NCBI GenBank assembly: GCA_017545365.1
Contig: JAFWOP010000029.1
Span: forward strand, 39,592-103,591
Source of the DNA: Bacteroidales bacterium
GTDB taxonomy: Bacteria > Bacteroidota > Bacteroidia > Bacteroidales > P3
Reading direction: 5' to 3'
Length of the DNA: 64,000 bases
Positions 1 through 64,000 of the stretch are shown piece by piece; within the stretch, counting starts at the first letter, position 1; every line of letters begins with the position of its first letter. The position numbers were made by a program, and so were the translations under genes. Under the pieces are notes generated by a model. That model ran no database searches and was not told the origin of the DNA. It worked only from the letters and a program-made list of their open reading frames with translations.

Positions 1-161
1 GTGACATAGTTCTCAGGCGACGACATGGGCGACTTGGCAAGCATGTCGCGCAACAGCATAACTGCCGACATCACCGCTCCAGTCAGCGCACCGTCAATAA
101 GGTAGGCCTTGCGGTAGTTGCCGTATATTGTTGATTCATATCGTCTAAATATCTTTGCCAT
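1..161 (-). CDS. N-terminal part of an unknown membrane-associated protein (cut by window edge)
   Basis: The first 53 codons are visible, starting MAKIFRRYESTIYGNYRKAY and followed by a hydrophobic stretch (residues about 22-37) that could be a membrane helix. The rest lies left of the window. The start is supported by a Bacteroidota -7 element (TATATTTGC on the minus strand) about 15-20 bases upstream, near 173-181. The family is not recognised; an integral membrane protein is an inference from the hydrophobic segment only. Confidence 0.55.
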   Translation of the reverse strand, partial: MAKIFRRYESTIYGNYRKAYLIDGALTGAVMSAVMLLRDMLAKSPMSSPENYV

Positions 162-474
162 TCTTCTGCAATAAAATGCAAATATACACAAAAAAAACGA
201 AATGATTTACTTTTTATTGTGTAATTGTCTCGCTCTATTGTAAAGTATGACTGATTTTTTTCCATATTGGGTTGAGTGTGTTGATTTCTCCGCTTTCGTA
301 ATGCTCAGCTATCGGTAGCTTATAGGACTTTCTTCGCTCCGACACGCTGAGATGTTTTTGCTTGATATACCACACACTACAAGTGCAAGGTATATTGAGG
401 GTTTGCTTCTCCGAGGCGATTTATAGAAGTATCCATTGCTTAATCATTAGGCCGACAGTTACAATCTACGGCAT
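162..474. other. Intergenic region with promoter and small hairpins
   Basis: No convincing gene. It holds the promoter of the leftward partial gene and short inverted repeats, for example AGCTAtcggTAGCT near 308-321. Around 412-430 the words GAGGCGATTTATAGAA resemble GAGGGCGATTTATGGAA in the element at 1579-1726, so part of it may be a worn copy of that repeat. Confidence 0.5.
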
Positions 475-1578
475 TCAGGCATTCAAAAAAGATGCAATGT
501 CGTGCATGGGGTCGGCTTGCTTTAATAGCGCGGCGCGGCGTTGGAGGTCTTCTTTAGTGAAGTCTTCATTCATCAGGCGGGATAATGATTGCTGTAGTTC
601 GTAGGGTGTGTCGGCCACCCAGCAGGCGGGCGCGAGGGTTGTGCCTTCGACCATGGGGCTGTTCACCAGGCAGTGGCGGCCTTCGTAGAGGGCGTTCATC
701 AGCTTCAGTTTCACGCCTGTTGCCTGCCAGGTGAGCAGTAGGTTGACATGAGCCTCTCGCAGTAGGCGGTGCATGGTGTCGTCGTCGGGGTTGGCCACCA
801 GCCGCACGTTGGGGTGCTTGGCTACGGCGTGTCGCAACGCTTCGTCGGGGTTTCTTCCCGCGATGACGAATGTGTAGGGGCAGCGGTCTACCACCCCGTT
901 GAGCAGTTGGTGGACGGCGTTGGTGTTCTCTGGCACTGAGAGGTTCCCGTGGTATAGCACATAGTTTCCACGACCGGTGAGCGATGTTACTTCGGTGTGT
1001 CCGTGGGAGGGCGGCAGCAGTCGCACGTCGTCACACCCTATGGCACGGAAGTGGGTGGCATCGGTGTCGGATATGGCCAACACTGTTGTTGCCTTGGTCA
1101 GTAGCGTCTCATAGCGGCGCAGCTTGCGTGCTTCGGTACGGAAAAAGAAGCGTTTCCAAAGACTCTTCTCAACGGCGGCGAGGGCGGCATAGTAGTCATG
1201 TTCCACATTGTGGGCTCGGACGATGATGCGCCTCCCCTCCCCTGCCAGATGTTCTAGCAGGAGGCAGCAGTGCAGCCCTTCTAGGAGTATGGGGTGGTTG
1301 TCCTGCTGTAGGCGTTGCAGCAGGGTCTGCGAGCAGCGAGAGGCTACGATGTAGGGGCGTTGTTCCAATTGGTGTCGGAGGCCTGTCTCGCGAGGGTAGT
1401 AGCGCACCTCCTCGCACCATCGTTCCAGTTCCTTCGCCTCCTGCCTACCGTAGGTGTAGCAGTGCAGGTGTATTTTTACTCCGGCTTTGGAGAGTGCCAC
1501 TATTCGGTGGTATATGTCAATCACTCCGCCGTAGTCGGCTGGCCAGGGGACGTTGAAGGTGACAATGTGGAGGGGCAT
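475..1578 (-). CDS. Glycosyltransferase, GT4-like (GT-B fold)
   Basis: This 367-residue protein looks like a GT-B glycosyltransferase that moves a sugar from a nucleotide sugar to a glycan or lipid acceptor at the cytoplasmic face. The N-terminus MPLHIVTFNVPWPADYGG has the usual first beta strand and glycine-rich turn. Residues about 119-133 (IIVRAHNVEHDYYA) match the NVEHDYY motif of Bacteroidota GT4 relatives. The C-terminal half carries YVLYHGNLSVPENTNAV and a region around LKLMNALYEGRHCLV where the nucleotide sugar should bind. It is a single leftward gene after a hairpin-rich spacer. The acceptor and sugar cannot be told from sequence. Confidence 0.8.
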   Translation of the reverse strand: MPLHIVTFNVPWPADYGGVIDIYHRIVALSKAGVKIHLHCYTYGRQEAKELERWCEEVRYYPRETGLRHQLEQRPYIVASRCSQTLLQRLQQDNHPILLEGLHCCLLLEHLAGEGRRIIVRAHNVEHDYYAALAAVEKSLWKRFFFRTEARKLRRYETLLTKATTVLAISDTDATHFRAIGCDDVRLLPPSHGHTEVTSLTGRGNYVLYHGNLSVPENTNAVHQLLNGVVDRCPYTFVIAGRNPDEALRHAVAKHPNVRLVANPDDDTMHRLLREAHVNLLLTWQATGVKLKLMNALYEGRHCLVNSPMVEGTTLAPACWVADTPYELQQSLSRLMNEDFTKEDLQRRAALLKQADPMHDIASFLNA

Positions 1579-1726
1579 CTTTTAAAGGCGGTTTTAGGGT
1601 TTTGCCCTTGCAGGGCGTGTGTTGTAATGTGCTGGTTTTCTGTAGGCGGTGTCTACAGAGACGTGTGTGGCTGCCTTTTCGAGGGCGATTTATGGAATCG
1701 CCTTTAGAAATAGGGTATTGACCACT
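1579..1726 (+). repeat. REP-like hairpin element, copy A
   Basis: An intergenic block with successive inverted repeats: GCCCTTGCAGGGC, CTGTAG...CTACAG and GGCGATT...AATCGCC. Read on this strand, its order of words (TTTTAAAGG, TTTTGCCCTT, GTGCTG, CTGTAGGCG) recurs in the reverse complement of 10010-10130, which makes these two copies of one dispersed element. It lies between two leftward genes and could also shape 3' ends of transcripts. Confidence 0.55.
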
Positions 1727-2515
1727 TCATACTTTTTTAGCTCTTACGTTTACTTCGATTTGTAGTCCGTCGTAGGCGATGTGTACGTGCGGAGGCAGTT
1801 CTTTCGATACTTCGGCATAGAGACCCATCTCGTGGCTGACATGGGTGATGTATGCTTCTCGGGGGGACACGTGCTTGATAATCTCTAGGGCTTCGGGTAG
1901 ACAGTAGTGGGAGAAGTGTTTGCTCTTCCTCAGTGCGTTGATGACTAGGGTGTCGGCATGTTCTAGCTTGAGCATCTCGCTGGGGGGTATGTAGTTGGCA
2001 TCGGTTATGTAGACCAGTCCGTTAATTCTATATCCCAGCACGGGAAGTTGTTTGTGCAGTGCTTTGATAGGCATAATCTCTACCCCGGCAGCACGGAAGG
2101 GTTCGTCGCCCGAAATTTCGTGGATGTTGGCTTCGGGAAGTCCGGGGAATTCGTGGGGGACGAAGATGTAATGGTAGTCGCGTTCTATTGCCTCACGTGC
2201 TTCGTGGTTGCAGTAGAGGTCCATCTTCTGCTGTTGGACGTAGTTGAACGAGCGTATGTCGTCCAGGCCTCCCACGTGGTCGCGGTGGGCATGGGTGATG
2301 AGGATGCTGTCCAGATGCATCACTTTTTCGCGCAGCATCTGCTCGCGGAAGTCGGGGCCGATGTCGATAAGGATGTTCTTGCCTTCGTCGGTCTCGACTA
2401 GTGCGGAGGTGCGAAGATGGCAGTCATGCCAGTCGGCTGACTGACAGACGGCACATCGACATGCAACAACAGGCACCCCCATGGAAGTACCTGTTCCCAA
2501 AAAAGTCAGTCTCAT
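1727..2515 (-). CDS. MBL-fold metallo-hydrolase, PhnP-like
   Basis: A 262-residue metallo-beta-lactamase-fold hydrolase of the PhnP/RNase Z-like type. The start at MRLTFLGTGTSMGVPV is chosen because upstream codons are a shadow of the next gene; FLGTGTSxGxP is the typical N-terminus of this group. The metal-binding motif HAHRDH is near residue 80 (ILITHAHRDHVGG), with YITDANYI and a distal histidine in YITHVSHE. CRCAVC near residue 24 resembles the extra zinc site of PhnP. The family hydrolyses phosphodiesters, often cyclic nucleotide or phosphonate-pathway products; the true substrate is unknown. It follows the response regulator by about 40 bases and may be co-transcribed. Confidence 0.85.
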   Translation of the reverse strand: MRLTFLGTGTSMGVPVVACRCAVCQSADWHDCHLRTSALVETDEGKNILIDIGPDFREQMLREKVMHLDSILITHAHRDHVGGLDDIRSFNYVQQQKMDLYCNHEAREAIERDYHYIFVPHEFPGLPEANIHEISGDEPFRAAGVEIMPIKALHKQLPVLGYRINGLVYITDANYIPPSEMLKLEHADTLVINALRKSKHFSHYCLPEALEIIKHVSPREAYITHVSHEMGLYAEVSKELPPHVHIAYDGLQIEVNVRAKKV

Positions 2516-2556
2516 CCTTTGTGAATGGTTAGATTGAACTAAACCTTTTTGCGCGG

Positions 2557-3252
2557 TTATTCGTTTTTGACGGTCAGACGGAAGCCGACACCATGCACGT
2601 TGACGATTTGTACTTTGGGGTCTACCTTGAGGTATTTGCGGAGTTTGGTGATGTAGACGTCCATGCTGCGGGCTGCGAAGTAGCTGTCGTCCTTCCATAT
2701 TTTTTGCAGGGTGCTGGTGCGGTCGACGAGTTGGTTGAAGTTCATGGCAAACATGCGGAGCAGTTCGCATTCTTTCATGGTGAGGCGTTGGACGTTGTCG
2801 CCGCAGGTGAGGGTCTGATGTCCGTAGTCGAAGACTATGCTGCCGATGTGGAAGAGGTTCTTGTCGGGCTTGCCGTCGTCGAAGGAGCGGCGGATGGTGG
2901 CATTGACACGTGCCAGCAGTTCTTCCATGCTGAAGGGTTTGGTAACATAGTCGTCGGCACCGATTTCGAAACCTTTCAGTTTGTCGGCTTCAAGATTTTT
3001 GGCTGTGAGGAAGATGATGGGTATGCGTTTGTCTACGCGGCGTATTTCCTTGGCGACAGTGAAGCCGTCCTTGACGGGCATCATGATGTCGAGGATGCAG
3101 GCATCGACATCGTCGTTCTGATAGGAGTCGAGGGCTGCCTGTCCGTCTACAGCCAAAAACACGGTGTAGCCTTTTTGGGTGAGATAGGCTTTTAAGATAG
3201 TCCCCAGATTGGGGTCGTCCTCTGCTACAAGCAGTTTGATACCTAGGTTCAT
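2557..3252 (-). CDS. OmpR/PhoB-type response regulator, RprY-like
   Basis: A 231-residue two-component regulator. Residues 1-125 form a receiver domain with acidic pair EDD at 11-13, phospho-acceptor Asp55 in CILDIMMP, and the TAK and TKPF motifs. Residues about 135-231 form a winged-helix DNA-binding domain ending RSMDVYITKLRKYL and HGVGFRL. The sequence closely resembles Bacteroides RprY, which works with the sensor RprX and affects growth and membrane functions. No histidine kinase lies next to it, so the partner must be elsewhere. It shares direction with the MBL hydrolase and cyclophilin genes. Confidence 0.9.
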   Translation of the reverse strand: MNLGIKLLVAEDDPNLGTILKAYLTQKGYTVFLAVDGQAALDSYQNDDVDACILDIMMPVKDGFTVAKEIRRVDKRIPIIFLTAKNLEADKLKGFEIGADDYVTKPFSMEELLARVNATIRRSFDDGKPDKNLFHIGSIVFDYGHQTLTCGDNVQRLTMKECELLRMFAMNFNQLVDRTSTLQKIWKDDSYFAARSMDVYITKLRKYLKVDPKVQIVNVHGVGFRLTVKNE

Positions 3253-3270
3253 ATTGTTATGTTTATTTGT

Positions 3271-3726
3271 TTAGTCTTCGGTTATTTCTATTTTTTCGAT
3301 TAGGTCGCCCACTGCGATTTTATCCACCACGTCGAGACCTTCTTCCACTTTGCCGAAACAGGTGTGGACACCGTCGAGGTGCTGGGTGTTTTCGCGGTTG
3401 TGGCAGATGAAGAACTGGCTGCCGCCGGTGTCTTTGCCGGCATGTGCCATCGAGAGCACGCCGCGGTCGTGGTATTGTTTCGGGGCCATGGTTTCGCACT
3501 TGATGTGCCAGCCGGGGCCGCCGGTGCCGATGCGTGGGTCGCGCATGTCATGGCTGTAGGGGCAGCCGCCCTGTATGACGAAGTGGGGTATCACACGGTG
3601 GAAGTGCAGCCCGTCATAGAAGCCGGCGCGGGCCAGCTTGACGAAGTTTGCCACGGTGTTGGGGACTTCTTTTTCATAGAGGGCCACCCGCATGGTGCCC
3701 TTGGGTGTTATGATGTTAGCGTGCAT
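3271..3726 (-). CDS. Cyclophilin-type peptidyl-prolyl cis-trans isomerase
   Basis: A 151-residue single-domain cyclophilin that speeds proline isomerisation during folding. [13 protein letters not shown] (about 42-54) and [11 protein letters not shown] (about 101-111) hold the active-site Arg, Phe and Gln. [12 protein letters not shown] is the usual C-terminal signature. There is no signal peptide, so it should act in the cytoplasm. It lies 18 bases before the response regulator in the same direction. Confidence 0.93.
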
Positions 3727-3867
3727 AGGTGTTCTTATCTTCTTTTTGGTATTTTATTAACTTAAAAAATTGCGTTTTATTGTACGCTTATATTAATTTT
3801 TTTTACTCGAGGTATCATGATTGATTGTTTTAAAGGTGACTCTGTGTTTTATAGGTGACCGACCCCT

Positions 3868-4003
3868 TTTTAACGTTTAAACTCTCAAACGAAGCGAACG
3901 TTTTCGATAAGCCGAGTCCTGACAAGCTTGCTTGTATGGTGAGGCGAGAAAACGACGGCCAGCGCGGAGACCAACCTTTTAAACCTTTAACCCTTTCAAT
4001 CGT
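3868..4003. repeat. Intergenic element built from short AAACCTTT-like words
   Basis: Between the cyclophilin and lepB genes is a low-complexity spacer with TTTAACGTTTAAACTCTCAAACG on the left and words such as CCTTTTAAACCTTTAACCC on the right, separated by a GC-richer centre. The same vocabulary returns at 40055-40165. It belongs to the wider class of word-built inverted elements in this window. Confidence 0.4.
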
Positions 4004-4009
4004 GGCGGA

Positions 4010-5560
4010 CTACCACTGCGAGGCTTTGAGGAAGAGACGGTTCCAGCGGGGACGACGATGGTCTTTGTCCCACGAGAAGACGACCCTGCTGGCCTTGCCT
4101 ACGATGTGGTCTTCGGGTACGAAGCCCCAGAAACGGCTGTCGGCGGAGTTGTGGCGGTTGTCGCCCATCATCCAGTAGTAGTCCATCTTGCAGGTGTATG
4201 AGGTGGTCGCTTCGCCGTTGATGTATATGGTGCCGTCTTTGACTTCCAAGGTGTTGCCTTCGTAGACTTCGATAAGTCGGCGGTAGAGGGGCAGGGTCTT
4301 TTCGTCCAGCTCCAGCCGCTCGCCCTTGGCGGGTATGTGGATGGGGCCGAAGTTGTCTACACTCCAGTGGTAGCCGTCGGCATGGGGGAAGAGGTCGCGG
4401 TCCTCTTCGCCGGCAGGATAGGTGACGGGGAGGACTTCAACGACGTCGGGTCGCGCTTCGAGTTCGGCGGCCTCGGTTCTGGTCAGGGGCAGACGGTAGT
4501 GCGAGGTGCCTTCGTACATCATCCGTGTCAGGGAGTTGTCGTAGTCTTCTTTGCTCACACCCATCTTGTCGAGTATTCTGCCCACATTGAGGCCGGGTGC
4601 GAAGAGGACGTCGTAGGTCTGCTGGCTGGCAACAGGTGATGGAAGTGGTTTGCCGTTGATGAAGATTTGCTGGTCGACGATTTTCACGTCTTCGCCGGGC
4701 AGTCCTATGCAGCGTTTGATGAAGTTTTCGCGTTTGTCCACAGGCCGCACACGGATGTGGTTTTCTACCAGCTGGTTTCCTACGGGCAAACGGCGGGCGT
4801 TCCACACGGTCTCGCGGCCCATCTCGCGCACTAGGTCGTAATAGCTACGGTTGCTCTGCCATGCGGTGCACATGGTGTCGCCGTCGGGGAAATTAAACAC
4901 TACGGCGTCGAAGCGTTGCACCTTGCCCAATCCCCAATAGCGGTGGTAGGGCAGCTGGATCCATTTGAGGTAGGACTCGCGCTGTCCGCCCGACAGGGGC
5001 ATGACGTTGTGTACCAGGGGTACGGAGAGGGGTGTCATCATCACACGGGGGCCATAGGCTATCTTGGAGACCATCAGATAGTCGCCCGTCAGCAGCGACT
5101 TCTCCATGGAGCTGGAGGGTATGTTGTAGAATTCCAACACCATGCCTCGGATGATGACGGCAGCGATGAGGGCGAAGACGATGGCATCCAGCCAGTCGCG
5201 GGCGTTGCTGACCTTAGCAGGCGGGTCTTCGACGGGGTCGTGGTACTGCATCTTGTTCAATCCCAAGAAGGGCAGGTATATGAAGGGGAAAAGCACGGCG
5301 AAGGTCTGTTCCCAGAAGTTGTAGCGGTGGAACACCTTGGCGGTTTCCACCACCAAGAGCAGGAACATGAAGATGTTGATGGCGGGGATGAGGAAATAGA
5401 CATACCACTTCCATCCTTTGCCACACAGCTTTATCCATACTACTATATTGTAAATCGGCACTAGGGCCTTCCACGGGGCGACCCCAGCTTTTTTGAATAC
5501 GAACCACAGGCCTACAAGGCAGCCCACAAAGTACAGAATCAACAGAATGTCGTACAGCAT
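4010..5560 (-). CDS. lepB: Signal peptidase I, large Bacteroidota form with N-terminal membrane domain
   Basis: This 516-residue protein is signal peptidase I, which cleaves signal peptides from exported proteins at the outer face of the inner membrane. The first 105 residues are an extra membrane domain with several hydrophobic helices (DUF5684-like). The catalytic core begins at about 120: [10 protein letters not shown] holds nucleophile Ser151 and [11 protein letters not shown] holds general base Lys282. The [14 protein letters not shown] box is near the C-terminus. Long insertions separate the boxes, which is why the protein is about twice the length of Gram-positive forms. Its load in this genome would include the lipoprotein-rich and T9SS-type secretome nearby, although lipoproteins use a different peptidase. 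Confidence 0.93.
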
Positions 5561-5640
5561 TGTCAGTTTTAATGTTTTATTCGTTTGATATTGAAATATG
5601 TCGGGGCAGTTCTCGTGCCAGCCGAATTAGCTATATAACG

Positions 5641-6789
5641 TTAATCCCTTTTAAATATTGCATCCACCGCTTCTAATAGTATCTTTTTCTCGTTTTCCCA
5701 GCACAGCTCCCTTCTTGCTTCGGCGAAACGGCGCTCTTTCTCTTCACCTGGCATCTCACGCCAGAGGGTGAGTGTCTTGCTTATAGTGTCTGCCAGGCGG
5801 TTGATGTACGCTTCGTAGGCCTGACCCTCTTTCACATGCGGACAGGCTTCTGTGACGGTTCCGACTCCGTAATGCTCCAGCACCTCTCTGATTGCCTCAA
5901 ACCCTGTTGCCAGAATAGGGACACCGGCATGTATAAAGTCGCCAATTCTGTTGGGCAGCGCGCACTGATAGCTCAGACCCAGCTCTTCCAGCAGGCAGAG
6001 GCCTAAATCTGCCTCACCAGTGATTGCATGCAGTCTTTCGGGCGTCACACGTCCTAGGAATTCTATCCTCCCGCCCCACGGCTTCTTCTCGGCATAGTCT
6101 TTCAGCTCGTCCAGCAGGTCGCCATCGCCCGCCACGGTCAGCCGACAGTCGGGCAAAAGGTTCATAACATCTATCAATTCACGTACTCCGCGTCCCACAT
6201 TCACCGCACCTTGGTACAGCAGCATGGTCTTCTCTCCCACCCTTCTGGTTGTCGGCAGGGGGGTGGAACTCACGGGTACGTTGCGCAACACCTTCATCAC
6301 TATCCCATAGCGGCGGCCATAGGCTTCGGCCACAGGTCGGCTCACCGTAAACGCCACCGTCACATAGGGCAGACACCAGCTCTCCACCCATCGCCACACT
6401 CGCCGAACAGCAGGTTTCCCCACTAGTTCCGGCACATCGGGGAAAAGCTCGTGGGCATCGAAGGCTAGCGGCTTTCGGCGGAGACGAGCCGCCCAACAGC
6501 AAGCCAGCAGGGTGTCACTGTCATTGGCATAGAACAGATCGGCACGCATCACAAGCAGCCGCATCAGCAGTCGCAGGTTGTATTCGGCATAGAACAATGC
6601 CGAGCGTCGGAACAAGAGGCGCATCCGAACACACTTATACTGACGAGGGACCAGCCGTGGACTCTCCTTCAGCCGACGGCCCACCAGGGTGACAGCATAC
6701 CCCGCCTCATGTAATGCGGCACACGTGCGGCCGACCCGCTGGTCGGTCGCCAAGTCGTTGGTCACTGCCATGATGATATGTTTTGCCAT
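5641..6789 (-). CDS. Glycosyltransferase, GT4-like
   Basis: A 382-residue GT-B glycosyltransferase. The start at MAKHIIMAVTNDLATDQRVG is chosen because a good promoter lies between it and any earlier start, and because TNDLxTDQRV is the usual N-terminus of this Bacteroidota subgroup. DAHELFPDVPE sits in the N-terminal half. The C-terminal half has FLGRVTPERL and LPNRIGDFIHAGVPILATGF, the region that normally binds the nucleotide sugar. It probably adds a sugar in cell-surface glycan synthesis; the sugar is unknown. It is monocistronic by spacing. Confidence 0.83.
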   Translation of the reverse strand: MAKHIIMAVTNDLATDQRVGRTCAALHEAGYAVTLVGRRLKESPRLVPRQYKCVRMRLLFRRSALFYAEYNLRLLMRLLVMRADLFYANDSDTLLACCWAARLRRKPLAFDAHELFPDVPELVGKPAVRRVWRWVESWCLPYVTVAFTVSRPVAEAYGRRYGIVMKVLRNVPVSSTPLPTTRRVGEKTMLLYQGAVNVGRGVRELIDVMNLLPDCRLTVAGDGDLLDELKDYAEKKPWGGRIEFLGRVTPERLHAITGEADLGLCLLEELGLSYQCALPNRIGDFIHAGVPILATGFEAIREVLEHYGVGTVTEACPHVKEGQAYEAYINRLADTISKTLTLWREMPGEEKERRFAEARRELCWENEKKILLEAVDAIFKRD

Positions 6790-6822
6790 CGTCGATACCT
6801 TTTTAGACCATTCAGTAACGCA

Positions 6823-6855
6823 CAAATGTACATAATCGTATTTCCAATATGCAAA
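6823..6855 (-). promoter_or_regulatory. Bacteroidota sigma-70 promoter of the glycosyltransferase
   Basis: On the minus strand a -7 element TACATTTG (6823-6830) lies 21 bases after a TTTG -33 element (6852-6855). This is the normal Bacteroidota layout and places transcription start about 25-30 bases before the gene at 6789. Confidence 0.6.
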
Positions 6856-6950
6856 AAAATGAGAACTGAGTATTCTCCGGGTGCAACAATATAGTAGGGG
6901 CAGACAGTGGTATCTGCCCCCTACAACTCTCAATTTTCAGATTCTCTAAC

Positions 6951-8321
6951 CTATTGAACCAGCAGCCGTTTGGTGGCAGTGCCGGCGGGGGTGCGCACCA
7001 GTAGCACGTAGGCCCCTTTCGGCCAGGAGGTGACGTCGAAGGTGGCCTTCCGGCCCTCTGCAGACTGGTCCATCACTTTCTCGCCACGCACGTCGTAGGC
7101 CTCCACGCGGCGGATGACGTAGGACGAGTTCACCAGCACGCTGCCGCTGGCAGGGTTAGGCATCAGCTGCACGAAGCGCGACAGGTCGTCCTCCGCCTCC
7201 GGCACGCCGATGTCGCCGTGCCCCTCTTGGTGGTGCAGGGTGAAGCGCAGGGGAGTGCTCCACTCGCTGTAGCGCAGCGTGTCGTACTCGTGGCACACCG
7301 CCCTCACGTAAGCTATCATCTGGGTGTCGGCATACGAGGCATCCGAAAAGACCCACCTGTTGGTGCGCAGAGGCACTATCGCGCTGCGAGTCTCGAAGTC
7401 GGCCTCCGGCCCGTACCACAGCTGGTACTCCGGGTGTAGGCTGTCGTAGTCCCACTGCACGGTCACTGTGTCGGTGTAGCTGCCCCGCACAAACAGGCCG
7501 CTCACCCGCGGACATTCGGGAGCGTTGGCAAACGACGTGTCCACCACCTCGATGATGGGCAAGATCATCAGGAACTGGTTCGACGGCATCCAGTGCCATT
7601 CGCCTTGAATTCCATTATCATAGTGGCGAAGCTTCCAAAATGCAGGGGAAATACAGGCAGTGTCTTCTGGATCCCATGTCGGTTTAAAAACAATATAGTT
7701 GTTATCACTAGCAGTATATGGCTCTGGAGAAAATATATGTAATAAACCATAGCAAGTGCCACCTACATAGAACGAATCATATACGGTAATAGGCTTGTCG
7801 AAATAATAGTCATAAATCTTTATTGCGTAAGGAGTCACGTCTGCATAATAATAGGTGGAAATTCCATCTATATTACTATTGTTGTGGCAGTTAATTGTAT
7901 TAACCATGTAACTCCCATCTGGCCTTCCTGCCGTGTCAGACTCGTCCCACTGGACTTGAGCCTTTAGTGTGAACGAGTCTGGAGTAGCTTCATAAAGCAA
8001 GAGATACTCTGACGGGGCATTAGGGCTAATTTGTGCTCTTATTAAGCAAACATGCGCAGAGAGCCCTACCAACTTCATGCCGGCGGGGTTGTCGGTATAA
8101 TTGTATTGAAGTAAGTCGTCACGGCATAGCACCCCCCTCGTATAGGGACGACAAGGGTGGGGGTAAAAAATTTTGCCATTATGTATAGGGTCCTCCATGA
8201 CCCATGCGTCGTAATCGAATTGCCAATAGGGGACATATGAGGTGTCCCTGAAGGTGTGGGACTGGGCCGAAACTCCCGCCGCAGCCAGCACACATATCAT
8301 TATCAAAAGTGCCTTTTTCAT
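6951..8321 (-). CDS. Secreted protein with T9SS type A C-terminal sorting domain
   Basis: A 456-residue exported protein. It starts with a signal peptide (MKKALLIMICVLAAAGVSAQ) and ends with the type IX sorting domain: LMPNPASGSVLVNSS, then VEAYDVRGEKV, then WPKGAYVLLVRTPAGTATKRLL. Such tails direct the protein through the outer membrane and are removed on the cell surface. The region at about 265-370 looks like a fibronectin-type beta domain (VTVQWDYDSLHPEYQLWYG). The N-terminal part is not recognised. It follows the secreted protein at 8359-9774 by 37 bases, so the two may be co-transcribed. Confidence 0.85.
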   Translation of the reverse strand: MKKALLIMICVLAAAGVSAQSHTFRDTSYVPYWQFDYDAWVMEDPIHNGKIFYPHPCRPYTRGVLCRDDLLQYNYTDNPAGMKLVGLSAHVCLIRAQISPNAPSEYLLLYEATPDSFTLKAQVQWDESDTAGRPDGSYMVNTINCHNNSNIDGISTYYYADVTPYAIKIYDYYFDKPITVYDSFYVGGTCYGLLHIFSPEPYTASDNNYIVFKPTWDPEDTACISPAFWKLRHYDNGIQGEWHWMPSNQFLMILPIIEVVDTSFANAPECPRVSGLFVRGSYTDTVTVQWDYDSLHPEYQLWYGPEADFETRSAIVPLRTNRWVFSDASYADTQMIAYVRAVCHEYDTLRYSEWSTPLRFTLHHQEGHGDIGVPEAEDDLSRFVQLMPNPASGSVLVNSSYVIRRVEAYDVRGEKVMDQSAEGRKATFDVTSWPKGAYVLLVRTPAGTATKRLLVQ

Positions 8322-8358
8322 ATTTATTAATACTTTATAGTTTCACATTTTATGGTAT

Positions 8359-9774
8359 CTAATTGCATATCACATCCTTATTAATGTCTTTTACTTCAAA
8401 TGGCATATCACCCATTAAGGTATCTGGCACATTCATATTGGTCGCCATAGCAGGTTCGTTAAACGTGGCTGTCTTTTCCACACAATATATGGCATCTGAC
8501 TGTCCACAGCTAGGCATAGTGGTGAGATTTTCCATAAAGAGAGTCAGCGGGCCTATGTTAGTCATATTTCCAGAAGAAACAAAGGCATCCGATGTGTTTC
8601 CAAAAAGATCCATGGCATGGAAATTGTAACTCGGCAGGTATCGGCCGTAGTATGTGCCTGTTGTCAGTGTGGGGAGCGGGAACTGGTAGATGATGCTCGA
8701 CAGGCTGCCCATCCCGCCGTCAAAATCGTTCAGCACCATCAGCCGCTTCAGCGAAGGAGAATATCGGACGTCGCGCATCTTCCATTTCGAGGTTGGCTGT
8801 CGAACTATTTGGGCATTCAGTGCCTGCTGTAGCGTCGCCAGCCCGCCAGAAATTCTGAAGGTCTTTACCGCAAGGCCCTCTTGGGGCGAGTCGGTGTAGT
8901 GGTACGCCACGGCAAAATCGTTGTTGTCCAACGCCGTCGCCATCACTGCTTCATCCACCTTCAGGTCCCAAAATTTCTGCCCGGTAGTGATGGCGTAATA
9001 TGCCCAAGGAAGGTAAGGAGGAATCGTGACCCATGTCGGCGTAAGGAAGCTGTTTTTGGGGTATATCCGCAGCACCAATAGCGAGTCAATGTTGTTCCGT
9101 GCCACCGCCACTATATGCTTCTTCATGGCGATAATGTCAGTGTACTCCTCCTTCCCATGTTTGTTGTAGATTATGATGTTGTTCCACGACCCTCCCCAAT
9201 AGGACGCACAACCGACACCCACACGCGGTTGGGTATCACTTACAATGTAGTTCTTTGCAATGTATGCAACCTTGTTGTATCCGCTGCTGTCGAACACTGC
9301 CATCCGGATGACGTCTGTTATCTGATTCTGACAATAACCGCCACCAAGAAGAGGGTCAATAAAACAGTCGGGCATCAGGGTTGGCAGGGGCACCATCCAT
9401 CGGTAATAGCCTGTCCCGTTGTAGAAGTCCTGGATGTCAAAACAGGCTAATAGGCCGCGTGGGGTACCAGCCAACATATAATGCCCGCAGAGGAAGACGC
9501 TGTCGTGCAGGATGCGGAAGTCGTTCACCGTCGCATCCTGCGGGACGTCTATACTAAGAACGACGGACGTGGCCTCGTCCACTAACAAAAAATGCTTGTC
9601 CTTGAATTCCCTGTTACAGGCATACACGATGCTGATATCGTTCTTCCAATATCGTACAATCGAAGTGTCCGACTCATTCTCCGGAATCTGGCTTACCAGG
9701 CTTTGACCCCTCGCCGCACATAGTGGCAGCAATAGTAGGAATAATACAAAAGTCTTAATAGCAATGTTTTTCAT
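8359..9774 (-). CDS. Secreted protein of unknown function
   Basis: A 471-residue protein with a signal peptide (MKNIAIKTFVLFLLLLPLCAARGQ). This start is preferred over an earlier ATG because the -7 element TATTTTTGC lies at 9810-9818, which would put the earlier ATG at the promoter. The body is beta-rich with repeated short strands and phrases such as GLLACFDIQDF and NDFDGGMGSLSSIIYQFP, like the N-terminal half of the broken gene at 55541-57600. No sorting domain is visible at the end (VKDINKDVICN), so it may be periplasmic, or a relative that lost its tail. Confidence 0.7.
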   Translation of the reverse strand: MKNIAIKTFVLFLLLLPLCAARGQSLVSQIPENESDTSIVRYWKNDISIVYACNREFKDKHFLLVDEATSVVLSIDVPQDATVNDFRILHDSVFLCGHYMLAGTPRGLLACFDIQDFYNGTGYYRWMVPLPTLMPDCFIDPLLGGGYCQNQITDVIRMAVFDSSGYNKVAYIAKNYIVSDTQPRVGVGCASYWGGSWNNIIIYNKHGKEEYTDIIAMKKHIVAVARNNIDSLLVLRIYPKNSFLTPTWVTIPPYLPWAYYAITTGQKFWDLKVDEAVMATALDNNDFAVAYHYTDSPQEGLAVKTFRISGGLATLQQALNAQIVRQPTSKWKMRDVRYSPSLKRLMVLNDFDGGMGSLSSIIYQFPLPTLTTGTYYGRYLPSYNFHAMDLFGNTSDAFVSSGNMTNIGPLTLFMENLTTMPSCGQSDAIYCVEKTATFNEPAMATNMNVPDTLMGDMPFEVKDINKDVICN

Positions 9775-9989
9775 AACAATAAGAAATTGATTAACACTAT
9801 AATTCTTTTGCAAAAATACAAAAAAAAGTGAGTGCTTGCAAAAAAAAATGTTAAAAGTGGGGAAAATATAGGGGAAGACGTTGGAATACAGGCTGTTTTG
9901 ATTACATATGGCTCTGTAAGAAAAATCCCATTGCCTTTAAAACGTGGTCTGGCGTTTAAAAGGCAATGGAGAAATGAAGATGCAATGCA

Positions 9990-10130
9990 ATCCTATAGGG
10001 AACTTCTAGAAATTGTCCTGAAAGGGCTAAGACAGATACAGCTGTAGGCATCGCCTACAGCTGTATCAGCACAATACAATTACGCCTTGTAAGGGCAAAA
10101 CACTAAACTACAATTCCTTTAAAACATTAT
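9990..10130 (-). repeat. REP-like hairpin element, copy B
   Basis: Read on the minus strand this matches the element at 1579-1726 in word order: TTTTAAAGG, then TTTTGCCCTTACAAGGCG, then GTGCTG, then CTGTAGGCG. In this copy the last hairpin is a perfect 15-bp stem (GATACAGCTGTAGGC at 10035-10049 with its complement at 10053-10067) and a three-base loop. Confidence 0.55.
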
Positions 10131-10159
10131 ATCTTTTCTCAAATCTCATTTTTTTTGTG

Positions 10160-10167
10160 TATCTTTG
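10160..10167 (+). promoter_or_regulatory. -7 promoter element for priA
   Basis: TATCTTTG followed by C, the standard Bacteroidota -7 box, about 60 bases before the chosen priA start. The preceding T-rich run ends TTTTTTTTGTG. The same TTTGTGTATCTTTGC string precedes ruvX at 12826-12840. Confidence 0.55.
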
Positions 10168-10226
10168 CAATAAGTTTTACATTGATGCGTTTTATATTTT
10201 TACTGCTCCACATATCAACATTAAAA

Positions 10227-12725
10227 ATGACCACATACTTCGTCGACGTCATCCTGCCCCTCCATATCCGCGGCACCTACACTTACCGGGTGCCACAGGA
10301 GTATAATGACGTTGTGTCCGTGGGGCAGCGGGTGGTGGTGCAGTTCGGCCCTAAACGGCTTTATTCGGCCATCGTGCGCCGCATCCATCAGGAGGCTCCT
10401 CACTACAGAGTTAAATACATCCTCTCCATCCTCGATGCCGAACCCATCGTGGGGGAACCGCAGATACGCTTTTGGGAGTGGCTGGCGGAATACTATATGT
10501 GCTATGTGGGCGACGTGATGGCCATTGCCATCCCCTCAGTCTTCCGCCTTGCCAGCGAGTCGTCGGTCTCTATCCATCCTGATTTCTCTGGCGAATTGTC
10601 CAACCTCTCCGACAACGAGTTGCGCATCGTACAACTGCTTACAGACCATCCGGTGATGACCGTCGACGACATCAGCCGCGCCATCGGTGCGCAGAAGATG
10701 ATGCCCATCATCAACACCATGATTGAGCGCGAGATTATCGTGCTGAACGAGGAACTGCACCAACGCTTCGTGCCACGCATGTCACAGTATGTGACCCTCG
10801 ACGAGCAGTACCGCGCCCCCCTTCGGGCCAAGGAGCTGTTCGACTCGCTTGAAAAGAAGAAGAACGCGGCCAAGCAGGTGGACGTGATGCTGCAGTTTAT
10901 GAGGCTGAGCCAATATGGAGCCACGCCGGTGTCCAAACGGGTGCTGATGAACCCCGACAGCGGGAACCCGCTCTCCGATTCGGCACTCAACACGCTAGTG
11001 AAGAACGGCATCCTGCACTTTGAAGCGCGTGAGGAATCGCGGCTTGAACGCTACGACAGCACCACCAGCCCTGAGACCATTAGACTTAACGAAGAACAAC
11101 AGGCAGCCTACGACTACCTCACCAGCACACCCCATGCCGTGTCGCTGCTGCACGGCGTCACTTCGTCGGGTAAAACGGAGGTGTACATACGCCTCATCGA
11201 CCAAGTGGTGCGCGAGGGTCATCAGGTGCTTTTCCTATTGCCCGAGATAGCCCTCACAACCCAGATTATCAACCGTCTGAGGAAGTATTTCGGCGACTTG
11301 GTAGGCGTATACCATTCCCGTTTCAGCAGCTCGCAGCGGGCCGAGGTGTGGACCCGCACCCAGACGTCCGACCCCAACCAACGTTTTCAGGTGCTGCTGG
11401 GAGCCCGCAGCGCGCTCTTCCTTCCATTCCAGGACTTGGCGCTGGTCATCGTGGACGAAGAGCACGACGCGTCGTACAAGCAGTACGACCCCGCACCCCG
11501 CTACAATGGGCGCGACGCAGCCATCTACCTAGCCCACCTGTGGAGCGCACGCACCGTTCTGGGCTCCGCCACCCCCTCAATCGAGAGCTATTTCAACGCC
11601 CAACAGGGCAAATACGGCCTCTGTCGGATGACACGCCGCTACGGCGGCCTACTGATGCCCGAGGTGATGTGTGCCGACATGAAGGAGGAGTCGGCCCGCA
11701 TACGACGGCAACGAGGCGACCGTGCCGCCAACTCATTACATTTCTCGCAGTTCCTCATCCAGCACATACAGGAAGCCCTTGACAACCACGAGCAGGTCAT
11801 CCTCTTCCAAAACCGTCGTGGGTTCTCGCTGCGCATCGAGTGCGACGACTGCCACTGGATGCCACAGTGCCAGCATTGCGACGTGTCGTTGGTATACCAC
11901 AAAGCCACCAACAGCATGCGTTGCCACTACTGCGGCTACTCCATACCACTGCCGACCGAGTGCCCCGCCTGCCACAGCCACCACCTCACCATGAAGGGCT
12001 TCGGCACCGAGCGCATCGAAGACGACCTCAGCATCCTCTTCCCAAAAGCCCGCGTAGCGCGCATGGACCTCGACTCCACCTCACAGAAAAACCGCCACAT
12101 GGAGATTATCAACGACTTCCAAGACCGCCGCATCGACATCCTGGTGGGCACGCAGATGGTGACCAAGGGGCTCGACTTCGACCACGTGAGCGTGGTGGGC
12201 ATCGTGAGTGCCGACAACCTCATCTATTTCCCCGACTTCCGAGCCTTCGAACGGGCCTTCCAGCAGATGACGCAGGTGAGCGGTCGCGCCGGCCGCCACG
12301 GCCATCGGGGCAAGGTGATTATTCAGACCTACAACCCTTACCATCAGGCCATACGCAACGTGATTGACAACGACTATGCTGCGATGTACGAAAGCCAAAT
12401 CACCGAGCGCCGCGTTTTCCGCTACCCCCCCTACTACCGCCTTATCGAAATCACGCTGAAGCACCGCGACAGCGACCTGCTGAACGCGTCGGCGGCCACC
12501 TATGCAGCACAGCTGCGCAGCGTGTTCGGCACCCGTGTGATGGGGCCGGAATATCCCAATGTGAGCCGTATCAGAGGGCTGTATCTCAAAAAAATAATTC
12601 TCCGCTTCGAGCGCACCGAGGCCATCGCCGAGGCCAAACGCATCATCATCGATATGGCCGACAAGCTGAAAACCGACAAGTCGCTCTCTTCCCTACAGAT
12701 ACACTTCGACGTAGACCCTCAATAG
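10227..12725 (+). CDS. priA: Primosomal protein N' (PriA helicase)
   Basis: PriA is a 3'-5' DNA helicase that recognises stalled forks and reloads the replication machinery. The 832 residues start at MTTYFVDVILPLHIRGTYTY, the usual PriA N-terminus that binds the DNA 3' end; an upstream ATG would overlap the promoter. LLHGVTSSGKTEVY is Walker A, VDEEHD is the DEAH-like box, and FQNRRGF plus the later VSGRAGRHG are helicase motifs. Eight cysteines in CDDCHWMPQCQHC and CHYCGYSIPLPTECPACHS form the two zinc sites. The gene heads a rightward housekeeping series. Confidence 0.97.
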   Translation: MTTYFVDVILPLHIRGTYTYRVPQEYNDVVSVGQRVVVQFGPKRLYSAIVRRIHQEAPHYRVKYILSILDAEPIVGEPQIRFWEWLAEYYMCYVGDVMAIAIPSVFRLASESSVSIHPDFSGELSNLSDNELRIVQLLTDHPVMTVDDISRAIGAQKMMPIINTMIEREIIVLNEELHQRFVPRMSQYVTLDEQYRAPLRAKELFDSLEKKKNAAKQVDVMLQFMRLSQYGATPVSKRVLMNPDSGNPLSDSALNTLVKNGILHFEAREESRLERYDSTTSPETIRLNEEQQAAYDYLTSTPHAVSLLHGVTSSGKTEVYIRLIDQVVREGHQVLFLLPEIALTTQIINRLRKYFGDLVGVYHSRFSSSQRAEVWTRTQTSDPNQRFQVLLGARSALFLPFQDLALVIVDEEHDASYKQYDPAPRYNGRDAAIYLAHLWSARTVLGSATPSIESYFNAQQGKYGLCRMTRRYGGLLMPEVMCADMKEESARIRRQRGDRAANSLHFSQFLIQHIQEALDNHEQVILFQNRRGFSLRIECDDCHWMPQCQHCDVSLVYHKATNSMRCHYCGYSIPLPTECPACHSHHLTMKGFGTERIEDDLSILFPKARVARMDLDSTSQKNRHMEIINDFQDRRIDILVGTQMVTKGLDFDHVSVVGIVSADNLIYFPDFRAFERAFQQMTQVSGRAGRHGHRGKVIIQTYNPYHQAIRNVIDNDYAAMYESQITERRVFRYPPYYRLIEITLKHRDSDLLNASAATYAAQLRSVFGTRVMGPEYPNVSRIRGLYLKKIILRFERTEAIAEAKRIIIDMADKLKTDKSLSSLQIHFDVDPQ

Positions 12726-12740
12726 GTTAGAGGAATGTCT

Positions 12741-12814
12741 GGATTCGTTAATTATTGAGTCTTTGATGCACCAAGACTAACATATTAACACATTAACACG
12801 TCAACACATTCAAA
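12741..12814 (+). repeat. Word-built hairpin element, family 1
   Basis: Left word ATTCGTTAATTATT, core GAGTC, loop TTTGATGCACCAA, core GACTAAC, then 8-bp words of the AACACATT type (ATATTAACACATTAACACG) and an end CACATTC. It lies between the priA stop and the ruvX promoter. The same architecture, with different loops, occurs at six other places in the window. Confidence 0.7.
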
Positions 12815-12831
12815 ATATCAATTTTTTTGTG

Positions 12832-12839
12832 TATCTTTG
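12832..12839 (+). promoter_or_regulatory. -7 promoter element for ruvX
   Basis: TATCTTTG followed by C, 24 bases before the ATG at 12864, which implies a very short leader. It supports this start over an in-frame ATG at 12837 that would lie inside the promoter. Confidence 0.6.
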
Positions 12840-12863
12840 CACGCTAAAACTGTATATATAAAA

Positions 12864-13277
12864 ATGGGAAGAATCCTTGCAATCGACTATGGCATAAAGC
12901 GTACCGGCATCGCGGTGACTGACCCCGAACGCATCATTGCGACAGGTTTGACCACCGTGAACACCCCTTTGCTGATGCAATGGCTGCAGGACTACTGCAA
13001 AAAAGAGCTGGTGGATATCTTCGTGGTGGGCGAGCCCAAGCACATGGACAACACCCCCTCGCAGTCGGCCCGTATCATAGAACCCTTTGTACAGAAACTG
13101 GCCGAGCTGTTCCCCGGCAAGGAGATTGCCCGCATCGACGAGCGATTCACCTCCAAGATGGCCTTCCAAGCCATGATCGACGGCGGACTGAAGAAGAAAC
13201 AACGGCAGGACAAGGCGATGGTAGACCAGGTGAGCGCCACAATCATGCTGCAAGACTATATGAGAAGTATGAGTTAA
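12864..13277 (+). CDS. ruvX: Putative pre-16S rRNA nuclease / Holliday junction resolvase (YqgF)
   Basis: This 137-residue RNase H-fold protein begins MGRILAIDYGIKRTGIAVTD, where the first catalytic Asp sits in AIDYG. VVGEPKHMDN and IDERFTSKMA supply the other conserved residues, and AMVDQVSATIMLQDY holds the last Asp. The family processes 16S rRNA ends, and was earlier proposed to cut Holliday junctions. It stands alone between word-built repeats. Confidence 0.92.
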   Translation: MGRILAIDYGIKRTGIAVTDPERIIATGLTTVNTPLLMQWLQDYCKKELVDIFVVGEPKHMDNTPSQSARIIEPFVQKLAELFPGKEIARIDERFTSKMAFQAMIDGGLKKKQRQDKAMVDQVSATIMLQDYMRSMS

Positions 13278-13284
13278 CAACTAA

Positions 13285-13402
13285 ATGAATGCTTGAATGT
13301 TTGATTGTGTTAATGCTTGAGTAAATGCTTGAATGTTTGATTATGTAAGTACCTAAGTAATAGCACTCAAACAATCAAGCAATCAAACAATCAAACATTC
13401 CT
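13285..13402. repeat. Word-built hairpin element, family 2
   Basis: Words of the TTGATTG/CTTGAATG type on the left and AATCAAAC/AATCAAGC on the right. GAATGTTTGATT on the left pairs exactly with AATCAAACATTC on the right. It fills the spacer between ruvX and def. Related tracts are at 33885-33925 and 41375-41470. Confidence 0.6.
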
Positions 13403-13431
13403 CTAACCCTTATTAAGTAAACATAAACGAT

Positions 13432-13989
13432 ATGATATATCCAATTATAGGCCTCGGCCACCCCACATTGCGCAAAGTGGCGCAACCCATCGACAAAGAC
13501 TATCCCGACTTGCAACAGTTGATAGCCGATATGTATGAAACCATGTATGCCGCCGACGGCGTGGGCCTTGCCGCCCCGCAAATCGACCTCTCGATACGGC
13601 TGGCCGTGATAGGCTTCCGCCCCTACGACGAGAAGACCGACACCTACGGCCCCGTGGTCGAGCAGCACACGCTTATCAACCCCGAGATTCTTGAGTACAA
13701 AGGTGAGAAACAGTACTTCAACGAGGGCTGTCTCAGCGTCCCCGACATCCATGAGGATGTGCTGCGCACCGAGGCTGTAGTGGTGCGCTGGTACGATGAG
13801 AACTGGCAGCTGCACGAGGAAGAGTTGCACGGCATGTTCGCCCGCGTGGCCCAGCACGAAATCGACCACCTCGAAGGCAAGGTCTTTACCGACCGACTCA
13901 GCACCCTCCGCCGCACCATGCTCAAACGCAAAATCAACGACGTGGTCACCGGCAAGGTGCGTACCAACTACAGAATGAAAAGAAAGTAA
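13432..13989 (+). CDS. def: Peptide deformylase
   Basis: A metalloprotease that removes the formyl group from new proteins. All three motifs are present in 185 residues: GVGLAAPQ (about 43-50), EGCLSVP (about 100-106) with the metal-binding Cys, and QHEIDHLEG (about 143-151) with both metal-binding His and the catalytic Glu. Length is normal for Bacteroidota. Confidence 0.97.
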   Translation: MIYPIIGLGHPTLRKVAQPIDKDYPDLQQLIADMYETMYAADGVGLAAPQIDLSIRLAVIGFRPYDEKTDTYGPVVEQHTLINPEILEYKGEKQYFNEGCLSVPDIHEDVLRTEAVVVRWYDENWQLHEEELHGMFARVAQHEIDHLEGKVFTDRLSTLRRTMLKRKINDVVTGKVRTNYRMKRK

Positions 13990-14010
13990 CTTATCAACAT
14001 ATCAGAACCT

Positions 14011-14535
14011 ATGAAGAAAACAGCAATACTCCTGTTAGCCGCCGTCATTCTGACGGCCTGCAACCCCTCGCGCGAGGAACGAATCAACCAGATAGAAGCA
14101 TTTGAAGACTCGATATTTGAGGCCACCGTGGCCGCCGACCCCAAGACCGCCGACGAACTGACCAAGCTGTATGTCGACTTCGCCGACCACTTCCGCAACG
14201 ACTCGCTGGCCCCCATCTACCTGCTCAAAGCCGCCGAGATTCAGGGCAACGTGCTGCACACCGAAGAGGCTGTGGAACTGTTCGACCGTGTAATTGAGGA
14301 CTATCCCGACTTCGAAGAGGTGCCGATGTGCTACTTCCTGAAAGGTAACGCACTGGAACTGAACAGCCAAATTGACGAAGCCAAGGCCGCCTACGAGGAG
14401 TATCTGCAGAAGTACCCCGACCACTATATGGCCGACCAGACACGCCAGATGATACCCCTCCTGGGAAAAAGCCCCGAAGAAATGCTCGCCTACATCCTGG
14501 AGCACGCCAACGACTCGCTCCTGATAGCACAGTGA
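14011..14535 (+). CDS. Tetratricopeptide-repeat lipoprotein
   Basis: 174 residues. The start MKKTAILLLAAVILTAC is a lipoprotein signal with cleavage before Cys17. The rest is helical with two or three TPR-like units (APIYLLKAAEIQGNVLHTEEAVELFDRVIEDYP and YFLKGNALELNSQIDEAKAAYEEYLQKYP region). TPRs bind other proteins; a periplasmic scaffold role is an inference. It follows def by 21 bases. Its last bases CCTGATAGCACAGTGA recur exactly at 62113-62128, at the end of a truncated ATPase gene. Confidence 0.8.
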   Translation: MKKTAILLLAAVILTACNPSREERINQIEAFEDSIFEATVAADPKTADELTKLYVDFADHFRNDSLAPIYLLKAAEIQGNVLHTEEAVELFDRVIEDYPDFEEVPMCYFLKGNALELNSQIDEAKAAYEEYLQKYPDHYMADQTRQMIPLLGKSPEEMLAYILEHANDSLLIAQ

Positions 14536-14663
14536 TGAATGTGTTTTTGAATTCGTTAATTCGTTAATGTGTTAATTCGTTAGTCAAATGGCTCACACAT
14601 TCACAAGTTAACACATTCAAAAAGACTCACACATTAACACATTCAAAAATTCACACATTCAAT
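14534..14663 (+). repeat. Word-built hairpin element, family 1 (double)
   Basis: Starts at the TPR gene stop with GAATTCGTTAATTCG words, passes a GTTAGTCAAATGGCTCACAC core, and continues with AACACATTC words repeated three times up to the mutL start. It occupies the whole spacer, so the mutL leader must run through it or start inside it. Confidence 0.65.
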
Positions 14664-14664
14664 A

Positions 14665-16497
14665 ATGTCCGACATCATCAACATATTGCCCGACAGCGTG
14701 GCCAACCAAATTGCCGCGGGCGAGGTGGTAGACCGCCCCGCATCGGCAGTCAAGGAGCTGCTGGAGAACGCTTTCGACGCAGGCGCTACCAAGATTAACT
14801 TGATAGTGAAGGATGCCGGACGCACCCTGCTGCAGGTCATCGACAACGGCTGCGGCATGAGCGACAGCGATGCCCGCCTCTGCTTTGAGCGGCACGCCAC
14901 CTCTAAAATACATAAGGCCGACGACCTCTTCGCCATCCACACCATGGGCTTCCGCGGCGAGGCACTAGCCTCTATCGCCGCCATCGCACAGGTGGAGCTG
15001 CGAAGCCGTCTGCACGACAACGAGTTGGGCACCCAGGTGATTATCGAGGGCTGCGACATCAAAGAGCAGACCCCCTGCAGCTGCCCCTGCGGCACCTCCA
15101 TTGCCGTGAAAAACCTCTTCTTCAATGTGCCCGCCCGCCGCAACTTCCTGAAGAAGGACAGCATCGAGCTGAGCCACATCGAGGAGGTGTTCAAGCGCGT
15201 CGCCCTTATCAACTATCAGATTGACTACACCTTCCATCACAACGGCCGCCTGCTCTACGACCTACATGCGGGCACACTGCTGGAACGCATCAACCAGATT
15301 TACGGACAGAACTACCGCGAGCGCTTCTTCCCCGTGGAGGAAAACACCGACATCGTGAGCATCCGCGGCTATGTGGCCAAACCCGAATATGCACGCAAAA
15401 GCCGTGGCGAGCAGTACCTCTTCGTCAACCACCGCTTCATCAAACACCCTGTCCTCAACGCCGCCGTGGAGAAGGCCTACAGCGACCTCATCCCCGACCG
15501 CTACTACCCCAGCTATTTCCTCCATCTTGACGTGGACCCTGCCCGCATCGATGTCAACATACACCCTACGAAGACCGAGGTGAAGTTTGTCGACGAGAAC
15601 GCCCTCTTCACCATCCTTCGTGCCGCCACCAAGAAGGCTCTGGGGCAGTTCAGCCTCGCCTCTGAGCTGCAGTTCAACCCCGTCCCCGAAGTGGACTTCG
15701 CCCCCGCCCCCAAGGACTATGTCCCCACACAGCCGCAGGTGCACCACGACCCCGACTACAACCCCTTTGAGTCGAAGCCGGCCCCTGCGCCCCGCAGCCA
15801 CAGCACCCAGCCCCATCGCCCTGCTGTCGAACGCCCCAAGGACAGCCGGTGGACCTCCTTTTTCGATATAAAAAAGGAGGACATCGCCACCCCTGCCGAG
15901 CATCAGACCGTCATCCCCGACACCCCTGCCCCAGCAGCTGTCCAGCCCCCTGCCGCACCCTGTCTGCAGCTGGCCGACAGCTATATTGTCAGCACCCTGT
16001 CGTCGGGACTGCTGGTGATTGACCAACAAGCAGCACACGAGCGGGTGCTCTACGACAGGCTGATGAACCAGAAGCAATGCCCCCACGCACAACAGCTGCT
16101 GTTCCCCGTAAACTGCCAGTTCTCCCCTGCCGATGCCGACATGTTCAACGAGCTGCTCCCCGACCTTAAGGCACAGGGATTTGAGATTGGACAGCTGGGA
16201 CAGGCCACCTTCGTGGTCACAGCCACCCCGCCCGATGTCAAAGAGAGCGAGCTGCAACAATTGTTCGACCAGATGCTCACCGACTATAAAGGCTCAATGA
16301 TACAGAAATTCGTCGACCGCAGACAATGCCTTTGCCGCTCGTTGGCACGACAGATGGCAGTGAAAAGCGGCACCCCGTTGCAACAGACCGAGATGCAGCA
16401 GCTGATTGCCGACCTCTTCTGCTGCCCCGTGCCCCATGTCAGCCCCAGCGGCAAGAAGACCATGTCGATTATCCCACCAAACAAACTGATAGTTTAG
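14665..16497 (+). CDS. mutL: DNA mismatch repair protein MutL
   Basis: 610 residues. The N-terminal GHKL ATPase is complete: ELLENAFDAGAT (about 32-43), IDNGCGM, and TMGFRGEALASIA. A linker rich in Pro and Ala follows (about 350-430), then the dimerisation domain. The position of the MutL endonuclease motif reads DQQAAHERVLYD instead of the expected DQHA-x2-E-x4-E, so two key positions differ and nicking activity is doubtful. MutL couples MutS mismatch detection to strand removal. No mutS lies in the window. Confidence 0.96.
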   Translation: MSDIINILPDSVANQIAAGEVVDRPASAVKELLENAFDAGATKINLIVKDAGRTLLQVIDNGCGMSDSDARLCFERHATSKIHKADDLFAIHTMGFRGEALASIAAIAQVELRSRLHDNELGTQVIIEGCDIKEQTPCSCPCGTSIAVKNLFFNVPARRNFLKKDSIELSHIEEVFKRVALINYQIDYTFHHNGRLLYDLHAGTLLERINQIYGQNYRERFFPVEENTDIVSIRGYVAKPEYARKSRGEQYLFVNHRFIKHPVLNAAVEKAYSDLIPDRYYPSYFLHLDVDPARIDVNIHPTKTEVKFVDENALFTILRAATKKALGQFSLASELQFNPVPEVDFAPAPKDYVPTQPQVHHDPDYNPFESKPAPAPRSHSTQPHRPAVERPKDSRWTSFFDIKKEDIATPAEHQTVIPDTPAPAAVQPPAAPCLQLADSYIVSTLSSGLLVIDQQAAHERVLYDRLMNQKQCPHAQQLLFPVNCQFSPADADMFNELLPDLKAQGFEIGQLGQATFVVTATPPDVKESELQQLFDQMLTDYKGSMIQKFVDRRQCLCRSLARQMAVKSGTPLQQTEMQQLIADLFCCPVPHVSPSGKKTMSIIPPNKLIV

Positions 16498-16545
16498 AGG
16501 TTATTCTCAATTCAACAAGTTCACAATACTCAATACCCAATTCCA

Positions 16546-17154
16546 ATGGCCCAATACGCTCCCCAAGGATTCAAAATGCTGCCCACAGTAGTAAAGAACC
16601 TACTGATAATAAACGTCATCGTGTTCCTCGCCACCATGGTGCTCGAACGCTACGGCTATGCCAACATCACCTCGATGCTAGCCCTCAACGCCATCCCCAC
16701 AGGCCGGTTCCGCTTCTGGCAGCTCATCACCTACATGTTCATGCATGCCAACGTCGAACATATCTTCTTCAACATGTTCGCCCTCTGGATGTTCGGCTAC
16801 GTGTTGGAGAACTTCTGGGGGCCGCGCCGCTTCCTGTTCTATTATCTCGTCTGCGGCGTGGGTGCCGGATTGTGCAACCTGCTGGTGCCCGGCTGGTTTC
16901 TCACCGTCGGTGCATCGGGCGCGGTGTACGGCATCCTGCTGGCCTTCGGCATGATGTTCCCCAACGAGCGCATCTACCTCTACTTCCTCATGCCCATCAA
17001 GGCCAAATGGTTCGTCATCGGATATGCCGCCATCGAGCTGCTGGAAGGCCTCTTCCGTGCCGACGGCGTGGCACACTTCGCCCACCTGGGCGGCATGCTC
17101 TTCGGCCTGCTGCTCATCCTTTACTGGAGGAAGCACCCCTTCTCAAGGTTTTAG
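16546..17154 (+). CDS. Rhomboid-family intramembrane serine protease
   Basis: 202 residues with about six membrane helices. The nucleophile is in GASGAVYGILLAFG (about residue 125) and the partner His in HFAHLGGMLFG near residue 183. The HANVEHIFFNMFALWMFG stretch is the typical helix 2 motif. Rhomboids cut membrane proteins within the bilayer; the substrate is unknown. It begins 48 bases after mutL. Confidence 0.92.
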   Translation: MAQYAPQGFKMLPTVVKNLLIINVIVFLATMVLERYGYANITSMLALNAIPTGRFRFWQLITYMFMHANVEHIFFNMFALWMFGYVLENFWGPRRFLFYYLVCGVGAGLCNLLVPGWFLTVGASGAVYGILLAFGMMFPNERIYLYFLMPIKAKWFVIGYAAIELLEGLFRADGVAHFAHLGGMLFGLLLILYWRKHPFSRF

Positions 17155-17189
17155 GTTTTAAAGATAAGCGAACCCTTTCAACTACTCAC

Positions 17190-18680
17190 ATGAAACAGTC
17201 GGTAATTGTTCTCCTTTTCATTCCCCTATTAGCTTTCGCCCAAAAGCAGGACAAAGTCTATATCCCCAAGGACCTCACCGACTGCCACCGCACTCTAGAC
17301 ACCCTTCTTGCCGACAGCACTCAGCAACTTATTATGTCAATGACAGAAAAGGATTTTCTGAGCGGCTCGCATTTCGGCTTGGGCATGTGGATACGCAACA
17401 ACTGGGGACTATGGGGCGGCTCTCGGCTTCAAAACTACTTTGAAAAGAAAGGACTCCACCATCCCGATGACATGTCGGGTCTCATCCTCCACACCTATTG
17501 GCGCTACAAGCATGGGAAGCCGCTGGGTGTAAAGAAGGAGATAAAGAAGTATAAGGAGTATTGGAAACAGTACCCCCATTCCAATCCCAACTACAACCCC
17601 ACCCCTACTAAGGGTATCAACTACGACCACTCGCTTGAAGAAAATATCGCCTTCCTCCATTTGCCAATCATAGACTCCGTGACAGGTGCCCGCGCTGAGT
17701 TGCTCAGTCATCACGGCATCGACACACATGCCCTTGCCTACTGGCACAACCACATGACCATAAATACCCCTTTCCCTGCTGCTTTCCCTACCGACTATGA
17801 GCTGCAAGGGCGCGTCCGCAACTTTCGTGTTAAGGGGTACGACTATTACACCCGTAAAACCAAGTATGAAACATTTGTGCAGTTCGACACCCTCGGCAGG
17901 ACAACCCTTGAACACATACAACAAATAGGGTGGGACTCCCTCAGTCAAACAACCATACGCAGTTACCTCTATGGCAGCGACGGATGGCCACGCATGGCAA
18001 TAGAGATTTCCGACTCCACACTTGCTGACATTTGGTATTACACACGCACCGACTACGGCTACATCAAACGTGAAGTGGACACATATTACGCCATAAAAGA
18101 TACCAAGCGTATCTTTGGCAACGACCTTCAGGCCCTTATTCCAGACTATGACGATACCTCCATACTCTTTGGCATAAGTCACTTGGATGACCTATATAGC
18201 GAGGAAAGGGACTTCATCATGTTACTTGCCTATCGCGACGATGTGGTCGATTCAATCTTCAGCAACGGCTATATTACAAAAGAGCACTTCCTCTATCATG
18301 TTTATCTAGACAGTGCTGGGCGCGAAATCTGTGTAATCCATGATGGCGATACCACGCTGACTCAATACGACAGCCTTGGGCGCATAGTTTCTTGGTTGGA
18401 TTACAATTGGTACGATGACCATTCCTATATAGACAATGGAGCCACCCACGTCTATGACGACCAGCGGAATATGCGGTATACCTTCAACAACTACTCTCAG
18501 GACGTGATTTGCTACTATCTTGACCGCCATGGCAACGTCACCGGCTCGCGCTACAAAGACCACCGCCACCGTCCCACTCCCCACCACTACCGTTGGCACT
18601 ATGACAGCCACGGCAACTGGACACGACTCCGTCAGAAACACCGCACCGTCGCCCGCCGCGAGATAGAGTACTATCAGTAG
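17190..18680 (+). CDS. Secreted DUF6794-domain protein with YD-repeat-like tail
   Basis: 496 residues starting at MKQSVIVLLFIPLLAFAQ, a signal peptide; reading further upstream in this frame only gives a shadow of mutL and the rhomboid gene. Residues about 20-125 match the DUF6794 pattern (FGLGMWIRNNWGLWGGS, HPDDMSGLILHTYWRYKHGKP). The C-terminal 250 residues contain RHS/YD-like phrases such as YDSLGRIVSWLDYNWYD and YDSHGNWTRL. DUF6794 has no agreed function. The gene ends 3 bases from the convergent defence island. Confidence 0.8.
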   Translation: MKQSVIVLLFIPLLAFAQKQDKVYIPKDLTDCHRTLDTLLADSTQQLIMSMTEKDFLSGSHFGLGMWIRNNWGLWGGSRLQNYFEKKGLHHPDDMSGLILHTYWRYKHGKPLGVKKEIKKYKEYWKQYPHSNPNYNPTPTKGINYDHSLEENIAFLHLPIIDSVTGARAELLSHHGIDTHALAYWHNHMTINTPFPAAFPTDYELQGRVRNFRVKGYDYYTRKTKYETFVQFDTLGRTTLEHIQQIGWDSLSQTTIRSYLYGSDGWPRMAIEISDSTLADIWYYTRTDYGYIKREVDTYYAIKDTKRIFGNDLQALIPDYDDTSILFGISHLDDLYSEERDFIMLLAYRDDVVDSIFSNGYITKEHFLYHVYLDSAGREICVIHDGDTTLTQYDSLGRIVSWLDYNWYDDHSYIDNGATHVYDDQRNMRYTFNNYSQDVICYYLDRHGNVTGSRYKDHRHRPTPHHYRWHYDSHGNWTRLRQKHRTVARREIEYYQ

Positions 18681-18683
18681 TTA

Positions 18684-19943
18684 TTACTTGTCCAGCAGTT
18701 CCCACCACTCGGTAGGCAGGCAGATGTTTTCCACATCCACGGCTTCGCGAAACAGCGGGGCAATCTCCTCGTCGGTGAAGCCGGCGATGCCACAACCGAT
18801 GCGGGTGACGTAAAAACGGTAAATGGGGTTTTGTCGGGCGTAGTCGATGAATTGGTCTACATATGGCTGTATGGTCTCCACACCTCCCTGCATCGTGGGG
18901 ATGGCATAGCTCTGTCCTTGCATTCCCACCCCTTGCCCCCAGATGGCACCGAACTTGGCATGGGCGATATGCGCAGCCCCGCCGCCATGGAATCCCGCCA
19001 GGTTGCTACCAAATACAAACACCTCGTTGGGTTTCAGGCTGGTGATACGATCCGGTGTGATGCGGTCGCCACGATGGCGCGTAGGCTGGGCTAGGGTCTT
19101 ATAGCCGTAGCGGGTGCAGAAACGGTTGACCACATCAAACAAATCGGTAGGCAGGTTGTTTACAACAAAGTCAACAATAGCCTGCGGAATGTCGTTATAG
19201 AATGCTGCTGCAATGCCGCCCGTGATGCATGCCAACGTGTCGCTGTCGCCGCCGAGCGAGACGGCAAGACGCATGGCACTCTCGAAATCGTGGCTGTCGA
19301 AAAATGCCACCATCGCCTCGGGGACAGTTTTTTGGCAGCTTTCCTCGAATTGATATGTTGGGCGTATCTCGTCGCAGGTGCGGTGCAGGTTGTATTCGAA
19401 ATGCTGCTCCACATAGTCTCGGATCTCCTCCTTGCTGCTGCCTGTCCGAGCCATAAAAATGGCCGCGGCTGTAGCTTGTGCCCCCTTGATGCCCTCGGGG
19501 TGGTTGTGGGTGATTTCAGCACTACGTTTGGCCAAATCCATAGCCTGTTCTATGCTATCGGCAGCATATCCCACGGCACTCACCCGCATGGCCGAACCAT
19601 TACCCCAGCTGTTGTAAGGCTTGGGGGACGGCGACCTGAGCCAGTTGAAGAAACCTCTCCCGTAGCCGCCCATCGGGCAGGGATATTTGTGCGCCCAATA
19701 GCGCATCGTGTCGGTAAGAAGCTGTACACCGTCGTCCTTGGAGCCACGCTTCAGCAGCCAGTCCGCCACCGCCAACGTCATCAGCGAGTCGTCGGTATAG
19801 TTCATGCTCGGCTGCAGCAGCTCAAAGTCAGTGCGCTTAGTATTATTAAACTCATAGATAGAGCCAATCGTGTCCCCCGCAATGGCACCAATCAACGCGG
19901 GATAGTTCTTATGATCGTTTGTCATATTGTCATTTATTTTCAC
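18684..19943 (-). CDS. ADP-ribosylglycohydrolase fused to an A1S_2505-like macro-type domain
   Basis: 419 residues with two domains. The first (about 10-260) is an ADP-ribosylglycohydrolase of the DraG/ARH type: GAIAGDTIGSIYE, the metal-binding YTDDSLMT, and SLGGDSDTLACITGGIAAA. The second (about 300-415) begins EVFVFGSNLAGFHGGGAA and continues GQGVGMQGQSYAIPT and VTRIGCGIAGFTDEEIAPLF, which matches the A1S_2505 family, known from phages and related to macro domains. Both domains handle ADP-ribose in known relatives, so removal of ADP-ribose from a target is a fair inference. It overlaps hsdR by 14 bases, or starts just after it if MTNDHKNYP (19925) is used. Confidence 0.82.
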   Translation of the reverse strand: MKINDNMTNDHKNYPALIGAIAGDTIGSIYEFNNTKRTDFELLQPSMNYTDDSLMTLAVADWLLKRGSKDDGVQLLTDTMRYWAHKYPCPMGGYGRGFFNWLRSPSPKPYNSWGNGSAMRVSAVGYAADSIEQAMDLAKRSAEITHNHPEGIKGAQATAAAIFMARTGSSKEEIRDYVEQHFEYNLHRTCDEIRPTYQFEESCQKTVPEAMVAFFDSHDFESAMRLAVSLGGDSDTLACITGGIAAAFYNDIPQAIVDFVVNNLPTDLFDVVNRFCTRYGYKTLAQPTRHRGDRITPDRITSLKPNEVFVFGSNLAGFHGGGAAHIAHAKFGAIWGQGVGMQGQSYAIPTMQGGVETIQPYVDQFIDYARQNPIYRFYVTRIGCGIAGFTDEEIAPLFREAVDVENICLPTEWWELLDK

Positions 19944-22900
19944 TCGTTAATTCATTAGCTATTAGTTCTGCCTGTTTCAGAACTGTCTCAGTGGCCAACT
20001 GCTCCATATCTGGCGGATAACCATAACGACGCAGCAGACGCTTGACAGCTACCTTCATCTTGGCACGCACATTTTCTTTGATGGTCCAGTCGATGGTGCT
20101 GTTTTTGCGGATAGTTTCAGTCAGTACTACTGCCAGTTCACGCAGTTTGTCTTTTCCCATCAGTTCAAGAGCACTTTGGTTACTGGCCACGGCAGAGTAA
20201 AATGCGTATTCGTAGGGTTCTAATCCCATGTCTTGTGCTGCTGTGTCGCTTGCCACAATCTGCTTGCTCAGTTTGATGAGTTCGTCTATCACTTCGGCAG
20301 CGGAGACTATCTTGTTATGGTATCGTGTGATGGAGCCGTTGAGCATCTCCATCAATGTACGCCCTTCAACAAGGTTGTATTTCGAACGTGCCTTTATTTC
20401 ATCGGCCAGCAGTTTGCGCAGCACCTCCAAGGCGATGTTCTTGTGCTCCATGCCTTTCAGTTCCATCAAGAATTCTTCAGATAGAATGGAGATGTCCGGT
20501 TTCTTGATTCCGGCAGCATCAAAGAGGTCAATCACCTGTTCCGACACCAGGGCCTGGTCTATTACTTGCCGTATGGTGGTTTCAATTTCCTCGTTAGTGT
20601 GTGCCCCACTCTTGGTGTCGAACTTGCAAAGACGCGCTTTCACAGCTTGGAAGAAGGCCACTTCGTCTTTCGCCCCCATAGCCTCGTCATGAGGTATAGC
20701 AAGCGCAAAGGCTTTGCCTAATGCGGTCACTTCATTGACATAACGTTTCTTGCCATCCTCAAGGCCGAGGATGAAGTCTTCCGTCTTGAGTATCCACGAC
20801 AGCTTGCCAGCAGTGTCGGCGGTGAAGTATTGCCGCCATTCCAATCCATGTAACATTTGCTCTACCACCTCCAGCTTTTCTTTCATCAAATCTACCGCCT
20901 GCGACTGCTGCTGTGTGGGGTCGCCCTTGCCGCCGCTGTCGGAGTAGAACGACAGGGCTTTCTTCAGGTCGACAGCGATACCGAGGTAGTCCACCACCAA
21001 TCCGCCGGGCTTGTCCTTGTAGACGCGGTTCACACGGGCAATGGCTTGCATGAGGTTGTGCCCCTGCATGGGCTTGTCGATATAGAGGGTGTGCAGACAC
21101 GGCACATCGAAGCCTGTGAGCCACATATCGCGCACTATCACCATCCGCAATTCGTCATCAGGGTCTTTCATACGGTCGGTCAGCACATGGCGGTCTGCCT
21201 TGGTGGTGTGGTGCTTGGCGATAGCCGGGCCGTCGGAGGCCGAACTGGTCATCACCACCTTTAGTGCCCCTTTGTGCAGGTCATCATTGTGCCATTCAGG
21301 CCTCAGTTTGATAATCTCATCGTATAGCTCTACTGCAATCCTGCGGCTCATGGCTACAATCATGGCCTTGCCCTCGAACACCTGCTGGCGTGCTTCAAAG
21401 TGCTCCACAATGTCGCGGGCAATGTTCTTCACGCGGCTGGGACTGCCTATCAAGGCCTCTAGTTGTGTCCATTTGGCTTTGGCCTTCTGCACATTGTCCA
21501 TCTCTTTCACGTCGAGTTCCTTGTCCAGCTCCTCTACCAGCTTGCGTCCTTCGGCACTTAGTTCCACCTTGGCCAGTCGGCTCTCGTAGAAGATGTGCAC
21601 CGTGGCACCGTCCTCCACAGCCTGGGCGATGTCGTACACGTCAATGTAGTTGCCGAAGACGGCAGGCGTGTTTTTGTCGGTCAGCTCGATAGGCGTGCCG
21701 GTGAAGCCGATATAGGTGGCGTTGGGCAAAGCATCACGCAGGTATTTGGCAAAGCCGTATTTGATTTCGGAGCCTATCACCTCATCGGCCTCATTCCTCA
21801 CCTCCACGGCCTTGGCCTTGAAACCATACTGTGTGCGATGAGCTTCATCGGCTATCACCACTACATTGTTGCGGTCCGTGAGGCGGTCGTATATATTGCC
21901 TTCGTCGGGCTGAAATTTCTGTATGGTGGTGAAGACCACTCCACCCGACTGCACAGCCAGCAGCCGTTTCAGGTGTTCGCGACTTTCGGCCTGCACGGGG
22001 GTCTGTCGCAGCAGTTGCTTCGACGAGACAAAGGTCTCAAATAGTTGGTCGTCGAGGTCGTTGCGGTCGGTAATGACCACCACCGTGGGGTTGTTCAACC
22101 GCTGCACTATCTTGCCCGTGTAGAACACCATCGACAGCGACTTGCCGCTGCCCTGTGTGTGCCACACCACACCCGCGCGGTGGTCGCCCTCGGCCTGTTC
22201 TTTAACGCTCTTAAAGCCGAAGTTAATAGGAGACTCAGCGGCTATAGGTATCTTGCTGTTGATTCCAGTAGCTCTAAGTGTGGACTCCACCGCCTTGTTG
22301 ACGGCATAGTATTGGTGGTAGGCTGCCAGCTTCTTCACCGTCGTAATGGTGATTTGGCCGGTCTCTTTATCCTCGTGTTTGTCTTTCTCGAATACAGTGA
22401 ACGAGCGTACCAAGTCAATCAGCATTTCGGGGTTGAGCATACCGCGCACCAACACCTCCAGCTCGCCTACCAGATGCGATGCCACAGTCTCACCGTCTTC
22501 ACTCTTCCATGCGGAGAAACGGCTCATCCCTGATGATAGTGTACCCGCCTTTGCCTCCAAGCCATCGCTGATGACAATGATTTCGTTGTATCGGAACAGC
22601 GAGGGTATCTGCTCTTTGTATGTGCATATCTGATCAAATGCTTTAGCTAGGGTGGCCTTCTCATCGGCGGCATTCTTCAGTTCCATCACCACCAGTGGCA
22701 GGCCGTTGACAAACAGCACCACGTCGGGTCGCAGGTTATGACCGTCTTCTATCACGGTGAACTGATTGACCACCGTGAATTCGTTGTTCCACGGGTCGTC
22801 GAAGTCTACCAGCCACACTGGTTTGCCTTGTTCCTCCCCCTCCTCATATACCGACACTGTCACGCCTTGCGTCAGCAGTTCGTGGAACTGTTCGTTGTCG

Positions 22901-23151
22901 GACAGCAGGTCAGTAGAGCCGATACGCATCACCGTCCTGACAGCATCCTCCAACACCGCCACTGGCAACTGAGGGTTAAGCCTCCGCACAGCTTCCTCCA
23001 ACTTCCCGCGCAACACCGCCTCCTCCAACGACGACCGCATAGGGTTCTCCCCTTCCGGCGCAATGTCAGGCCCATACAGGTACTCGTACCCCTTGCCCTC
23101 CAGCAGCTCTATGGTCATCTTCTCAATATCCGATTCCGTCAGCTTGGTCAT
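19930..23151 (-). CDS. hsdR: Type I restriction enzyme, R subunit (HsdR)
   Basis: 1073 residues: the motor and nuclease of a type I restriction system that translocates and cuts unmethylated DNA. The N-terminal nuclease has LRPDVVLFVNGLPLVVMELK (PD-ExK type, about 136-155). The helicase has WHTQGSGKSLSM (Walker A) and VVIADEAHRTQ (DEAD-box), then FTGTPIEL and DMWLTGFDVPC. The C-terminal part is helical and should dock on the methylase. Length is typical and the frame is intact. It follows the DUF1016 gene by two bases. Confidence 0.96.
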   Translation of the reverse strand: MTKLTESDIEKMTIELLEGKGYEYLYGPDIAPEGENPMRSSLEEAVLRGKLEEAVRRLNPQLPVAVLEDAVRTVMRIGSTDLLSDNEQFHELLTQGVTVSVYEEGEEQGKPVWLVDFDDPWNNEFTVVNQFTVIEDGHNLRPDVVLFVNGLPLVVMELKNAADEKATLAKAFDQICTYKEQIPSLFRYNEIIVISDGLEAKAGTLSSGMSRFSAWKSEDGETVASHLVGELEVLVRGMLNPEMLIDLVRSFTVFEKDKHEDKETGQITITTVKKLAAYHQYYAVNKAVESTLRATGINSKIPIAAESPINFGFKSVKEQAEGDHRAGVVWHTQGSGKSLSMVFYTGKIVQRLNNPTVVVITDRNDLDDQLFETFVSSKQLLRQTPVQAESREHLKRLLAVQSGGVVFTTIQKFQPDEGNIYDRLTDRNNVVVIADEAHRTQYGFKAKAVEVRNEADEVIGSEIKYGFAKYLRDALPNATYIGFTGTPIELTDKNTPAVFGNYIDVYDIAQAVEDGATVHIFYESRLAKVELSAEGRKLVEELDKELDVKEMDNVQKAKAKWTQLEALIGSPSRVKNIARDIVEHFEARQQVFEGKAMIVAMSRRIAVELYDEIIKLRPEWHNDDLHKGALKVVMTSSASDGPAIAKHHTTKADRHVLTDRMKDPDDELRMVIVRDMWLTGFDVPCLHTLYIDKPMQGHNLMQAIARVNRVYKDKPGGLVVDYLGIAVDLKKALSFYSDSGGKGDPTQQQSQAVDLMKEKLEVVEQMLHGLEWRQYFTADTAGKLSWILKTEDFILGLEDGKKRYVNEVTALGKAFALAIPHDEAMGAKDEVAFFQAVKARLCKFDTKSGAHTNEEIETTIRQVIDQALVSEQVIDLFDAAGIKKPDISILSEEFLMELKGMEHKNIALEVLRKLLADEIKARSKYNLVEGRTLMEMLNGSITRYHNKIVSAAEVIDELIKLSKQIVASDTAAQDMGLEPYEYAFYSAVASNQSALELMGKDKLRELAVVLTETIRKNSTIDWTIKENVRAKMKVAVKRLLRRYGYPPDMEQLATETVLKQAELIANELTSENK

Positions 23152-23153
23152 AG

Positions 23154-24176
23154 TCAGTTCTCCTTATTCTCTTCACATATTTCCCGCATCTTCTGCTGTA
23201 GCAACTTCTTGTCGGGAAGACATAACCTATATTCTGCCACCATTGCTGGAGAAAGGCTGCGACTTAATGCGTATTCCACGACTTCGTTGTCTTTGTCCTT
23301 GCAAAGCAGAACTCCTATGCTGGGATTTTCTTTCGGTTTCTTCACATCACGGTCGAGGGCTTCCAAATAGAAGTTCAACTGTCCCAGATGTTCAGGTTTG
23401 AACTTTTCCATCTTTAATTCAAACGCCGCAAGGCACTGCAACTCACGGTGGTAAAACAACAGGTCTATTCTAAAGTCGCTGTTGCCCACTTGCAATCGAT
23501 ACTCTTGGTCGATAAAGATAAAATCCTTTCCCAATTCCAGAATGAATTGCTTCATCTGGGCAATCAGTGCCGCTTTCATATCGTTCTCATGGTGATACGT
23601 TTTATCACCCAAGAACTCCATTACATACTGGTCACGGAACACTTTATCTGCATTGGGCGCAATTTCTCTCAGCGCTGCTGAGACTTTTGGCTCGCCAATC
23701 ATCATCCTCTCATACAACGCGCTGTTTATTTGCCGATCAAGCTCTCTGCTAGACAATCTTTCTGTCAAGCACACCTTCAGGTAAAACGCTTTCTCTTCAA
23801 TGGTTTTTGTCCTACTTAGAATGATTAGATTATTCGTCCAGCTAATTTCTCTCACCAATGATGAGAGTTTTTCATCGGCATCGTGGTAAGTCTCATAGAG
23901 CTGTTTCATTCTCCACAGGTTCTTGTCAGAGAATCCCTTGATTTCTGGATGATTCTTGGCAATATATTCTGCTAGTTGTACCACCACTCCATCGCCCCAT
24001 TCCGCAGTAGAAAGCTTTTGTGAGATATAGTTTCCTATTTGCCAATACAAATCTATCAGTGCAGTATTTGCCACACGTATTACTTCACCACGTGTCCTCT
24101 GAATCAGCGTCACGACATCTTCAAACTGATTCATCAGACCTTGTCCTGTTGCCTTTATAATGGGTTTATTGGTCAT
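23154..24176 (-). CDS. DUF1016 / YhcG-type PD-(D/E)xK nuclease
   Basis: 340 residues. The N-terminal helical domain has YWQIGNYISQKL and WGDGVVVQLAEYIAKNHP, and FSDKNLWRMKQLYETY, all typical of DUF1016. The C-terminal nuclease has RIDLLFYHRELQCLAAFELKM (Asp...Glu-x-Lys) near 222-242. Such genes often ride between or beside hsd genes and are thought to be DNA nucleases, but their role in the restriction system is unsettled. It ends two bases before hsdR and should be translated with it. Confidence 0.9.
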   Translation of the reverse strand: MTNKPIIKATGQGLMNQFEDVVTLIQRTRGEVIRVANTALIDLYWQIGNYISQKLSTAEWGDGVVVQLAEYIAKNHPEIKGFSDKNLWRMKQLYETYHDADEKLSSLVREISWTNNLIILSRTKTIEEKAFYLKVCLTERLSSRELDRQINSALYERMMIGEPKVSAALREIAPNADKVFRDQYVMEFLGDKTYHHENDMKAALIAQMKQFILELGKDFIFIDQEYRLQVGNSDFRIDLLFYHRELQCLAAFELKMEKFKPEHLGQLNFYLEALDRDVKKPKENPSIGVLLCKDKDNEVVEYALSRSLSPAMVAEYRLCLPDKKLLQQKMREICEENKEN

Positions 24177-24256
24177 TTTGATTGTTTATTTATCAGTCTC
24201 CCTTCTTCGTGGGTTCTATGATCCTTCGGTAATCCTTCAACGAACTCTTCCTTAAT

Positions 24257-25194
24257 TCAAACAATCATTTCAAGTGCTATATATTTAAAGTTATTGCCAT
24301 TCCATTCAACAATGGCGTTTGTTGTAACTTGTGTTACACCTTGTTTTTTTATTAACGATGATAATGCTGCGACATAATTAGTATAATCAATCCCGTGTAT
24401 TAACCGTATTATTTCTGAACCCGCTTTAGAGAGTTTAATACATTTAATATTTATTTTAGTATCATTAGGTGCATAAACATTTAGTCTTATCTGAGGGTTA
24501 AGAGCAAATGAATATTTTCCAGACTCAATAGTATATGTGTTAATCAAATCTTCCCCACACACTATGCCAATGTCATCCAATAGTATTTTTTCATTTAGAT
24601 TCAATGCAAAGTTTTCTATACAAATGAAATTCAATCCCAATAAATATGTGGATACTTTTACTATAGTTTCTGCTTCTTCTTTTGAGATATTTCTCAACAC
24701 TTCCAATGTCCTAAGTGAATACGATTTTGGCTTCTTCACCTCACCTGCTAACACTCTTGCCCATAATTCACGCATTTCGTCATCCGATATGGTTTCTGCA
24801 ATATCGAGAAATCGGGTCATCCAATCATTATCTACAGGTTCGCTTGACACCTTCTCATCTGGAGTAAACTGTTGTTCTGCCTTGACAAGTATCTCACCCA
24901 CATTTTCTATCTTTTGAGTATTTCTTGCCAAAACATAATGAATTCGTTAATTCGTTAATTCGTTAATTCGTGAGTCAATTGATTAACACATTAACACATT
25001 AACACGTTAACACATTCAAAACGAAGAATCTCTACTTCGGCATCTGACTCTGCTTTCTTCTTGGCAAGAATTGATTGTGCTTTGGCTTCCCCATGGGCAT
25101 TTATTATAGTTCCTAAAGCAGTTAACCCCGTTGCGTTTGCAACAGTTTCTACAAGTTTATCTAACCCAAGTGTTACATTGACAGGCAATCCCAT
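24257..25194 (-). pseudogene. DUF2806 gene split by a family 1 repeat
   Basis: Two pieces of one gene. The N-terminal piece (25194 to about 25021) encodes MGLPVNVTLGLDKLVETVAN and stops at ...DAEVEILRF before running into repeat. The C-terminal piece (about 24938 to 24257) encodes the main DUF2806 region with NDWMTRFLDIAETISDDEM and LWARVLAGEVKKP. The 81-base repeat at 24940-25020 lies between them, and the two pieces are not in the same frame, so a single full product is unlikely. DUF2806 proteins are uncharacterised and often found in defence islands. A short C-terminal product could start at TTG 24931. Confidence 0.75.
24940..25020 (+). repeat. Word-built hairpin element, family 1, inside a gene
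   Basis: GAATTCGTTAATTCGTTAAT words, TGAGTCAATTGATTAAC core, then AACACATT words ending CACATTCAAA. Left and right arms can pair at about six of every eight positions. It sits inside the DUF2806 coding region, which shows that this element type can enter or replace coding DNA. Confidence 0.8.
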
Positions 25195-25232
25195 ATTGTT
25201 CTCTTTTTTAAACTAACGTATTTATCTGCAAT

Positions 25233-26336
25233 TTATTGTCCTTTAACTTTCACTTCGCCAGACATTAGGCGTGGGAGAAGGGTGTCTCGTTGTGTAGTCA
25301 GTGTTTGCATTTGTTGTTGGTTGGATTTAATCTTCTTAAAGAAAGGTTTTACCAGTGCTGTAAACACATTAATTGTTTCCTCATCTGGAATAGTAATATC
25401 AAGAGACTTAAAAGCAGTCTTACTAATCTCCATAAAGGTTGAACCGTTTGAGTAACTATGAACCGCCTCCATATTTTCCTTTAGCCACAGATATATAAAC
25501 TCTTTCGGGTAGCCTTTATCATCAATTATTGCAATATAACCTTGATTGATTGCTACAGGTATCTCTGCAAATGCCAAAACTCCTACAGGTGCACGTGACG
25601 ACATTAATAATGTTCCTGCCGGAAGTAATCCGGAACTAATTTTTGCTAACCCTTCTTCCGTGATTGTTCTCTCTGTTTTGAAAAGGTACATACCATTTAA
25701 TGTGGTTACATCTCTTGGTGATGTCCATGCTATATTGCCATTCCAAAAACGGGGTTCGTTAGTGCTTGGGGTAGTGCCTCCCTTGACAGAAAGAATATCT
25801 CCCAGTTTGCCTTCTTTCCAGGTGGGGTCGGGGTTTTCTATGAAGTAGTGGAGGAAGAGGGTTTCGGCGAGGGCTTCGAGGGCTGCGTTCTCTCGATTCA
25901 ACAAATCTATCTTGTCATCCAACGAACTCAACACCCCCGCTATCCGCCTCTGCTCAACAATAGGAGGAATAACAACATCTATCGAATTCAATAATCTCTG
26001 AGTAACAAGTGGGTGTGTTGAACCTTCCGCATACCCATTAAGATTTAGATGTTGCAATAAATAGTATAAAAATTTAGTATCATTACCATTTTTAGGTTTA
26101 GCTGCTAAAGCGTTATCTGATACCCATATGGATTGATTTGTGTAATAGACAGAACCACAATAAGCTCCAACCCTTCCTACAATAACAGTTTCACCCTCAT
26201 AATTATTCCGATTTGTATAATCCAATACACCATTACCCCCATAGACAGGTATAGGGCCTTTGTCCTTAGGTCTTTCTTTTCCATTACCCCAAGAAACGAC
26301 TTCTCCTAATTTATATTTCTTCCAATTATTCATCAT
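25233..26336 (-). CDS. hsdS: Type I restriction enzyme, specificity subunit (HsdS)
   Basis: 367 residues with two target-recognition domains. The first spans about 1-125 (WKKYKLGEVVSWGNGKERP to PLVTQRLLNSIDVVIPP), then a conserved helix (EQRRIAGVLSSLDDKIDLLNREN), then the second TRD (about 175-335, from WKEGKLGDILSVKGGTTPS) and a final helix (QQQMQTLTTQRDTLLPRLMSGEV). The two TRDs read the two halves of the DNA target. The start ATGATGAATAAT overlaps the stop of a gene remnant upstream, a sign of past translational coupling. Confidence 0.94.
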   Translation of the reverse strand: MMNNWKKYKLGEVVSWGNGKERPKDKGPIPVYGGNGVLDYTNRNNYEGETVIVGRVGAYCGSVYYTNQSIWVSDNALAAKPKNGNDTKFLYYLLQHLNLNGYAEGSTHPLVTQRLLNSIDVVIPPIVEQRRIAGVLSSLDDKIDLLNRENAALEALAETLFLHYFIENPDPTWKEGKLGDILSVKGGTTPSTNEPRFWNGNIAWTSPRDVTTLNGMYLFKTERTITEEGLAKISSGLLPAGTLLMSSRAPVGVLAFAEIPVAINQGYIAIIDDKGYPKEFIYLWLKENMEAVHSYSNGSTFMEISKTAFKSLDITIPDEETINVFTALVKPFFKKIKSNQQQMQTLTTQRDTLLPRLMSGEVKVKGQ

Positions 26337-26430
26337 ACAATTGCTCGTATAATTTGCTTATCTCAGCACTTAATAATGTCTCTTGTGTTCTAATCATTCC
26401 CGCCTCATTAACATCCACATGGAACCAAAT
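26326..26430 (-). pseudogene. 3' remnant of an unknown gene, cut by a family 1 repeat
   Basis: An open frame with no start reads WFHVDVNEAGMIRTQETLLS and continues AEISKLYEQLYDE before a TAA that overlaps the hsdS start. The coding text begins exactly where repeat ends (26430/26431). It looks like the C-terminal tail of a gene once translationally coupled to hsdS, whose 5' part was lost. The parent family is not recognised. Confidence 0.55.
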
Positions 26431-26642
26431 GAATTCGTTAATTCGTTAATTCGTTAATTCGTGAGTCAATTGATTAACACATTTTGAATTCGTTAATTCG
26501 TAAATTCGTTAATTCGTGAGTCAAATGACTAACACATTTTGAATTCGTTAATTCGTAAATTCGTGAGTCATTTTACCGCGCCAAGGACTAACACATTAAC
26601 ACATTAACACGTTAACACATTCAAAAACACGTTAACACATTC
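26431..26642 (+). repeat. Word-built hairpin elements, family 1 (three in a row)
   Basis: Three successive left arms (GAATTCGTTAATTCG...) with cores GAGTCAATTGATTAAC, GAGTCAAATGACTAAC and GAGTCATTTTACCGCGCCAAGGACTAAC (read with the loop), the first two with only a short right arm, the last with AACACATT words repeated and ending CACATTC. It separates the hsdS-side remnant from the nucleotidyltransferase gene. Confidence 0.78.
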
Positions 26643-26949
26643 TATCAGACTTCTCATATATTACGATTCCTCTGCGATTGATATGGTCAATCAGCATGTC
26701 GTTTTTTAGCTGATGAAAGATTGAAATATCAAACTGGTATGGCAACAGTAGGTCGTCAATAGCAAGGATAATCCGATTGAGATCCTCATGGGTCAACTCA
26801 TCCCCAACCAATGTGATGTCCACATCGGAAAAAGGCTTGTAGTTTCCTTTGGCTCGAGAACCCTAGAGCAAAACTCGGTTTATCCGAGGATTGGCCGCCA
26901 TAACGCTCTTGATTTTATTCCATTGTTCATCCGTTAGTCCGTACTTCAT
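26632..26949 (-). pseudogene. MNT-type nucleotidyltransferase (antitoxin-like) with in-frame stop
   Basis: From the ATG at 26949 the frame reads MKYGLTDEQWNKIKSVMAAN, then PRINRVLL, a TAG (26863-26865), then GSRAKGNYKPFSDVDITLVG. The last part is the GSRAKG-x-DxD active-site motif of minimal nucleotidyltransferases, and the stop replaces the aromatic residue that normally precedes it (LLYGSRAKG type). Everything after the stop stays in frame to the end at 26632, where the last codons run into repeat DNA. In MNT/HEPN modules this protein blocks the HEPN toxin by adding AMP to it. The stop should abolish it unless read through or suppressed. Confidence 0.8.
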
Positions 26950-26953
26950 TGCA

Positions 26954-27379
26954 TTAAACCATTTTGCCCGTCATTGTTGTTTCAAACTTCACAAAGAGGG
27001 GATAATATACATTGATAATATTATTGACAATGTGTTTCGCTGTTTCATCATCATGATTATGTGAGGTAAGGTTACGGTCAGAAATAGTATCCATCCATCT
27101 GTCATCATCAAGGATTCCTGCCCGCAAGGCAACCCGAATAGCATCCCGTGAACCCATAATATCTGTTATGCCTTGATATTCCTCATAGTCTTTCATTACC
27201 TTCCAGGCCAACTCATGAGTATATTCATATCGCTGAATCAGTCCTTCCGCCAACAAATCATTCTGGTCGGAGGAACCATTTGACAGCGCTGACACAATGT
27301 TGACTGCCTTTCCCAGCTGAATCAATGCCTTCCGATAATTGCTGAATCGTTGTATCCAACGTACATCTTTATCTTCCAT
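26954..27379 (-). CDS. HEPN-domain protein, HI0074/HepT-like toxin candidate
   Basis: 141 residues of the nucleotidyltransferase substrate-binding (HI0074) family. WIQRFSNYRKALIQLGKAV is the usual N-terminal helix and SDRNLTSHNHD holds the R-x4-H motif that forms the RNase site in HEPN toxins. The reading frame is intact and ends four bases before the nucleotidyltransferase ATG, so the two were an operon. With the partner broken, an active toxin should be harmful; it may be tolerated because of low activity, residual partner synthesis, or another inhibitor. Confidence 0.85.
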   Translation of the reverse strand: MEDKDVRWIQRFSNYRKALIQLGKAVNIVSALSNGSSDQNDLLAEGLIQRYEYTHELAWKVMKDYEEYQGITDIMGSRDAIRVALRAGILDDDRWMDTISDRNLTSHNHDDETAKHIVNNIINVYYPLFVKFETTMTGKMV

Positions 27380-27387
27380 ATTTTTTC

Positions 27388-28905
27388 TTACTTAAGTTCT
27401 ATCTTATTTAGGTTCTCCAGTATCACCTTGTTCAGGCGTTCCTCCTCTTTCAACAGTATCACGAACTCGGCGCGGAGGGCGGTGAAACGTTCGGCGAAGT
27501 TGAAGTCGTCTTCCTCTTCGGGCAGGCCAACGTAGCGACCGGGAGTGAGCACATAATCCAGCTCGGCCACACGGCTGACGGGCACCGAGGCGCAAAAGCC
27601 CGGTACGTCGGCATAGTCGGCACTCTCGTCGCGCCAACGGTGGTAGGTGTCGGCAATGGTGCGGATGTCCTCTTCGGTCAACTCACGGGTGCGACGGTTG
27701 ATAAGGCGGCCCATATTGCGGGCGTCGATAAAGAGAATCTCCCCTGCCCTCTTATTACGGTTACGGCTGACGAACCACAGACAAGCAGGAATCTGGGTAT
27801 TGAGAAACAATTTGGCAGGCAGATTGACGATACAGGCGATAAGCCCTTTGTCGATAAGTGCCTTTCGTATCTCACCTTCGCCACCTGTTTTTGACGTCAG
27901 CGACCCTTTGGCCAGCACGAAACCCGCCTGCCCTGACGGGGCAAGGTGATAGATGAAGTGTTGTATCCAAGCAAAGTTGGCATTGCCAGCAGGGGGCACA
28001 CCATACTGCCAGCGGGCATCGCCTCGCAGCTGGTCGCCGCTCCAATCGCTGTCGTTGAAGGGCGGGTTGGCAATGACAAAGTCGGCCTTCACATCTTTGA
28101 GGGCATCGTTGAGGAAGGAGCCTTCGGTGTTCCACTTCACCTGCGAGGCATCGATACCTCGGATGGCAAGGTTCATCTTGCACAGCCGCCAGGTTGTCTG
28201 GTTGCTTTCCTGTCCATAGATGGAAATATTCTCTATGCGCCCTTGATGCTCGCGCACAAACTTCTCGCTCTGCACAAACATACCTCCCGAGCCACAGCAA
28301 GGGTCGAGCACACGCCCTTTATAGGGTTCCAGCATGGTCACCAGCAGTTCCACAACACTACGCGGTGTGTAGAACTGTCCGCCTTTCTTGCCCTCGGCCA
28401 AGGCGAACTCACCAAGGAAATACTCGAACACATGCCCCAGCAAGTCAGCACTGCGGGTGCTGGTGTTCTGCAGGGTGGAGTTGCCGATAAGGTCTATCAG
28501 TTCGCCCAGCGACGTGGGGTCGAGATTGGGACGTGCAAAGACCTTCGGCAGCACACCTTTCAACGTGCGGTTCTCGCGCTCGATGGCATCCATGGCATCA
28601 TCAATTGCCTTGCCGATTAGCGGGCTCTTGGCCTGTGCCATCAGATGGCTCCAGCGGGCACTCTCCGGCACATAGAACACATTCTCTGCGGCATACTCTT
28701 CGCGGTCTTCGGGGTCGGCACCATCTGCCTGTTGTTTCACCAACTCATTGTAAAGCCGTTCAAACTCCACCGATATGTAACGCAGGAATATCAATCCCAG
28801 CACCACATGCTTGTATTCTGCCGCGTCGATGTTCTTACGCAGCTTGTCGGCGGCTTTCCACAGCCGTTTTTCCAGAGGTTCGTCCACTATTTCCTTCTTT
28901 GCCAT
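27388..28905 (-). CDS. hsdM: Type I restriction enzyme, methylase subunit (HsdM)
   Basis: 505 residues: N6-adenine methyltransferase that protects host sites and forms the core of the complex. The N-terminal helical domain (about 10-150) includes LWKAADKLRKNIDAAEYKHV. GGQFYTPRSVVELLV, then VLDPCCGSGGMFV (SAM binding, about 205) and FVIANPPFNDSDW (NPPF catalytic motif, about 287) follow. The C-terminal part binds HsdS. It is the first gene of the leftward island and is followed after eight bases by the HEPN gene. Confidence 0.96.
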   Translation of the reverse strand: MAKKEIVDEPLEKRLWKAADKLRKNIDAAEYKHVVLGLIFLRYISVEFERLYNELVKQQADGADPEDREEYAAENVFYVPESARWSHLMAQAKSPLIGKAIDDAMDAIERENRTLKGVLPKVFARPNLDPTSLGELIDLIGNSTLQNTSTRSADLLGHVFEYFLGEFALAEGKKGGQFYTPRSVVELLVTMLEPYKGRVLDPCCGSGGMFVQSEKFVREHQGRIENISIYGQESNQTTWRLCKMNLAIRGIDASQVKWNTEGSFLNDALKDVKADFVIANPPFNDSDWSGDQLRGDARWQYGVPPAGNANFAWIQHFIYHLAPSGQAGFVLAKGSLTSKTGGEGEIRKALIDKGLIACIVNLPAKLFLNTQIPACLWFVSRNRNKRAGEILFIDARNMGRLINRRTRELTEEDIRTIADTYHRWRDESADYADVPGFCASVPVSRVAELDYVLTPGRYVGLPEEEDDFNFAERFTALRAEFVILLKEEERLNKVILENLNKIELK

Positions 28906-28924
28906 AATGTTTTACGATGATATA

Positions 28925-28954
28925 ATGCAAGCCCGTCATTTGGCGGGCTTGCAT
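28925..28954. terminator. Strong hairpin after gcvP
   Basis: A perfect 11-bp stem (ATGCAAGCCCG with CGGGCTTGCAT) and eight-base loop, 18 bases past the gcvP stop. There is no clear T run on the minus strand, so it may be a weak terminator or an RNA 3' end stabiliser. It separates gcvP transcription from the hsdM island. Confidence 0.6.
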
Positions 28955-28971
28955 AGGTAGAGAAGCGCATT

Positions 28972-31824
28972 TTATTCTTCGGCGGGCCAGACGGGCTGGA
29001 GATTGCGGTCGCCGTAGGCGTCGTCGATCTTGCTGATGGTCGGCCAATACTTGTCGCCATGAGGCAGCGGGAATGCTGCAACCTGACGGCTGTAGGGATA
29101 GTTCCACTCGTCGGCGCAGACCACCTGCATGGTGTGGGGTGCGTTGGCGATGGGGTTGTTCTTCTCGTCGTACTTACCGGTCATCACGTCGTCAATCTCC
29201 TGACGGATGGCGATGAGGGCGTCGCAGAAGCGGTCGAGTTCGCTGAGGGGTTCGCTCTCGGTGGGCTCGACCATGAGGGTGTTGTGGACGGGGAATGCCA
29301 CCGTGGGGGCATGGAAGCCGTAGTCGTCCAAGCGGCGGGCAATATCGCCCACGCTCACCTTCAGGCTAAACTCGGAGAAGTCAACAATCATCTCGTGTCC
29401 GCACATGCCGTTCTTGTTAGTGTAGAGAATCTTGTAGTACTTCTGCAGGCGGGCGCGCAGGTAGTTGGCGTTGAGGATGGCGTGGCGTGTGGCCTCGGTC
29501 AGGCCGTTGCCGCCCAGCATGAGCAGGTAGCCGTAGCTGATGGGGAACAGCAAGGCGTTGCCGTAAGGAGCGGCAGCCATGGCGTTGCCCTTCTTGCCAC
29601 CCACCTCGACCTGACTGTGCTTCGGCAGGAAGTCGAGCAGCTTGGCGCAGACAGCGATAGGACCGACACCGGCACCGCCGCCGCCGTGAGGACCTGCGAA
29701 GGATTTGTGGAGGTTCAGATGGCACACGTCGGCACCCATTCGTCCGGGGCTGGTGATGCCGATTTGGGCGTTCATGTTGGCGCCGTCCATATAGACGAGT
29801 CCGCCCGCGCCGTGGATGATGTCCACAATCTCGAGGATGCCCTCTTCGAAGGCGCCGTGGGTGGAGGGATAGGTGATCATGATGCAGGCAAGGTTCTCCT
29901 TGTATTGCTCCACCTTCGCCTTGAGGTCGTCGATGTCCACATCGCCGCGGTCGTTGCATTTCACCACCACCACGGTCATGCCCGCCTTGGCAGCACTGGC
30001 AGGATTGGTGCCGTGGGCACTGGCGGGAATAAGGCACACATTGCGGTTGGCCTGACCTTGGTCGATATGGTAGTTGCGGATAACGGTGAGGCCGCTGTAC
30101 TCGCCAGCAGCGCCCGAATTGGGCTGCAGGCTCACGCCGGCAAAGCCGGTGACGATGGCCAGCAGGTCTTCCATCTCGTTAATCATCTCGTTCCAACCTT
30201 CAGTCTGGTCGGAGGGGGTAAAGGGGTGCATCTGGCCGAACTGGCTCCAACTCAGCGGCAGCATCTCGGCGGCAGCGTTGAGCTTCATGGTGCAGGAGCC
30301 CAGCGGAATCATGGCGCGGTTGAGGCTGAGGTCCTTCACTTCCAGCTTCTTCATGTAGCGCATCATCTCGGTCTCGCTGTGATACTTGGAGAACACGCTG
30401 TGGGTCAGGTAGGGGGTCTGGCGCATCAGGTTGCCGGGCAGCGAGGCGGTGGAGCAGCAGCAGCCGTTGCACTGCAGCAGTTCGGGGGTCTTACCGGCGG
30501 CGGTGGCCAGGACGGTGATAATCTCGTTGACATCCTCCTTCGAGGTGGTCTCGTCGATGCTGATGCCAATGCACTCTTCGCAGATATAGCGGAAGTTGAT
30601 ATGATGCTCCAGAGCCACCTTCTTCACCACGTCGGTCTTCACCGGGCACTGCAGTGCGAGGGTGTCGAAGTAATAGCGGTTGTGCTGTTTGTAGCCGTAC
30701 TTCATCAGTTCTTTCTCCAGAACGGTGGCAATGGCGTGGATGTTGCCAGCAATGCGGCGGATGCCTTCGGGGCCGTGCCAAGCGGCATAAAAGCCGCTCA
30801 TGATGGCCTGCAGCGCGGAGGCGGTGCAGATGTTAGAAGTGGCCTTGTCGCGCTTGATGTGCTGCTCGCGCATACCCAATGCCATACGCAGGGCAGGGTT
30901 GCCCTTCACGTCCACGCTCCAACCGATGATACGGCCGGGGAAGGCACGTTTGAAGGTCTCGGTGATTGCGAAGAAGCCGGCATGAGGGCCGCCGAAGCCC
31001 ATGGGCAGGCCGAAACGCTGGCTGCTGCCAAAGGCGCAGTCGGCACCCATCTCGCCAGGGGTCTTCACCATGGCCAGGGCCATGAGGTCGGTGGCCATAC
31101 CCACGAAGATGCCTTTTTCGTGGCACTTGGCGATAAAGTCGGTGTAGTCGCACACTTCGCCAAACTGGTTGGGGTTCTGAACCACCACGGCAAAAAACTG
31201 GGCGGGGTCGAAGGAGAAGTCGGCCACCTTACCGGTGACGATCTCAATGTTGCGGGGGGCGGCGTTGGTGCGCATCACGTCGAGGGTCTGGGGCAGAATG
31301 CCTTCGTCGACGAAAATCTTGTTCACCCCGTCCTTCTGGGCCTGACGGCTGCGGCTGGCGAAAAACATAAGCATGCACTCGCCACCGGCGGTAGCCTCGT
31401 CCAGCAGGCTGGCGTTGGCCATGGGCATGTGGGTCATGTCGGCCACCATAGTCTGATAGGTCATCAAAGCCTCCAAACGGCCTTGGCTTATCTCGGTCTG
31501 ATAGGGGGTGTAGGCGGTATACCAGCCCGCGTTCTCAAACACATTGCGCTGGATGACGGCGGGGGTGATGGTGCCGTAGTAGCCCATGCCGATATAGCTC
31601 TTATAAGCCTTGTTCTTCTTGGCGAGGGCGCGGCAGCGGTTGAGGAATTCGTACTCGTTGATGCCGTCGGCAATAGGCATCGGCTCTTTCAGGCGGATGG
31701 CGGCGGGAACGGCCTTGTCAATAAGTTCGTCCATCGAGCTAACGCCGATTTCTTTCAGCATTTTCTCTTCGTCAGCAGCCTTGGAGACACCGTTGTGTCT
31801 CGGGGTGAAATTGTTGCTAATCAT
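28972..31824 (-). CDS. gcvP: Glycine dehydrogenase (decarboxylating), single-chain P protein
   Basis: The P protein of the glycine cleavage system: a PLP enzyme that decarboxylates glycine and passes the aminomethyl group to lipoyl-H protein. 950 residues is the full fused length. The PLP lysine lies in LNLHKSFAGPHGGGGAGVGP (about residue 705), and the glycine-rich loop follows it. PLGSCTMKLNAAAEM and HGTNPASAAKAGM are family hallmarks. It starts MISNNFTPRHNG after a good promoter. gcvT and gcvH are not in the window. Confidence 0.97.
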   Translation of the reverse strand: MISNNFTPRHNGVSKAADEEKMLKEIGVSSMDELIDKAVPAAIRLKEPMPIADGINEYEFLNRCRALAKKNKAYKSYIGMGYYGTITPAVIQRNVFENAGWYTAYTPYQTEISQGRLEALMTYQTMVADMTHMPMANASLLDEATAGGECMLMFFASRSRQAQKDGVNKIFVDEGILPQTLDVMRTNAAPRNIEIVTGKVADFSFDPAQFFAVVVQNPNQFGEVCDYTDFIAKCHEKGIFVGMATDLMALAMVKTPGEMGADCAFGSSQRFGLPMGFGGPHAGFFAITETFKRAFPGRIIGWSVDVKGNPALRMALGMREQHIKRDKATSNICTASALQAIMSGFYAAWHGPEGIRRIAGNIHAIATVLEKELMKYGYKQHNRYYFDTLALQCPVKTDVVKKVALEHHINFRYICEECIGISIDETTSKEDVNEIITVLATAAGKTPELLQCNGCCCSTASLPGNLMRQTPYLTHSVFSKYHSETEMMRYMKKLEVKDLSLNRAMIPLGSCTMKLNAAAEMLPLSWSQFGQMHPFTPSDQTEGWNEMINEMEDLLAIVTGFAGVSLQPNSGAAGEYSGLTVIRNYHIDQGQANRNVCLIPASAHGTNPASAAKAGMTVVVVKCNDRGDVDIDDLKAKVEQYKENLACIMITYPSTHGAFEEGILEIVDIIHGAGGLVYMDGANMNAQIGITSPGRMGADVCHLNLHKSFAGPHGGGGAGVGPIAVCAKLLDFLPKHSQVEVGGKKGNAMAAAPYGNALLFPISYGYLLMLGGNGLTEATRHAILNANYLRARLQKYYKILYTNKNGMCGHEMIVDFSEFSLKVSVGDIARRLDDYGFHAPTVAFPVHNTLMVEPTESEPLSELDRFCDALIAIRQEIDDVMTGKYDEKNNPIANAPHTMQVVCADEWNYPYSRQVAAFPLPHGDKYWPTISKIDDAYGDRNLQPVWPAEE

Positions 31825-31872
31825 ATTGTTATTGTATATAAGTATTATTATAAAATCTTCAAATTGAATTTA

Positions 31873-31904
31873 CAAAGATACTACTTTTGCGCGAAATAAG
31901 CAAA
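31873..31904 (-). promoter_or_regulatory. Bacteroidota promoter of gcvP
   Basis: Minus-strand -7 TATCTTTG (31873-31880), 20 bases after a TTTG -33 (31901-31904). About 48 bases before the gcvP ATG. No T-box, glycine riboswitch or other leader structure is evident in this short leader. Confidence 0.65.
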
Positions 31905-32098
31905 AAAAGTTTAGAGAATTCTCAATTCTCCACGTATCGCACGAATCACATATGGTGGGTTCTATTAATTCGTTTTCAATGTCGTTTGTTCTCCACTACG
32001 TTTTACTCCGTTATTGAAGAGCCACTGGCACTTCTTCATCTTCGGGACGCATCTGTTTACCTCAGATAATCATCGCACTACGTACGGTGTTATTCATA
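31905..32098. other. Intergenic spacer upstream of gcvP
   Basis: No gene seen. It begins with a short family-5 type word pair (AGAGAATTCTCAATTCTCC at 31913-31931), then a moderately complex stretch with hairpin potential (CATTGAAG-like and GCACTACGTACGGTGT words). It joins the tandem duplication at 32099. Confidence 0.4.
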
Positions 32099-32303
32099 AG
32101 AAGTAAGAACTAAGAAGTAAGAATTAAGAAGTTTTGGGCGGCAGCCATTACTTCATACTTCATAGTTCTTACTTCTTACTTCAATATACCGGTCGGCTCC
32201 ATAGAAGTAAGAACTAAGAAGTAAGAATTAAGAAGTTTTGGGCGGCAGCCATTACTTCATACTTCATAGTTCTTACTTCTTACTTCAATATACCGGTCGG
32301 CTC
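32099..32303. repeat. Tandem duplication of a word-built hairpin (family 4), 101 bp twice at 104-bp period
   Basis: Each copy reads AAGTAAGAACTAAGAAG words, the GGGCGGCAGCC centre, then complementary CTTCATACTTC/TTCTTACTTC words, then AATATACCGGTCGGCTC. Copy 1 spans 32099-32199 and copy 2 spans 32203-32303, identical as far as can be read. The duplicated unit includes the last codons of the metallopeptidase gene (ADRYIEV), so the duplication is younger than the joining of repeat and gene. Confidence 0.8.
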
Positions 32304-32934
32304 TGCGTTCGGTCCAGAAGTCCTCGTGGCGGTGGCTGCAGCGTTTGGAAAGCCCCAGTAGCTGGCTTACGAGGCTGGGGAGCCCCACGACGGGCAGGTA
32401 GAGCCATCCCCACAGCTGGCTGTCGACCGTGTGGCCGTATTCGTGCAGGAATATACGGCCTGCATAATGGCGGGCGTAATGCTCGAAGTCGGTCCGTATC
32501 TCCACCGGTATCCACATCTGCACAAAGCACCCCAGCGACATACCCGTGTAGGCATGTTCCTTTCGATGACAACAAGTCACATAAGTGACCCCGCCCAGCG
32601 TGTCCACCCTGTCCACATTGCCTATGATTACCCGCACCTGGGCAATGGCGTAGCTGAGAAAAAGCTGGGGCAGCTCCCAAGTGAAGCGTGTGACAGCCTG
32701 ACTGACAGCATGTCGGCGGTCGGCGTCGAAACGGTAGCGACTGCAGAACAGCTGCCATGCCAGCCTTCTCTTTCTCAACAATGCCAGCACGGTGATGAAA
32801 ATGTTGATGCCTTTGGCAGCAAAGAACACTCCTGCCCCTACCCTGCCAACCGGGGTGCCGCCCAAGAAGAGCAGGACGGCGGCACCCCATGTGGCAGAGA
32901 CGAGCGTAAGGGCAATGATGCGCGGCAGGGGCAA
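32257..32934 (-). CDS. Membrane protein with HExxH zinc-peptidase motif
   Basis: 225 residues. Two hydrophobic helices at about 5-27 and 35-52 suggest membrane anchoring. FLHEYGHTVDSQLWGW (about 159-174) carries the HEYGH form of the HExxH zinc motif, and TERRADRY near the end could give the third ligand or a supporting acid. The family is uncharacterised but recurs in Bacteroidota. The final codons (EVRSKNYEV) are encoded by word-built repeat DNA, so the natural C-terminus was replaced or trimmed. Substrate unknown. Confidence 0.65.
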   Translation of the reverse strand: MPLPRIIALTLVSATWGAAVLLFLGGTPVGRVGAGVFFAAKGINIFITVLALLRKRRLAWQLFCSRYRFDADRRHAVSQAVTRFTWELPQLFLSYAIAQVRVIIGNVDRVDTLGGVTYVTCCHRKEHAYTGMSLGCFVQMWIPVEIRTDFEHYARHYAGRIFLHEYGHTVDSQLWGWLYLPVVGLPSLVSQLLGLSKRCSHRHEDFWTERRADRYIEVRSKNYEV

Positions 32935-32946
32935 GAGACCGATGGT

Positions 32947-33681
32947 TTATTTGATGAACGACGTCGCCTGATGAGCCTCCCGCTTGGGGTACTGCGGAGT
33001 GCCGTCGGCATGGATGCGCTGCAGCAGGAATGCCATATTGTCAGCCATCGTGCGCATGGTTTGCAACCCTTCGGCATCGAGCTTGGCCTCGCCCTCGGTG
33101 CGACCGTAGACGATGTTCCAATACTGCGAGGTGACGATGGGCATATTCTGCATCTCGAAAGGCATGAGCAGTGTCTGGTATACCGCCGACGCACCGCCCC
33201 TGCGGCATACGGCCACCGCCGCGGCAGGCTTGTTCTGCATCACGTTGGAGGCGGCATAGCTCATGCGCTGTATGAGGCTGAGCACCGTGCCGTTGGGCTG
33301 GCCGTAGTAGGTAGGCGAGCCGACTATCAGGCCGTCGCATTGCGCCATCAGGTCGATAGCGCGGTTGCAGAGGTCGTCGTCAAACACGCAGCGGTTGGTC
33401 GTACCACAATGATTGCAGGCTATGCAGCCATGCATCGCCTGTCGGCCAACCTGCAACAGTTCTGTATCGATGCCGTTTTTCTCCAGTTGGCGGGCGGCCT
33501 CTTGGAGAGCGAGGTTGGTGTTGCCGTTCTGGCGCGCACTGCCGTTGATAAGAAGTACTTTCATTTTCTTGAGGTTATTATTCTGGGTTTCCTGTGCCAT
33601 GACGGAGCCGAGAGGCGAAGCCATCACCACCCCTGCGGCAGTTGCCATGGCTGATTTTTTGATAAATTCTCTTCTGTCCAT
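32947..33681 (-). CDS. Flavodoxin-like NAD(P)H:FMN reductase with Tat-type signal
   Basis: 244 residues. The N-terminus MDRREFIKKSAMATAAGVVM has a twin-arginine pattern, so the folded flavoprotein may be exported. From residue about 40, KVLLINGSARQNGNTNLAL is the FMN phosphate loop, GCIACNHCGTTNRCVFDDDL is the cysteine-rich part of this iron-sulphur-flavoprotein-like group, and IVGSPTYYGQPNG completes the flavin site. Likely an oxidoreductase for quinones or other small electron acceptors in the periplasm. Ends 12 bases before the metallopeptidase gene. Confidence 0.85.
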   Translation of the reverse strand: MDRREFIKKSAMATAAGVVMASPLGSVMAQETQNNNLKKMKVLLINGSARQNGNTNLALQEAARQLEKNGIDTELLQVGRQAMHGCIACNHCGTTNRCVFDDDLCNRAIDLMAQCDGLIVGSPTYYGQPNGTVLSLIQRMSYAASNVMQNKPAAAVAVCRRGGASAVYQTLLMPFEMQNMPIVTSQYWNIVYGRTEGEAKLDAEGLQTMRTMADNMAFLLQRIHADGTPQYPKREAHQATSFIK

Positions 33682-33990
33682 TTTGTATTTCTATATTGAA
33701 GGTAAAAACTAAAAAGTATGGCAGTCGTCCCTTCTTAAGAAAGAAGTAAGGTGCCGCTTCATCAGTTTGGCAGGATGAACAATGTTCACCCTGCGACCAC
33801 ATTCCGAAACTTTTAATTCAGATAACGAAGAAAACCAATAATTATTGCCTGAGCCGACGGCAGCTACGGGAAAGTAAAAGGTGATGATTGATTGTTTGAT
33901 TGCTTGAGTAATTACCTGATTAAAAATAGACGAATAGGTTGATGGGTCCTGAGTCCGGACGGAGACTAGTTGATATAACGATTACTTTCT
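33682..33990. other. Intergenic region with word-built tracts
   Basis: About 310 bases without a gene. It holds GTAAAAACTAAAAAGTATGGCAG (the reverse of words at 62275-62305), a CTTCTTAAGAAAGAAG palindrome near 33731, and a family 2 tract (GATTGATTGTTTGATTGCTTG) at 33880-33910. These are pieces of the dispersed hairpin families. Confidence 0.5.
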
Positions 33991-34641
33991 TCATATTTTT
34001 ATATCTTTGATTAATGACAAATCATTACTTGACAAGGCCTTGAAATTGGCCTCAATCTTCTCTATGTCCCAATCCCACCACTTCAATTTCAATAGATAGG
34101 CGATGAACTCGTCATCGAAACGCATCTTGACCACCCGGCAGGGATTTCCCACGGCAACAGCGTATGGAGGGATGTCGGAGGCCACTACCGAGTTGGCTCC
34201 GATGATGGCTCCATCGCCAATATGGACCCCTGGCATAATGGTTACATTTTGGCCAATCCAAACGTCATTGCCCACAACGGTGTCGCCCTTCAGAGGCAAT
34301 TCGTCTTTCACAGGTGCGATGGCGCTGCCCCAGTCGCCACCCATGATGTAGAACGGATAGGTGGTCACGCCGTCCATGCGGTGATTGGCTCCGTTCATCA
34401 CAAACTCAATTCCTTTGGCAATGGCACAGAATTTGCCGATAATCAGTCGGTCGCCAATGAAGTCGTAGAAATGGGTGACATGCTTCTCGAACTGGTCGGC
34501 ACCATCCACATCATCGTAGTAGGTATAGTCGCCGATGATGATACGAGGGTTGTTCACCACGTTCTTGATGAAGCAGAGGCGCGGGAGATTGGGATTGGGG
34601 AAAGCCTCATTGGGATTGGGCCTCTTTTGAAACTTAGTCAT
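33991..34641 (-). CDS. Vat/CatB-type hexapeptide O-acetyltransferase
   Basis: 216 residues. It matches the xenobiotic acetyltransferase group that includes streptogramin A acetyltransferases: IIIGDYTYYDD, FCAIAKGIEFVMNGANHRMDGVTTYPF with the catalytic His in NH(R), and hexapeptide turns VVGNDVWIGQNVTIMPGVHIGDGAIIGANSVV. The C-terminal helix (FIAYLLKLKWWDWDIEKI) is standard. The enzyme uses acetyl-CoA. Whether the substrate is an antibiotic or a native sugar cannot be told. ATGA overlap with the upstream gene shows translational coupling. Confidence 0.88.
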   Translation of the reverse strand: MTKFQKRPNPNEAFPNPNLPRLCFIKNVVNNPRIIIGDYTYYDDVDGADQFEKHVTHFYDFIGDRLIIGKFCAIAKGIEFVMNGANHRMDGVTTYPFYIMGGDWGSAIAPVKDELPLKGDTVVGNDVWIGQNVTIMPGVHIGDGAIIGANSVVASDIPPYAVAVGNPCRVVKMRFDDEFIAYLLKLKWWDWDIEKIEANFKALSSNDLSLIKDIKI

Positions 34642-35006
34642 AAATTGGTATTTTTCGTTATCCTGAATGTGCAACGGTCGCTCCCCCTAAGAATCGTATT
34701 TTCAATCCGGACATCAAAATGGGAGTCCGGTTCAAGCTGTGAGAGAATAAATAAAATGCCCTGTCGCGAACACTCACATTGCTCTGGATTGCTTCTCAGT
34801 CCACTTTTTACCTTTGGGCACGAACACTCCAAATAACTCAACTCATATTCTTTCCCAGGTTCAATCACCCTACCCATATAGGAGGCGTTATTGTACGCTT
34901 CCGTATAGATACTGTCAAAATCCCCATTATACTTGGCATATATTTGCTTATGCATCTGGAGGACATTGCCTTTAACGCACGCTATCGCTTCTTCTCTATA
35001 ATCCAT
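34638..35006 (-). CDS. Cysteine-rich protein of unknown function
   Basis: 122 residues starting MDYREEAIACVKGNVLQMHK; an earlier in-frame ATG lies inside the preceding gene. It has an unusual motif set: LECSCPKVKSGLRSNPEQCECSRQ (at about 64-87, four Cys) and ENTILRGSDRCTFRI at the C-terminus. Similar ECxCP...CxCS...LRGSDxCxF proteins exist, some annotated as V4R or thiazoline-hydrolase-like, but no function is firm. A metal site from the clustered Cys is likely. It lies between an acetyltransferase and a GNAT gene in one operon. Confidence 0.6.
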   Translation of the reverse strand: MDYREEAIACVKGNVLQMHKQIYAKYNGDFDSIYTEAYNNASYMGRVIEPGKEYELSYLECSCPKVKSGLRSNPEQCECSRQGILFILSQLEPDSHFDVRIENTILRGSDRCTFRITKNTNL

Positions 35007-35011
35007 AGTAA

Positions 35012-35461
35012 TTATCTGTTTGTCGTGTTTGTCCATGTCATTTTGATGTGGGGAATGCCGTCGAGCATGAAGGTGTCGGACGACTGTTTGAAACCTACAC
35101 TTTCGTAGAAGCCTTTGGCATATTCCTGCGCTTCGATATCGATGAGTGTAGCACCGAAATGTTCCACGGCTGCATCGATGGCATGGAGCATGATTTGCTT
35201 GCCATAGCCCTTGCCACGCTCGGTTGTGATGACCCTGCCGATGGAGACATGCTCCATGTGAGTTCCGGCAGGGCATACACGAGCTAGGGCGACAGTCTTG
35301 TCTTCGACGGTCAGCCATAAGTGGAGGGACTTCTGGTCGTCGCCATCCAAATCTTGGTATACGCAGTTCTGCTCGACTACAAAGACTTCACTACGCACTC
35401 TCAGCAGTTCGTATAGCTCGTCGGTGGTCAGTTCCTGAAATGATTTCTTATGCAATGTCAT
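35012..35461 (-). CDS. GNAT N-acetyltransferase, ElaA family
   Basis: 149 residues. ELYELLRVRSEVFVVEQNC and YQDLDGDDQKSLHLWL are the ElaA-type N-terminus, and SIGRVITTERGKGYGKQIM is the acetyl-CoA loop (R/Q-x-x-G-x-G). EYAKGFYESVGFKQSSDTFM completes the fold. The substrate is unknown. First gene of a three-gene leftward operon (GNAT, cysteine-rich protein, Vat-like enzyme) with 5-base and -4-base spacings. Confidence 0.9.
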   Translation of the reverse strand: MTLHKKSFQELTTDELYELLRVRSEVFVVEQNCVYQDLDGDDQKSLHLWLTVEDKTVALARVCPAGTHMEHVSIGRVITTERGKGYGKQIMLHAIDAAVEHFGATLIDIEAQEYAKGFYESVGFKQSSDTFMLDGIPHIKMTWTNTTNR

Positions 35462-35622
35462 ATAGGAATGTGTTAATGTGTAAATGTGTTAATGTGTGAA
35501 TCATTTGACTAACGAATTAACACGTTAACGAATTAACGATTTTGAATGTGTTAACGTGTTAATGTGTGAATGTGTGAATGTGTGAATCAATTGACTCACG
35601 AATTTACGAATTAACGAATTCT
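35462..35622 (-). repeat. Word-built hairpin elements, family 1 (two in a row)
   Basis: On the minus strand: GAATTCGTTAATTCGTAAAT words, TGAGTCAATTGATTCAC core, AACACATT/CACACATTC words, a second GTTAATTCG arm, GTTAGTCAAATGATTCAC core, and AACACATT words to the GNAT start. It replaces the 3' half of the lipoprotein gene upstream. Confidence 0.78.
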
Positions 35623-35790
35623 CATGATGTCAGGGTTGTCTTCGGCTATGCTCCAGTCATACTTGCTGTGGCAGTAGTTGCTGACTCCTTCGTAGGCCAT
35701 TTCTTTTGTTATCTTACTCTTTGATGTGCTAGAACCACAGGAGCACAAAAGCAAGGCTGTTAATGCAAATAGTAGGGCAATTTGTTTCAT
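35611..35790 (-). pseudogene. Small lipoprotein gene truncated by a family 1 repeat
   Basis: The ATG at 35790 starts MKQIALLFALTALLLCSCGS, a lipoprotein signal with Cys at 16 or 18. It continues MAYEGVSNYCHSKYDWSIAE and DNPDIM, and then codons RIR* are read from the repeat. Full-length relatives of this YEGVxNYCHSxYDWS type continue for about 60 more residues. The gene boundary with the repeat is at about 35620. The 59-residue remnant could still be made and anchored, but would lack most of its domain. Confidence 0.72.
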
Positions 35791-35806
35791 AATTGAAAAA
35801 ACACAT

Positions 35807-36919
35807 TCACAGAAGGTTCTTGTTGAAAAAGTCTGCTAGCGTGTCCCAAGGTATATAGTTCTTCTCTCCACCGTCGTAGAGGTCGCAGTGGGTAGCACCA
35901 GGGATGATGAGCAGCTGCTTGTTCGCGGGGTTGGGATTGGGTTTGCCGACGAAGTTGTAGCCTTCGGCTTTGCCTTCCACCATGTAATGGTAGGCGGCTT
36001 CGCCAAAGTAGCGCGAATGGGCCTCAGCGCCGTGCATCACAAGGACGGCGGAGCGGATTTCGTTGGTGTAGTAGAGGAAGCGGGTGTTGGCGTAGGCCTG
36101 GGTGCCGATAGCGCGCCAGCCGTCGTTGCTGTTGCCGCTGCGCTTGTGGTAGCCGCGCGGGGTCTTGTAGTAGGCGTGGTAGTCTTTAACGAATTGCGGG
36201 GCATCCTCAGGCAGCGGGTCTATAACACCGCCAGCCATTGCCATGGGGTCGGAGAGACGCTGTTTGCTCATTGCCTCGCGGGCAGCGTGGCGCGACTCCT
36301 CTTTGTCCTCACTGTCGTAGTAGCCATTGCCGCTGATACGGCTCATATCGTACATGGTGGAGGCGACGGTTGCCTTGATACGGGTGTCGGCAGCGGCAGC
36401 GTTGAGGGCGATGCCACCCCAGCCACAGATGCCGATGATGCCGATGCGTTCAGGATCGACATTCTCCAGCTTAGAGAGGTAGTCGACGGCGGCCATAAAG
36501 TCCTCCGTGTTGATGTCGGGCGAAGCCGTGCGGCGGGGTTCACCGCTACTCTCGCCAGTATACGACGGGTCGAAGGCCAGTGCCACGAAGCCTCGCTCTG
36601 CCATCCGCATGGCGTAGAGTCCGCTGCTCTGTTCCTTGACGGCACCGAAAGGACCGCTCACGGCGATGGCTGCCAGCTTTCTCTGTACATCCTTTGGCGT
36701 GTAGAGGTCGGCCGCCAGTGTCAGCCCATACTGTGTCTCGAACGTCACCTTGCGGTGGTTCACCTTTTCGCTCAGCGGGAACACCTTGTCCCACTCTTGA
36801 GTCAAAACGAGTTGTTGTTTCATATTGTTTTCTTCTTTTTGTTGATTCCCGTTGCTGCATCCGGCAAAAGCCAGAGTTGTCATAACGATGCTGGTGGCCA
36901 GTAGTTTGATGTGTTTCAT
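35807..36919 (-). CDS. Alpha/beta hydrolase lipoprotein (dienelactone hydrolase-like)
   Basis: 370 residues. A lipoprotein signal ends TLAFAGC (Cys21), followed by SNGNQQKEE, acidic enough to resemble a surface-export signal. The hydrolase fold shows GIIGICGWGGIALNAAA with nucleophile Cys or Ser region GICGWGG near residue 167 (a GxCxG elbow as in dienelactone hydrolases), YTNEIRSAVLVMHGAEAHS, and the final His in IIPGATHCDLY. A -7 element TATTTTTGC lies at 36949-36957. Substrate unknown. Confidence 0.85.
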   Translation of the reverse strand: MKHIKLLATSIVMTTLAFAGCSNGNQQKEENNMKQQLVLTQEWDKVFPLSEKVNHRKVTFETQYGLTLAADLYTPKDVQRKLAAIAVSGPFGAVKEQSSGLYAMRMAERGFVALAFDPSYTGESSGEPRRTASPDINTEDFMAAVDYLSKLENVDPERIGIIGICGWGGIALNAAAADTRIKATVASTMYDMSRISGNGYYDSEDKEESRHAAREAMSKQRLSDPMAMAGGVIDPLPEDAPQFVKDYHAYYKTPRGYHKRSGNSNDGWRAIGTQAYANTRFLYYTNEIRSAVLVMHGAEAHSRYFGEAAYHYMVEGKAEGYNFVGKPNPNPANKQLLIIPGATHCDLYDGGEKNYIPWDTLADFFNKNLL

Positions 36920-36982
36920 TGCTTGTGATTATTTGATTGTTTACGGCTGCAAAAATACGACTGTTTTCAGACACGAAAGCCA

Positions 36983-37390
36983 TCACTCACCGTTTGGTGA
37001 GCGATTCACGATGCCGAGAACTTCCTTGCGGTAGTCTTCGCCCCACTCCTGCATGGCGAAGATGACGTTGAACAGACGCAGCCCCTGGCGCGTGATGCGG
37101 TACTCGACGCGGTTGGTGTAGCCAAAGCGGACGGTGCGTTCGATGAGTTGCAAGTCGGTCAGCTCTCGCAGTCCGCTGGCCAGCATCTTCTCCGAAATAT
37201 TGTAGAAAAAAGACTTCAATTCCGAGAAACGGTAGTGCCCTCGCGCCACACCGGTGAGGATTTCCACTTTCCAGCGCGAGCCGAGGATGTCCAACACGTC
37301 GCAGATGGGCACAATGCCAGTGGCAAGCTCGTGCTCGTCCATGCCCTGAATGCGCTCTAACAAGAGTTGTTCTTGTGGGGTGTATTCCAT
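36983..37390 (-). CDS. HxlR-family transcriptional regulator
   Basis: 135 residues starting MEYTPQEQLLLERI; the frame upstream is a shadow of a broken gene. CDVLDILGSRWKVEILTGV is the HxlR signature helix (Cys plus W), FSELKSFFYNISEKMLASGL is the recognition helix, and YRITRQGLRLFNVI the wing region. HxlR proteins often sense aldehydes or reactive electrophiles through Cys and control nearby redox genes. Neighbours are hydrolases, a monooxygenase and flavodoxins, which fits. Confidence 0.88.
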   Translation of the reverse strand: MEYTPQEQLLLERIQGMDEHELATGIVPICDVLDILGSRWKVEILTGVARGHYRFSELKSFFYNISEKMLASGLRELTDLQLIERTVRFGYTNRVEYRITRQGLRLFNVIFAMQEWGEDYRKEVLGIVNRSPNGE

Positions 37391-37397
37391 ATTGTTT

Positions 37398-37844
37398 TTA
37401 TTGCGCCGTGAATATAACCTTAGTCGTTCCGCTACCAAGGGCTTCTTTGAGACCTTCGGGGTTGGTGATGTGGCCGATGGGGGTGTATTAGTATGAGGTC
37501 GTGAAGGTCTCGTAGAAGACCACCACGCAGTTGTCGCCGTAAAGCATAATGTCGCCCGCATGGATGGTGCCTACTTTGGTGCGGTTGGTGGGGAGCGCTT
37601 GGGAGAGGTAGTAGTATTTCTCGTTGCCGTTCAGCTCCTGCATCTCCAGCGTCAAGGGCAGCAGGGCTCGGAAGGCTTCGGCAGTGCAGTTCTGCTCCAT
37701 CGTAGCTGTGAAACTCCGGTCACCAATGGAGAGCGTTATGTCACCCACGGCTGTTGATGCTGGTGAGAGGGGCTTGTCTTCAAGGGTGCAAGCCGAAGCA
37801 AAGAACATCATCATCGCGACTATCAAGTTCATCGTGCGTCTCAT
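37398..37844 (-). pseudogene. Cyclophilin-like fold lipoprotein with in-frame stop
   Basis: MRRTMNLIVAMMMFFASAC is a lipoprotein signal, with CTLEDKPL after it. The cyclophilin-like-2 domain follows: LSIGDRSFTATMEQN, AFRALLPLTLEM, GDIMLYGDNCVVVFYETFTTSY. Then TAA (37488-37490), and the same frame resumes YTPIGHITNPEGLKEALGSG to TTKVIFTAQ*. Family members read TSYSYTxIG here, so TCA changed to TAA. The strand removed by the stop is the last of the domain. Function of the intact family is unknown. Confidence 0.78.
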
Positions 37845-37855
37845 GCGCTTTATGG

Positions 37856-38137
37856 TCAGGCATTGTTGAATCTCTCTACTTTCATTTGTCCGCATTGGCG
37901 CATCATGGGTGAGTATTTTTTAAACTCCGGCGTGGCGGAATGCTTGTCGAGCGAGGCGGGGTCCTCCCATGTCTCACAAATCATGAACACATCCGGTCGT
38001 GTGGCGCTTTGGAACACATCGTAAGCGATGCATCCCTCGTGTTTCTGCGAGTGTTCGGTAAGGGTTATTGCCGCCTTCAGGGCAGTCTTGTACTGCTCGC
38101 TGTCATTGGCTTGGAAAAAACAATTTAACCGTATCAT
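37856..38137 (-). CDS. Antibiotic biosynthesis monooxygenase-domain (ABM) protein
   Basis: 93 residues of the dimeric alpha-beta barrel ABM family: HEGCIAYDVFQSATRPDVFM, ICETWEDPASLDKHSATPEF and KKYSPMM. Relatives oxidise quinone-like or other small compounds without a cofactor, but many are only sensors. It is the first gene of a group with the cyclophilin-like and HxlR genes. Confidence 0.88.
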   Translation of the reverse strand: MIRLNCFFQANDSEQYKTALKAAITLTEHSQKHEGCIAYDVFQSATRPDVFMICETWEDPASLDKHSATPEFKKYSPMMRQCGQMKVERFNNA

Positions 38138-38219
38138 ATTTATCGTTTTTTAATCACTTTACTTTAACGCTGAGATTCAAGAAATATTGTGTCATCGGAG
38201 GTGTGTCAGGGGTAAGTGA

Positions 38220-39179
38220 TTATTTGCTTTGCTCAAATAACCAGTCGCGAACGGCGGCAATCTTGTATCCAAAGTCGAAAGAGGCCATGTGTTCCATGCC
38301 CTGTCCGGATTCAGGGAGTACCGAACCTTTCTCGAAGCAAATGAAATTGATGTTGCCTCCCTTGGCTATCAAGGCTTCTGCCAGACGTTCCTGCTCTGAA
38401 GGAGGCAACTTGGCACTCCATGAAGCAGAGTCGATATGGGCGTTTTGTTTTTTCAGCACCTCGGTCAGCTCTCTCATGCCTCCCGATGCCTTTTCGTCAC
38501 CGCCAGCCACGATGTAGAAGAACTTGCGCTTGCCGAAGTCTTTCATCTTCGATGTGTCCCACTGGCTACTGACAAACAGCGAAGCAGCAAATAGGTCGGG
38601 ATGGGCGATGTTGAAATAGAAGGACATCATGCCACCCATTGATTGGCCGGTTGTGTAAAGTCGTCTTTGGTCAACCTTATACTCTTTGCATACGTATTGC
38701 AACAGGCGGATAGTCATTTCTACCTCGTCGGAGGTGCTCCAGTCATCCTGCACAGCCCAATCGGTATATTGCGGAACCAACACAAAAGAGGGGTGCTTCC
38801 GCTGGTCACGGTCAGAGGCAAACTCAAGAGCCCCGTAGCCCTGGGTGAGTGGTGCGGTCACATCTTTTCCCACGGTGCTTGCATCGGCCATGAAAAGCAC
38901 CAGAGGATAACTTGTTTTCCCATCATACCCATCTGGGATAAGAAGATTGTATTGCATGGTATTGCCTGTCACAGCATCCACGAAGGTGAACTGCCGGAAC
39001 TTCCCCAAGGTCTCGTTCTTTAAGGCGACAAATGTAGAATCATTCTCTTTAGAGTTCATCATCATGCCTCCACCTCCGAAGCGTGGACCTTTGTCGTTTA
39101 ATTCCTTATCACCACCGTTTCTTTGAGCGCAGGCGGTAAGGCTCAACAGGCATATTGCCCAAATCATTGTTTTCTTCAT
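38220..39179 (-). CDS. Lipoprotein alpha/beta hydrolase, prolyl-oligopeptidase/PHB depolymerase-like
   Basis: 319 residues from MKKTMIWAICLLSLTAC, a lipoprotein signal; earlier ATGs in frame lack one. NLLIPDGYDGKTSYPLVLFM is typical of this esterase/peptidase group. The nucleophile is in TTGQSMGGMMSFYF (GxSxG), and a late His (MEHMASFDFGYK) may finish the triad. Likely an esterase or peptidase in the envelope. A -7 element TATATTTGC at 39313-39321 would give a leader of about 125 bases. Confidence 0.85.
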   Translation of the reverse strand: MKKTMIWAICLLSLTACAQRNGGDKELNDKGPRFGGGGMMMNSKENDSTFVALKNETLGKFRQFTFVDAVTGNTMQYNLLIPDGYDGKTSYPLVLFMADASTVGKDVTAPLTQGYGALEFASDRDQRKHPSFVLVPQYTDWAVQDDWSTSDEVEMTIRLLQYVCKEYKVDQRRLYTTGQSMGGMMSFYFNIAHPDLFAASLFVSSQWDTSKMKDFGKRKFFYIVAGGDEKASGGMRELTEVLKKQNAHIDSASWSAKLPPSEQERLAEALIAKGGNINFICFEKGSVLPESGQGMEHMASFDFGYKIAAVRDWLFEQSK

Positions 39180-39336
39180 TGTGGAATAGAATCCCCGCAT
39201 GTTTTGTTTCATGTCTTGTTGTGTTTTTGATAATAAAACCATGTGGAGTTGTCCGCTCTACCAAGCGGAAAAACAGGGGTTTGACTAGATGTACATATCC
39301 TGCTTTTCATGTGCAAATATACGAAAAAAATTCGTT

Positions 39337-39490
39337 AATCTTTGATGCGTCAGCGACTAACACATTTTGAATTCGTTAATTCGTAAATTCGTAAATTCGT
39401 GAGTCATTTTACCGCGCCAAGGACTAACACATTAACACGTTAACACATTCAAAACACGTTAACACATTCAAAAACACGTTAACACATTCT
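39337..39490 (+). repeat. Word-built hairpin elements, family 1
   Basis: A short first unit (CTTTGATGCGTCAGCGACTAAC, ending in TTTTG) is followed by GAATTCGTTAATTCGTAAAT words, core GAGTC, loop ATTTTACCGCGCCAAG, core GACTAAC, then right-arm words with three CACATTC ends. It lies between a hydrolase and an acetyltransferase gene. Confidence 0.76.
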
Positions 39491-39503
39491 CTTAGTTCTT
39501 AGC

Positions 39504-40046
39504 TCACTGGATGCCCCTCTTCACTTTGGCGGGCGTGCCGGTCACCACCATGTTGGCAGGCACGTCCTTGGTGACGACAGAGCCGGCGGCGACGATGGCG
39601 TTCTCGCCGATGGTGACACCTGCCAGTACGGTGACGTTGGCTCCCAGCCAGGCGTTGCGGCCTATGACGATGGGCTTGGTGAGCAGTGTGTGGCGTGTGG
39701 CAGGGTCTTCGGGGTGGTATTCGGTGGCCAGCACGCAGTGGGGGCCGATGAAGGCACCGTCGCCGATAGTGATGCCACCGAGGGCGAGGAGTGTGCAGCC
39801 GAAGTTAAGGAAGCAGTCGTCTCCGAAACGCACGCCGGGGCCATAGTTGATATTGAGTGGAGTGAAGACACGCACGGTGTCGGGCACTTGGCTGCGGATA
39901 ATCTCACGCAGGCAGTCGCGCACCTCGGCCTCGGTGTGGTAGCCGCTGTTCATCTTGGCACAGAGCCGCATAGTGCGTTGCACGTCGGCATAGAGTTCGT
40001 CGCTGCCGACGTAAGTCTTTCCAGTGGGTATGGGTTCTTCAGTCAT
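39504..40046 (-). CDS. Maltose/galactoside-type sugar O-acetyltransferase
   Basis: 180 residues of the hexapeptide-repeat LacA/Maa family. The N-terminal helical part (DELYADVQRTMRLCAKMN) and NINYGPGVRFGDDCFLNFGC are typical, the catalytic His is in ATEYHPED, and the coil includes VIGRNAWLGANVTVLAGVTIGENAIVAAGSVV. It transfers acetyl from acetyl-CoA to a sugar. Two relatives lie at 33991 and 61251. Confidence 0.9.
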   Translation of the reverse strand: MTEEPIPTGKTYVGSDELYADVQRTMRLCAKMNSGYHTEAEVRDCLREIIRSQVPDTVRVFTPLNINYGPGVRFGDDCFLNFGCTLLALGGITIGDGAFIGPHCVLATEYHPEDPATRHTLLTKPIVIGRNAWLGANVTVLAGVTIGENAIVAAGSVVTKDVPANMVVTGTPAKVKRGIQ

Positions 40047-40054
40047 TTTAGAGG

Positions 40055-40165
40055 TTTTTAGTGTTTTAAGGTTTTAGGGGAGGAAGGTTTTATGGTTTTA
40101 AGGTTTTAGTGTATTAAACTCTCAAACCCTTAAACCTTTTAACCTTTAGACCCTTTAACCCTCAA
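40055..40165. repeat. Word-built hairpin element, family 3
   Basis: Words of the GGTTTTAAGGTTTTAG type on the left and AAACCCTTAAACCTTTTAACC on the right (arms imperfectly complementary), with a short GTGTATTAAACTCTC centre. The vocabulary matches 3868-4003. Confidence 0.55.
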
Positions 40166-40169
40166 ACAA

Positions 40170-41360
40170 TCAATCATTCTTTCTGCGGATAAGTAGTTCC
40201 ATGATAGCTTCGAGTTGGGGTGGCACAGCGCCACTGCTGGTGGTATAGCGGTGATAGTGTCCGTCGGTGACATATTCCAATACTAAGGTGGAGCCATCGA
40301 TGACATATAGGCCTCTTTCGTCGTCGGGCCGTCCGGCACGCTGAAATGCTGCTACAGCATTCGACACCGAGTCAAGTTCCTCGGCAGTAAGAGTATAGGA
40401 ATCTTTGTCTGTCAGTTTCCAACCCCTTCCTCCCAAGCGAAAATAATATAGCCGGCCGTTCTCAATACGGTATATGGCCACGCCGCTAAAGGGGTTGGTT
40501 TCTATATAACGCATGGTGCCGTCGGCTGCCAAAGGGTAGCAAAGACTTTTCTCGCCTGCTTTGCCGAGGGTGTGGTCGCGGGCATAGGTGTTTTCCCTGT
40601 CATGCTTCTCCCAAGGCGTGAAGAGGTCGGCGGTGGTGTCTGTCCACCAATGGTTGGGCATTTCGGGCTGTGGCAGATAGGTATGTTTGTCGGGGCCTTT
40701 GGGCGGTTTCGCTTTTAATGGTTTGCCCAAATGCTGTGCCAACTGGCGAAGGGGGTAGTAGAGGAAGGGGTGTTGCTTGTAGGCATGCAGGAGGTAGCGA
40801 TAGGCACTGTCGGCGGCATGAGGCCATGTGCGCCATGAGGCGAGGGGGGCAATCCAGTCGGCGTAATAGAGTCGTGCCAGTTTCAGAGAGTGCGGTTCGT
40901 CGTCAAGCCAAAACTCGTCTTCATACCAGAAGGTATCACGTCCGTCCACATCGCTGCCCCATCGAGCAGCACGGTTCTGCAGCGTGGTGTCCTTCTGTAT
41001 CTTGGTCCAAAACACCTCTTCCTTGCTTGGGTCTCGTCTCAGCACCAGCGAATCGACGTGCGTGTCGGCAGTAATGGTGAATACGGGACAAGTGTATAAT
41101 TCGCCCATATCGCGGTAAAAGAAACGGCAGCGTGAGCCGACCGGGATGTTGTCGTAGCGCACTGTGGCGGTGGGGTCGCAACCGATGCAGCGCACGGTGT
41201 CTTCGCCATCCACGGTCAGACAAAAACCTTTAGGCATAAGAAACATGATGTCAGTATGCCTTTCTGGCGGGAAGAACACCCGTGCCGAAAACGACACCTG
41301 CGCCTCGGCACAGGCAACGAGGGCAAGCAGGGCGGCAAATATGGGTAGAAACTTTTTCAT
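40170..41360 (-). CDS. Secreted protein of unknown function
   Basis: 396 residues with a signal peptide (MKKFLPIFAALLALVACAEAQ; a Cys at 17 could make it a lipoprotein). The next part, about 22-110, looks like a beta-sandwich (SFSARVFFPPERHTDIMF). The middle is rich in Trp, Tyr and Pro (YADWIAPLASWRTWPHAADS). No known catalytic motif is visible. It stands alone between repeat-rich spacers. Confidence 0.65.
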   Translation of the reverse strand: MKKFLPIFAALLALVACAEAQVSFSARVFFPPERHTDIMFLMPKGFCLTVDGEDTVRCIGCDPTATVRYDNIPVGSRCRFFYRDMGELYTCPVFTITADTHVDSLVLRRDPSKEEVFWTKIQKDTTLQNRAARWGSDVDGRDTFWYEDEFWLDDEPHSLKLARLYYADWIAPLASWRTWPHAADSAYRYLLHAYKQHPFLYYPLRQLAQHLGKPLKAKPPKGPDKHTYLPQPEMPNHWWTDTTADLFTPWEKHDRENTYARDHTLGKAGEKSLCYPLAADGTMRYIETNPFSGVAIYRIENGRLYYFRLGGRGWKLTDKDSYTLTAEELDSVSNAVAAFQRAGRPDDERGLYVIDGSTLVLEYVTDGHYHRYTTSSGAVPPQLEAIMELLIRRKND

Positions 41361-41507
41361 TGGCTTATAACGTTAGTCATTGCTTGAATGTGTTAATGCT
41401 TGATTAAATTGAAAAATAAAAGTTAAAATTGGCTGGCGCGGTCAAATTACTCAAACAATCAAACATTTTAATATATAACGCCAAAACTCCGAAGATATTG
41501 CTCTTTT

Positions 41508-41704
41508 GCCATACAAAAAGCTGTACTACACACTGCAGGTGGCGTTTTGTTTGTGTGATGGATTTAGAGACTTTTCGTCCAAACGAAAATTATTGATACT
41601 TCGTTTTTTCCACACATGATATTCGGTCGTTCTTGGGTCGTTTTTTGCTTTTAAAGCGAGGAACGACCCAAGAACGACCGTAAAACAAACGGTGTTTGTA
41701 TGGC
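41508..41704. repeat. MITE-like block with perfect 19-bp internal palindrome
   Basis: GCCATACAAA (41508-41517) is repeated inverted as TTTGTATGGC (41695-41704). Inside, CGGTCGTTCTTGGGTCGTT (41624-41642) pairs perfectly with 41662-41680 across a 19-base loop that itself contains GCTTTTAAAGC. No coding capacity. The layout fits a small non-autonomous mobile element or a structured RNA; it is not a standard terminator, since no T run follows on either strand. Confidence 0.5.
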
Positions 41705-41716
41705 GTTTGGCACCAC

Positions 41717-41746
41717 GAAAAAAGCCGCCACCCGTTGGGCAGAGGC
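41717..41746 (-). terminator. Rho-independent terminator of the flavodoxin gene
   Basis: On the minus strand GCC...GCCC-AAC-GGGTGGC...GGC is followed by TTTTTT, starting about 25 bases past the stop at 41772. An outer CACCAC/GTGGTG pair extends the stem. Confidence 0.7.
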
Positions 41747-41771
41747 TTGTGGTGTTGCTTAATTGTTGGAA

Positions 41772-42452
41772 TCAGAGGCTCTTCAGCCATTTCTCCACTT
41801 TGGCTTTGCCTGTGCGGACTTCGTGGCCGTAGATGGAGAAGCCTTTGGTGACGTTGGCCTTGGGGAAGGCTTTTTTCACGTCGCTGACGCAGTTGGCGAG
41901 GCCGCTGCCCTCGTGGGTGGTGAAGGGGATGACGGTCTTGCCGGAGAGGTCGATGTCCTTGAAGAGGGTGAACATCACCTGCGGATAGGTTCTCCACCAC
42001 ACGGGGCCGCCGATGAAGACGGTGTCGTACTGCGAGAGGTCGGGGGCAGCGCCTTCGTAAGGAGGCAACTCGCCCTTGTTGCCCTCTTCCTGCGCAAGGT
42101 TGATAAGCGGCGTATAGGCCATGCCGTCGTACTTGTGGGTGACGATTTCGTATTGGTCGGCACCGGTGATTTCGCTGATGAAGTCGGCCACAATCTTGGT
42201 GTTGCCGACCTCGATATTGCCCACGCTGTAGTTATCGCCCGCATGGGAGAAGAAGATGACTATTTTGTTCATTGTTTGATTGTTACTCTGTGACGTTGCA
42301 TGGCTCGGCATAGAGAGCGAGCTCTCTCTGCTCTCACTTTTTGCAACGTTTGATTGCATTACTGATTGAGTGTTTTCTTGTTTGCTTTGACCATTGCAGC
42401 CAGTTGCCAGAAGGAGTGCGAGGGCTGCTGTGAGGATGCTTTTGATATTCAT
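41772..42452 (-). CDS. Exported flavodoxin lipoprotein
   Basis: 226 residues. The N-terminus MNIKSILTAALALLLATGC is a lipoprotein signal, then a Ser/Gln-rich linker to about 60. The flavodoxin domain starts KIVIFFSHAGDNYSVG, continues YDTVFIGGPVWWRTYPQVMF and ends with a helix. An internal ATG (MNKIVIFFS) could give a cytoplasmic form of normal flavodoxin length, so two products are possible. Last gene of the leftward redox cluster. Confidence 0.85.
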   Translation of the reverse strand: MNIKSILTAALALLLATGCNGQSKQENTQSVMQSNVAKSESRESSLSMPSHATSQSNNQTMNKIVIFFSHAGDNYSVGNIEVGNTKIVADFISEITGADQYEIVTHKYDGMAYTPLINLAQEEGNKGELPPYEGAAPDLSQYDTVFIGGPVWWRTYPQVMFTLFKDIDLSGKTVIPFTTHEGSGLANCVSDVKKAFPKANVTKGFSIYGHEVRTGKAKVEKWLKSL

Positions 42453-42467
42453 TTTTCTAATTTGTAG

Positions 42468-43562
42468 TTATTGCAATGTGCTATACTGTTCGTCGGTGAC
42501 GGGTTCCAGCCACTCGTTGCTGTTGCCGGGTTTGGCGTTGGCGTGGTAGGTGAGGTGCTGCATCCAGCTGTCCTTGGCGGCACCGTGCCAGTGCTTCACG
42601 CCCTCTGGGATGGCGATGGTGACGCCGGGTTTAAGCTCTACGGCGGGTTTGCCCCACTCCTGATACCAGCCGCGACCGCTCACGCAGATGAGTATCTGGT
42701 TAGCGCCGTGGTGGACGTGCCAGTTGTTGCGGCAGCCGGGCTCGAAACTGACGTTGCATAGACCGCTTACAGTGTCGAGCAAGGCCAGATAGCTCTGCCC
42801 TGTGAAATACTTGGCGTAGGCGTCGTTGGGTTCGCCCAAGGGCCACGACGAGGGGGATACGACGGGCATCTGCTGTCCGTCCACAGCGGCAATGGCGGCC
42901 TCACAGCGCAGCGCCTCTGCCTCCATACCGTGTGAACGTAACGAGGCGACGATACCGTTCAGCTGTTCCTTGGTGACACCCATATTCAAGGCACCGCGCA
43001 CGTGGGCCTGAAGTTGAGGCATCACACCTTCTAATCCGCTCAGCGCACTGACGGTTACCAGCTCGCGGTCGGCATGGGTGAGCAGGTCACAAGCGAAGAT
43101 GTCGCCGAAGAGGTGGGCTTTGAGATAGTAGTCCTCGGCGGGGCAGAACGTGTAGTCGAAGGGTTGCCCAGTGAGGCGTGTCTGCACCTCGGTGCCCTGT
43201 TTCAGTGCGTCGTAGCCGGAGGGCAAGGGCGACGACTCGGCACCTTCGTCCTCGATGCCGCGCTCCTGCATCACCTTCTGCAACGTCCCCAATGCGTTGA
43301 GCGAACGCGGGAAACCGGTGTAGGCATAGAGTTGCGAGAGGGCTTCCTTCATCTGGCCCACGGTGAGACCTGTCTCAAAGCCTTCGCCGAAGGCTACGGC
43401 GAGCGACGATTGGTCGCCCCGTGCCTCGTGGCAGGCAATGACGGTCATCGCCGCCGCCTGCCGCTCGTTGAATGAGAGTGTGTTCATATCCTTGTCTGTC
43501 TGTTTCTGTCCGCCGCAGGCGACAAGCAAAGCGGCGGCGACAATCAAAATGCTCTTTTTCAT
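42468..43562 (-). CDS. Carboxymuconolactone decarboxylase-like / cupin fusion lipoprotein
   Basis: 364 residues. Signal MKKSILIVAAALLVAC, then two CMD/AhpD-like helical domains (about 30-110 and 130-225, with CHEARGDQSSLA and LTHADRELVTVSALSG), then a cupin (about 255-345) with HVHHGANQILICVSGRGW and PEGVKHWHGAAKDSW as metal-binding histidines. Such fusions are common in this redox cluster type; the reaction is not known. It overlaps no neighbour and lies two bases after the hydrolase gene. Confidence 0.9.
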   Translation of the reverse strand: MKKSILIVAAALLVACGGQKQTDKDMNTLSFNERQAAAMTVIACHEARGDQSSLAVAFGEGFETGLTVGQMKEALSQLYAYTGFPRSLNALGTLQKVMQERGIEDEGAESSPLPSGYDALKQGTEVQTRLTGQPFDYTFCPAEDYYLKAHLFGDIFACDLLTHADRELVTVSALSGLEGVMPQLQAHVRGALNMGVTKEQLNGIVASLRSHGMEAEALRCEAAIAAVDGQQMPVVSPSSWPLGEPNDAYAKYFTGQSYLALLDTVSGLCNVSFEPGCRNNWHVHHGANQILICVSGRGWYQEWGKPAVELKPGVTIAIPEGVKHWHGAAKDSWMQHLTYHANAKPGNSNEWLEPVTDEQYSTLQ

Positions 43563-43564
43563 CG

Positions 43565-44638
43565 TTATTTCAAGTTATGCTTGTTCAACCATTCGGCCAC
43601 CAGGTCGGCAATCTCGGCGTTGTTCATCTCTTGGAACAGGAAGTGGCTGTTGCCACGGATGCCCTGGTCGGGCAGGTGGATGACGGTGGCGTCGCCTCCG
43701 TCGGCGTTATAATGCTCGGCGAAGTCTCGGCACTGGTTCAGCACCATCTGCCAGAAGCCGGTCGACTGGATGTCGGCGGGACCGTTCTCGATATTGTCGC
43801 CGAAGAGGAAGAGCATCGGCACCTTGGCCTCGACGAACTTCTGGTATTCGGGCGAGCCTACCTGCGGTGCGAAGCCCGGCTCGATGGCCACGATGGCGGC
43901 GATGTTGTCGGCATCTGTGGCCCATCCCACGCGGCCACCCTGCGAGTGGGTGACGTAGACCACCTTGTGGCCGGTCATCGTCTGCACATCGCGCAGCACG
44001 CCGCTCATCACGCTGCCGAAGAGCGGCTCGTCGTAGTTGCCTGTGCTGGGCGTCATCTGGCAAAAGAACTGCGTCTGCGCCTCGTCGCCGGCGGGGAACT
44101 GCGAACCCTCGTAGCGTTCGGGAGCCACGCGGCCGATGCGGAAATGGGTGTACCAGGCCTGTTCGCCCACCTTGAACTTGCCGCCTTCCACGTCGCCAGG
44201 GTCGGTTACTATCATCTCGGTGGCGGCGGCGGCACCGCGGCGCGGCTGGTCGACGAGGAACACGGAGTAGCCCTTCTTCAGAAAGAGGTCGCTCCAGCCC
44301 TCACGCCCGTCGGGAGTGGCCTGCCAGCCCGTGCGCGTCTGCCCGTAGCCATGCAGGAATACCATCGGTATGCCGTTGCCCGAGGCGGGAATCTGGTAGA
44401 AGGTGTTGGCGTGGTCCACGTGCGTGGTGGTGCCCTTGCGCGAGGCGTCCATCCAGTTCTGCGTGGGGTCGTAGTCGCCGGGAATGGGGGCGGTCACCGT
44501 GCCGCCCGACGAGAAGACACCTTGTTTTTCAATCACGAGGCCCGTCTGTGCGGCCTCATCCTTCTGGTTGCAGCAGGCGGCAAAAACGAGTATCGCCGCG
44601 ATGAATGTGATTCTTGCGAGACTCTTCATGTTATTCAT
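43565..44638 (-). CDS. Alpha/beta hydrolase lipoprotein
   Basis: 357 residues. The signal ends LVFAAC and is followed by CNQKDEAA, which resembles the Bacteroidota lipoprotein surface-export signal (Lys plus two acids). MVFLHGYGQTRTGWQAT is the oxyanion loop, VYVTHSQGGRVGW holds nucleophile Ser (GHSxG-like), and HLPDQGIRGNSHFLF the final His. Probably an esterase for a small ester in or outside the envelope. Confidence 0.87.
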   Translation of the reverse strand: MNNMKSLARITFIAAILVFAACCNQKDEAAQTGLVIEKQGVFSSGGTVTAPIPGDYDPTQNWMDASRKGTTTHVDHANTFYQIPASGNGIPMVFLHGYGQTRTGWQATPDGREGWSDLFLKKGYSVFLVDQPRRGAAAATEMIVTDPGDVEGGKFKVGEQAWYTHFRIGRVAPERYEGSQFPAGDEAQTQFFCQMTPSTGNYDEPLFGSVMSGVLRDVQTMTGHKVVYVTHSQGGRVGWATDADNIAAIVAIEPGFAPQVGSPEYQKFVEAKVPMLFLFGDNIENGPADIQSTGFWQMVLNQCRDFAEHYNADGGDATVIHLPDQGIRGNSHFLFQEMNNAEIADLVAEWLNKHNLK

Positions 44639-44650
44639 GCTTATTGGTTA

Positions 44651-45226
44651 TTAAAACAGTTTATCGAGCCACCTGTCTATCTCACCTTGCTTGCGGTCCA
44701 TACCCTTACCGTTCATCTCTTTGGTGACAACGCAGATGCCGTCGCGGTGGTCGCTCTTGGGCGTCGCTTTCTCTATGTCGCGCAAGGTGGACGAGGGGCC
44801 ACTGTAGGCCGTGCAGAACGGGATGACGGTCTTGCCGCTAAGGTCGTATTGTTCCAGGAAGGTGAATACGGGCATCGGGGCGGTGTACCACCACACAGGA
44901 GCGCAGACAAACACCACGTCATATTGTTCCATATTGCTCACCTTGCCCTTGATGGCAGGATGAGTGTCGGCCTCTTTCTCGGCCTTTGCCTCATTGGCGC
45001 ACTCGTCGTAGTCGGTGGGATAGTCGACCACGCGGGCGATCTCAAACTGGTCGGCACCCAGTTTCTGTGCCATGTAGTCGGCGGTCGCCTTTGTGTTGCC
45101 ACTCCACGAGAAGTAAGCTACCAGCACTTTCTTGTTGTTCATTTTTTCTCCTTTCTTTTGAGCGCAGGCCGTGAGGCTCGTAAAGGTAAGCAATGCCACG
45201 GTCAGCGCGATTATTATTCTTTTCAT
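44651..45226 (-). CDS. Exported flavodoxin lipoprotein
   Basis: 191 residues. Signal MKRIIIALTVALLTFTSLTAC, lipobox LTAC, then KKVLVAYFSWSGNTKATAD as the FMN loop, YDVVFVCAPVWWYTAPMPVF and a C-terminal helix. A shorter form starting at MNNKKVLVAYFS would be cytoplasmic. Paralogue of the protein at 41772-42452. Confidence 0.87.
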   Translation of the reverse strand: MKRIIIALTVALLTFTSLTACAQKKGEKMNNKKVLVAYFSWSGNTKATADYMAQKLGADQFEIARVVDYPTDYDECANEAKAEKEADTHPAIKGKVSNMEQYDVVFVCAPVWWYTAPMPVFTFLEQYDLSGKTVIPFCTAYSGPSSTLRDIEKATPKSDHRDGICVVTKEMNGKGMDRKQGEIDRWLDKLF

Positions 45227-45230
45227 GGTT

Positions 45231-46091
45231 TTATTCTGCTTTGGCTGACAATATGTAGCGCACCACGTCGGGGTTGCTGTGGTCGATGATTTCGCTGTGG
45301 CCGAGGTCGAGGACGGCTATCTGCTGCATCTCGCTGTCGGTGAGTGTGAAGTCCCAGATGGCGATGTTTTGCTCCATACGCTCGCGGTGGACACTCTTGG
45401 GCAGGATGGAGACTCCGCGCTGGGTGTTCCACCGCAGCGCCACCTGCGCCGCCGTCTTGCCGTAGCGGTTGCCAATCTCGCTCAGCACGGGGTGGCTGAA
45501 GATGCCGTGCTTGCCCTCGGCCAGCGGGCCCCAAGCCTGCGGCTGGCAGCCGTAGCGCTTCATATTTCCGATGGCCTCCTGCTGTACGAAGAAGGGGTGC
45601 AGCTCTATCTGGTTCACCATCGGCCTGACGCTCACCAACTCGGCGAACTCGGCGAACTTGCCGGGGTAGAAGTTGCTCACACCGATGGCGCGGATGCGGC
45701 CTTCGTTGTAGAGCTCTTCCATCGCCAGCCAGGCTCCATATACGTCGCCGAAGGGCTGATGCAACAAGTAGAGGTCGAGGTATTCCAGTCCGAGACGTTC
45801 CATCGAGCGGAGGAAAGCTTTTTTTGCGCTCTCGTAGCTGAAGTCCGACACCCACAGTTTGGTGGTGACGAACAGCTCTTCGCGCGTCACAACACCTTTG
45901 GCGATGGCCTCACTGACGGCCTCGCCCACGGCGGCCTCGTTCATATAGACTTGAGCTGTGTCGATGAGGCGGTAGCCTGCCTGGATGGCATCGAGGACGG
46001 CCTGTTTGCATACTTGCGGGTCGGGCACCTGAAACACCCCGAACCCTTCGAGCGGCATCTCCACTCCGTTATAAAGCTTGATATTCTGCAT
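45231..46091 (-). CDS. Aldo/keto reductase
   Basis: 286 residues of the AKR superfamily: NAD(P)H-dependent reduction of aldehydes or ketones in the cytoplasm. AGYRLIDTAQVYMNEAAVGEA contains Asp and Tyr of the catalytic tetrad, VTTKLWVSDFSYE the Lys, and YLDLYLLHQPFGD the His. SILPKSVHRERMEQN binds the cofactor. No signal peptide, unlike its neighbours. A -7 element TATTTTTGC lies at 46125-46133 and an inverted repeat just upstream. Confidence 0.93.
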   Translation of the reverse strand: MQNIKLYNGVEMPLEGFGVFQVPDPQVCKQAVLDAIQAGYRLIDTAQVYMNEAAVGEAVSEAIAKGVVTREELFVTTKLWVSDFSYESAKKAFLRSMERLGLEYLDLYLLHQPFGDVYGAWLAMEELYNEGRIRAIGVSNFYPGKFAEFAELVSVRPMVNQIELHPFFVQQEAIGNMKRYGCQPQAWGPLAEGKHGIFSHPVLSEIGNRYGKTAAQVALRWNTQRGVSILPKSVHRERMEQNIAIWDFTLTDSEMQQIAVLDLGHSEIIDHSNPDVVRYILSAKAE

Positions 46092-46138
46092 AATGCGTGT
46101 ATTTGATAATTAACTTTTCAGACTGCAAAAATACAATC

Positions 46139-46175
46139 AACCACCGAAACAACCGCTATGCATATTTCGGTGGTT
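46139..46175. promoter_or_regulatory. Inverted repeat upstream of the aldo/keto reductase promoter
   Basis: AACCACCGAAA (46139-46149) and its complement TTTCGGTGGTT (46165-46175), centre to centre 26 bases, just upstream of the -7 box at 46125-46133. Two-and-a-half helical turns would suit a dimeric activator such as the adjacent AraC protein. It also lies right after the AraC stop, so a terminator role is possible. Confidence 0.45.
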
Positions 46176-46195
46176 AGTTCAAATTTTTCCAACCT

Positions 46196-46999
46196 CTATT
46201 CCCTGAAGCTGCTGGGCGAAGCACCGAGGTTCTTCTGTACGTAGCGGATGAAATAGTTGGTGTTGGCAAACTCGTAGAGGTCGGAAAGCTGCTCCAGCGT
46301 GAGGTCGGTGCTGCGCAACTGGCGGGCGATGTCGAGGGCTGTGTAGCGCGTGATCCAGTATATGGCCGACTGGCCACTCACGCGTTTGCTCACCTCGCTG
46401 AGGTGTTTGGGCGTTACGCACAATCGGTCGGCATACCAGCCCACCTCGCGTTTCTTGCGGTAGTCGCCACGCTCCAGCATGGCGATGAACTGTTGCATCA
46501 GCTGTGCCTGCGACTCGCCGACTTTCACGTCGCCATACATCTCGGCGTGGAAGTCGAAGAAGTCGATAATCATACACTCCACGGCGTTGCGCATCGCTTC
46601 GCGGTGGAAACGGTGGCTCTCCACCGCCAGACGGCGGCGGATATAGTCGAAGTTGAGCGCGCATACCTGTTGCTGATTGGGTGTGAGGTGCATCACCGGG
46701 TTCTCAAAGAGGGCGAAGTGGCCGCGTGTGCCATAGTTGGTGTAGGGCGTGGCCGTCTGGATGAAATCCGATCGCACATAGACCACCGTCACAGCGAAAG
46801 TGTCGCTCTGCCGAAGCACGGCGAAGTGCAGCTCCTGATGCGGCACAATGAGGCAGTCGCCATGTGCGAAACGAAACTCTCGGCCGTCCATAGTGAAGTC
46901 GCATTCGCCGCCGTAGCAGTAGGCGTGAGTGATGTAGCCTTCGCGCTGCCTCTGCTCCACCGCCTCAAGTGTGTCTGATATGATGATCTCTTTGTCCAT
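46196..46999 (-). CDS. AraC-family transcriptional regulator
   Basis: 267 residues. An N-terminal cupin-like sensor (HAYCYGGECDFTMDGREFRF, CLIVPHQELHFAVL) and two C-terminal helix-turn-helix units (RLCVTPKHLSEVSKRVSGQS; LEQLSDLYEFANTNYFIRYVQKNLG). It sits directly upstream of the aldo/keto reductase gene in the same direction, so control of the redox cluster at 41772-46091 is the natural inference. Confidence 0.92.
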   Translation of the reverse strand: MDKEIIISDTLEAVEQRQREGYITHAYCYGGECDFTMDGREFRFAHGDCLIVPHQELHFAVLRQSDTFAVTVVYVRSDFIQTATPYTNYGTRGHFALFENPVMHLTPNQQQVCALNFDYIRRRLAVESHRFHREAMRNAVECMIIDFFDFHAEMYGDVKVGESQAQLMQQFIAMLERGDYRKKREVGWYADRLCVTPKHLSEVSKRVSGQSAIYWITRYTALDIARQLRSTDLTLEQLSDLYEFANTNYFIRYVQKNLGASPSSFRE

Positions 47000-47396
47000 T
47001 TCGCGCTGAAAAATACGACTTCCCCAGTTGTTTGTTTCCTAACCTCTATTCCTCAAGAGGAATCTTCTTCATTATTATGTTGTCATAAACGCCAACTTCC
47101 CGAAAGAAATCAAGCGGTTTGCTCCTCGTTGGTGTCTCGCTGTATTAAGTAAAAGTAAAAAAATAACATGATACAATGCTCCATAGAGAGCGCGTCTCTC
47201 CGAGACGCATATATTGTTCTGATTTCGATAACCCCAGACTGCAGTCTGGGGTTATCGAGAGTTAGTCCCTTCGGGACTTTTTGTTACAGCTTATTTTTTA
47301 ATCATTACTAAATCTATTCATAGGTGCTCGCAGGCTTTGCCACGCAGTCCATGTCCCTTTCAGGGCCAGGTAGATGAGCGTCGCGCGGCATAGGCA
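47000..47396. other. Intergenic region with a cluster of strong hairpins
   Basis: No gene seen. Hairpins: GCGTCTCtccGAGACGC (about 47193-47209), a 34-base perfect palindrome (47225-47258), and AGTCCCttcGGGACT followed by TTTTTG (47264-47283), a plausible rightward terminator. GTCCCTTTCAGGGCC lies near 47352. The layout is like clustered REP elements. The end GAGCGTCGCGCGGCAT recurs after the other toxin genes. Confidence 0.55.
47225..47258. repeat. 34-base perfect palindrome
   Basis: TCGATAACCCCAGACTG and its exact complement CAGTCTGGGGTTATCGA share the centre, giving 17 bp on each side and a central PstI-like CTGCAG. Twofold symmetry without a loop suits a protein dimer site, or a REP unit that extrudes as a cruciform. 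Confidence 0.65.
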
Positions 47397-47706
47397 TTAT
47401 TTTGCTATGGTCTTTGATGGGCGGATGCGGTCGACAATCACGAGGTCGTCCTCGACGTGGAAGATATACACCCAGCGCTTGTTATGGCTCACCATCCGGC
47501 GCGCCTTGGGGTGGTACTGCCGTATGTCGGCCATCGGACTCGTACGGTACAGGTCGGCAAGCACCGCCAGCGACTGCACCTCGGCGATCATCGTGTCAAG
47601 GTATCTGCGGGCACCCTCCACGCTTATCACCGTCAGCAGGAAGTCGGACAAGTCCTCGACATCGCGCTGCGCCCTGCAGGAAATCTTAACCGTGTAGTTT
47701 TCTCAT
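47397..47706 (-). pseudogene. ParE/RelE-family toxin gene with +1 frameshift at codon 3
   Basis: From ATG 47704-47706 the sequence is ATGAGAAAACTACACGG; removing one A of the AAAA run gives MRNYTVKISCRAQRDVEDLS and a 102-residue toxin, the same length as the intact paralogue at 57771-58079, which begins MREYTVRILDS. The C-terminus IRQYHPKARRMVSHNKRWVY aligns with the paralogue's VRHYHPHAKQLRTHNRQLNI. As it stands only a start at TTG 47651 could give a shortened product that lacks the first helix. Confidence 0.82.
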
Positions 47707-47881
47707 ACTTCTCCAGACAGCAGTTCCACACCATTCCGAAGTACTCTTCCACCGACATCAACTCGCTCTCGGGAGTTTTCGGCACCTTGGTCTGCTTGGC
47801 AGCCTTTGCCTTTGAGAAGCGTTTCGCATGTGGATTCTGTACTGTCTCTGTGACGTTTGAGTATGCAATATGTGTTTCCAT
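47633..47881 (-). CDS. Antitoxin partner of the broken ParE, read past its normal stop
   Basis: 82 residues as it stands: METHIAYSNVTETVQNPHAK ... SVEEYFGMVWNCCLEKYEK followed by a non-native tail (TTRLRFPAGRSAM...). With one A fewer in the AAAA run near 47700 the frame would end KYEKLHG* after 64 residues, overlapping the toxin ATG as in the paralogous pair. So one inserted base both breaks the toxin and extends the antitoxin. The 5' leader matches that of the paralogous pair at 58240. Confidence 0.7.
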   Translation of the reverse strand: METHIAYSNVTETVQNPHAKRFSKAKAAKQTKVPKTPESELMSVEEYFGMVWNCCLEKYEKTTRLRFPAGRSAMSRTCPTSC

Positions 47882-47899
47882 ACTGTTGATTTTTACAAT

Positions 47900-47908
47900 G
47901 CAAAGATA
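47900..47908 (-). promoter_or_regulatory. Promoter of toxin-antitoxin locus 1, shared leader
   Basis: TATCTTTGC on the minus strand, then leader words ATTGTAAAAATCAACA to the ATG at 47881. The second locus has TAACTTTGC and the nearly identical ATCGTAAAAATCAACA at 58241-58267, so promoter and leader are duplicated together. Confidence 0.65.
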
Positions 47909-47984
47909 CGCACTTTTTCCGACACAGCCAAATTTTTCTTTTCAATGCATCTACACAGAGGCCTCAACGCCATCCCGCCTGCCG

Positions 47985-48039
47985 CCGAGCCGACGGCATC
48001 ACCACCGACGAGGAGGATATGAAACTGTTCGGAATCTAA
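47985..48039 (+). pseudogene. 3'-end fragment of hcp
   Basis: GGCATCACCACCGACGAGGA and onward encodes [14 protein letters not shown], almost identical to the C-terminus of the intact hcp at 53243-54895 ([14 protein letters not shown]). No start or upstream hcp sequence remains. Its TAA overlaps the TAG stop of the convergent crp gene. Confidence 0.85.
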
Positions 48040-48650
48040 GGCTTAAGGCGGTAGCCCTTGCCGTCCTTGACGATGCGCCCTTCGTCCAGCAGCTCCGACA
48101 GGAGGCGGCTGAGTGAGGGGCGTGTCACGCCCAGCTGCTCGGCGGTGTGGGCCACATTGTCGACGGTGCCGTGGAGCGCGAGATGGTCGAGCACCCGGTT
48201 GCGCAGTCCCTTGATGGCGAAGGCGCGCACCTTGCCCGAGAGGAACTGCGCACGGTCGGATATGATGGTCAGGAACGCACGCAGCACCTGCGGGTTGCGC
48301 TGCATAAAAGTGACGAATGCCTCGCGGTTGATTTGCAGCAGTGTGGCCTCGGTGACGGCGGTTACCTCCACAGGGATGACGTTGTTCGTGGCGAACAGGA
48401 ATGCCGGCGCGAGGATGCAGGGGGCGCGCAGGGTGTCCACCACCAGTTCGCGTCCTTCGACGCTGCCCATACGAGTCTCCACCGTCCCGTCGGTGAGCAG
48501 CATCAGCGAGCGGCACTCCCTGCCGAAGGGCAGCATCAGCTCGCCCACGCCGTAGGTCTTCTCCTTGTGCGGTTCTTGCAGCAGCAGCGCAAGTGCCTCG
48601 TCGCTGCACGAGGCAAACAGGGGAAAGCGTTTCAGATTGTTATATTCCAT
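48036..48650 (-). CDS. Crp/Fnr-family transcriptional regulator (candidate HcpR)
   Basis: 204 residues starting MEYNNLKRFPLFASCSDEAL. The cyclic-nucleotide-binding-like domain spans about 10-120 (GELMLPFGRECRSLMLLTDG, APCILAPAFLFA). A helix-turn-helix is at about 160-195 (NVAHTAEQLGVTRPSLSRLL). There are no Cys clusters for an FeS centre. Bacteroidota regulators of this type (HcpR) respond to nitrosative stress through heme and control hcp. The hcp fragment at its 3' end supports a shared history with hcp. Confidence 0.85.
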   Translation of the reverse strand: MEYNNLKRFPLFASCSDEALALLLQEPHKEKTYGVGELMLPFGRECRSLMLLTDGTVETRMGSVEGRELVVDTLRAPCILAPAFLFATNNVIPVEVTAVTEATLLQINREAFVTFMQRNPQVLRAFLTIISDRAQFLSGKVRAFAIKGLRNRVLDHLALHGTVDNVAHTAEQLGVTRPSLSRLLSELLDEGRIVKDGKGYRLKP

Positions 48651-48808
48651 AGCGGTATTTTTATTGTTCATTAACGCAAGATACCGTAATCTATTGTGGT
48701 ATAAAATCTCACCATTCGATTTCCCTCTTCTGACTTGGCTCGATGGCCAACGGTCGTTATCTGTGTGTTCGGAATACTTTCTTCGCCTTGAGTTTCTTCG
48801 TTTGTGGG

Positions 48809-50386
48809 TTATTCTTCCATCACCATCATTAGCTCCAGGTTCGGCTCCTCTGTCATACCGAAATGTTCGCCCAGCTCCATTGTCTCATCGGGTGCCTCGG
48901 CGAATGCCTTCCATTCAGGCAGACCGTCACCGGACGGCTTCCCAGTCTTCACAAAGTTCATCCAGTAGGTGAACATCTTGCGCGAGAATTCGCGGTCGGC
49001 ATCCGTCCAGTGTCCCTGGGCATCGGGGCAGTAGTAGGCATATACCATTTCTGTGCCGTGGGTGGCGCGAAGGCCGCTGTCCTTTCCCCAGCTGAAGTAG
49101 TAGAGGTAGGCAGGCTGCCGGCCTGTCCTGGTCTGAACCTTAGCCCATTCACGGGTCGGCCATCCGATGGCATAGATGCCGGTGATGTGTTCCACGGCGG
49201 CCTTGGCCTGCTCCTTGGTCTCGGCGGGAAAGAGTGCCTGCACCTTGTCGGCTTTTGCGCCGAAAGTCTTGGCGAGCAGCTGGGGATATTCCTTCGGCGT
49301 GGGGTTCAAGGCCAGCGCAAAGAAGATGCCCTCGTTGGCATTGTATCCCACAAGCAGCGGCACATCGTTCTGCTCTCCGTCGGCATATATGTCATAGACC
49401 AGGCGGGGCAGCGCATAGCCGTCGACGACGATGCTCACCTCCTTCAGCTCGTGCTTCATCAGTTTGTCAGCCGGCATCCGGCGCAGGTCGGCGAGCGTCG
49501 CGGCCTTGTGCTCTTTCATGAACAGCCGTCCGATGGAGTCGGCCTTGTGTTGCGTGAACAGGTCGGATGCCAGTGAAGGTGCGGCAAACGTTGCGCTCTC
49601 GCCGATGGCACCATGGAAGAGTCCCTTGGCCAACGGCGAGGCACACAGCGCGCTGACGCTCTGCGAACCGGCAGACTCGCCGGCTATCGTCACACGGTTG
49701 GGGTCGCCGCCGAAGGCGGCAATGTTCTTCTGCACCCATCGAAGGGCGGCAATCTGGTCGAGCAGTCCATAGTTGCCCGAGCCGTGCCCAGACTCCTCGT
49801 TCAGTTCCGGCAAGGCCAGGTAGCCGAAGGCTCCGAGCCTGTAGTTGGCCGTCACCATCACCACACCGCCACTCCGGGCTGCCTCCTCGCCGCTGAACAG
49901 GGGTTTCGAGCCTGAGCCGCTGCGCAGCGAGCCGCCGTGGAAATAGACCAGCACGGGATAGTTTTTCCGCGTGCTGTCGGCGGGTGCCCAGACATTCAGG
50001 TAGAGGCAGTCCTCGCTCATCGTCTCCTGATACTTCTTCTTCGGCTGTCCCATCTTTTTTGCAATGCAGTTCTCTATAAACAACGGCAGCCGCGGCTGCA
50101 TGGCCACGGGACCGAAATGGTCAGCCTTCAGCACCTCGACCCAAGGCTTTACCGGCTGCGGCTCGCGCCATCGCAAATCGCCTATGGGTGGTGCCGAGAA
50201 TGGGATTCCGGCATATACGCACACCTTTCCGTCGGCTGTCAGCACACCCTGTACCGGACCGTCTGCCGTCATTACGATGCCTGTCACTTGGGGATGACTG
50301 CCACTTACAGCCGGCTTGCGCTGGTCGGCCTTGCCCGTGAAGCTTGTAAGCAACAGGAGCATAAGGAATATCAGTTTCTTTCTCAT
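48809..50386 (-). CDS. Type B carboxylesterase (secreted)
   Basis: 525 residues with a signal peptide (MRKKLIFLMLLLLTSFTGKA). GVLTADGKVCVYAGIPFSAPP and EDCLYLNVWAP are carboxylesterase signatures, VLVYFHGGSLRSGSGS the oxyanion loop, and VTIAGESAGSQSVSAL holds the nucleophile Ser (GESAG). ATHGTEMVYAY gives the His. It hydrolyses ester bonds of unknown substrates in the periplasm or outside. Confidence 0.92.
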   Translation of the reverse strand: MRKKLIFLMLLLLTSFTGKADQRKPAVSGSHPQVTGIVMTADGPVQGVLTADGKVCVYAGIPFSAPPIGDLRWREPQPVKPWVEVLKADHFGPVAMQPRLPLFIENCIAKKMGQPKKKYQETMSEDCLYLNVWAPADSTRKNYPVLVYFHGGSLRSGSGSKPLFSGEEAARSGGVVMVTANYRLGAFGYLALPELNEESGHGSGNYGLLDQIAALRWVQKNIAAFGGDPNRVTIAGESAGSQSVSALCASPLAKGLFHGAIGESATFAAPSLASDLFTQHKADSIGRLFMKEHKAATLADLRRMPADKLMKHELKEVSIVVDGYALPRLVYDIYADGEQNDVPLLVGYNANEGIFFALALNPTPKEYPQLLAKTFGAKADKVQALFPAETKEQAKAAVEHITGIYAIGWPTREWAKVQTRTGRQPAYLYYFSWGKDSGLRATHGTEMVYAYYCPDAQGHWTDADREFSRKMFTYWMNFVKTGKPSGDGLPEWKAFAEAPDETMELGEHFGMTEEPNLELMMVMEE

Positions 50387-50451
50387 ATCAGTTTCTTTTT
50401 TAATGACCGTATTGCCCGTCCGTATGGCATCGGGCACGAGCCGAAGGAGGC

Positions 50452-50640
50452 TTACTTGCCGACAAAGCGGCGTGTGTTCTTGATTTCGGGTCACATCTTC
50501 ATATCCACGAAGGTACCCCACGGCTCCGGGTGGTTGGTGAAGCGCTTCATGAACGAGGCGTAGCAGTACCGGCAGCCGTGGGCGCACCCCACGCGGGTGT
50601 TCACCGAGCAATCCGCCACTGGCAGATTGCTCGTGGACAT
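50452..50640 (-). pseudogene. 5' fragment of a radical SAM (SPL-like) gene
   Basis: The ATG at 50640 starts MSTSNLPVADCSVNTRVGCA, then HGCRYCYASFMKRFTNHPEP; the C-x3-C-x2-C iron-sulphur motif (CAHGCRYC) is intact. After GTFVDMKM a TGA (50491-50493) stands where relatives have Trp (VKxWPEI), and the same frame continues PEIKNTRRFVGK to a TAA at 50452. The remaining two thirds of a normal protein are missing. Confidence 0.75.
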
Positions 50641-50641
50641 T

Positions 50642-51289
50642 TTACAGGTTGTACCCCAACCCGACAAAGAGACCAGAGGAGGTGGTCTTCAAGTTGTCGT
50701 TGGTGTTGAGGTCCGTCAGACCGATGCGGTAGCCGCCGAAGAGGCGGAAGTCGCCGTACTGGAACTGGAGGCCGAAGGCGGCGGTGATGTCGAGGCGGCT
50801 GTTTACGCTGTTGTCGCCGTACATTGCGTAGTCGGTCTCCGTGGTGCTAGAGCTGCCGAGGATGGTGGTGGTGGAGGTGACGTGGGTGTTGCCGTAGACA
50901 GCGTAGCTAAAGGTGGGGCCTGCAAAGGCAGACAACCTGGCGCTGCCGAGGGGCAGGCTGTAGTTGAGCAGCACAGGCACGTCGAGCAGCAGCTGCGTGG
51001 TGGTACTCTTGTCGTTGCCACTTACCACGACGAAGTTGGCGCTGCCTGTCGAGGTTTTGATGTTGTAGCGGCCTTGCAGCCCAAAGGCTACCCCGAGGTC
51101 CTTGCCGATGCCGTAGTTGTAGGTCACCCCGGCGAAGAAGCCGTTCATCTCGGAGGTGGTGTTGCCGATGGTGGTGGCGGTGGAGAGGGTCACAGGGGCA
51201 TAGCCCACGTTGACGCCCAGCTGGGCGTTTGCCTTGCCTGCGAGGAGCATAGCCGCTGCACAGGCGACGATTGCGATGGTTTTCTTCAT
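50642..51289 (-). CDS. Outer membrane beta-barrel protein
   Basis: 215 residues. Signal peptide MKKTIAIVACAAAMLLAGKANA, then alternating beta strands (GVNVGYAPVTL, GFFAGVTYNYG, FGLQGRYNIK, LLLDVPVLLNY, LSAFAGPTFSYAVYG) and a final strand SSGLFVGLGYNL, as in small OmpX/PorT-like eight-strand barrels. A -7 element TATTTTTGC lies at 51336-51344. Confidence 0.85.
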   Translation of the reverse strand: MKKTIAIVACAAAMLLAGKANAQLGVNVGYAPVTLSTATTIGNTTSEMNGFFAGVTYNYGIGKDLGVAFGLQGRYNIKTSTGSANFVVVSGNDKSTTTQLLLDVPVLLNYSLPLGSARLSAFAGPTFSYAVYGNTHVTSTTTILGSSSTTETDYAMYGDNSVNSRLDITAAFGLQFQYGDFRLFGGYRIGLTDLNTNDNLKTTSSGLFVGLGYNL

Positions 51290-51405
51290 TGTTGTTGAAT
51301 ATTTTAGTTAAACTTATGTTTATCGAATTGCGGATGCAAAAATACGCCCTTTGCCTGACATGGCAAATGGCGTAAGGGGAAATGCGACCTATTGGCGGGA
51401 AAGTA

Positions 51406-51912
51406 TCACATCATGCTGACGGTGGCGTCGCGCATAATTGCCGCCATCTCGAGCGGCGGAATATCGAAGTCGCGGATTATCCACTCGCGCAAGGTGCCGT
51501 AGAGCGAGAAGGCGAACATCGAGGTGTGGTAGGCGCGGACGGGGTCGGCGATATGGTGGTCGTGCAGTGTGGCGGAGAACGAGTCGACCAGTTCCTTCAT
51601 CAGCCCGCGCCGCCAGAGCAGCCGCAGGGTGTCGCGTATCTCGTAGTTGTACTGGAACCACGCCTCGTCGTTGTCAACGACCCAGTCGTTGTGTCCCTTC
51701 AGGCCGTGCCGTTCGCAGTAGAGCTGCCAGAGGCGCACCATATAATAGGTTACGGCCTCGCTCTTCGAGCGAAAAGCGCGGAACCACGACGCACGGTGGT
51801 AGCCGCTGACGTCGCAGATTTGCTTCACCTGTATCTTGTCGAGCGGGTACTGCTCCAGCAGACGCATCACCGCGCCCGCCATACAATCTTTCAGAAATTC
51901 CGAGGTCTCCAT
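51406..51912 (-). CDS. TetR/AcrR-family transcriptional regulator
   Basis: 168 residues starting METSEFLKDCMAGAVMRLLE. The N-terminal DNA-binding part has IQVKQICDVSGYHRASWFRAF (helix-turn-helix), and the C-terminal helices would hold the ligand. It is divergent from the DUF2249/hcp operon with about 195 bases between starts, so it may also act on that operon. Confidence 0.82.
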   Translation of the reverse strand: METSEFLKDCMAGAVMRLLEQYPLDKIQVKQICDVSGYHRASWFRAFRSKSEAVTYYMVRLWQLYCERHGLKGHNDWVVDNDEAWFQYNYEIRDTLRLLWRRGLMKELVDSFSATLHDHHIADPVRAYHTSMFAFSLYGTLREWIIRDFDIPPLEMAAIMRDATVSMM

Positions 51913-52022
51913 AGTTGTTGATTTGTACTTGATAACGCCGCCCTGCGGAAAATATTGCCCGGATTGACCACCATATCGGATGGAATCAGACGTGAAAGAG
52001 GCAGAAAAAAAACAACGCGTGT

Positions 52023-52066
52023 AACATTTGTTACGCTCGGAGGGGATTTGCGGTGGTATTTTTGCA
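52023..52066 (+). promoter_or_regulatory. Crp/Fnr-type palindrome and promoter of the hcp operon
   Basis: GTAAC-ATTT-GTTAC (52023-52036) is a perfect 5-4-5 palindrome. The -7 element TATTTTTG is at 52059-52066, so the palindrome centre lies near -42 from a start at about 52072, the standard place for a Crp/Fnr activator. This is the best candidate target for the regulator at 48036-48650. Confidence 0.65.
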
Positions 52067-52107
52067 GCACATTGTTGAAACAATTAAATCACAGAAAGGA
52101 ACTGAAT

Positions 52108-52794
52108 ATGAGTTACAACGAATGGAAAGACAAGGCCGCCGGATTCAAGAAAATTGATGTGCGCGGCGTGCAGGGAAACTTCTTTCCGGGTCTCAAGATG
52201 CAGGTCGTGAAAATGGCTGTTGGCGAGGGAATGGAAATCATCCAGAACTTCGAGCCGATACCGCTTTACGAGGTGATGGAAGGCCTCGGCTTCGAGCGTC
52301 ACACCGAAAGGGTGGCTGCGGACGAATACCACGCCTATTTCTATCGCACGGAGAGGAAACAGATGGAAAAGGACATCCCGATGCGCCCTGCTGCCCTGAC
52401 CAATATGCCGCTTATCGACGACGACTTGGCAAAGGTGGCCGTGGAGTTCTGGGACCTGACCTGGAACGACAACCGCCGCCACCTGCCCTACGAGACACGC
52501 CTGCTGCTCTCGCTCGCCAATGCCGTGGGTGCGGGCCGTATGCGTCAGGCCACCCGCGAGCTGGTGAAGGCCTACATCCACGGCCTCGACTCCGCCGCCC
52601 TGGACGACGTGTTCGAGCTGCTGGCCTGGAACCAGGGCATCGGCTACTTCAGCTCGGAGATAGGCCCCTCGACGCTGTTCCAGGCTTACAAGACCATCAA
52701 GCAGATGGAGAAGAAAGGCAGCCGCCGCGCGGAGATTGCCGAGACGCTGAAGGAAAAATTCGGTGAGAAGAACCCTGACGTAAAAGTGATGTAA
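52108..52794 (+). CDS. DUF2249 / carboxymuconolactone decarboxylase-like protein
   Basis: 228 residues starting MSYNEWKDKAAGFKKIDVRG. Residues about 15-80 match DUF2249 (FFPGLKMQVVKMAVGEGMEI, LYEVMEGLGFERHTERV). The C-terminal half (about 110-220) looks AhpD/CMD-like (RLLLSLANAVGAGRMRQATR, FELLAWNQGIGYFSSEIG) but lacks the CxxC pair. Similar DUF2249 proteins sit with hcp and nitric-oxide genes. Role unknown; first gene of a four-gene operon. Confidence 0.75.
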   Translation: MSYNEWKDKAAGFKKIDVRGVQGNFFPGLKMQVVKMAVGEGMEIIQNFEPIPLYEVMEGLGFERHTERVAADEYHAYFYRTERKQMEKDIPMRPAALTNMPLIDDDLAKVAVEFWDLTWNDNRRHLPYETRLLLSLANAVGAGRMRQATRELVKAYIHGLDSAALDDVFELLAWNQGIGYFSSEIGPSTLFQAYKTIKQMEKKGSRRAEIAETLKEKFGEKNPDVKVM

Positions 52795-52808
52795 AAAAAA
52801 CTAAAACT

Positions 52809-53039
52809 ATGAATGCTATCACAGTAGAAACGAAACTGTCCGACCTCATAGCCCAATACCCGTGGCTGAAAGCGGAGCTGCCGCAAATCAACGAGAGGTT
52901 CAAGATGCTGAACACGCCTGTCGGTAAACTTATGCTGGGCAAGGCCACCATCGGCGAAATGAGCAAACGGTCGGGGATGGAATCCGATGCCATCATCAGA
53001 GGCATCAACCAATTGATATCCAATCATTCAAACCAATAA
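52809..53039 (+). CDS. DUF1858-domain protein
   Basis: 76 residues. VETKLSDLIAQYPWLKAELP and FKMLNTPVGKLMLGKATIGEMS match DUF1858, a small helical domain often found with hybrid cluster proteins and redox enzymes in anaerobes. Fourteen bases separate it from the previous stop. Function unknown; a partner domain for an electron-transfer protein is a guess. Confidence 0.85.
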   Translation: MNAITVETKLSDLIAQYPWLKAELPQINERFKMLNTPVGKLMLGKATIGEMSKRSGMESDAIIRGINQLISNHSNQ

Positions 53040-53054
53040 AGAGAGGAGCCGAGA

Positions 53055-53213
53055 ATGAAATACAAAGTGAACGACAGTTGCATAGGATGCGGACTCTGCG
53101 AGGCCACCTGCCCTGCGGTGTTCCATATCGAAGGCGACGTGCTGGAGGCAGCCTTGACCGCTGCTACTGAGGCCAAGGAGGGATGCCCGGTGGGCGCTAT
53201 TGAAGAAATATAA
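53055..53213 (+). CDS. Single-cluster 4Fe-4S ferredoxin
   Basis: 52 residues: [20 protein letters not shown] with C-x2-C-x2-C-x3-C, and a final Cys in [12 protein letters not shown]. One 4Fe-4S cluster rather than two. It lies between the DUF1858 gene and hcp with GAGAGGAG as ribosome binding site, so it very likely gives electrons to Hcp. Confidence 0.92.
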
Positions 53214-53242
53214 ATCAAGTAACCAAATCAATACAACTAACA

Positions 53243-54895
53243 ATGGAAGAAAAAATGTTTTGTTTCCAGTGTCAGGAAACGGTAAAGAACAGCGGCTGCA
53301 CGATGGCAGGTGTGTGCGGCAAGAAAGCGCAGACGGCTGGCTTGCAGGACTTGCTTATCGCCGTGGTGCGCGGCTTGGGAAGCATCGACCACCTGATGCG
53401 CCGACAGGGGGTGGTATGCAACTGCACCTGCGTCAGCGATTTTATGGTCGACGCGCTTTTTGCCACCATCAGCTGCGCCAACTTCGACGACGAGGCCATT
53501 GTCCGCAAGATTGACCGCGGTCTGGAGCTCAAGGCCAAGCGCACGGCCAAGTGCGCCGCCACCAGCGTGGCGCTGCCCGACTGGGTCGAGGTGACCTACA
53601 CAGGCAGCCGCGACACCTACCTTGCCGATGCCGCCAGCCTCGGTGTGCTCCGCACCGACGACCCCGACGTGCGGTCGCTGCGCGAACTGACCACGCTGGG
53701 ACTGAAAGGCCTTTGCGCCTATTATGAACACGCCGCCCGCCTCGGACAGACCGACGACACCATCCTGGCGTTCCTCTCCAAAGCCCTCTACAGCATCACC
53801 GACCCCGCCGCTACGGTGGAGAGCCTGCTGCCCGTGGTGATGGAGACCGGCAAGTGGGGCGTTGACGTGATGGCCCTGCTCGACAAGGCCAACACCACCG
53901 CCTATGGCAACCCCGAAATCAGCCGCGTGAACATAGGCGTCGGCAAGCGCCCCGGAATCCTCATCACCGGCCACGACCTGCGCGACCTCGATCAGCTGCT
54001 GCGCCAAAGCGAAGGGCAGGGGGTGGACATCTACACCCACGGTGAGATGCTCTCGGCCAACTACTACCCCGGTCTGAAGAAATATCCCCACCTGGTGGGC
54101 AACTACGGCAACGCCTGGTGGCGTCAGAAAGAGGAATTCGCAGCCTTCAACGGACCCATCGTCTTCACCACCAACTGCATAGTGCCGCCGACACCCGGCG
54201 CCAACTATGCCGACCGCGTCTTCACCACCAACAGCACCGGCTTCCCCGGATGGAAACACATCGAGGCCGATGCCGACGGCGTGAAGGATTTCGGCGAGGT
54301 CATAGCCCTGGCCAAGCAATGCCAGCCGCCGACGGAGATAGAGCGCGGCGAGATTGTGGGCGGCTTTGCCCATGCCCAGGTGTTTGCCCTGGCCGACAAG
54401 ATTGTGGAGGCCGTGAAGAGCGGTGCCATACGCCGTTTCTTCGTAATGGGCGGATGCGACGGACGGATGAAGAGCCGTTCCTACTACGAGGAGTTCGCCA
54501 AGGCACTGCCCTCCGACTGCGTCATCCTCACCTCCGGCTGTGCCAAATACAAGTACAACAAACTGCCGCTGGGCGACATCGGCGGCATACCCCGCGTGCT
54601 CGACGCCGGCCAGTGCAACGACAGCTATTCGTGGGCCCTGGTGGCGCTGAAGCTGAAAGAAATTTTCGGCTGCGACGACATCAACGACCTGCCCATCTCG
54701 TTCAACCTGGCATGGTACGAGCAGAAGGCTGTCATTGTGCTGCTGGCCCTGCTGCACCTCGGCGTAAAGAACATCCACATCGGCCCCACGCTCCCGGCAT
54801 TCCTCAGCCCCAACGTGGTCGACCTGCTGCACCGCCAATTCGGCCTCAGCGGCATCACCACCGTCGAGGAGGATATGAAACTTTTTGGAATCTAA
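53243..54895 (+). CDS. hcp: Hydroxylamine reductase / hybrid cluster protein (Hcp)
   Basis: 550 residues. Hcp reduces hydroxylamine and, at low levels, nitric oxide to nitrous oxide, protecting anaerobes. [24 protein letters not shown] gives the N-terminal cubane ligands (about 4-25). Hybrid-cluster ligands are in [45 protein letters not shown], and [14 protein letters not shown]. The length and motif order match class I enzymes of anaerobes. Last gene of the operon; followed by a worn fragment of a crp gene. Confidence 0.97.
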
Positions 54896-54955
54896 GACTT
54901 GAGGCAACAGCCTTTGCCGATGCACCCCTTGCTTCCTCGCCATGCGCCTGGCAGA
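54890..54955 (-). pseudogene. Degraded 3'-end fragment of a crp-like gene
   Basis: On the minus strand, GCATCGGCAAAGGCTGTTGC and onward reads GKGCCLKS*, matching the end of the regulator at 48036 (GKGYRLKP*). The stop codon overlaps the end of hcp just as the intact crp stop overlaps the hcp fragment at 48039. Similarity beyond about 60 bases is lost. Confidence 0.6.
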
Positions 54956-54960
54956 ACGCG

Positions 54961-55086
54961 TTATGAATAAAACTGCCGCAAAATCGCAATAGTAGAGTCG
55001 ATGAGGCCGTTCTCTTTCATGTAGTTCTCGCGGGTGGAGATTTTGTAGTTATTCGCTGTATTTGATTTGATTTCAGCGGTGCTCAT
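54961..55086 (-). CDS. Short reading frame, 41 residues
   Basis: MSTAEIKSNTANNYKISTRE and on to ILRQFYS. It follows the broken gene at 55090 by three bases in the same direction, so it may be a small companion gene or the start of a truncated one (TRENYMKENGLIDST looks like protein). No family is recognised. Confidence 0.4.
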   Translation of the reverse strand: MSTAEIKSNTANNYKISTRENYMKENGLIDSTIAILRQFYS

Positions 55087-55089
55087 GGC

Positions 55090-55501
55090 CTATGGCACTT
55101 GATGACCTTCAGCAGTGGCTCGGCGCGGGGGTGCGGTCTCGGCGATGGGGAACTTGGCGTAGGCCTTGATGGTGTCGCGCAGCGAGGCGTAGAGCTTGTC
55201 GCGCTCCTCGTCGGCCTTCTGGAGGGCGGAGGTGTGGTCGCTGGCGCGGTATTGCTTGAAGGCCTTGTCCTCCTTCCCGAAGGCCTCGCGGAACTCCTCG
55301 ACGGCGCGGTGCCACAGCTCGTGTTCCAACCGCGTCTCTTCCGTGCGCTTGCGCACCGTGTCGAGGTACTCGTAATGTTTTGTTCTCCGCTTGGCTTCAC
55401 TCTGTTTGCCACCCTTCGGGACGCTATCGAGAGCCACTGGCTCTCTTCACATTGGCCGCCCGCGCGATGGAGATTTGGTCGATTTGCTTGGCTATTTCCA
55501 T
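55090..55501 (-). pseudogene. Broken gene of a Bacteroidota-specific family (DUF6261-like)
   Basis: The ATG at 55501 starts MEIAKQIDQISIARAANVKR, stops near 55427, and a helical protein continues in another frame (YEYLDTVRKRTEETRLEHEL, ASDHTSALQKADEERDKLYA, SLRDTIKAYAKFPIAE). Near 55125 a run of Cs shifts the frame again; the alternative frame gives AEPLLKVIKC, the expected end. At least two frame breaks are needed. Family assignment is tentative. Confidence 0.5.
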
Positions 55502-55540
55502 AATCTTAAAAATTTATTGATGATACGTTGAGGTTAATTG

Positions 55541-57600
55541 TTATCGTGAGAAGATGTCCGACTGTTTCAGCAGGCGGACGGTGTGGGTCTTGCCCGATGC
55601 GGTGGTCAATGTCAATAGATAGGTGGACTGGGGGCGCGAGGTGAGGTCGAGGCTGTAGCGGCCTGTGAGGTCGGTGAGCCAGGCGGTCTCGGCCAGCGGC
55701 TCTCCTCCCTGCACCTCGATGGTCACCCTCTGCCGGAAGGGGTTGGGGTATGCCACGAAAGCCCCCTCGTCGCCCACCACGGTGATGCGCACCTCGCCGC
55801 CACCGCCGTGGTTTGTGGTGTCATAGACATACGGTGTCATAAAGGCGGTATCGACATATTTAGCGATGTAGGCGTTGTAGTAGCCGTTGCTTGGTACGGA
55901 AAAGTCCTGTAGAGTCGCTCCGTCTTGGAATGTTCCAGACAGATATAAGACGCTATCCCGAAGAATGGTGCCACCCATTTCCGTGTTTGGGGAGGGCGAA
56001 TGGTAGTCGATGAAAGATATACAATGCCCGTCATAGTCCCAGGTGATCAGGCCGTGTGAACGCATCGAGGTGGTATACGTGCTGTCCATTGTTGCCAAAT
56101 TGTGAAGGTATCTGACTTGTGCCATAATTCTGTTGTTTTTTACGGCAATGTCGTACTGGTTAGTCCTTTTGTTCAATTCAGTATGCACTTGACTGTTTAT
56201 TTGTCCAGATGAGATGTAGTTCCACGCAGTATCAATTCTCAAAAAGCAGGTGGTAAAGCCGACATCCAATCGGGTTGAGTCATACAGGAAGTATCTGCCA
56301 TCATTCAGGTCGTCGGTGGTTTTGCCGACATCAATTAAAATGACAACGTTGCTGTCCTCGTCAAAATTGATGCAATGGAACACCGAGTTCATGTAAAACT
56401 GGGAGTAGTTGTTGACTCCCCTAAGTTGGGCTATTCTTTGAGGTACCAGTTGGGAATCATATTGGATTAAGAATCCTGTTGTATTGTTGGACTCTTCTAC
56501 AGCAAGTGCCATATCATCGCTATTGGGGATAGCAAGATTAAACGCATCTCTGTATTCTGTGTCAACCATAATGGTCCCTGTAACATATACCCTGCCTTTT
56601 CTGTCGGTTTTGATGGAATGAAAACGATAGAACGATATTTTGTCAACTACCATGTCATTTGGTTGCATCAAAAAATAATAGGCGGCAGCAATTAGACTGT
56701 CAAAGTGCGGTGAGAATTTCAATATTTGGCAATTATTGTTAGATGTAGGGCTCGGTATTTGATATACAAGTTGTTTTACACCACCATCAATGAGTATTTT
56801 AAGCCCTTTGATAAGTCCATTCGATGCAGACCATTCTGTCCGACTGCCCATACATGTGTCGCAATATAAAAACATCCGGTCAGTGGCTTGACGACTTATT
56901 ATGAAATTTCCATTATCATCTATGGCAAAGCACGTCACAGGTAATGTTGAGTTGACATATCTTGACGCATACATGGCGGCATCTGCAAACAACCTGTCTC
57001 CTGTAATGTCTTGCCAGAACTATCAATGTAGCTGATTGACAGAAAATGTCGATTATTCAATTGTCCGTCTAATGAAAACTGAAGCACGCTTGTCATTGCT
57101 GCACCCATAATGCTATCAGTTTCCATCAGGTACGATGCACTTTCCCAGTCTGTCAGAAGTGTGTCAAGGAAGAATGTATAGTTATCAGCTGTCGGCAAGT
57201 TACATTGTGCCATACAAACCAAGGAAGAATCACCGACGCATTGTATTCCAATGGCTCTTGTGTTGCACCCCCCATTCGAATGAATTGCCTTATGCCACAA
57301 CAGGTCCCCTTCAGGTGAGAGTTTGGCAATGACAACATTTATCGTTTTGTTTTGAATGCCATACGGATTCATAGGCAGCAAGTCAACGCCATTTATTTGT
57401 GCACCCGATGTGAATTCACCTATTACATACACATTGCCGTCCGAGTCGGCATCAGTGTCTATAATTTTGTTGCCGTCAGTCTGACCGCTATTCGTTGCTA
57501 TTCCCCAATAGGACTTCACCCAGTCGAAACGCTGGGCGTGGGCGGTGAGGGACAGCACAACAAACACCGCCAGCAGGATGATTCTCTTGATTGCTTTCAT
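55541..57600 (-). pseudogene. Secreted T9SS-tail protein gene with one-base deletion
   Basis: The N-terminal part starts MKAIKRIILLAVFVVLSLTA (signal peptide) at 57600 and has DADSDGNVYVIGEFTSGAQI, a beta-propeller-like phrase. At about 57014 the frame shifts: SSGKTLQETG in one frame and GQDITGDRLFADAAMYASRY in the next. Adding one base joins them into about 686 residues. The C-terminal part keeps DTEYRDAFNLAIPNSDDM, more propeller-like phrases (RKGRVYVTGTI), and the sorting tail AYPNPFRQRVTIEVQ...TYLLTLTTASGKTHTVRLLK. It could be a real pseudogene or a sequencing error in one base. Confidence 0.75.
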
Positions 57601-57636
57601 ATCGAATAAGGTTTTAGAAATTGCACATACATCACG

Positions 57637-57763
57637 CCCCGACACAAACTTGTGACAGAAAGAGGAAAATTGAATTAAAAACAAAGAGGGAAACTCCCCG
57701 ACGCTCACCCGCGCATCTTGCGGGGGGGGGGTATAAATCAAGCAGTTATGAGCGTCGCGCAGC
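57637..57763. repeat. 127-bp direct repeat with G10 tract, copy 1
   Basis: Begins CCCCGACACAAACTTGTGAC, continues with AATTGAATTAAAAACAAAG, CTCACCCGCGCATCTTGC, ten Gs, and AAATCAAGCAGTTATGAGCG to CGCAGCAT. Nearly identical to 58336-58462 at an offset of 699 bases. It lies directly 3' of the ParE gene. Confidence 0.85.
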
Positions 57764-57770
57764 ATGGATA

Positions 57771-58079
57771 TTAGTTGATAATCATTTGGGAAGCCAAGAT
57801 TTTGTCCACTATTGCCACATTGTCCTCAACGTGGAAGATGATGTTCAGCTGCCTGTTGTGGGTGCGCAACTGCTTGGCGTGTGGATGATAGTGACGGACG
57901 GAACGGTAACGGCTTTCGGGGATGATGCCGGCAAGGTAGCGTAGGGTCATAATCTCGGCTTGCAGCTCGCGAGCATATTTGGCTGCGTGCTCCGGCGTGC
58001 TGATTTCAACGATATAATCGGCTATATCGGCAATGTCGGCAAAGACAGAGTCGAGGATTCTGACCGTGTATTCCCTCAT
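57771..58079 (-). CDS. ParE/RelE-family toxin (intact)
   Basis: 102 residues: MREYTVRILDSVFADIADIA, with SRYRSVRHYHPHAKQLRTHN and IFHVEDNVAIVDKIL, the RelE/ParE fold. ParE toxins poison gyrase and RelE toxins cut mRNA; which applies is unclear. The ATG overlaps the antitoxin stop (ATGA). It is the only intact toxin of the three loci here. Confidence 0.87.
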   Translation of the reverse strand: MREYTVRILDSVFADIADIADYIVEISTPEHAAKYARELQAEIMTLRYLAGIIPESRYRSVRHYHPHAKQLRTHNRQLNIIFHVEDNVAIVDKILASQMIIN

Positions 58080-58240
58080 AGCCTCTCAAGGACAGCCTGT
58101 TCCAATTTGTCGATAAATTCCTCGACGGCGTGCAGTCGCTCCTTGGGGGTGGTTTGGACTTGCGGTGTGCCGTGATGCACCTCGATATTCCTCAAAGGCT
58201 TTGTCGTTGTGTTGTTTGGGTATGTCGTAGAGGACTCCAT
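58076..58240 (-). CDS. Antitoxin of the intact ParE/RelE pair
   Basis: 54 residues: MESSTTYPNNTTTKPLRNIE, then a C-terminal helix (PKERLHAVEEFIDKLEQAVL). The disordered N-terminus and C-terminal helix are typical of small antitoxins that wrap the toxin. Its leader matches that of locus 1. Stop overlaps the toxin ATG by the ATGA arrangement. Confidence 0.75.
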   Translation of the reverse strand: MESSTTYPNNTTTKPLRNIEVHHGTPQVQTTPKERLHAVEEFIDKLEQAVLERL

Positions 58241-58258
58241 TGTGTTGATTTTTACGAT

Positions 58259-58267
58259 GCAAAGTTA
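58259..58267 (-). promoter_or_regulatory. Promoter of the ParE/RelE pair
   Basis: TAACTTTGC on the minus strand, with the ATCGTAAAAATCAACA leader shared with 47884-47908. The sequence upstream (ACTTTTTCCG...ACAAATTTTTCTTT) is also shared, so the duplicated block covers roughly 60 bases. Confidence 0.62.
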
Positions 58268-58335
58268 CGCACTTTTTCCGATATGGACAAATTTTTCTTT
58301 CCTGTAACATTTGGAACGCCCTCAAAACCATCCCA

Positions 58336-58462
58336 CCCCGACACAAACTTGTGACAGAAAGAGGAAAATTGAATTAAAAACAAAGAGGGAAACTCCCCGA
58401 CACTCACCCGCGCATCTTGCGGGGGGGGGGTAGAAATCAAGCAGTTATGAGCGTCGTGCAGC
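58336..58462. repeat. 127-bp direct repeat with G10 tract, copy 2
   Basis: Copy of 57637-57763, with a few changes (CACTCACCC for CGCTCACCC, GTGCAGCG for GCGCAGCA). It ends just before the stop of the YoeB-like gene. The G10 run and a neighbouring AAATTGAATTAAAAAC stretch make slippage likely. Confidence 0.85.
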
Positions 58463-58468
58463 GTAGGG

Positions 58469-58736
58469 CTATTTGTCTTTGTAATGCGCCTTCGGCCTGG
58501 ATGACCAGCACGGTGATACGCTCGTCGTAGATGTCGTATATGACACGGTCGGCGGCGGTGATATGGCGCGACCAAGTTATGTCCTTGCCGCCAACCAAAG
58601 CCTCGGGGTGGCCGATGCCGCTGCGCGGGTGCTGCATAATGTCAAGCAACACCTTGGTGGCCTTCTTGAAGAGCAAAGGATTCGACTTCTTCCACTTCCG
58701 CAGGGTCTTGTCGGCCTCTTTGGAATTGTACATCAT
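58469..58736 (-). pseudogene. Txe/YoeB-family toxin with frameshift at its catalytic end
   Basis: Starts MMYNSKEADKTLRKWKKSNP (the ATG overlaps the antitoxin stop) and continues LLFKKATKVLLDIM, PEALVGGKDITWSRHITAAD, RVIYDIYDERITVLVIQAEG. Removing one base of GGCGCATTAC near 58487 gives EGHYKDK* and an 88-residue protein; as it stands the frame runs on as EGALQRQIALR. The His-Tyr pair at the C-terminus is needed for YoeB mRNA cleavage, so this single insertion should inactivate it. Confidence 0.82.
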
Positions 58737-58961
58737 AGGCTGTCGAAATAGCACTGCATTTCTTCGGGTGAACTGCACACGACGGTCTCGCCCTTGGCCG
58801 ATTCCTCGCGAGCTTTCTTAATCTTGGTGCGCAGGGCGGGAGTTACGGCGCCCGGGCTGCAGTCCACGGGGTGCATCTTCGCCCCGGCGGCCAGCATAGC
58901 CTCGATGAGGTGCTGCATCACGCTGCTGCGGTCCGTCGTAGGTTATTGTCATTGTCGCCAT
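58733..58961 (-). pseudogene. Antitoxin of the YoeB-like pair with frameshift near codon 11
   Basis: The ATG at 58961 starts MATMTITYDG and, after one extra C in GGACCGCAG, the frame breaks; without it the protein is MATMTITYDGRSSVMQHLIE and on through AMLAAGAKMHPVDCSPGAVT to YFDSL*, 75 residues. Read from an internal ATG (58921) a shorter piece MMQHLIEAMLAAGAKM is open. The N-terminus matches a widespread Bacteroidota antitoxin of this type. Confidence 0.72.
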
Positions 58962-59137
58962 GGTAACTTGTTTTTAAAGATTTTCTATTCCTATAACGCC
59001 ATTCTTCTTCTTTTATTGTGCCAGCCTGAAATAAAAAACTGCTGCAAACTTGTCGGCAGAGCCGACGGCATACCGGCGGTAGAGAGAGGCAATTGAATTA
59101 TTGTGTCTGCCAGAAGCAGATCATACGACATAAAGAA

Positions 59138-59174
59138 CCATCCGCCAGGGAGGTGTGGCTCCACAGGCGGATGG
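59138..59174. terminator. Nested hairpin after the alcohol dehydrogenase gene
   Basis: CCATCCGCC (59138-59146) pairs with GGCGGATGG (59166-59174); inside, TGTGGctCCACA forms a second stem. It lies 31 bases past the stop and is followed on the minus strand by TTCTTTATG, a weak T tract. Likely terminator. Confidence 0.6.
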
Positions 59175-59204
59175 CTTGGTGCTACTTGTTGTCCGTAGTG
59201 TACG

Positions 59205-60368
59205 TTACAATGATGCGACAAGTATTTCCTTAATATCCTGCTCCGTCAGCGGTACGTAGGCGTTCTCCAATCCTTCATTCACGGCGATATGATGAGCCAT
59301 TTCGTCAAGGCGGCTGTCGTTGATGCCTACCTCGCGCAGGTGCATCGGGATGTTGATGCTCTCGAAGAAGGCATAGGTGGCCTCGATGGCCTTTTCTGCG
59401 ATTTCCTGTTTGGGCAACGAAGCGTCGATGCCGAAAACGCCCGTGCCATATTTCACGAAACGGTCAAGCGTGCGCTCGCTGAGGATATGACGCATCCAGC
59501 GCGGCGTGATGATGGCCAAGCCCTCGCCGTGGGTGATGTCGTAGTATGCACTCAGGGCGTGTTCGATGCCGTGGCAGGGCCATCCTGAAGGACTGTTGCC
59601 AAGGGCATAGATGCCGTTGCAGCCGAGGGTGCAGGCGAACATCATTTCAGCACGGGCGCGATAGTCCTCTGGGTTCTCCAGACAAGCCTTGGCATTCACC
59701 ATCAGACTCTTCAAGCCAGCCTCGCAGAAGCCATCGTTCAGGAGCGTCGAGTCTTCGCAGAAGTACTGTTCTATGATGTGGTTCATAGCATCGGCACAGC
59801 CTGCCGCCGTCTGTTTCTTCGACACGGTGAATGTGTAACGCGGGTCGAGGAACGAGCAGACAGGGAAGAGAAGCGGGTCCACATAACCGACCTTGTCGTT
59901 GGTCTCGGTGCGCGAGATGACACCGCCGCAGTCGTATTCCGAGCCTGTAGCAGCCAGCGTCAGGATATCCACGATGGGCAGAGCGGCTTTGGCTTTCACC
60001 TTGTAGGAAATCAGATCCCAGGGGTCGCCGTCATACTTGGCCCCTGCCGCGATGGCCTTCGAGCAGTCGAGCACCGAACCGCCACCTACCGACAGGATAA
60101 CGTCGATGTCGTTCTCCTTGCAGAGGCGTACACCATCGAGCACGCTGGGGTTGTATTTCGGGTTGGGCTGGATGCCCGAGAGCTCCGTAATCTCGAAGTC
60201 TTTCAGCAGGTCGAGCACCTTCTGGTACAGGCCAATTTTTTTGATGCTGCCGCCGCCATAGGTCAGCAACACTCGCTTGCCGATAGCTGCCATCACTTCG
60301 GGCAGCTTTTCCACTACGTTCTCGCCAAACAGCAGGCGAGTAGGGGTCATGTAATCAAAATTTTGCAT
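59205..60368 (-). CDS. Iron-containing alcohol dehydrogenase (YqhD/BDH-like)
   Basis: 387 residues. NAD(P)-binding GGGS (LLTYGGGSIKKIG; VILSVGGGSVLDCSKAI) and the metal-binding Asp/His set in CADAMNHIIEQYF and GWPCHGIEHALSAYYDITHGEGLA are present. It interconverts aldehydes and alcohols, probably reducing fermentation or toxic aldehydes. It ends a three-gene operon (acyltransferase, SDR, ADH). Confidence 0.94.
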   Translation of the reverse strand: MQNFDYMTPTRLLFGENVVEKLPEVMAAIGKRVLLTYGGGSIKKIGLYQKVLDLLKDFEITELSGIQPNPKYNPSVLDGVRLCKENDIDVILSVGGGSVLDCSKAIAAGAKYDGDPWDLISYKVKAKAALPIVDILTLAATGSEYDCGGVISRTETNDKVGYVDPLLFPVCSFLDPRYTFTVSKKQTAAGCADAMNHIIEQYFCEDSTLLNDGFCEAGLKSLMVNAKACLENPEDYRARAEMMFACTLGCNGIYALGNSPSGWPCHGIEHALSAYYDITHGEGLAIITPRWMRHILSERTLDRFVKYGTGVFGIDASLPKQEIAEKAIEATYAFFESINIPMHLREVGINDSRLDEMAHHIAVNEGLENAYVPLTEQDIKEILVASL

Positions 60369-60390
60369 AGTATCTTGTTTTTAATAATCA

Positions 60391-61239
60391 TTATCCTTGC
60401 AATTGAAACTGTCCTGTGCGGATGCTGGCAATCACACCTCCGTCGATAAGCAGGTCGGTGCCGGTGATGAATTGGGCGTGCTCGCCAAGCAGGAAGGCGG
60501 CAGCTTCGGCAATCTCGTCGCTGGTGCCTGTGCGCTGTGCGGCAGAGGTGTCAATCATATTCTGGTAACCCTCGCCATTGGCGTTGAACTCGTCGTAGGC
60601 CAACGGGGTAACGACGACACCCGGCGAGATGGTGTTGATGCGGGCGTGGCGTTTGCGCCAACTGGTAGCCGCGGCACGCTGAGCCTGCAGATGGTTCAGC
60701 CGTTTGGCAATCATATAGGCAAAGCCGCTGTTCTGCATAGCAACTTCCTGGATGAACTTCACCTCCTTCAGTTTGGCAGTAGGTGTCTGAACCAGTTGCA
60801 GCTCAATGTCGTTGGGGATGGGATACATATAGGCCGCCTGACTGCTGATAATGAGACCTGCACCGCCCGCGGCCATCACTTCGCCAAAGGCATCGACGGC
60901 ATAGCCTGTACCCACCATATCGAGGTCGACAATGTGCTCAGGATTGGCCTGATTGGGTGATGCTCCAGCTGTGTCGATGAAGTACATCACAGGGCCCATC
61001 TCTGCCGCCATCCGTGCAAATGCCTCCACGCTTTCCTTCTGCAAGGCGTTCACCTGCATCGTCTCTGCGTCATAGCCGCAACGGCGAAAGTCCTCGCCGA
61101 CGCGTTTCAGGGTTTCTTCGCTGATGTCGCCAAGCAGGATTTTCTTGCCTGCTCCAATGCGGCGCACGATGGCGGTTCCCATACTACCGGCACCCAAGAG
61201 TGCCACTACCTGTTTGTGTTCATTTCTGTCGAAAATCAT
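60391..61239 (-). CDS. SDR-family oxidoreductase
   Basis: 282 residues. The Rossmann start is unusual: VVALLGAGSMGTAIVRRIGAG (GxGSMG) with GDISEETL. Later LIISSQAAYMYPI supplies the catalytic Ser region, and YMIAKRLNHLQAQRAA the Tyr-x3-Lys; PGVVVTPLAYDEF and LLIDGGVIA are SDR hallmarks. So a dehydrogenase acting on a small carbonyl is likely. 11 bases after the acyltransferase gene. Confidence 0.88.
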   Translation of the reverse strand: MIFDRNEHKQVVALLGAGSMGTAIVRRIGAGKKILLGDISEETLKRVGEDFRRCGYDAETMQVNALQKESVEAFARMAAEMGPVMYFIDTAGASPNQANPEHIVDLDMVGTGYAVDAFGEVMAAGGAGLIISSQAAYMYPIPNDIELQLVQTPTAKLKEVKFIQEVAMQNSGFAYMIAKRLNHLQAQRAAATSWRKRHARINTISPGVVVTPLAYDEFNANGEGYQNMIDTSAAQRTGTSDEIAEAAAFLLGEHAQFITGTDLLIDGGVIASIRTGQFQLQG

Positions 61240-61250
61240 ATAATGGCCTC

Positions 61251-61778
61251 CTATTCTACGTTCTTGATAAACTTGGCGGGATTGCCACCCACGACGGTGT
61301 TGGGGGCCACGTCTTTGGTCACCACCGCTCCGGCGGCCACGACGGCGTTGTCACCGATGGTCACCCCCGGCAGGATGGTAGCACCCGCACCCACCCAGGC
61401 GTTACGGCCTATGTGGACGGGCTTGCAGATGAGCAGCTGGCGGTCGTGCAGGTCGTGGTTATTGCTGATGAGCTGCGCGTTGGCGGCAATCATCGCGCCG
61501 TCGTTGATGGTGATGCCTCCACGGGCCATCATCAAACAGTTGTTCATAATCATAACATTGCGGCCTATCTTCACGCGGTCGAAGCAGACCCCCGTCAGGC
61601 CGGGCATCACCCAACCGCCTTCACCAAGGTTGTCGCCGAAGAGCTCGCGCACCAGCGCGTTGTACTCATCGGTATAGGGCATTGTGTGATTGAGGCGGAA
61701 AAGCACCTGCGCCTGACGCACGCCCTCGGCGTGTTCTTCGGCAGTTGTGAGTCTGGGGTTAACTATTGTTTCTTGCAT
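61251..61778 (-). CDS. Hexapeptide-repeat acyltransferase (LacA/Maa-like)
   Basis: 175 residues. FRLNHTMPYTDEYNALVREL is the LacA-type N-terminus. GVCFDRVKIGRNVMIMNNCL and AQLISNNHDLHDRQ hold the catalytic His, and AWVGAGATILPGVTIGDNAV the left-handed coil. It acetylates a sugar or related alcohol. First gene of the operon, with a -7 box TATTTTTGC at 61832-61840. Confidence 0.9.
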   Translation of the reverse strand: MQETIVNPRLTTAEEHAEGVRQAQVLFRLNHTMPYTDEYNALVRELFGDNLGEGGWVMPGLTGVCFDRVKIGRNVMIMNNCLMMARGGITINDGAMIAANAQLISNNHDLHDRQLLICKPVHIGRNAWVGAGATILPGVTIGDNAVVAAGAVVTKDVAPNTVVGGNPAKFIKNVE

Positions 61779-61831
61779 AAGTATCTGTTATTTTGTATGT
61801 TATTTTAATCTTATTAAGTCGAAATCACTTT

Positions 61832-61840
61832 GCAAAAATA
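61832..61840 (-). promoter_or_regulatory. Promoter of the acyltransferase-SDR-ADH operon
   Basis: TATTTTTGC on the minus strand, about 54 bases before the ATG at 61778. The AT-rich DNA on to 61990 also carries the rightward promoter of the truncated ATPase gene (TATTTTTGC near 61971-61980). The AraC gene at 62325 is the probable regulator. Confidence 0.55.
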
Positions 61841-62002
61841 CAACCATTTTTCCGAATAGCTATTTCACAAAAAGCACCAATATTTTCACAATAAACATAA
61901 ATTGCTTGAATGTGAACTTATTCTTTTTACACATTTTGTGTTATACATTTTGTGTAATTGTGCTTTTTTTGTATTTTTGCATCAGAAAAGAATTTGTGAA
62001 AT

Positions 62003-62128
62003 ATGGATAATCCTTTTATTTTCAGGACGTATAAGACGAAAGAAAAGTTCTGTGACCGCCAAAAAGAACTGGAAAAACTGCTTTCGAATGCTCTTTCAAG
62101 AGCCGATACAACCCTGATAGCACAGTGA
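62003..62128 (+). pseudogene. 5' fragment of an AAA-type ATPase gene
   Basis: 41 residues: MDNPFIFRTYKTKEKFCDRQ, then KELEKLLSNALSRADTTLIAQ*. The first part matches the start of Bacteroidota ATPases that continue ADTTLISPRRxGKTGLI, where Walker A would follow. Here the sequence leaves that path after DTTLI and uses CCTGATAGCACAGTGA, the exact last 16 bases of the TPR gene at 14520-14535. So the ATPase was cut and joined to foreign DNA at a shared CTGATA. Confidence 0.7.
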
Positions 62129-62275
62129 AGAAATGGAGATTTGAGAATTGAGAACTAACTGAATTCGTTAATGTGTTAATTCGTGAGTCATTTGACCGCG
62201 CCAAGGACTAACACATTAACACGTTAACACATTCAAGAATTCTCCATTCTCCATTCCAAAGGCGGCAGCCTACTT
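62129..62275. repeat. Nested word-built hairpins (family 1 inside family 5)
   Basis: Outer arms GGAGATTTGAGAATTGAGAA on the left and TTCTCCATTCTCCATTCC on the right enclose a complete family 1 unit (GAATTCGTTAATGTG, GAGTCATTTGACCGCGCCAAG, GACTAACACATTAACACG, ending CACATTC). GGCGGCAGCC follows at 62262. One element has entered another of a different vocabulary. Confidence 0.72.
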
Positions 62276-62324
62276 TTTAGTTTTTAGTTTTTACCTTTTA
62301 CTTTCCCAAGGAGGAGAAGTACTG

Positions 62325-63155
62325 ATGAAAATCGATTTTCAATACTCGACGGATTTCCTCGGCATGAACGCGAGGGAGCTGGCACACACCTGCATGCACC
62401 TGCTGTGCACGGCGGGTGAGGGAAGTTTTGTGTTCAACGAGCGGAGCTACCATATTATGAAGAACGACCTGGTGGTGATGCCGCACCCCAACAGGGCGGA
62501 AAGCCTCACCGCCTCGCCAGACATGCAGGTGGAGTGGTTCGCCGCCGACAACAAATTTCTCTCGAGCCTCTTGCCGTCGAACAATTACAGCATCGGGGGC
62601 AGCATCTCGCTCAACCAGAACCCCGTCATCAAGGTCGACGACCGACAGGCGGCCATCATGTTAGAAGACTTCCACCGCCTGAGAGACCGCCTCAACGACC
62701 GCCACCTGCTCTTCTACCGCGAAATGATGGGGAGCCTCTGCCTGACAATGATGTACGACATCTTTGAGCTTCACGCCCGACGCGAGGCCACCAGCACCCA
62801 CAGCGACCGGACGGCTTATATAGTGCGCCAACTGACCGACCTGCTTGCTACCGGCATCAGCCACACCGAGCGTGAGGTGAGCTACTATGCCGAGCGCCTC
62901 AACGTCTCCACCAAATACCTCTCCGCCACCGTCAAGCGCGTGACAGGGCACAGCGTCAGCAGTTTCATCGACCGCGCCACCGTGCCCATCCTGAAGAAAT
63001 ACCTCAACGACGAGCGACTCTCGCTCACCCAGATAGCCGACCACATGAACTTCACCTCCCTCTCCTATTTCAGCCGCTACTGCACCAAACACCTCGGCCA
63101 GTCGCCCAGCGACTACCGCCGCAGCCTCCAGCCGAGGGAAAGTGAAAACAATTAA
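62325..63155 (+). CDS. AraC-family transcriptional regulator
   Basis: 276 residues starting MKIDFQYSTDFLGMNARELA after a strong ribosome site (AAGGAGGAG). The N-terminal part has a cupin-like sensor (GEGSFVFNERSYHIMKNDLV). The C-terminal pair of helix-turn-helix units is in AERLNVSTKYLSATVKRVTG and LTQIADHMNFTSLSYFSRYC. It faces away from the acyltransferase-SDR-ADH operon and probably controls it. Confidence 0.92.
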   Translation: MKIDFQYSTDFLGMNARELAHTCMHLLCTAGEGSFVFNERSYHIMKNDLVVMPHPNRAESLTASPDMQVEWFAADNKFLSSLLPSNNYSIGGSISLNQNPVIKVDDRQAAIMLEDFHRLRDRLNDRHLLFYREMMGSLCLTMMYDIFELHARREATSTHSDRTAYIVRQLTDLLATGISHTEREVSYYAERLNVSTKYLSATVKRVTGHSVSSFIDRATVPILKKYLNDERLSLTQIADHMNFTSLSYFSRYCTKHLGQSPSDYRRSLQPRESENN

Positions 63156-63489
63156 ATTGAGAGTTGAGAGTTGAAAGTTTAGGGTTGAGAATTATCCGGG
63201 TGCGGCAGCAATTTTCAATTTTCAATTTTCAATTTTTATGTTGGGGACAAATATGCGACACTATCGGAACGTTGAGGAAAGGTGGCGAAAGGTGGCGTAA
63301 ACCTTCACAGAATATAAAGTAACTTCCGCGCGAAACGACAAGTGCCTCAACGAAAAATACGTTGTTACCATTCCGTCGCGACGCTACTGGATATAAGAGA
63401 TGAAACTTGTCAAACTTTAGTCAATAATAAAAAAACCGCCTCTCTTTAACAGAAGGGCGGTTATTGTTTTATGAGATGCTCCGATAAAG
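63156..63489. other. Intergenic region with word-built tract and terminator
   Basis: Between convergent genes. It holds a family 5 tract (TTGAGAGTTGAGAGTTG...GGTGCGGCAGC...TTTTCAATTTTCAATTTTC, 63158-63237), a direct GGAAAGGTGGCGAAAGGTGGC repeat near 63277-63300, a stretch with no clear feature, and the terminator at 63424-63462. Confidence 0.55.
63424..63462 (-). terminator. Rho-independent terminator
   Basis: AACCGCC (63434-63440) and GGCGGTT (63456-63462) form the stem. On the minus strand the stem is followed by TTTTTTTATTATTG, so it ends transcription of the gene at 63490-64000. On the plus strand the following ATTGTTTT is a weaker T tract for the AraC gene. Confidence 0.75.
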
Positions 63490-64000
63490 TTACTGCAGCT
63501 TGACATGCTTCTTGCCGTTCTGGATGTAGACACCGCGGAAGGTGGCGGGGACTTCGGTGCCAAGGTAGCGGCCGTCGATGGTGAAGACGCGCAGGTCGTT
63601 GACAATCTGCTCCATCTCGACGTCTTCAATGCCGTTGGTGCCACCATTGGAATTGATGGTGCCGTTGCCGCTGAGGCTGGTGTAGGTCAGCGTGTAGCCG
63701 TTGCAATTGATGGTACCGTTGTTGACCAATGTGGTGACGGTAGTATTGGCGGTGAGGTTCCAGGTAGCGGTGCTCTGCACGGTGATGTTGGCGGTGTATC
63801 CGTTGTCCTGCTTCACAGTGCCGGTGTAGTCGCCATTGGAGAGGATGAGATTGCCCACTGCTCCGCTGGTGCTCCACTGCGAGTCGTCCATAACATACAT
63901 AATGACACCGCTCGGCACGGTGAGGGTGCAGCCGTCGAGGGTGCAGGTGGCGTTGACGCAGGTGGCTACTTCAAGCAGCGGGGCGCTATTGTCTGTCATA
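63490..64000 (-). CDS. C-terminal part of a secreted surface protein (cut by window edge)
   Basis: At least 169 residues are visible and the frame is open to the right edge, so the true start is probably outside. The visible part is Thr/Asn/Gly-rich beta repeats (NITVQSTATWNLTANTTVTT, NNGTINCNGYTLTYTSLSGN) as in right-handed beta-helix or adhesin proteins. The end DLRVFTIDGRYLGTEVPATF to YIQNGKKHVKLQ resembles the C-terminal anchoring tails of Bacteroidota secreted proteins. Confidence 0.7.
   Translation of the reverse strand, partial: MTDNSAPLLEVATCVNATCTLDGCTLTVPSGVIMYVMDDSQWSTSGAVGNLILSNGDYTGTVKQDNGYTANITVQSTATWNLTANTTVTTLVNNGTINCNGYTLTYTSLSGNGTINSNGGTNGIEDVEMEQIVNDLRVFTIDGRYLGTEVPATFRGVYIQNGKKHVKLQ

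Follow-up and report, generated by a model that had tools for sequence, protein, structure and literature searches.

What is the hairpin that recurs at seven places in this DNA, and how does it spread? We addressed this question in the 64-kb stretch analysed here (the window), in which the sequence-only reading had described a dispersed hairpin element, Family 1, with arms of tandem 8-nt words around a GAGTC...GACTAAC core and a unit number differing from locus to locus. All seven loci were read and are real, with copies far above chance: the window has 20 matches to TTAATTCGTTAATTCG (up to two mismatches), where chance predicts 0.01, and 28 to AACACATTAACACRTT, where it predicts 0.16. These loci hold at least 11 Family 1 hairpins, a count that depends on how hairpins were cut, with AATTCGTT words on the 5' side and AACACATT or AACACGTT words on the 3' side. 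The variation in unit number was borne out, and copies with their tandem-word arms measure about 40 to 210 bp at the window loci. The core is present, but looser than described, as GTTAGTC..GGCTCAC and GTGAGTC..GATTAAC were also found. The Family 1 loci are as follows.

12741..12814, + strand: Family 1 (Oct1) hairpin with loop TTTGATGCACCAA, in the PriA-RuvX gap.
14544..14666, + strand: Family 1 hairpin that takes up the TPR gene-MutL gap and has surplus 3' arm units.
24940..25020, + strand: Family 1 hairpin with 4 units per side, adjoining the 3' end of hsdS.
26431..26642, + strand: three Family 1 hairpins head-to-tail, adjoining the 5' end of hsdS.
35462..35622, - strand: two Family 1 hairpins, in opposite orientation to the other loci.
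39331..39490, + strand: a pair of Family 1 hairpins, of which the second has loop ATTTTACCGCGCCAAG and surplus 3' arm units.
62158..62236, + strand: Family 1 hairpin inside period-7 arms (62132-62154 and 62239-62256).

The hairpin trio shows a 55-bp period with 96% match over 26430-26564, and one arm region of the first hairpin at 35462..35622 is also found in genomes G001, G007 and G005.

Family 1 is part of a wider group of nested families, some of which lie in genes. At least seven word families, Family 1 included, were found, mostly with a period of 7 or 8; a period scan of N-free sequence in other genomes, covering periods up to 20, gave arms of period 11 in some relatives. Hairpins of other families in the window include the following.

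13282..13405, unstranded: Oct2 hairpin between RuvX and def, built of TTGATTG[CT] words.
32097..32303, unstranded: HeptB hairpin of AAGAAGT words, lying in a 104-bp unit present in two copies with 100% match.
40046..40167, unstranded: Oct4 hairpin of AAGGTTTT words.
63157..63236, unstranded: HeptA hairpin of TTGAGAG / CAATTTT words with a GGTGCGGCAGC core.

That the element would have many copies, also in relatives, held true: the strict core pattern matches seven Bacteroidales/Bacteroidetes MAGs, and two arm patterns are present in 53 of the 60 first-listed relatives and in 10 of the 39 others. One reversed-pattern control was nearly empty, except in G039 (8+5), and another was not (G001 55+49, G006 37+19, G033 28+31), we think because that reversed pattern resembles HeptB words. 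The bacteria that carry the hairpins form one group from the gut (rumen). Viruses and plasmids were set aside as carriers, as the strict core pattern had no match among viral contigs and 39330-39490 matched no plasmid or phage, the latter being weak evidence since the low-complexity filter was on.

Copies recur as multi-unit blocks at unlinked loci, with unit numbers that vary. Among 23 loci from three genomes, 8 have four unit words in exactly the same order, which indicates that copies disperse as multi-unit blocks. The copy at 26541-26642 has 45 exact bases in common with a G003 site whose flanks match window positions 1584-1754 instead, and the copy at 62158-62236 has 43 in common with a G001 site flanked by a match of window position 41362. 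A 56-base composite junction was found at one site in G003 and one in G001.

Foreign hairpins nest inside one another. The 40 mixed-family clusters examined follow one order without exception, all G-type arms coming before any C-type arm: 26/26 in the window and G001 against 7.1 expected from random order, and 14/14 in later-fetched stretches against 4.5. Two-family hairpins were fully nested in 8 cases and side by side in none; all 8 complete cases belong to the discovery set, and the 14 mixed clusters of the later set are partial. Adjacent arrays, counted independently of any word list, ran G then C 52 times and C then G twice, with 26 G-G, 12 C-C and 3 ties. One family stood in tandem in 3 clusters of the discovery set. 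The G-before-C rule could instead reflect outer arms added around older hairpins.

Copies are mainly intergenic (165 of 199 arrays have at most 20% of their length within called genes) and rarely lie in frame in protein loops. In-frame hairpins were found within FolC, Rho, a glycosyltransferase and a secreted repeat protein, and glycosyltransferase homologs have a loop that bears a Family 1 peptide. The DNA comparison for FolC covered 8 of 30 loci, the other 22 being missed by the strict motif. Peptides predicted from in-frame copies include NSLIRKCVNSLVK.

We favour, with moderate confidence, the explanation that Family 1 is one of several dispersed, selfish-like hairpin families that spread by template switching at hairpin tips, the switching being suggested by the nesting and by a single hybrid core. 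A replication fork would meet a hairpin, and the nascent strand would switch template at its tip via short matches in the shared core sequence, copy another hairpin and then return. Slippage would alter the unit number, selection would purge gene-breaking copies, and the fixed arm mismatch may protect the element from the attack directed at perfect palindromes. The turnover of families at three gaps, the absence of an orientation preference and the failure of Y1 and reverse transcriptase to track arm counts, all described below, also speak for this explanation. Target-site duplication, a feature of MITEs, was not definable because the flanking gaps are too diverged, and no alignable empty site was present in the gaps read. 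A wider version, which we put forward as possible and only tentatively, is that of an enzyme-less selfish DNA: tandem-word hairpins would spread by tip switching, each new hairpin landing inside an old one. Word families and even the arm period (7, 8, or 11 in some relatives) would turn over under a lasting shape, and a few copies would end up as parts of proteins.

The hairpins might also be non-autonomous elements moved in trans by a transposase acting on single-strand hairpins, either RAYT/IS200-like Y1 or an unrecognised one, which we consider doubtful. In its favour, each dispersed unit has a polarity and two unlike ends, and 71 of the 99 genomes that were searched have Y1 domains, among them G001 with 2 matches and G002 with 3. 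However, G006, among the genomes richest in elements, had no Y1 match, although an absent transposase proves little because MAG completeness is not given. Moreover, among 60 genomes, Y1 was present in 23 of 37 arm-rich genomes (at least 20 arm matches) against 17 of 23 arm-poor ones and did not track arm counts (Spearman 0.01), and one enzyme would have to read many word families. Loss of SbcCD as a permissive cause was rejected, as G001, G002 and G006 all have SbcD.

A host function at gene ends, for instance in forming transcript 3' ends, stabilising messages or structuring the chromosome, with words that turn over since only shape counts, appears unlikely. It would fit the frequent presence of hairpins in gaps of 30-1500 bp: 69 of 145 are occupied in the window plus 260 kb of G001. 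It would also fit the good folding of several copies and the refilling of the same gap by other families; turnover was seen at three gaps (RuvX-def, TPR-MutL and 40047-40184). By gap type, 52/106 co-directional, 8/21 divergent and 9/18 convergent gaps were occupied, with no clear preference, and Family 1 polarity runs with the flanking genes in 20 cases and against them in 19, an absence of orientation bias on which a transcription-linked role was rejected. Related species have different families, or none, in the same gap: the TPR gene-MutL gap holds other families in G006 and G003, the Oct2 hairpin of the RuvX-def gap is absent from G001, G002, G003 and G007, and the Oct4 hairpin at 40046..40167 is absent from G001 and has a foreign inner part in G003. 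The lack of a clear preference for gap type or orientation, the empty orthologous gaps, the in-frame copies within genes and the absence of covariation argue against a host role.

The proposed long RNA hairpin was compared with shuffles on the + strand at five of the seven loci, those at 26431 and 39337 being left out; three folded better than shuffles (z -3.5 to -4.7), but 12741-12814 (z -1.7) and 35543-35622 (z -1.3) were weak. Arms pair at about 5-6 of eight positions, where about six had been described, and a two-base mismatch beside the core, T-C and C-A, is nearly fixed (34/36 and 33/36 Family 1 copies). By contrast, the idea that compensating changes keep the arm structure failed, as pairing was no better than for independent columns. 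In a set of 36 copies, from which duplicates and copies misfitting the core motif were removed and in which one row is misoriented, 810 of 1116 cells (31 pair positions) pair against 816.2 (sd 6.1) with partners shuffled, the observed count being reached by 435 of 500 shuffles; without the misoriented row, 792 of 1085 pair against 804.9. Nine pair positions lie above expectation and 12 below, the best at 34 against 30.4. With lengths matched, own arms outpair foreign arms in 0.38 of comparisons for oriented Family 1, 0.17 for unoriented Family 1 (19 hairpins), 0.67 for HeptA (15 hairpins), 0.53 for HeptB (8) and 0.30 for Oct2 (8); without length control, the values are 0.26 for Family 1, 0.70 for HeptA, 0.46 for HeptB and 0.36 for Oct2. 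The HeptA advantage perhaps reflects weak homogenisation. Arm lengths correlate weakly (rho 0.33, 55 hairpins). A role of G-arms as a three-frame stop cassette was discarded, the excess being too small (55/96 arrays with stops in every frame against 49% after column permutation).

Arms that change without keeping complementarity had been named as a sign of simple local slippage at unrelated loci, and compensation is indeed lacking and unit number varies; but this explanation is very improbable, since unit order and loop cores are common to unlinked loci and opposite-type arms stand nearly always in one order. Least credible of all are products of a reverse transcriptase (retron, DGR or telomerase-like), whose templated repeat synthesis the short tandem words may resemble, since RVT_1 had no match in the element-rich G001, G002 and G006, was present in 13/37 arm-rich against 11/23 arm-poor genomes and did not track arm counts in the 60 genomes (Spearman -0.15), a lack of association that speaks against both Y1 and reverse transcriptase as movers.

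No system or enzyme known to us explains the spread of these hairpins. The following comparisons draw on excerpts of the cited papers. The P6b stem of the cyanobacterial tRNA-Leu(UAA) intron is a run of degenerate 7-nt words in which two word classes interchange while the shape is kept, and some insertions add side hairpins (PMC4476775). HeptA and HeptB likewise have two complementary arms of degenerate 7-nt words, as in Nostoc trnL P6b, whereas Family 1 words have 8 nt; P6b is a single site in a group I intron, and the excerpt describes no dispersal, 8-nt families or in-gene copies (PMC4476775). The hairpins here are not located in a tRNA-Leu group I intron, and no Rfam family was found in the window at gathering threshold. 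Rickettsia palindromic elements, of about 150 bp and ten families, insert in frame in unrelated genes (PMC10969869), as happens here; tandem-word arms do not figure in the excerpt, and most copies here are intergenic. The BrickBuilt MITE of Porphyromonas gingivalis, also in Bacteroidales and always intergenic, combines tandem repeats with small inverted-repeat ends and has a 23-nt unit with 19 forms in one strain (PMC4596501); between its ends, as excerpted, lies a minisatellite instead of two complementary repeat arms, and Family 1 has units of 8 nt, in a set where periods of 7 and 8 prevail. GTAG/CGTC REPs, which are dispersed multi-copy palindromes and lie in part in genes, measure 20-40 bp, have 5-13 bp stems and bear a tetranucleotide tag, the CGTC type apparently having no dedicated transposase (PMC3733652); the excerpt describes no tandem-word arms for them, and copies here exceed the REP/RAYT size. 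TAACTGA heptamers form direct runs in gaps of some Bacteroidetes and cyanobacteria (PMC4679880), with one word and, in the excerpt, no complementary second arm; the words here differ and the arms are inverted.

The nesting order, the turnover of families in the same gap and the in-frame copies in genes go beyond the sequence-only reading. If the favoured explanation is true, about half of the gaps sampled between genes of a bacterial lineage (69/145) are taken up by a repeat for which no mover is recognised; this repeat observes a strict nesting order and lends in-frame peptides to housekeeping proteins. Bacteroidales proteins with repeated peptides of the ESGKLKVE or NSQFSILNSQ type may then owe them to the translation of DNA repeats. 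The origin of REP-like palindromes, and the reason for the abundance of heptamer repeats in bacteria that has been remarked on (PMC4692102), would then become testable.

Direct reading bore out all seven Family 1 places that the sequence-only reading had marked in the window, and these hold at least 11 hairpins as cut. The 5' arm is built of AATTCGTT-type words and the 3' arm of AACACATT/AACACGTT words; the place at 35462-35622 reads in reverse orientation. Two-word Family 1 patterns are strongly enriched in the window (20 matches against 0.01 expected, and 28 against 0.16), and Rfam gave zero matches within it. Family 1 is one of seven word families named in this analysis, with recurring loop cores such as GCTGCCGCACC and TTTGACCGCGCC.

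Word families of the hairpins
Oct1: Family 1
Oct2: words TTGATTGC
Oct3: words GTTGATA.
Oct4: words AAGGTTTT
HeptA: words TTGAAAA/TTGAGAA
HeptB: words AAGAAGT
HeptC: words TAAAAAC

Across the window and 260 kb of the relative G001, tandem arrays are mostly of period 7 (n = 78) or period 8 (n = 64); period 14, a multiple of 7, has 49 arrays, and each other period from 4 to 13, as well as 15, has 0 to 5. Stretches of other relatives collected later gave the counts below, and G003 further held 7 period-11 and 6 period-12 arrays.

Period 7/period 8 arrays in later stretches
G002: 8/8
G006: 17/10
G003: 27/16
G058: 22/7
G007: 1/14
G044: 3/0 (15 kb)

Stretches from nine relatives showing one arm match or none, 149 kb in all with N excluded, contained 2 arrays of period 7, none of period 8 and 5 of period 11. 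Among relatives lacking 7/8-nt words, period-11 words form hairpins at L118:7498 (G034) and L121:9581 (G049), and the FolC gene of one such genome, G022 (L206), carries an in-frame insert of period-11 words. The hairpin build may thus recur with another period. Separately, a HeptB hairpin and its flanks stand at window 32097-32303 as 2.0 copies of 104 bp each (100% match), and a longer tandem repeat in G001 (L091:13471-14706) mixes HeptA words with GTGTTCGCC.A.GGGACCA.TAC-like blocks.

The two arms differ in wording. In 39 oriented Family 1 hairpins, 135 of 169 5' arm words are AATTCGT, 150 of 161 3' arm words are, as reverse complement, AATGTGT or AACGTGT, and ATTCG words are confined to one arm in 34 hairpins. 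The pairs next to the core are T-C in 34/36 and C-A in 33/36 copies. Given two dissimilar word sets and these nearly fixed mismatches, Family 1 has distinct ends and a built-in mismatch. Compensating changes between arms, put forward earlier as a mark of selected structure, did not emerge: with 36 copies split at their core and 31 pairs scored in each, canonical pairing reached 810 of 1116 cells versus 816.2 with shuffled partners, a level attained by 435 of 500 shuffles, and 792 of 1085 versus 804.9 once one wrongly oriented row was removed.

Hairpins of different families are nested. In mixed clusters, defined by a word parser as at least two families with both arm types, every + (G-type) arm precedes every - (C-type) arm in 26/26 cases from the window and G001 (7.1 for random order) and in 14/14 of a later set (4.5 for random order), the latter being 389 kb collected once the parser was in place, with at least one place (L021, in L181) viewed earlier. 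Eight clusters, all from the first set, are a complete hairpin within a complete hairpin; parsed clusters included no side-by-side complete hairpins of different families, and tandem pairs of one family occur in 3 first-set clusters. Without a word list, adjacent arrays at most 60 bp apart were ordered G-C 52 times, G-G 26, C-C 12 and C-G 2, with 3 ties. On reversed sequence the parser found 7 clusters of at least two arms versus 69 on the real sequence.

Family 1 copies disperse as multi-unit blocks. An exact ordered four-word 5' arm is common to 8 of 23 loci in three genomes. An exact match of 45 bases links the window copy at 26541-26642 to a G003 stretch whose flanks correspond to window 538-1584 and 1754-2950; for the copy at 62158-62236 the exact match is 43 bases long and lies in a G001 stretch adjoining the match of window 41362. 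Neither place is orthologous to its matching window copy. In G003, a Family 1 copy (L190:18778) is flanked by the matches of window 1584 and 1754, versus no Tandem Repeats Finder array at window 1578-1727, a further presence/absence place. An unrelated segment ending TTGTACAACG sits within the left arm of copies at L007, L020 and L190:12773 (G003). In the window, hsdS (type I restriction specificity gene, 25236-26336) is bracketed by same-orientation copies at 24940-25020 and 26431-26642, which could permit cassette exchange; this stretch with its bracketing copies is missing from G006 contig 63.

Orthologous gaps differ in what they hold.

Contents of orthologous gaps
RuvX-def gap: window, Oct2; G006, HeptA/HeptC/Oct2 composite; G001, G002, G003, G007, empty
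TPR gene-MutL gap: window, Oct1; G006, Oct2; G003, HeptC; G001, G002, G007, empty
Window 40047-40184 gap: window, Oct4; G003, Oct4 outer with HeptA/Oct2 inner; G001, 16 bp, empty

Oct4 hairpins also occupy three G006 gaps whose counterparts in the window measure 6 to 58 bp; two of these hairpins have short Oct1 arms on their flanks. The Family 1 arm region at window 35500-35540 is present in G001, G007 and G005. Because identity in the MutL region is only some 74-78% for each of the five genomes compared, loss and absence are inseparable.

By simple gene calls on codon score, 165 of 199 arrays lie at most 20% inside called genes and 20 at least 80% inside; hairpins occupy 52/106 co-directional, 8/21 divergent and 9/18 convergent gaps. 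In co-directional gaps Family 1 points the same way as the flanking genes in 20 of 39 cases; 14 clusters showed no clear polarity. Eight of 138 clusters of at least four words sit at least 60 nt within a called gene, one (L186) on a doubtful call, and 19 of 98 hairpin clusters have an open frame among the six. In G001, in-frame HeptA hairpins or arms occur in Rho, FolC, a glycosyltransferase and a secreted repeat protein. Among the 23 FolC homologs aligned with the query (78-97% identity) the insert varies, and 102 of 114 listed homologs with an extractable site carry a repeat peptide from a list compiled here; they come from the best 120 of 7,992 and are therefore close relatives. For the glycosyltransferase loop, 51 of the 120 homologs listed yielded an extractable insert, of which 19 match the same repeat-peptide list, one without Family 1 or Oct2 peptides. 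At the protein level, glycosyltransferase P0134 carries NSLIRKCVNSLVKDSHINTLT, the exact translation of a Family 1 copy that lies between genes (L083:4211), and P0130, P0132, P0148 and P0149 carry Oct2-type TIKQSSN close to the same site. Family 1 looks rare inside genes, as a search with the NSLIRKCVNSLVKDSHINTLT segment returned six proteins, all this glycosyltransferase.

Taken together, these results show dispersal, nesting, turnover and presence in both gaps and protein loops. Neither reverse transcriptase (RVT_1) nor the Y1 transposase domain tracks arm counts; the former was not found in three element-rich genomes, nor the latter in one. SbcD was found in three element-rich genomes. The means of change would be slippage and a switch of template at the tips of hairpins, which one hybrid core in a composite (left half HeptA core, right half Oct2 core, junction GCCGCGG) supports on our reading of it.

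Among known systems, the nearest in build is a stem of 7-nt words in the Nostoc tRNA-Leu intron, whose word classes swap while the shape is kept (PMC4476775). Rickettsia palindromic elements, as described in a review, and REPs (PMC3733652) come nearest in habit; the BrickBuilt MITE, with a 23-nt unit, comes from the same order, Bacteroidales. Searches of open-access literature, in which few subscription papers were covered, turned up no paper recognised as describing this hairpin set.

A scan of one genome per species (84,980 species) placed the strict Family 1 core in 23 stretches of seven MAGs. Their titles give Bacteroidales or Bacteroidetes, and two of the titles name the rumen or omasum; RUG-numbered MAGs we take to be rumen assemblies. 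The core had 0 matches in viral contigs. In BLAST, window 24900-44800 had 16 matches in G005 and 69 to 123 in each of the other six core-bearing genomes, counts that include gene matches. Among 99 relatives of G001, itself counted, Family 1 words occur in 45 and HeptA words in 59; either occurs in 53 of the 60 first-listed genomes (G001 to G063) versus 10 of the remaining 39 (G064 to G102), a split by list order rather than by kinship. Late in the list, G096 has 49 HeptA-pattern matches, its neighbours at most 6. We conclude that Family 1 is not a single element; it belongs to a lineage-wide set of elements.
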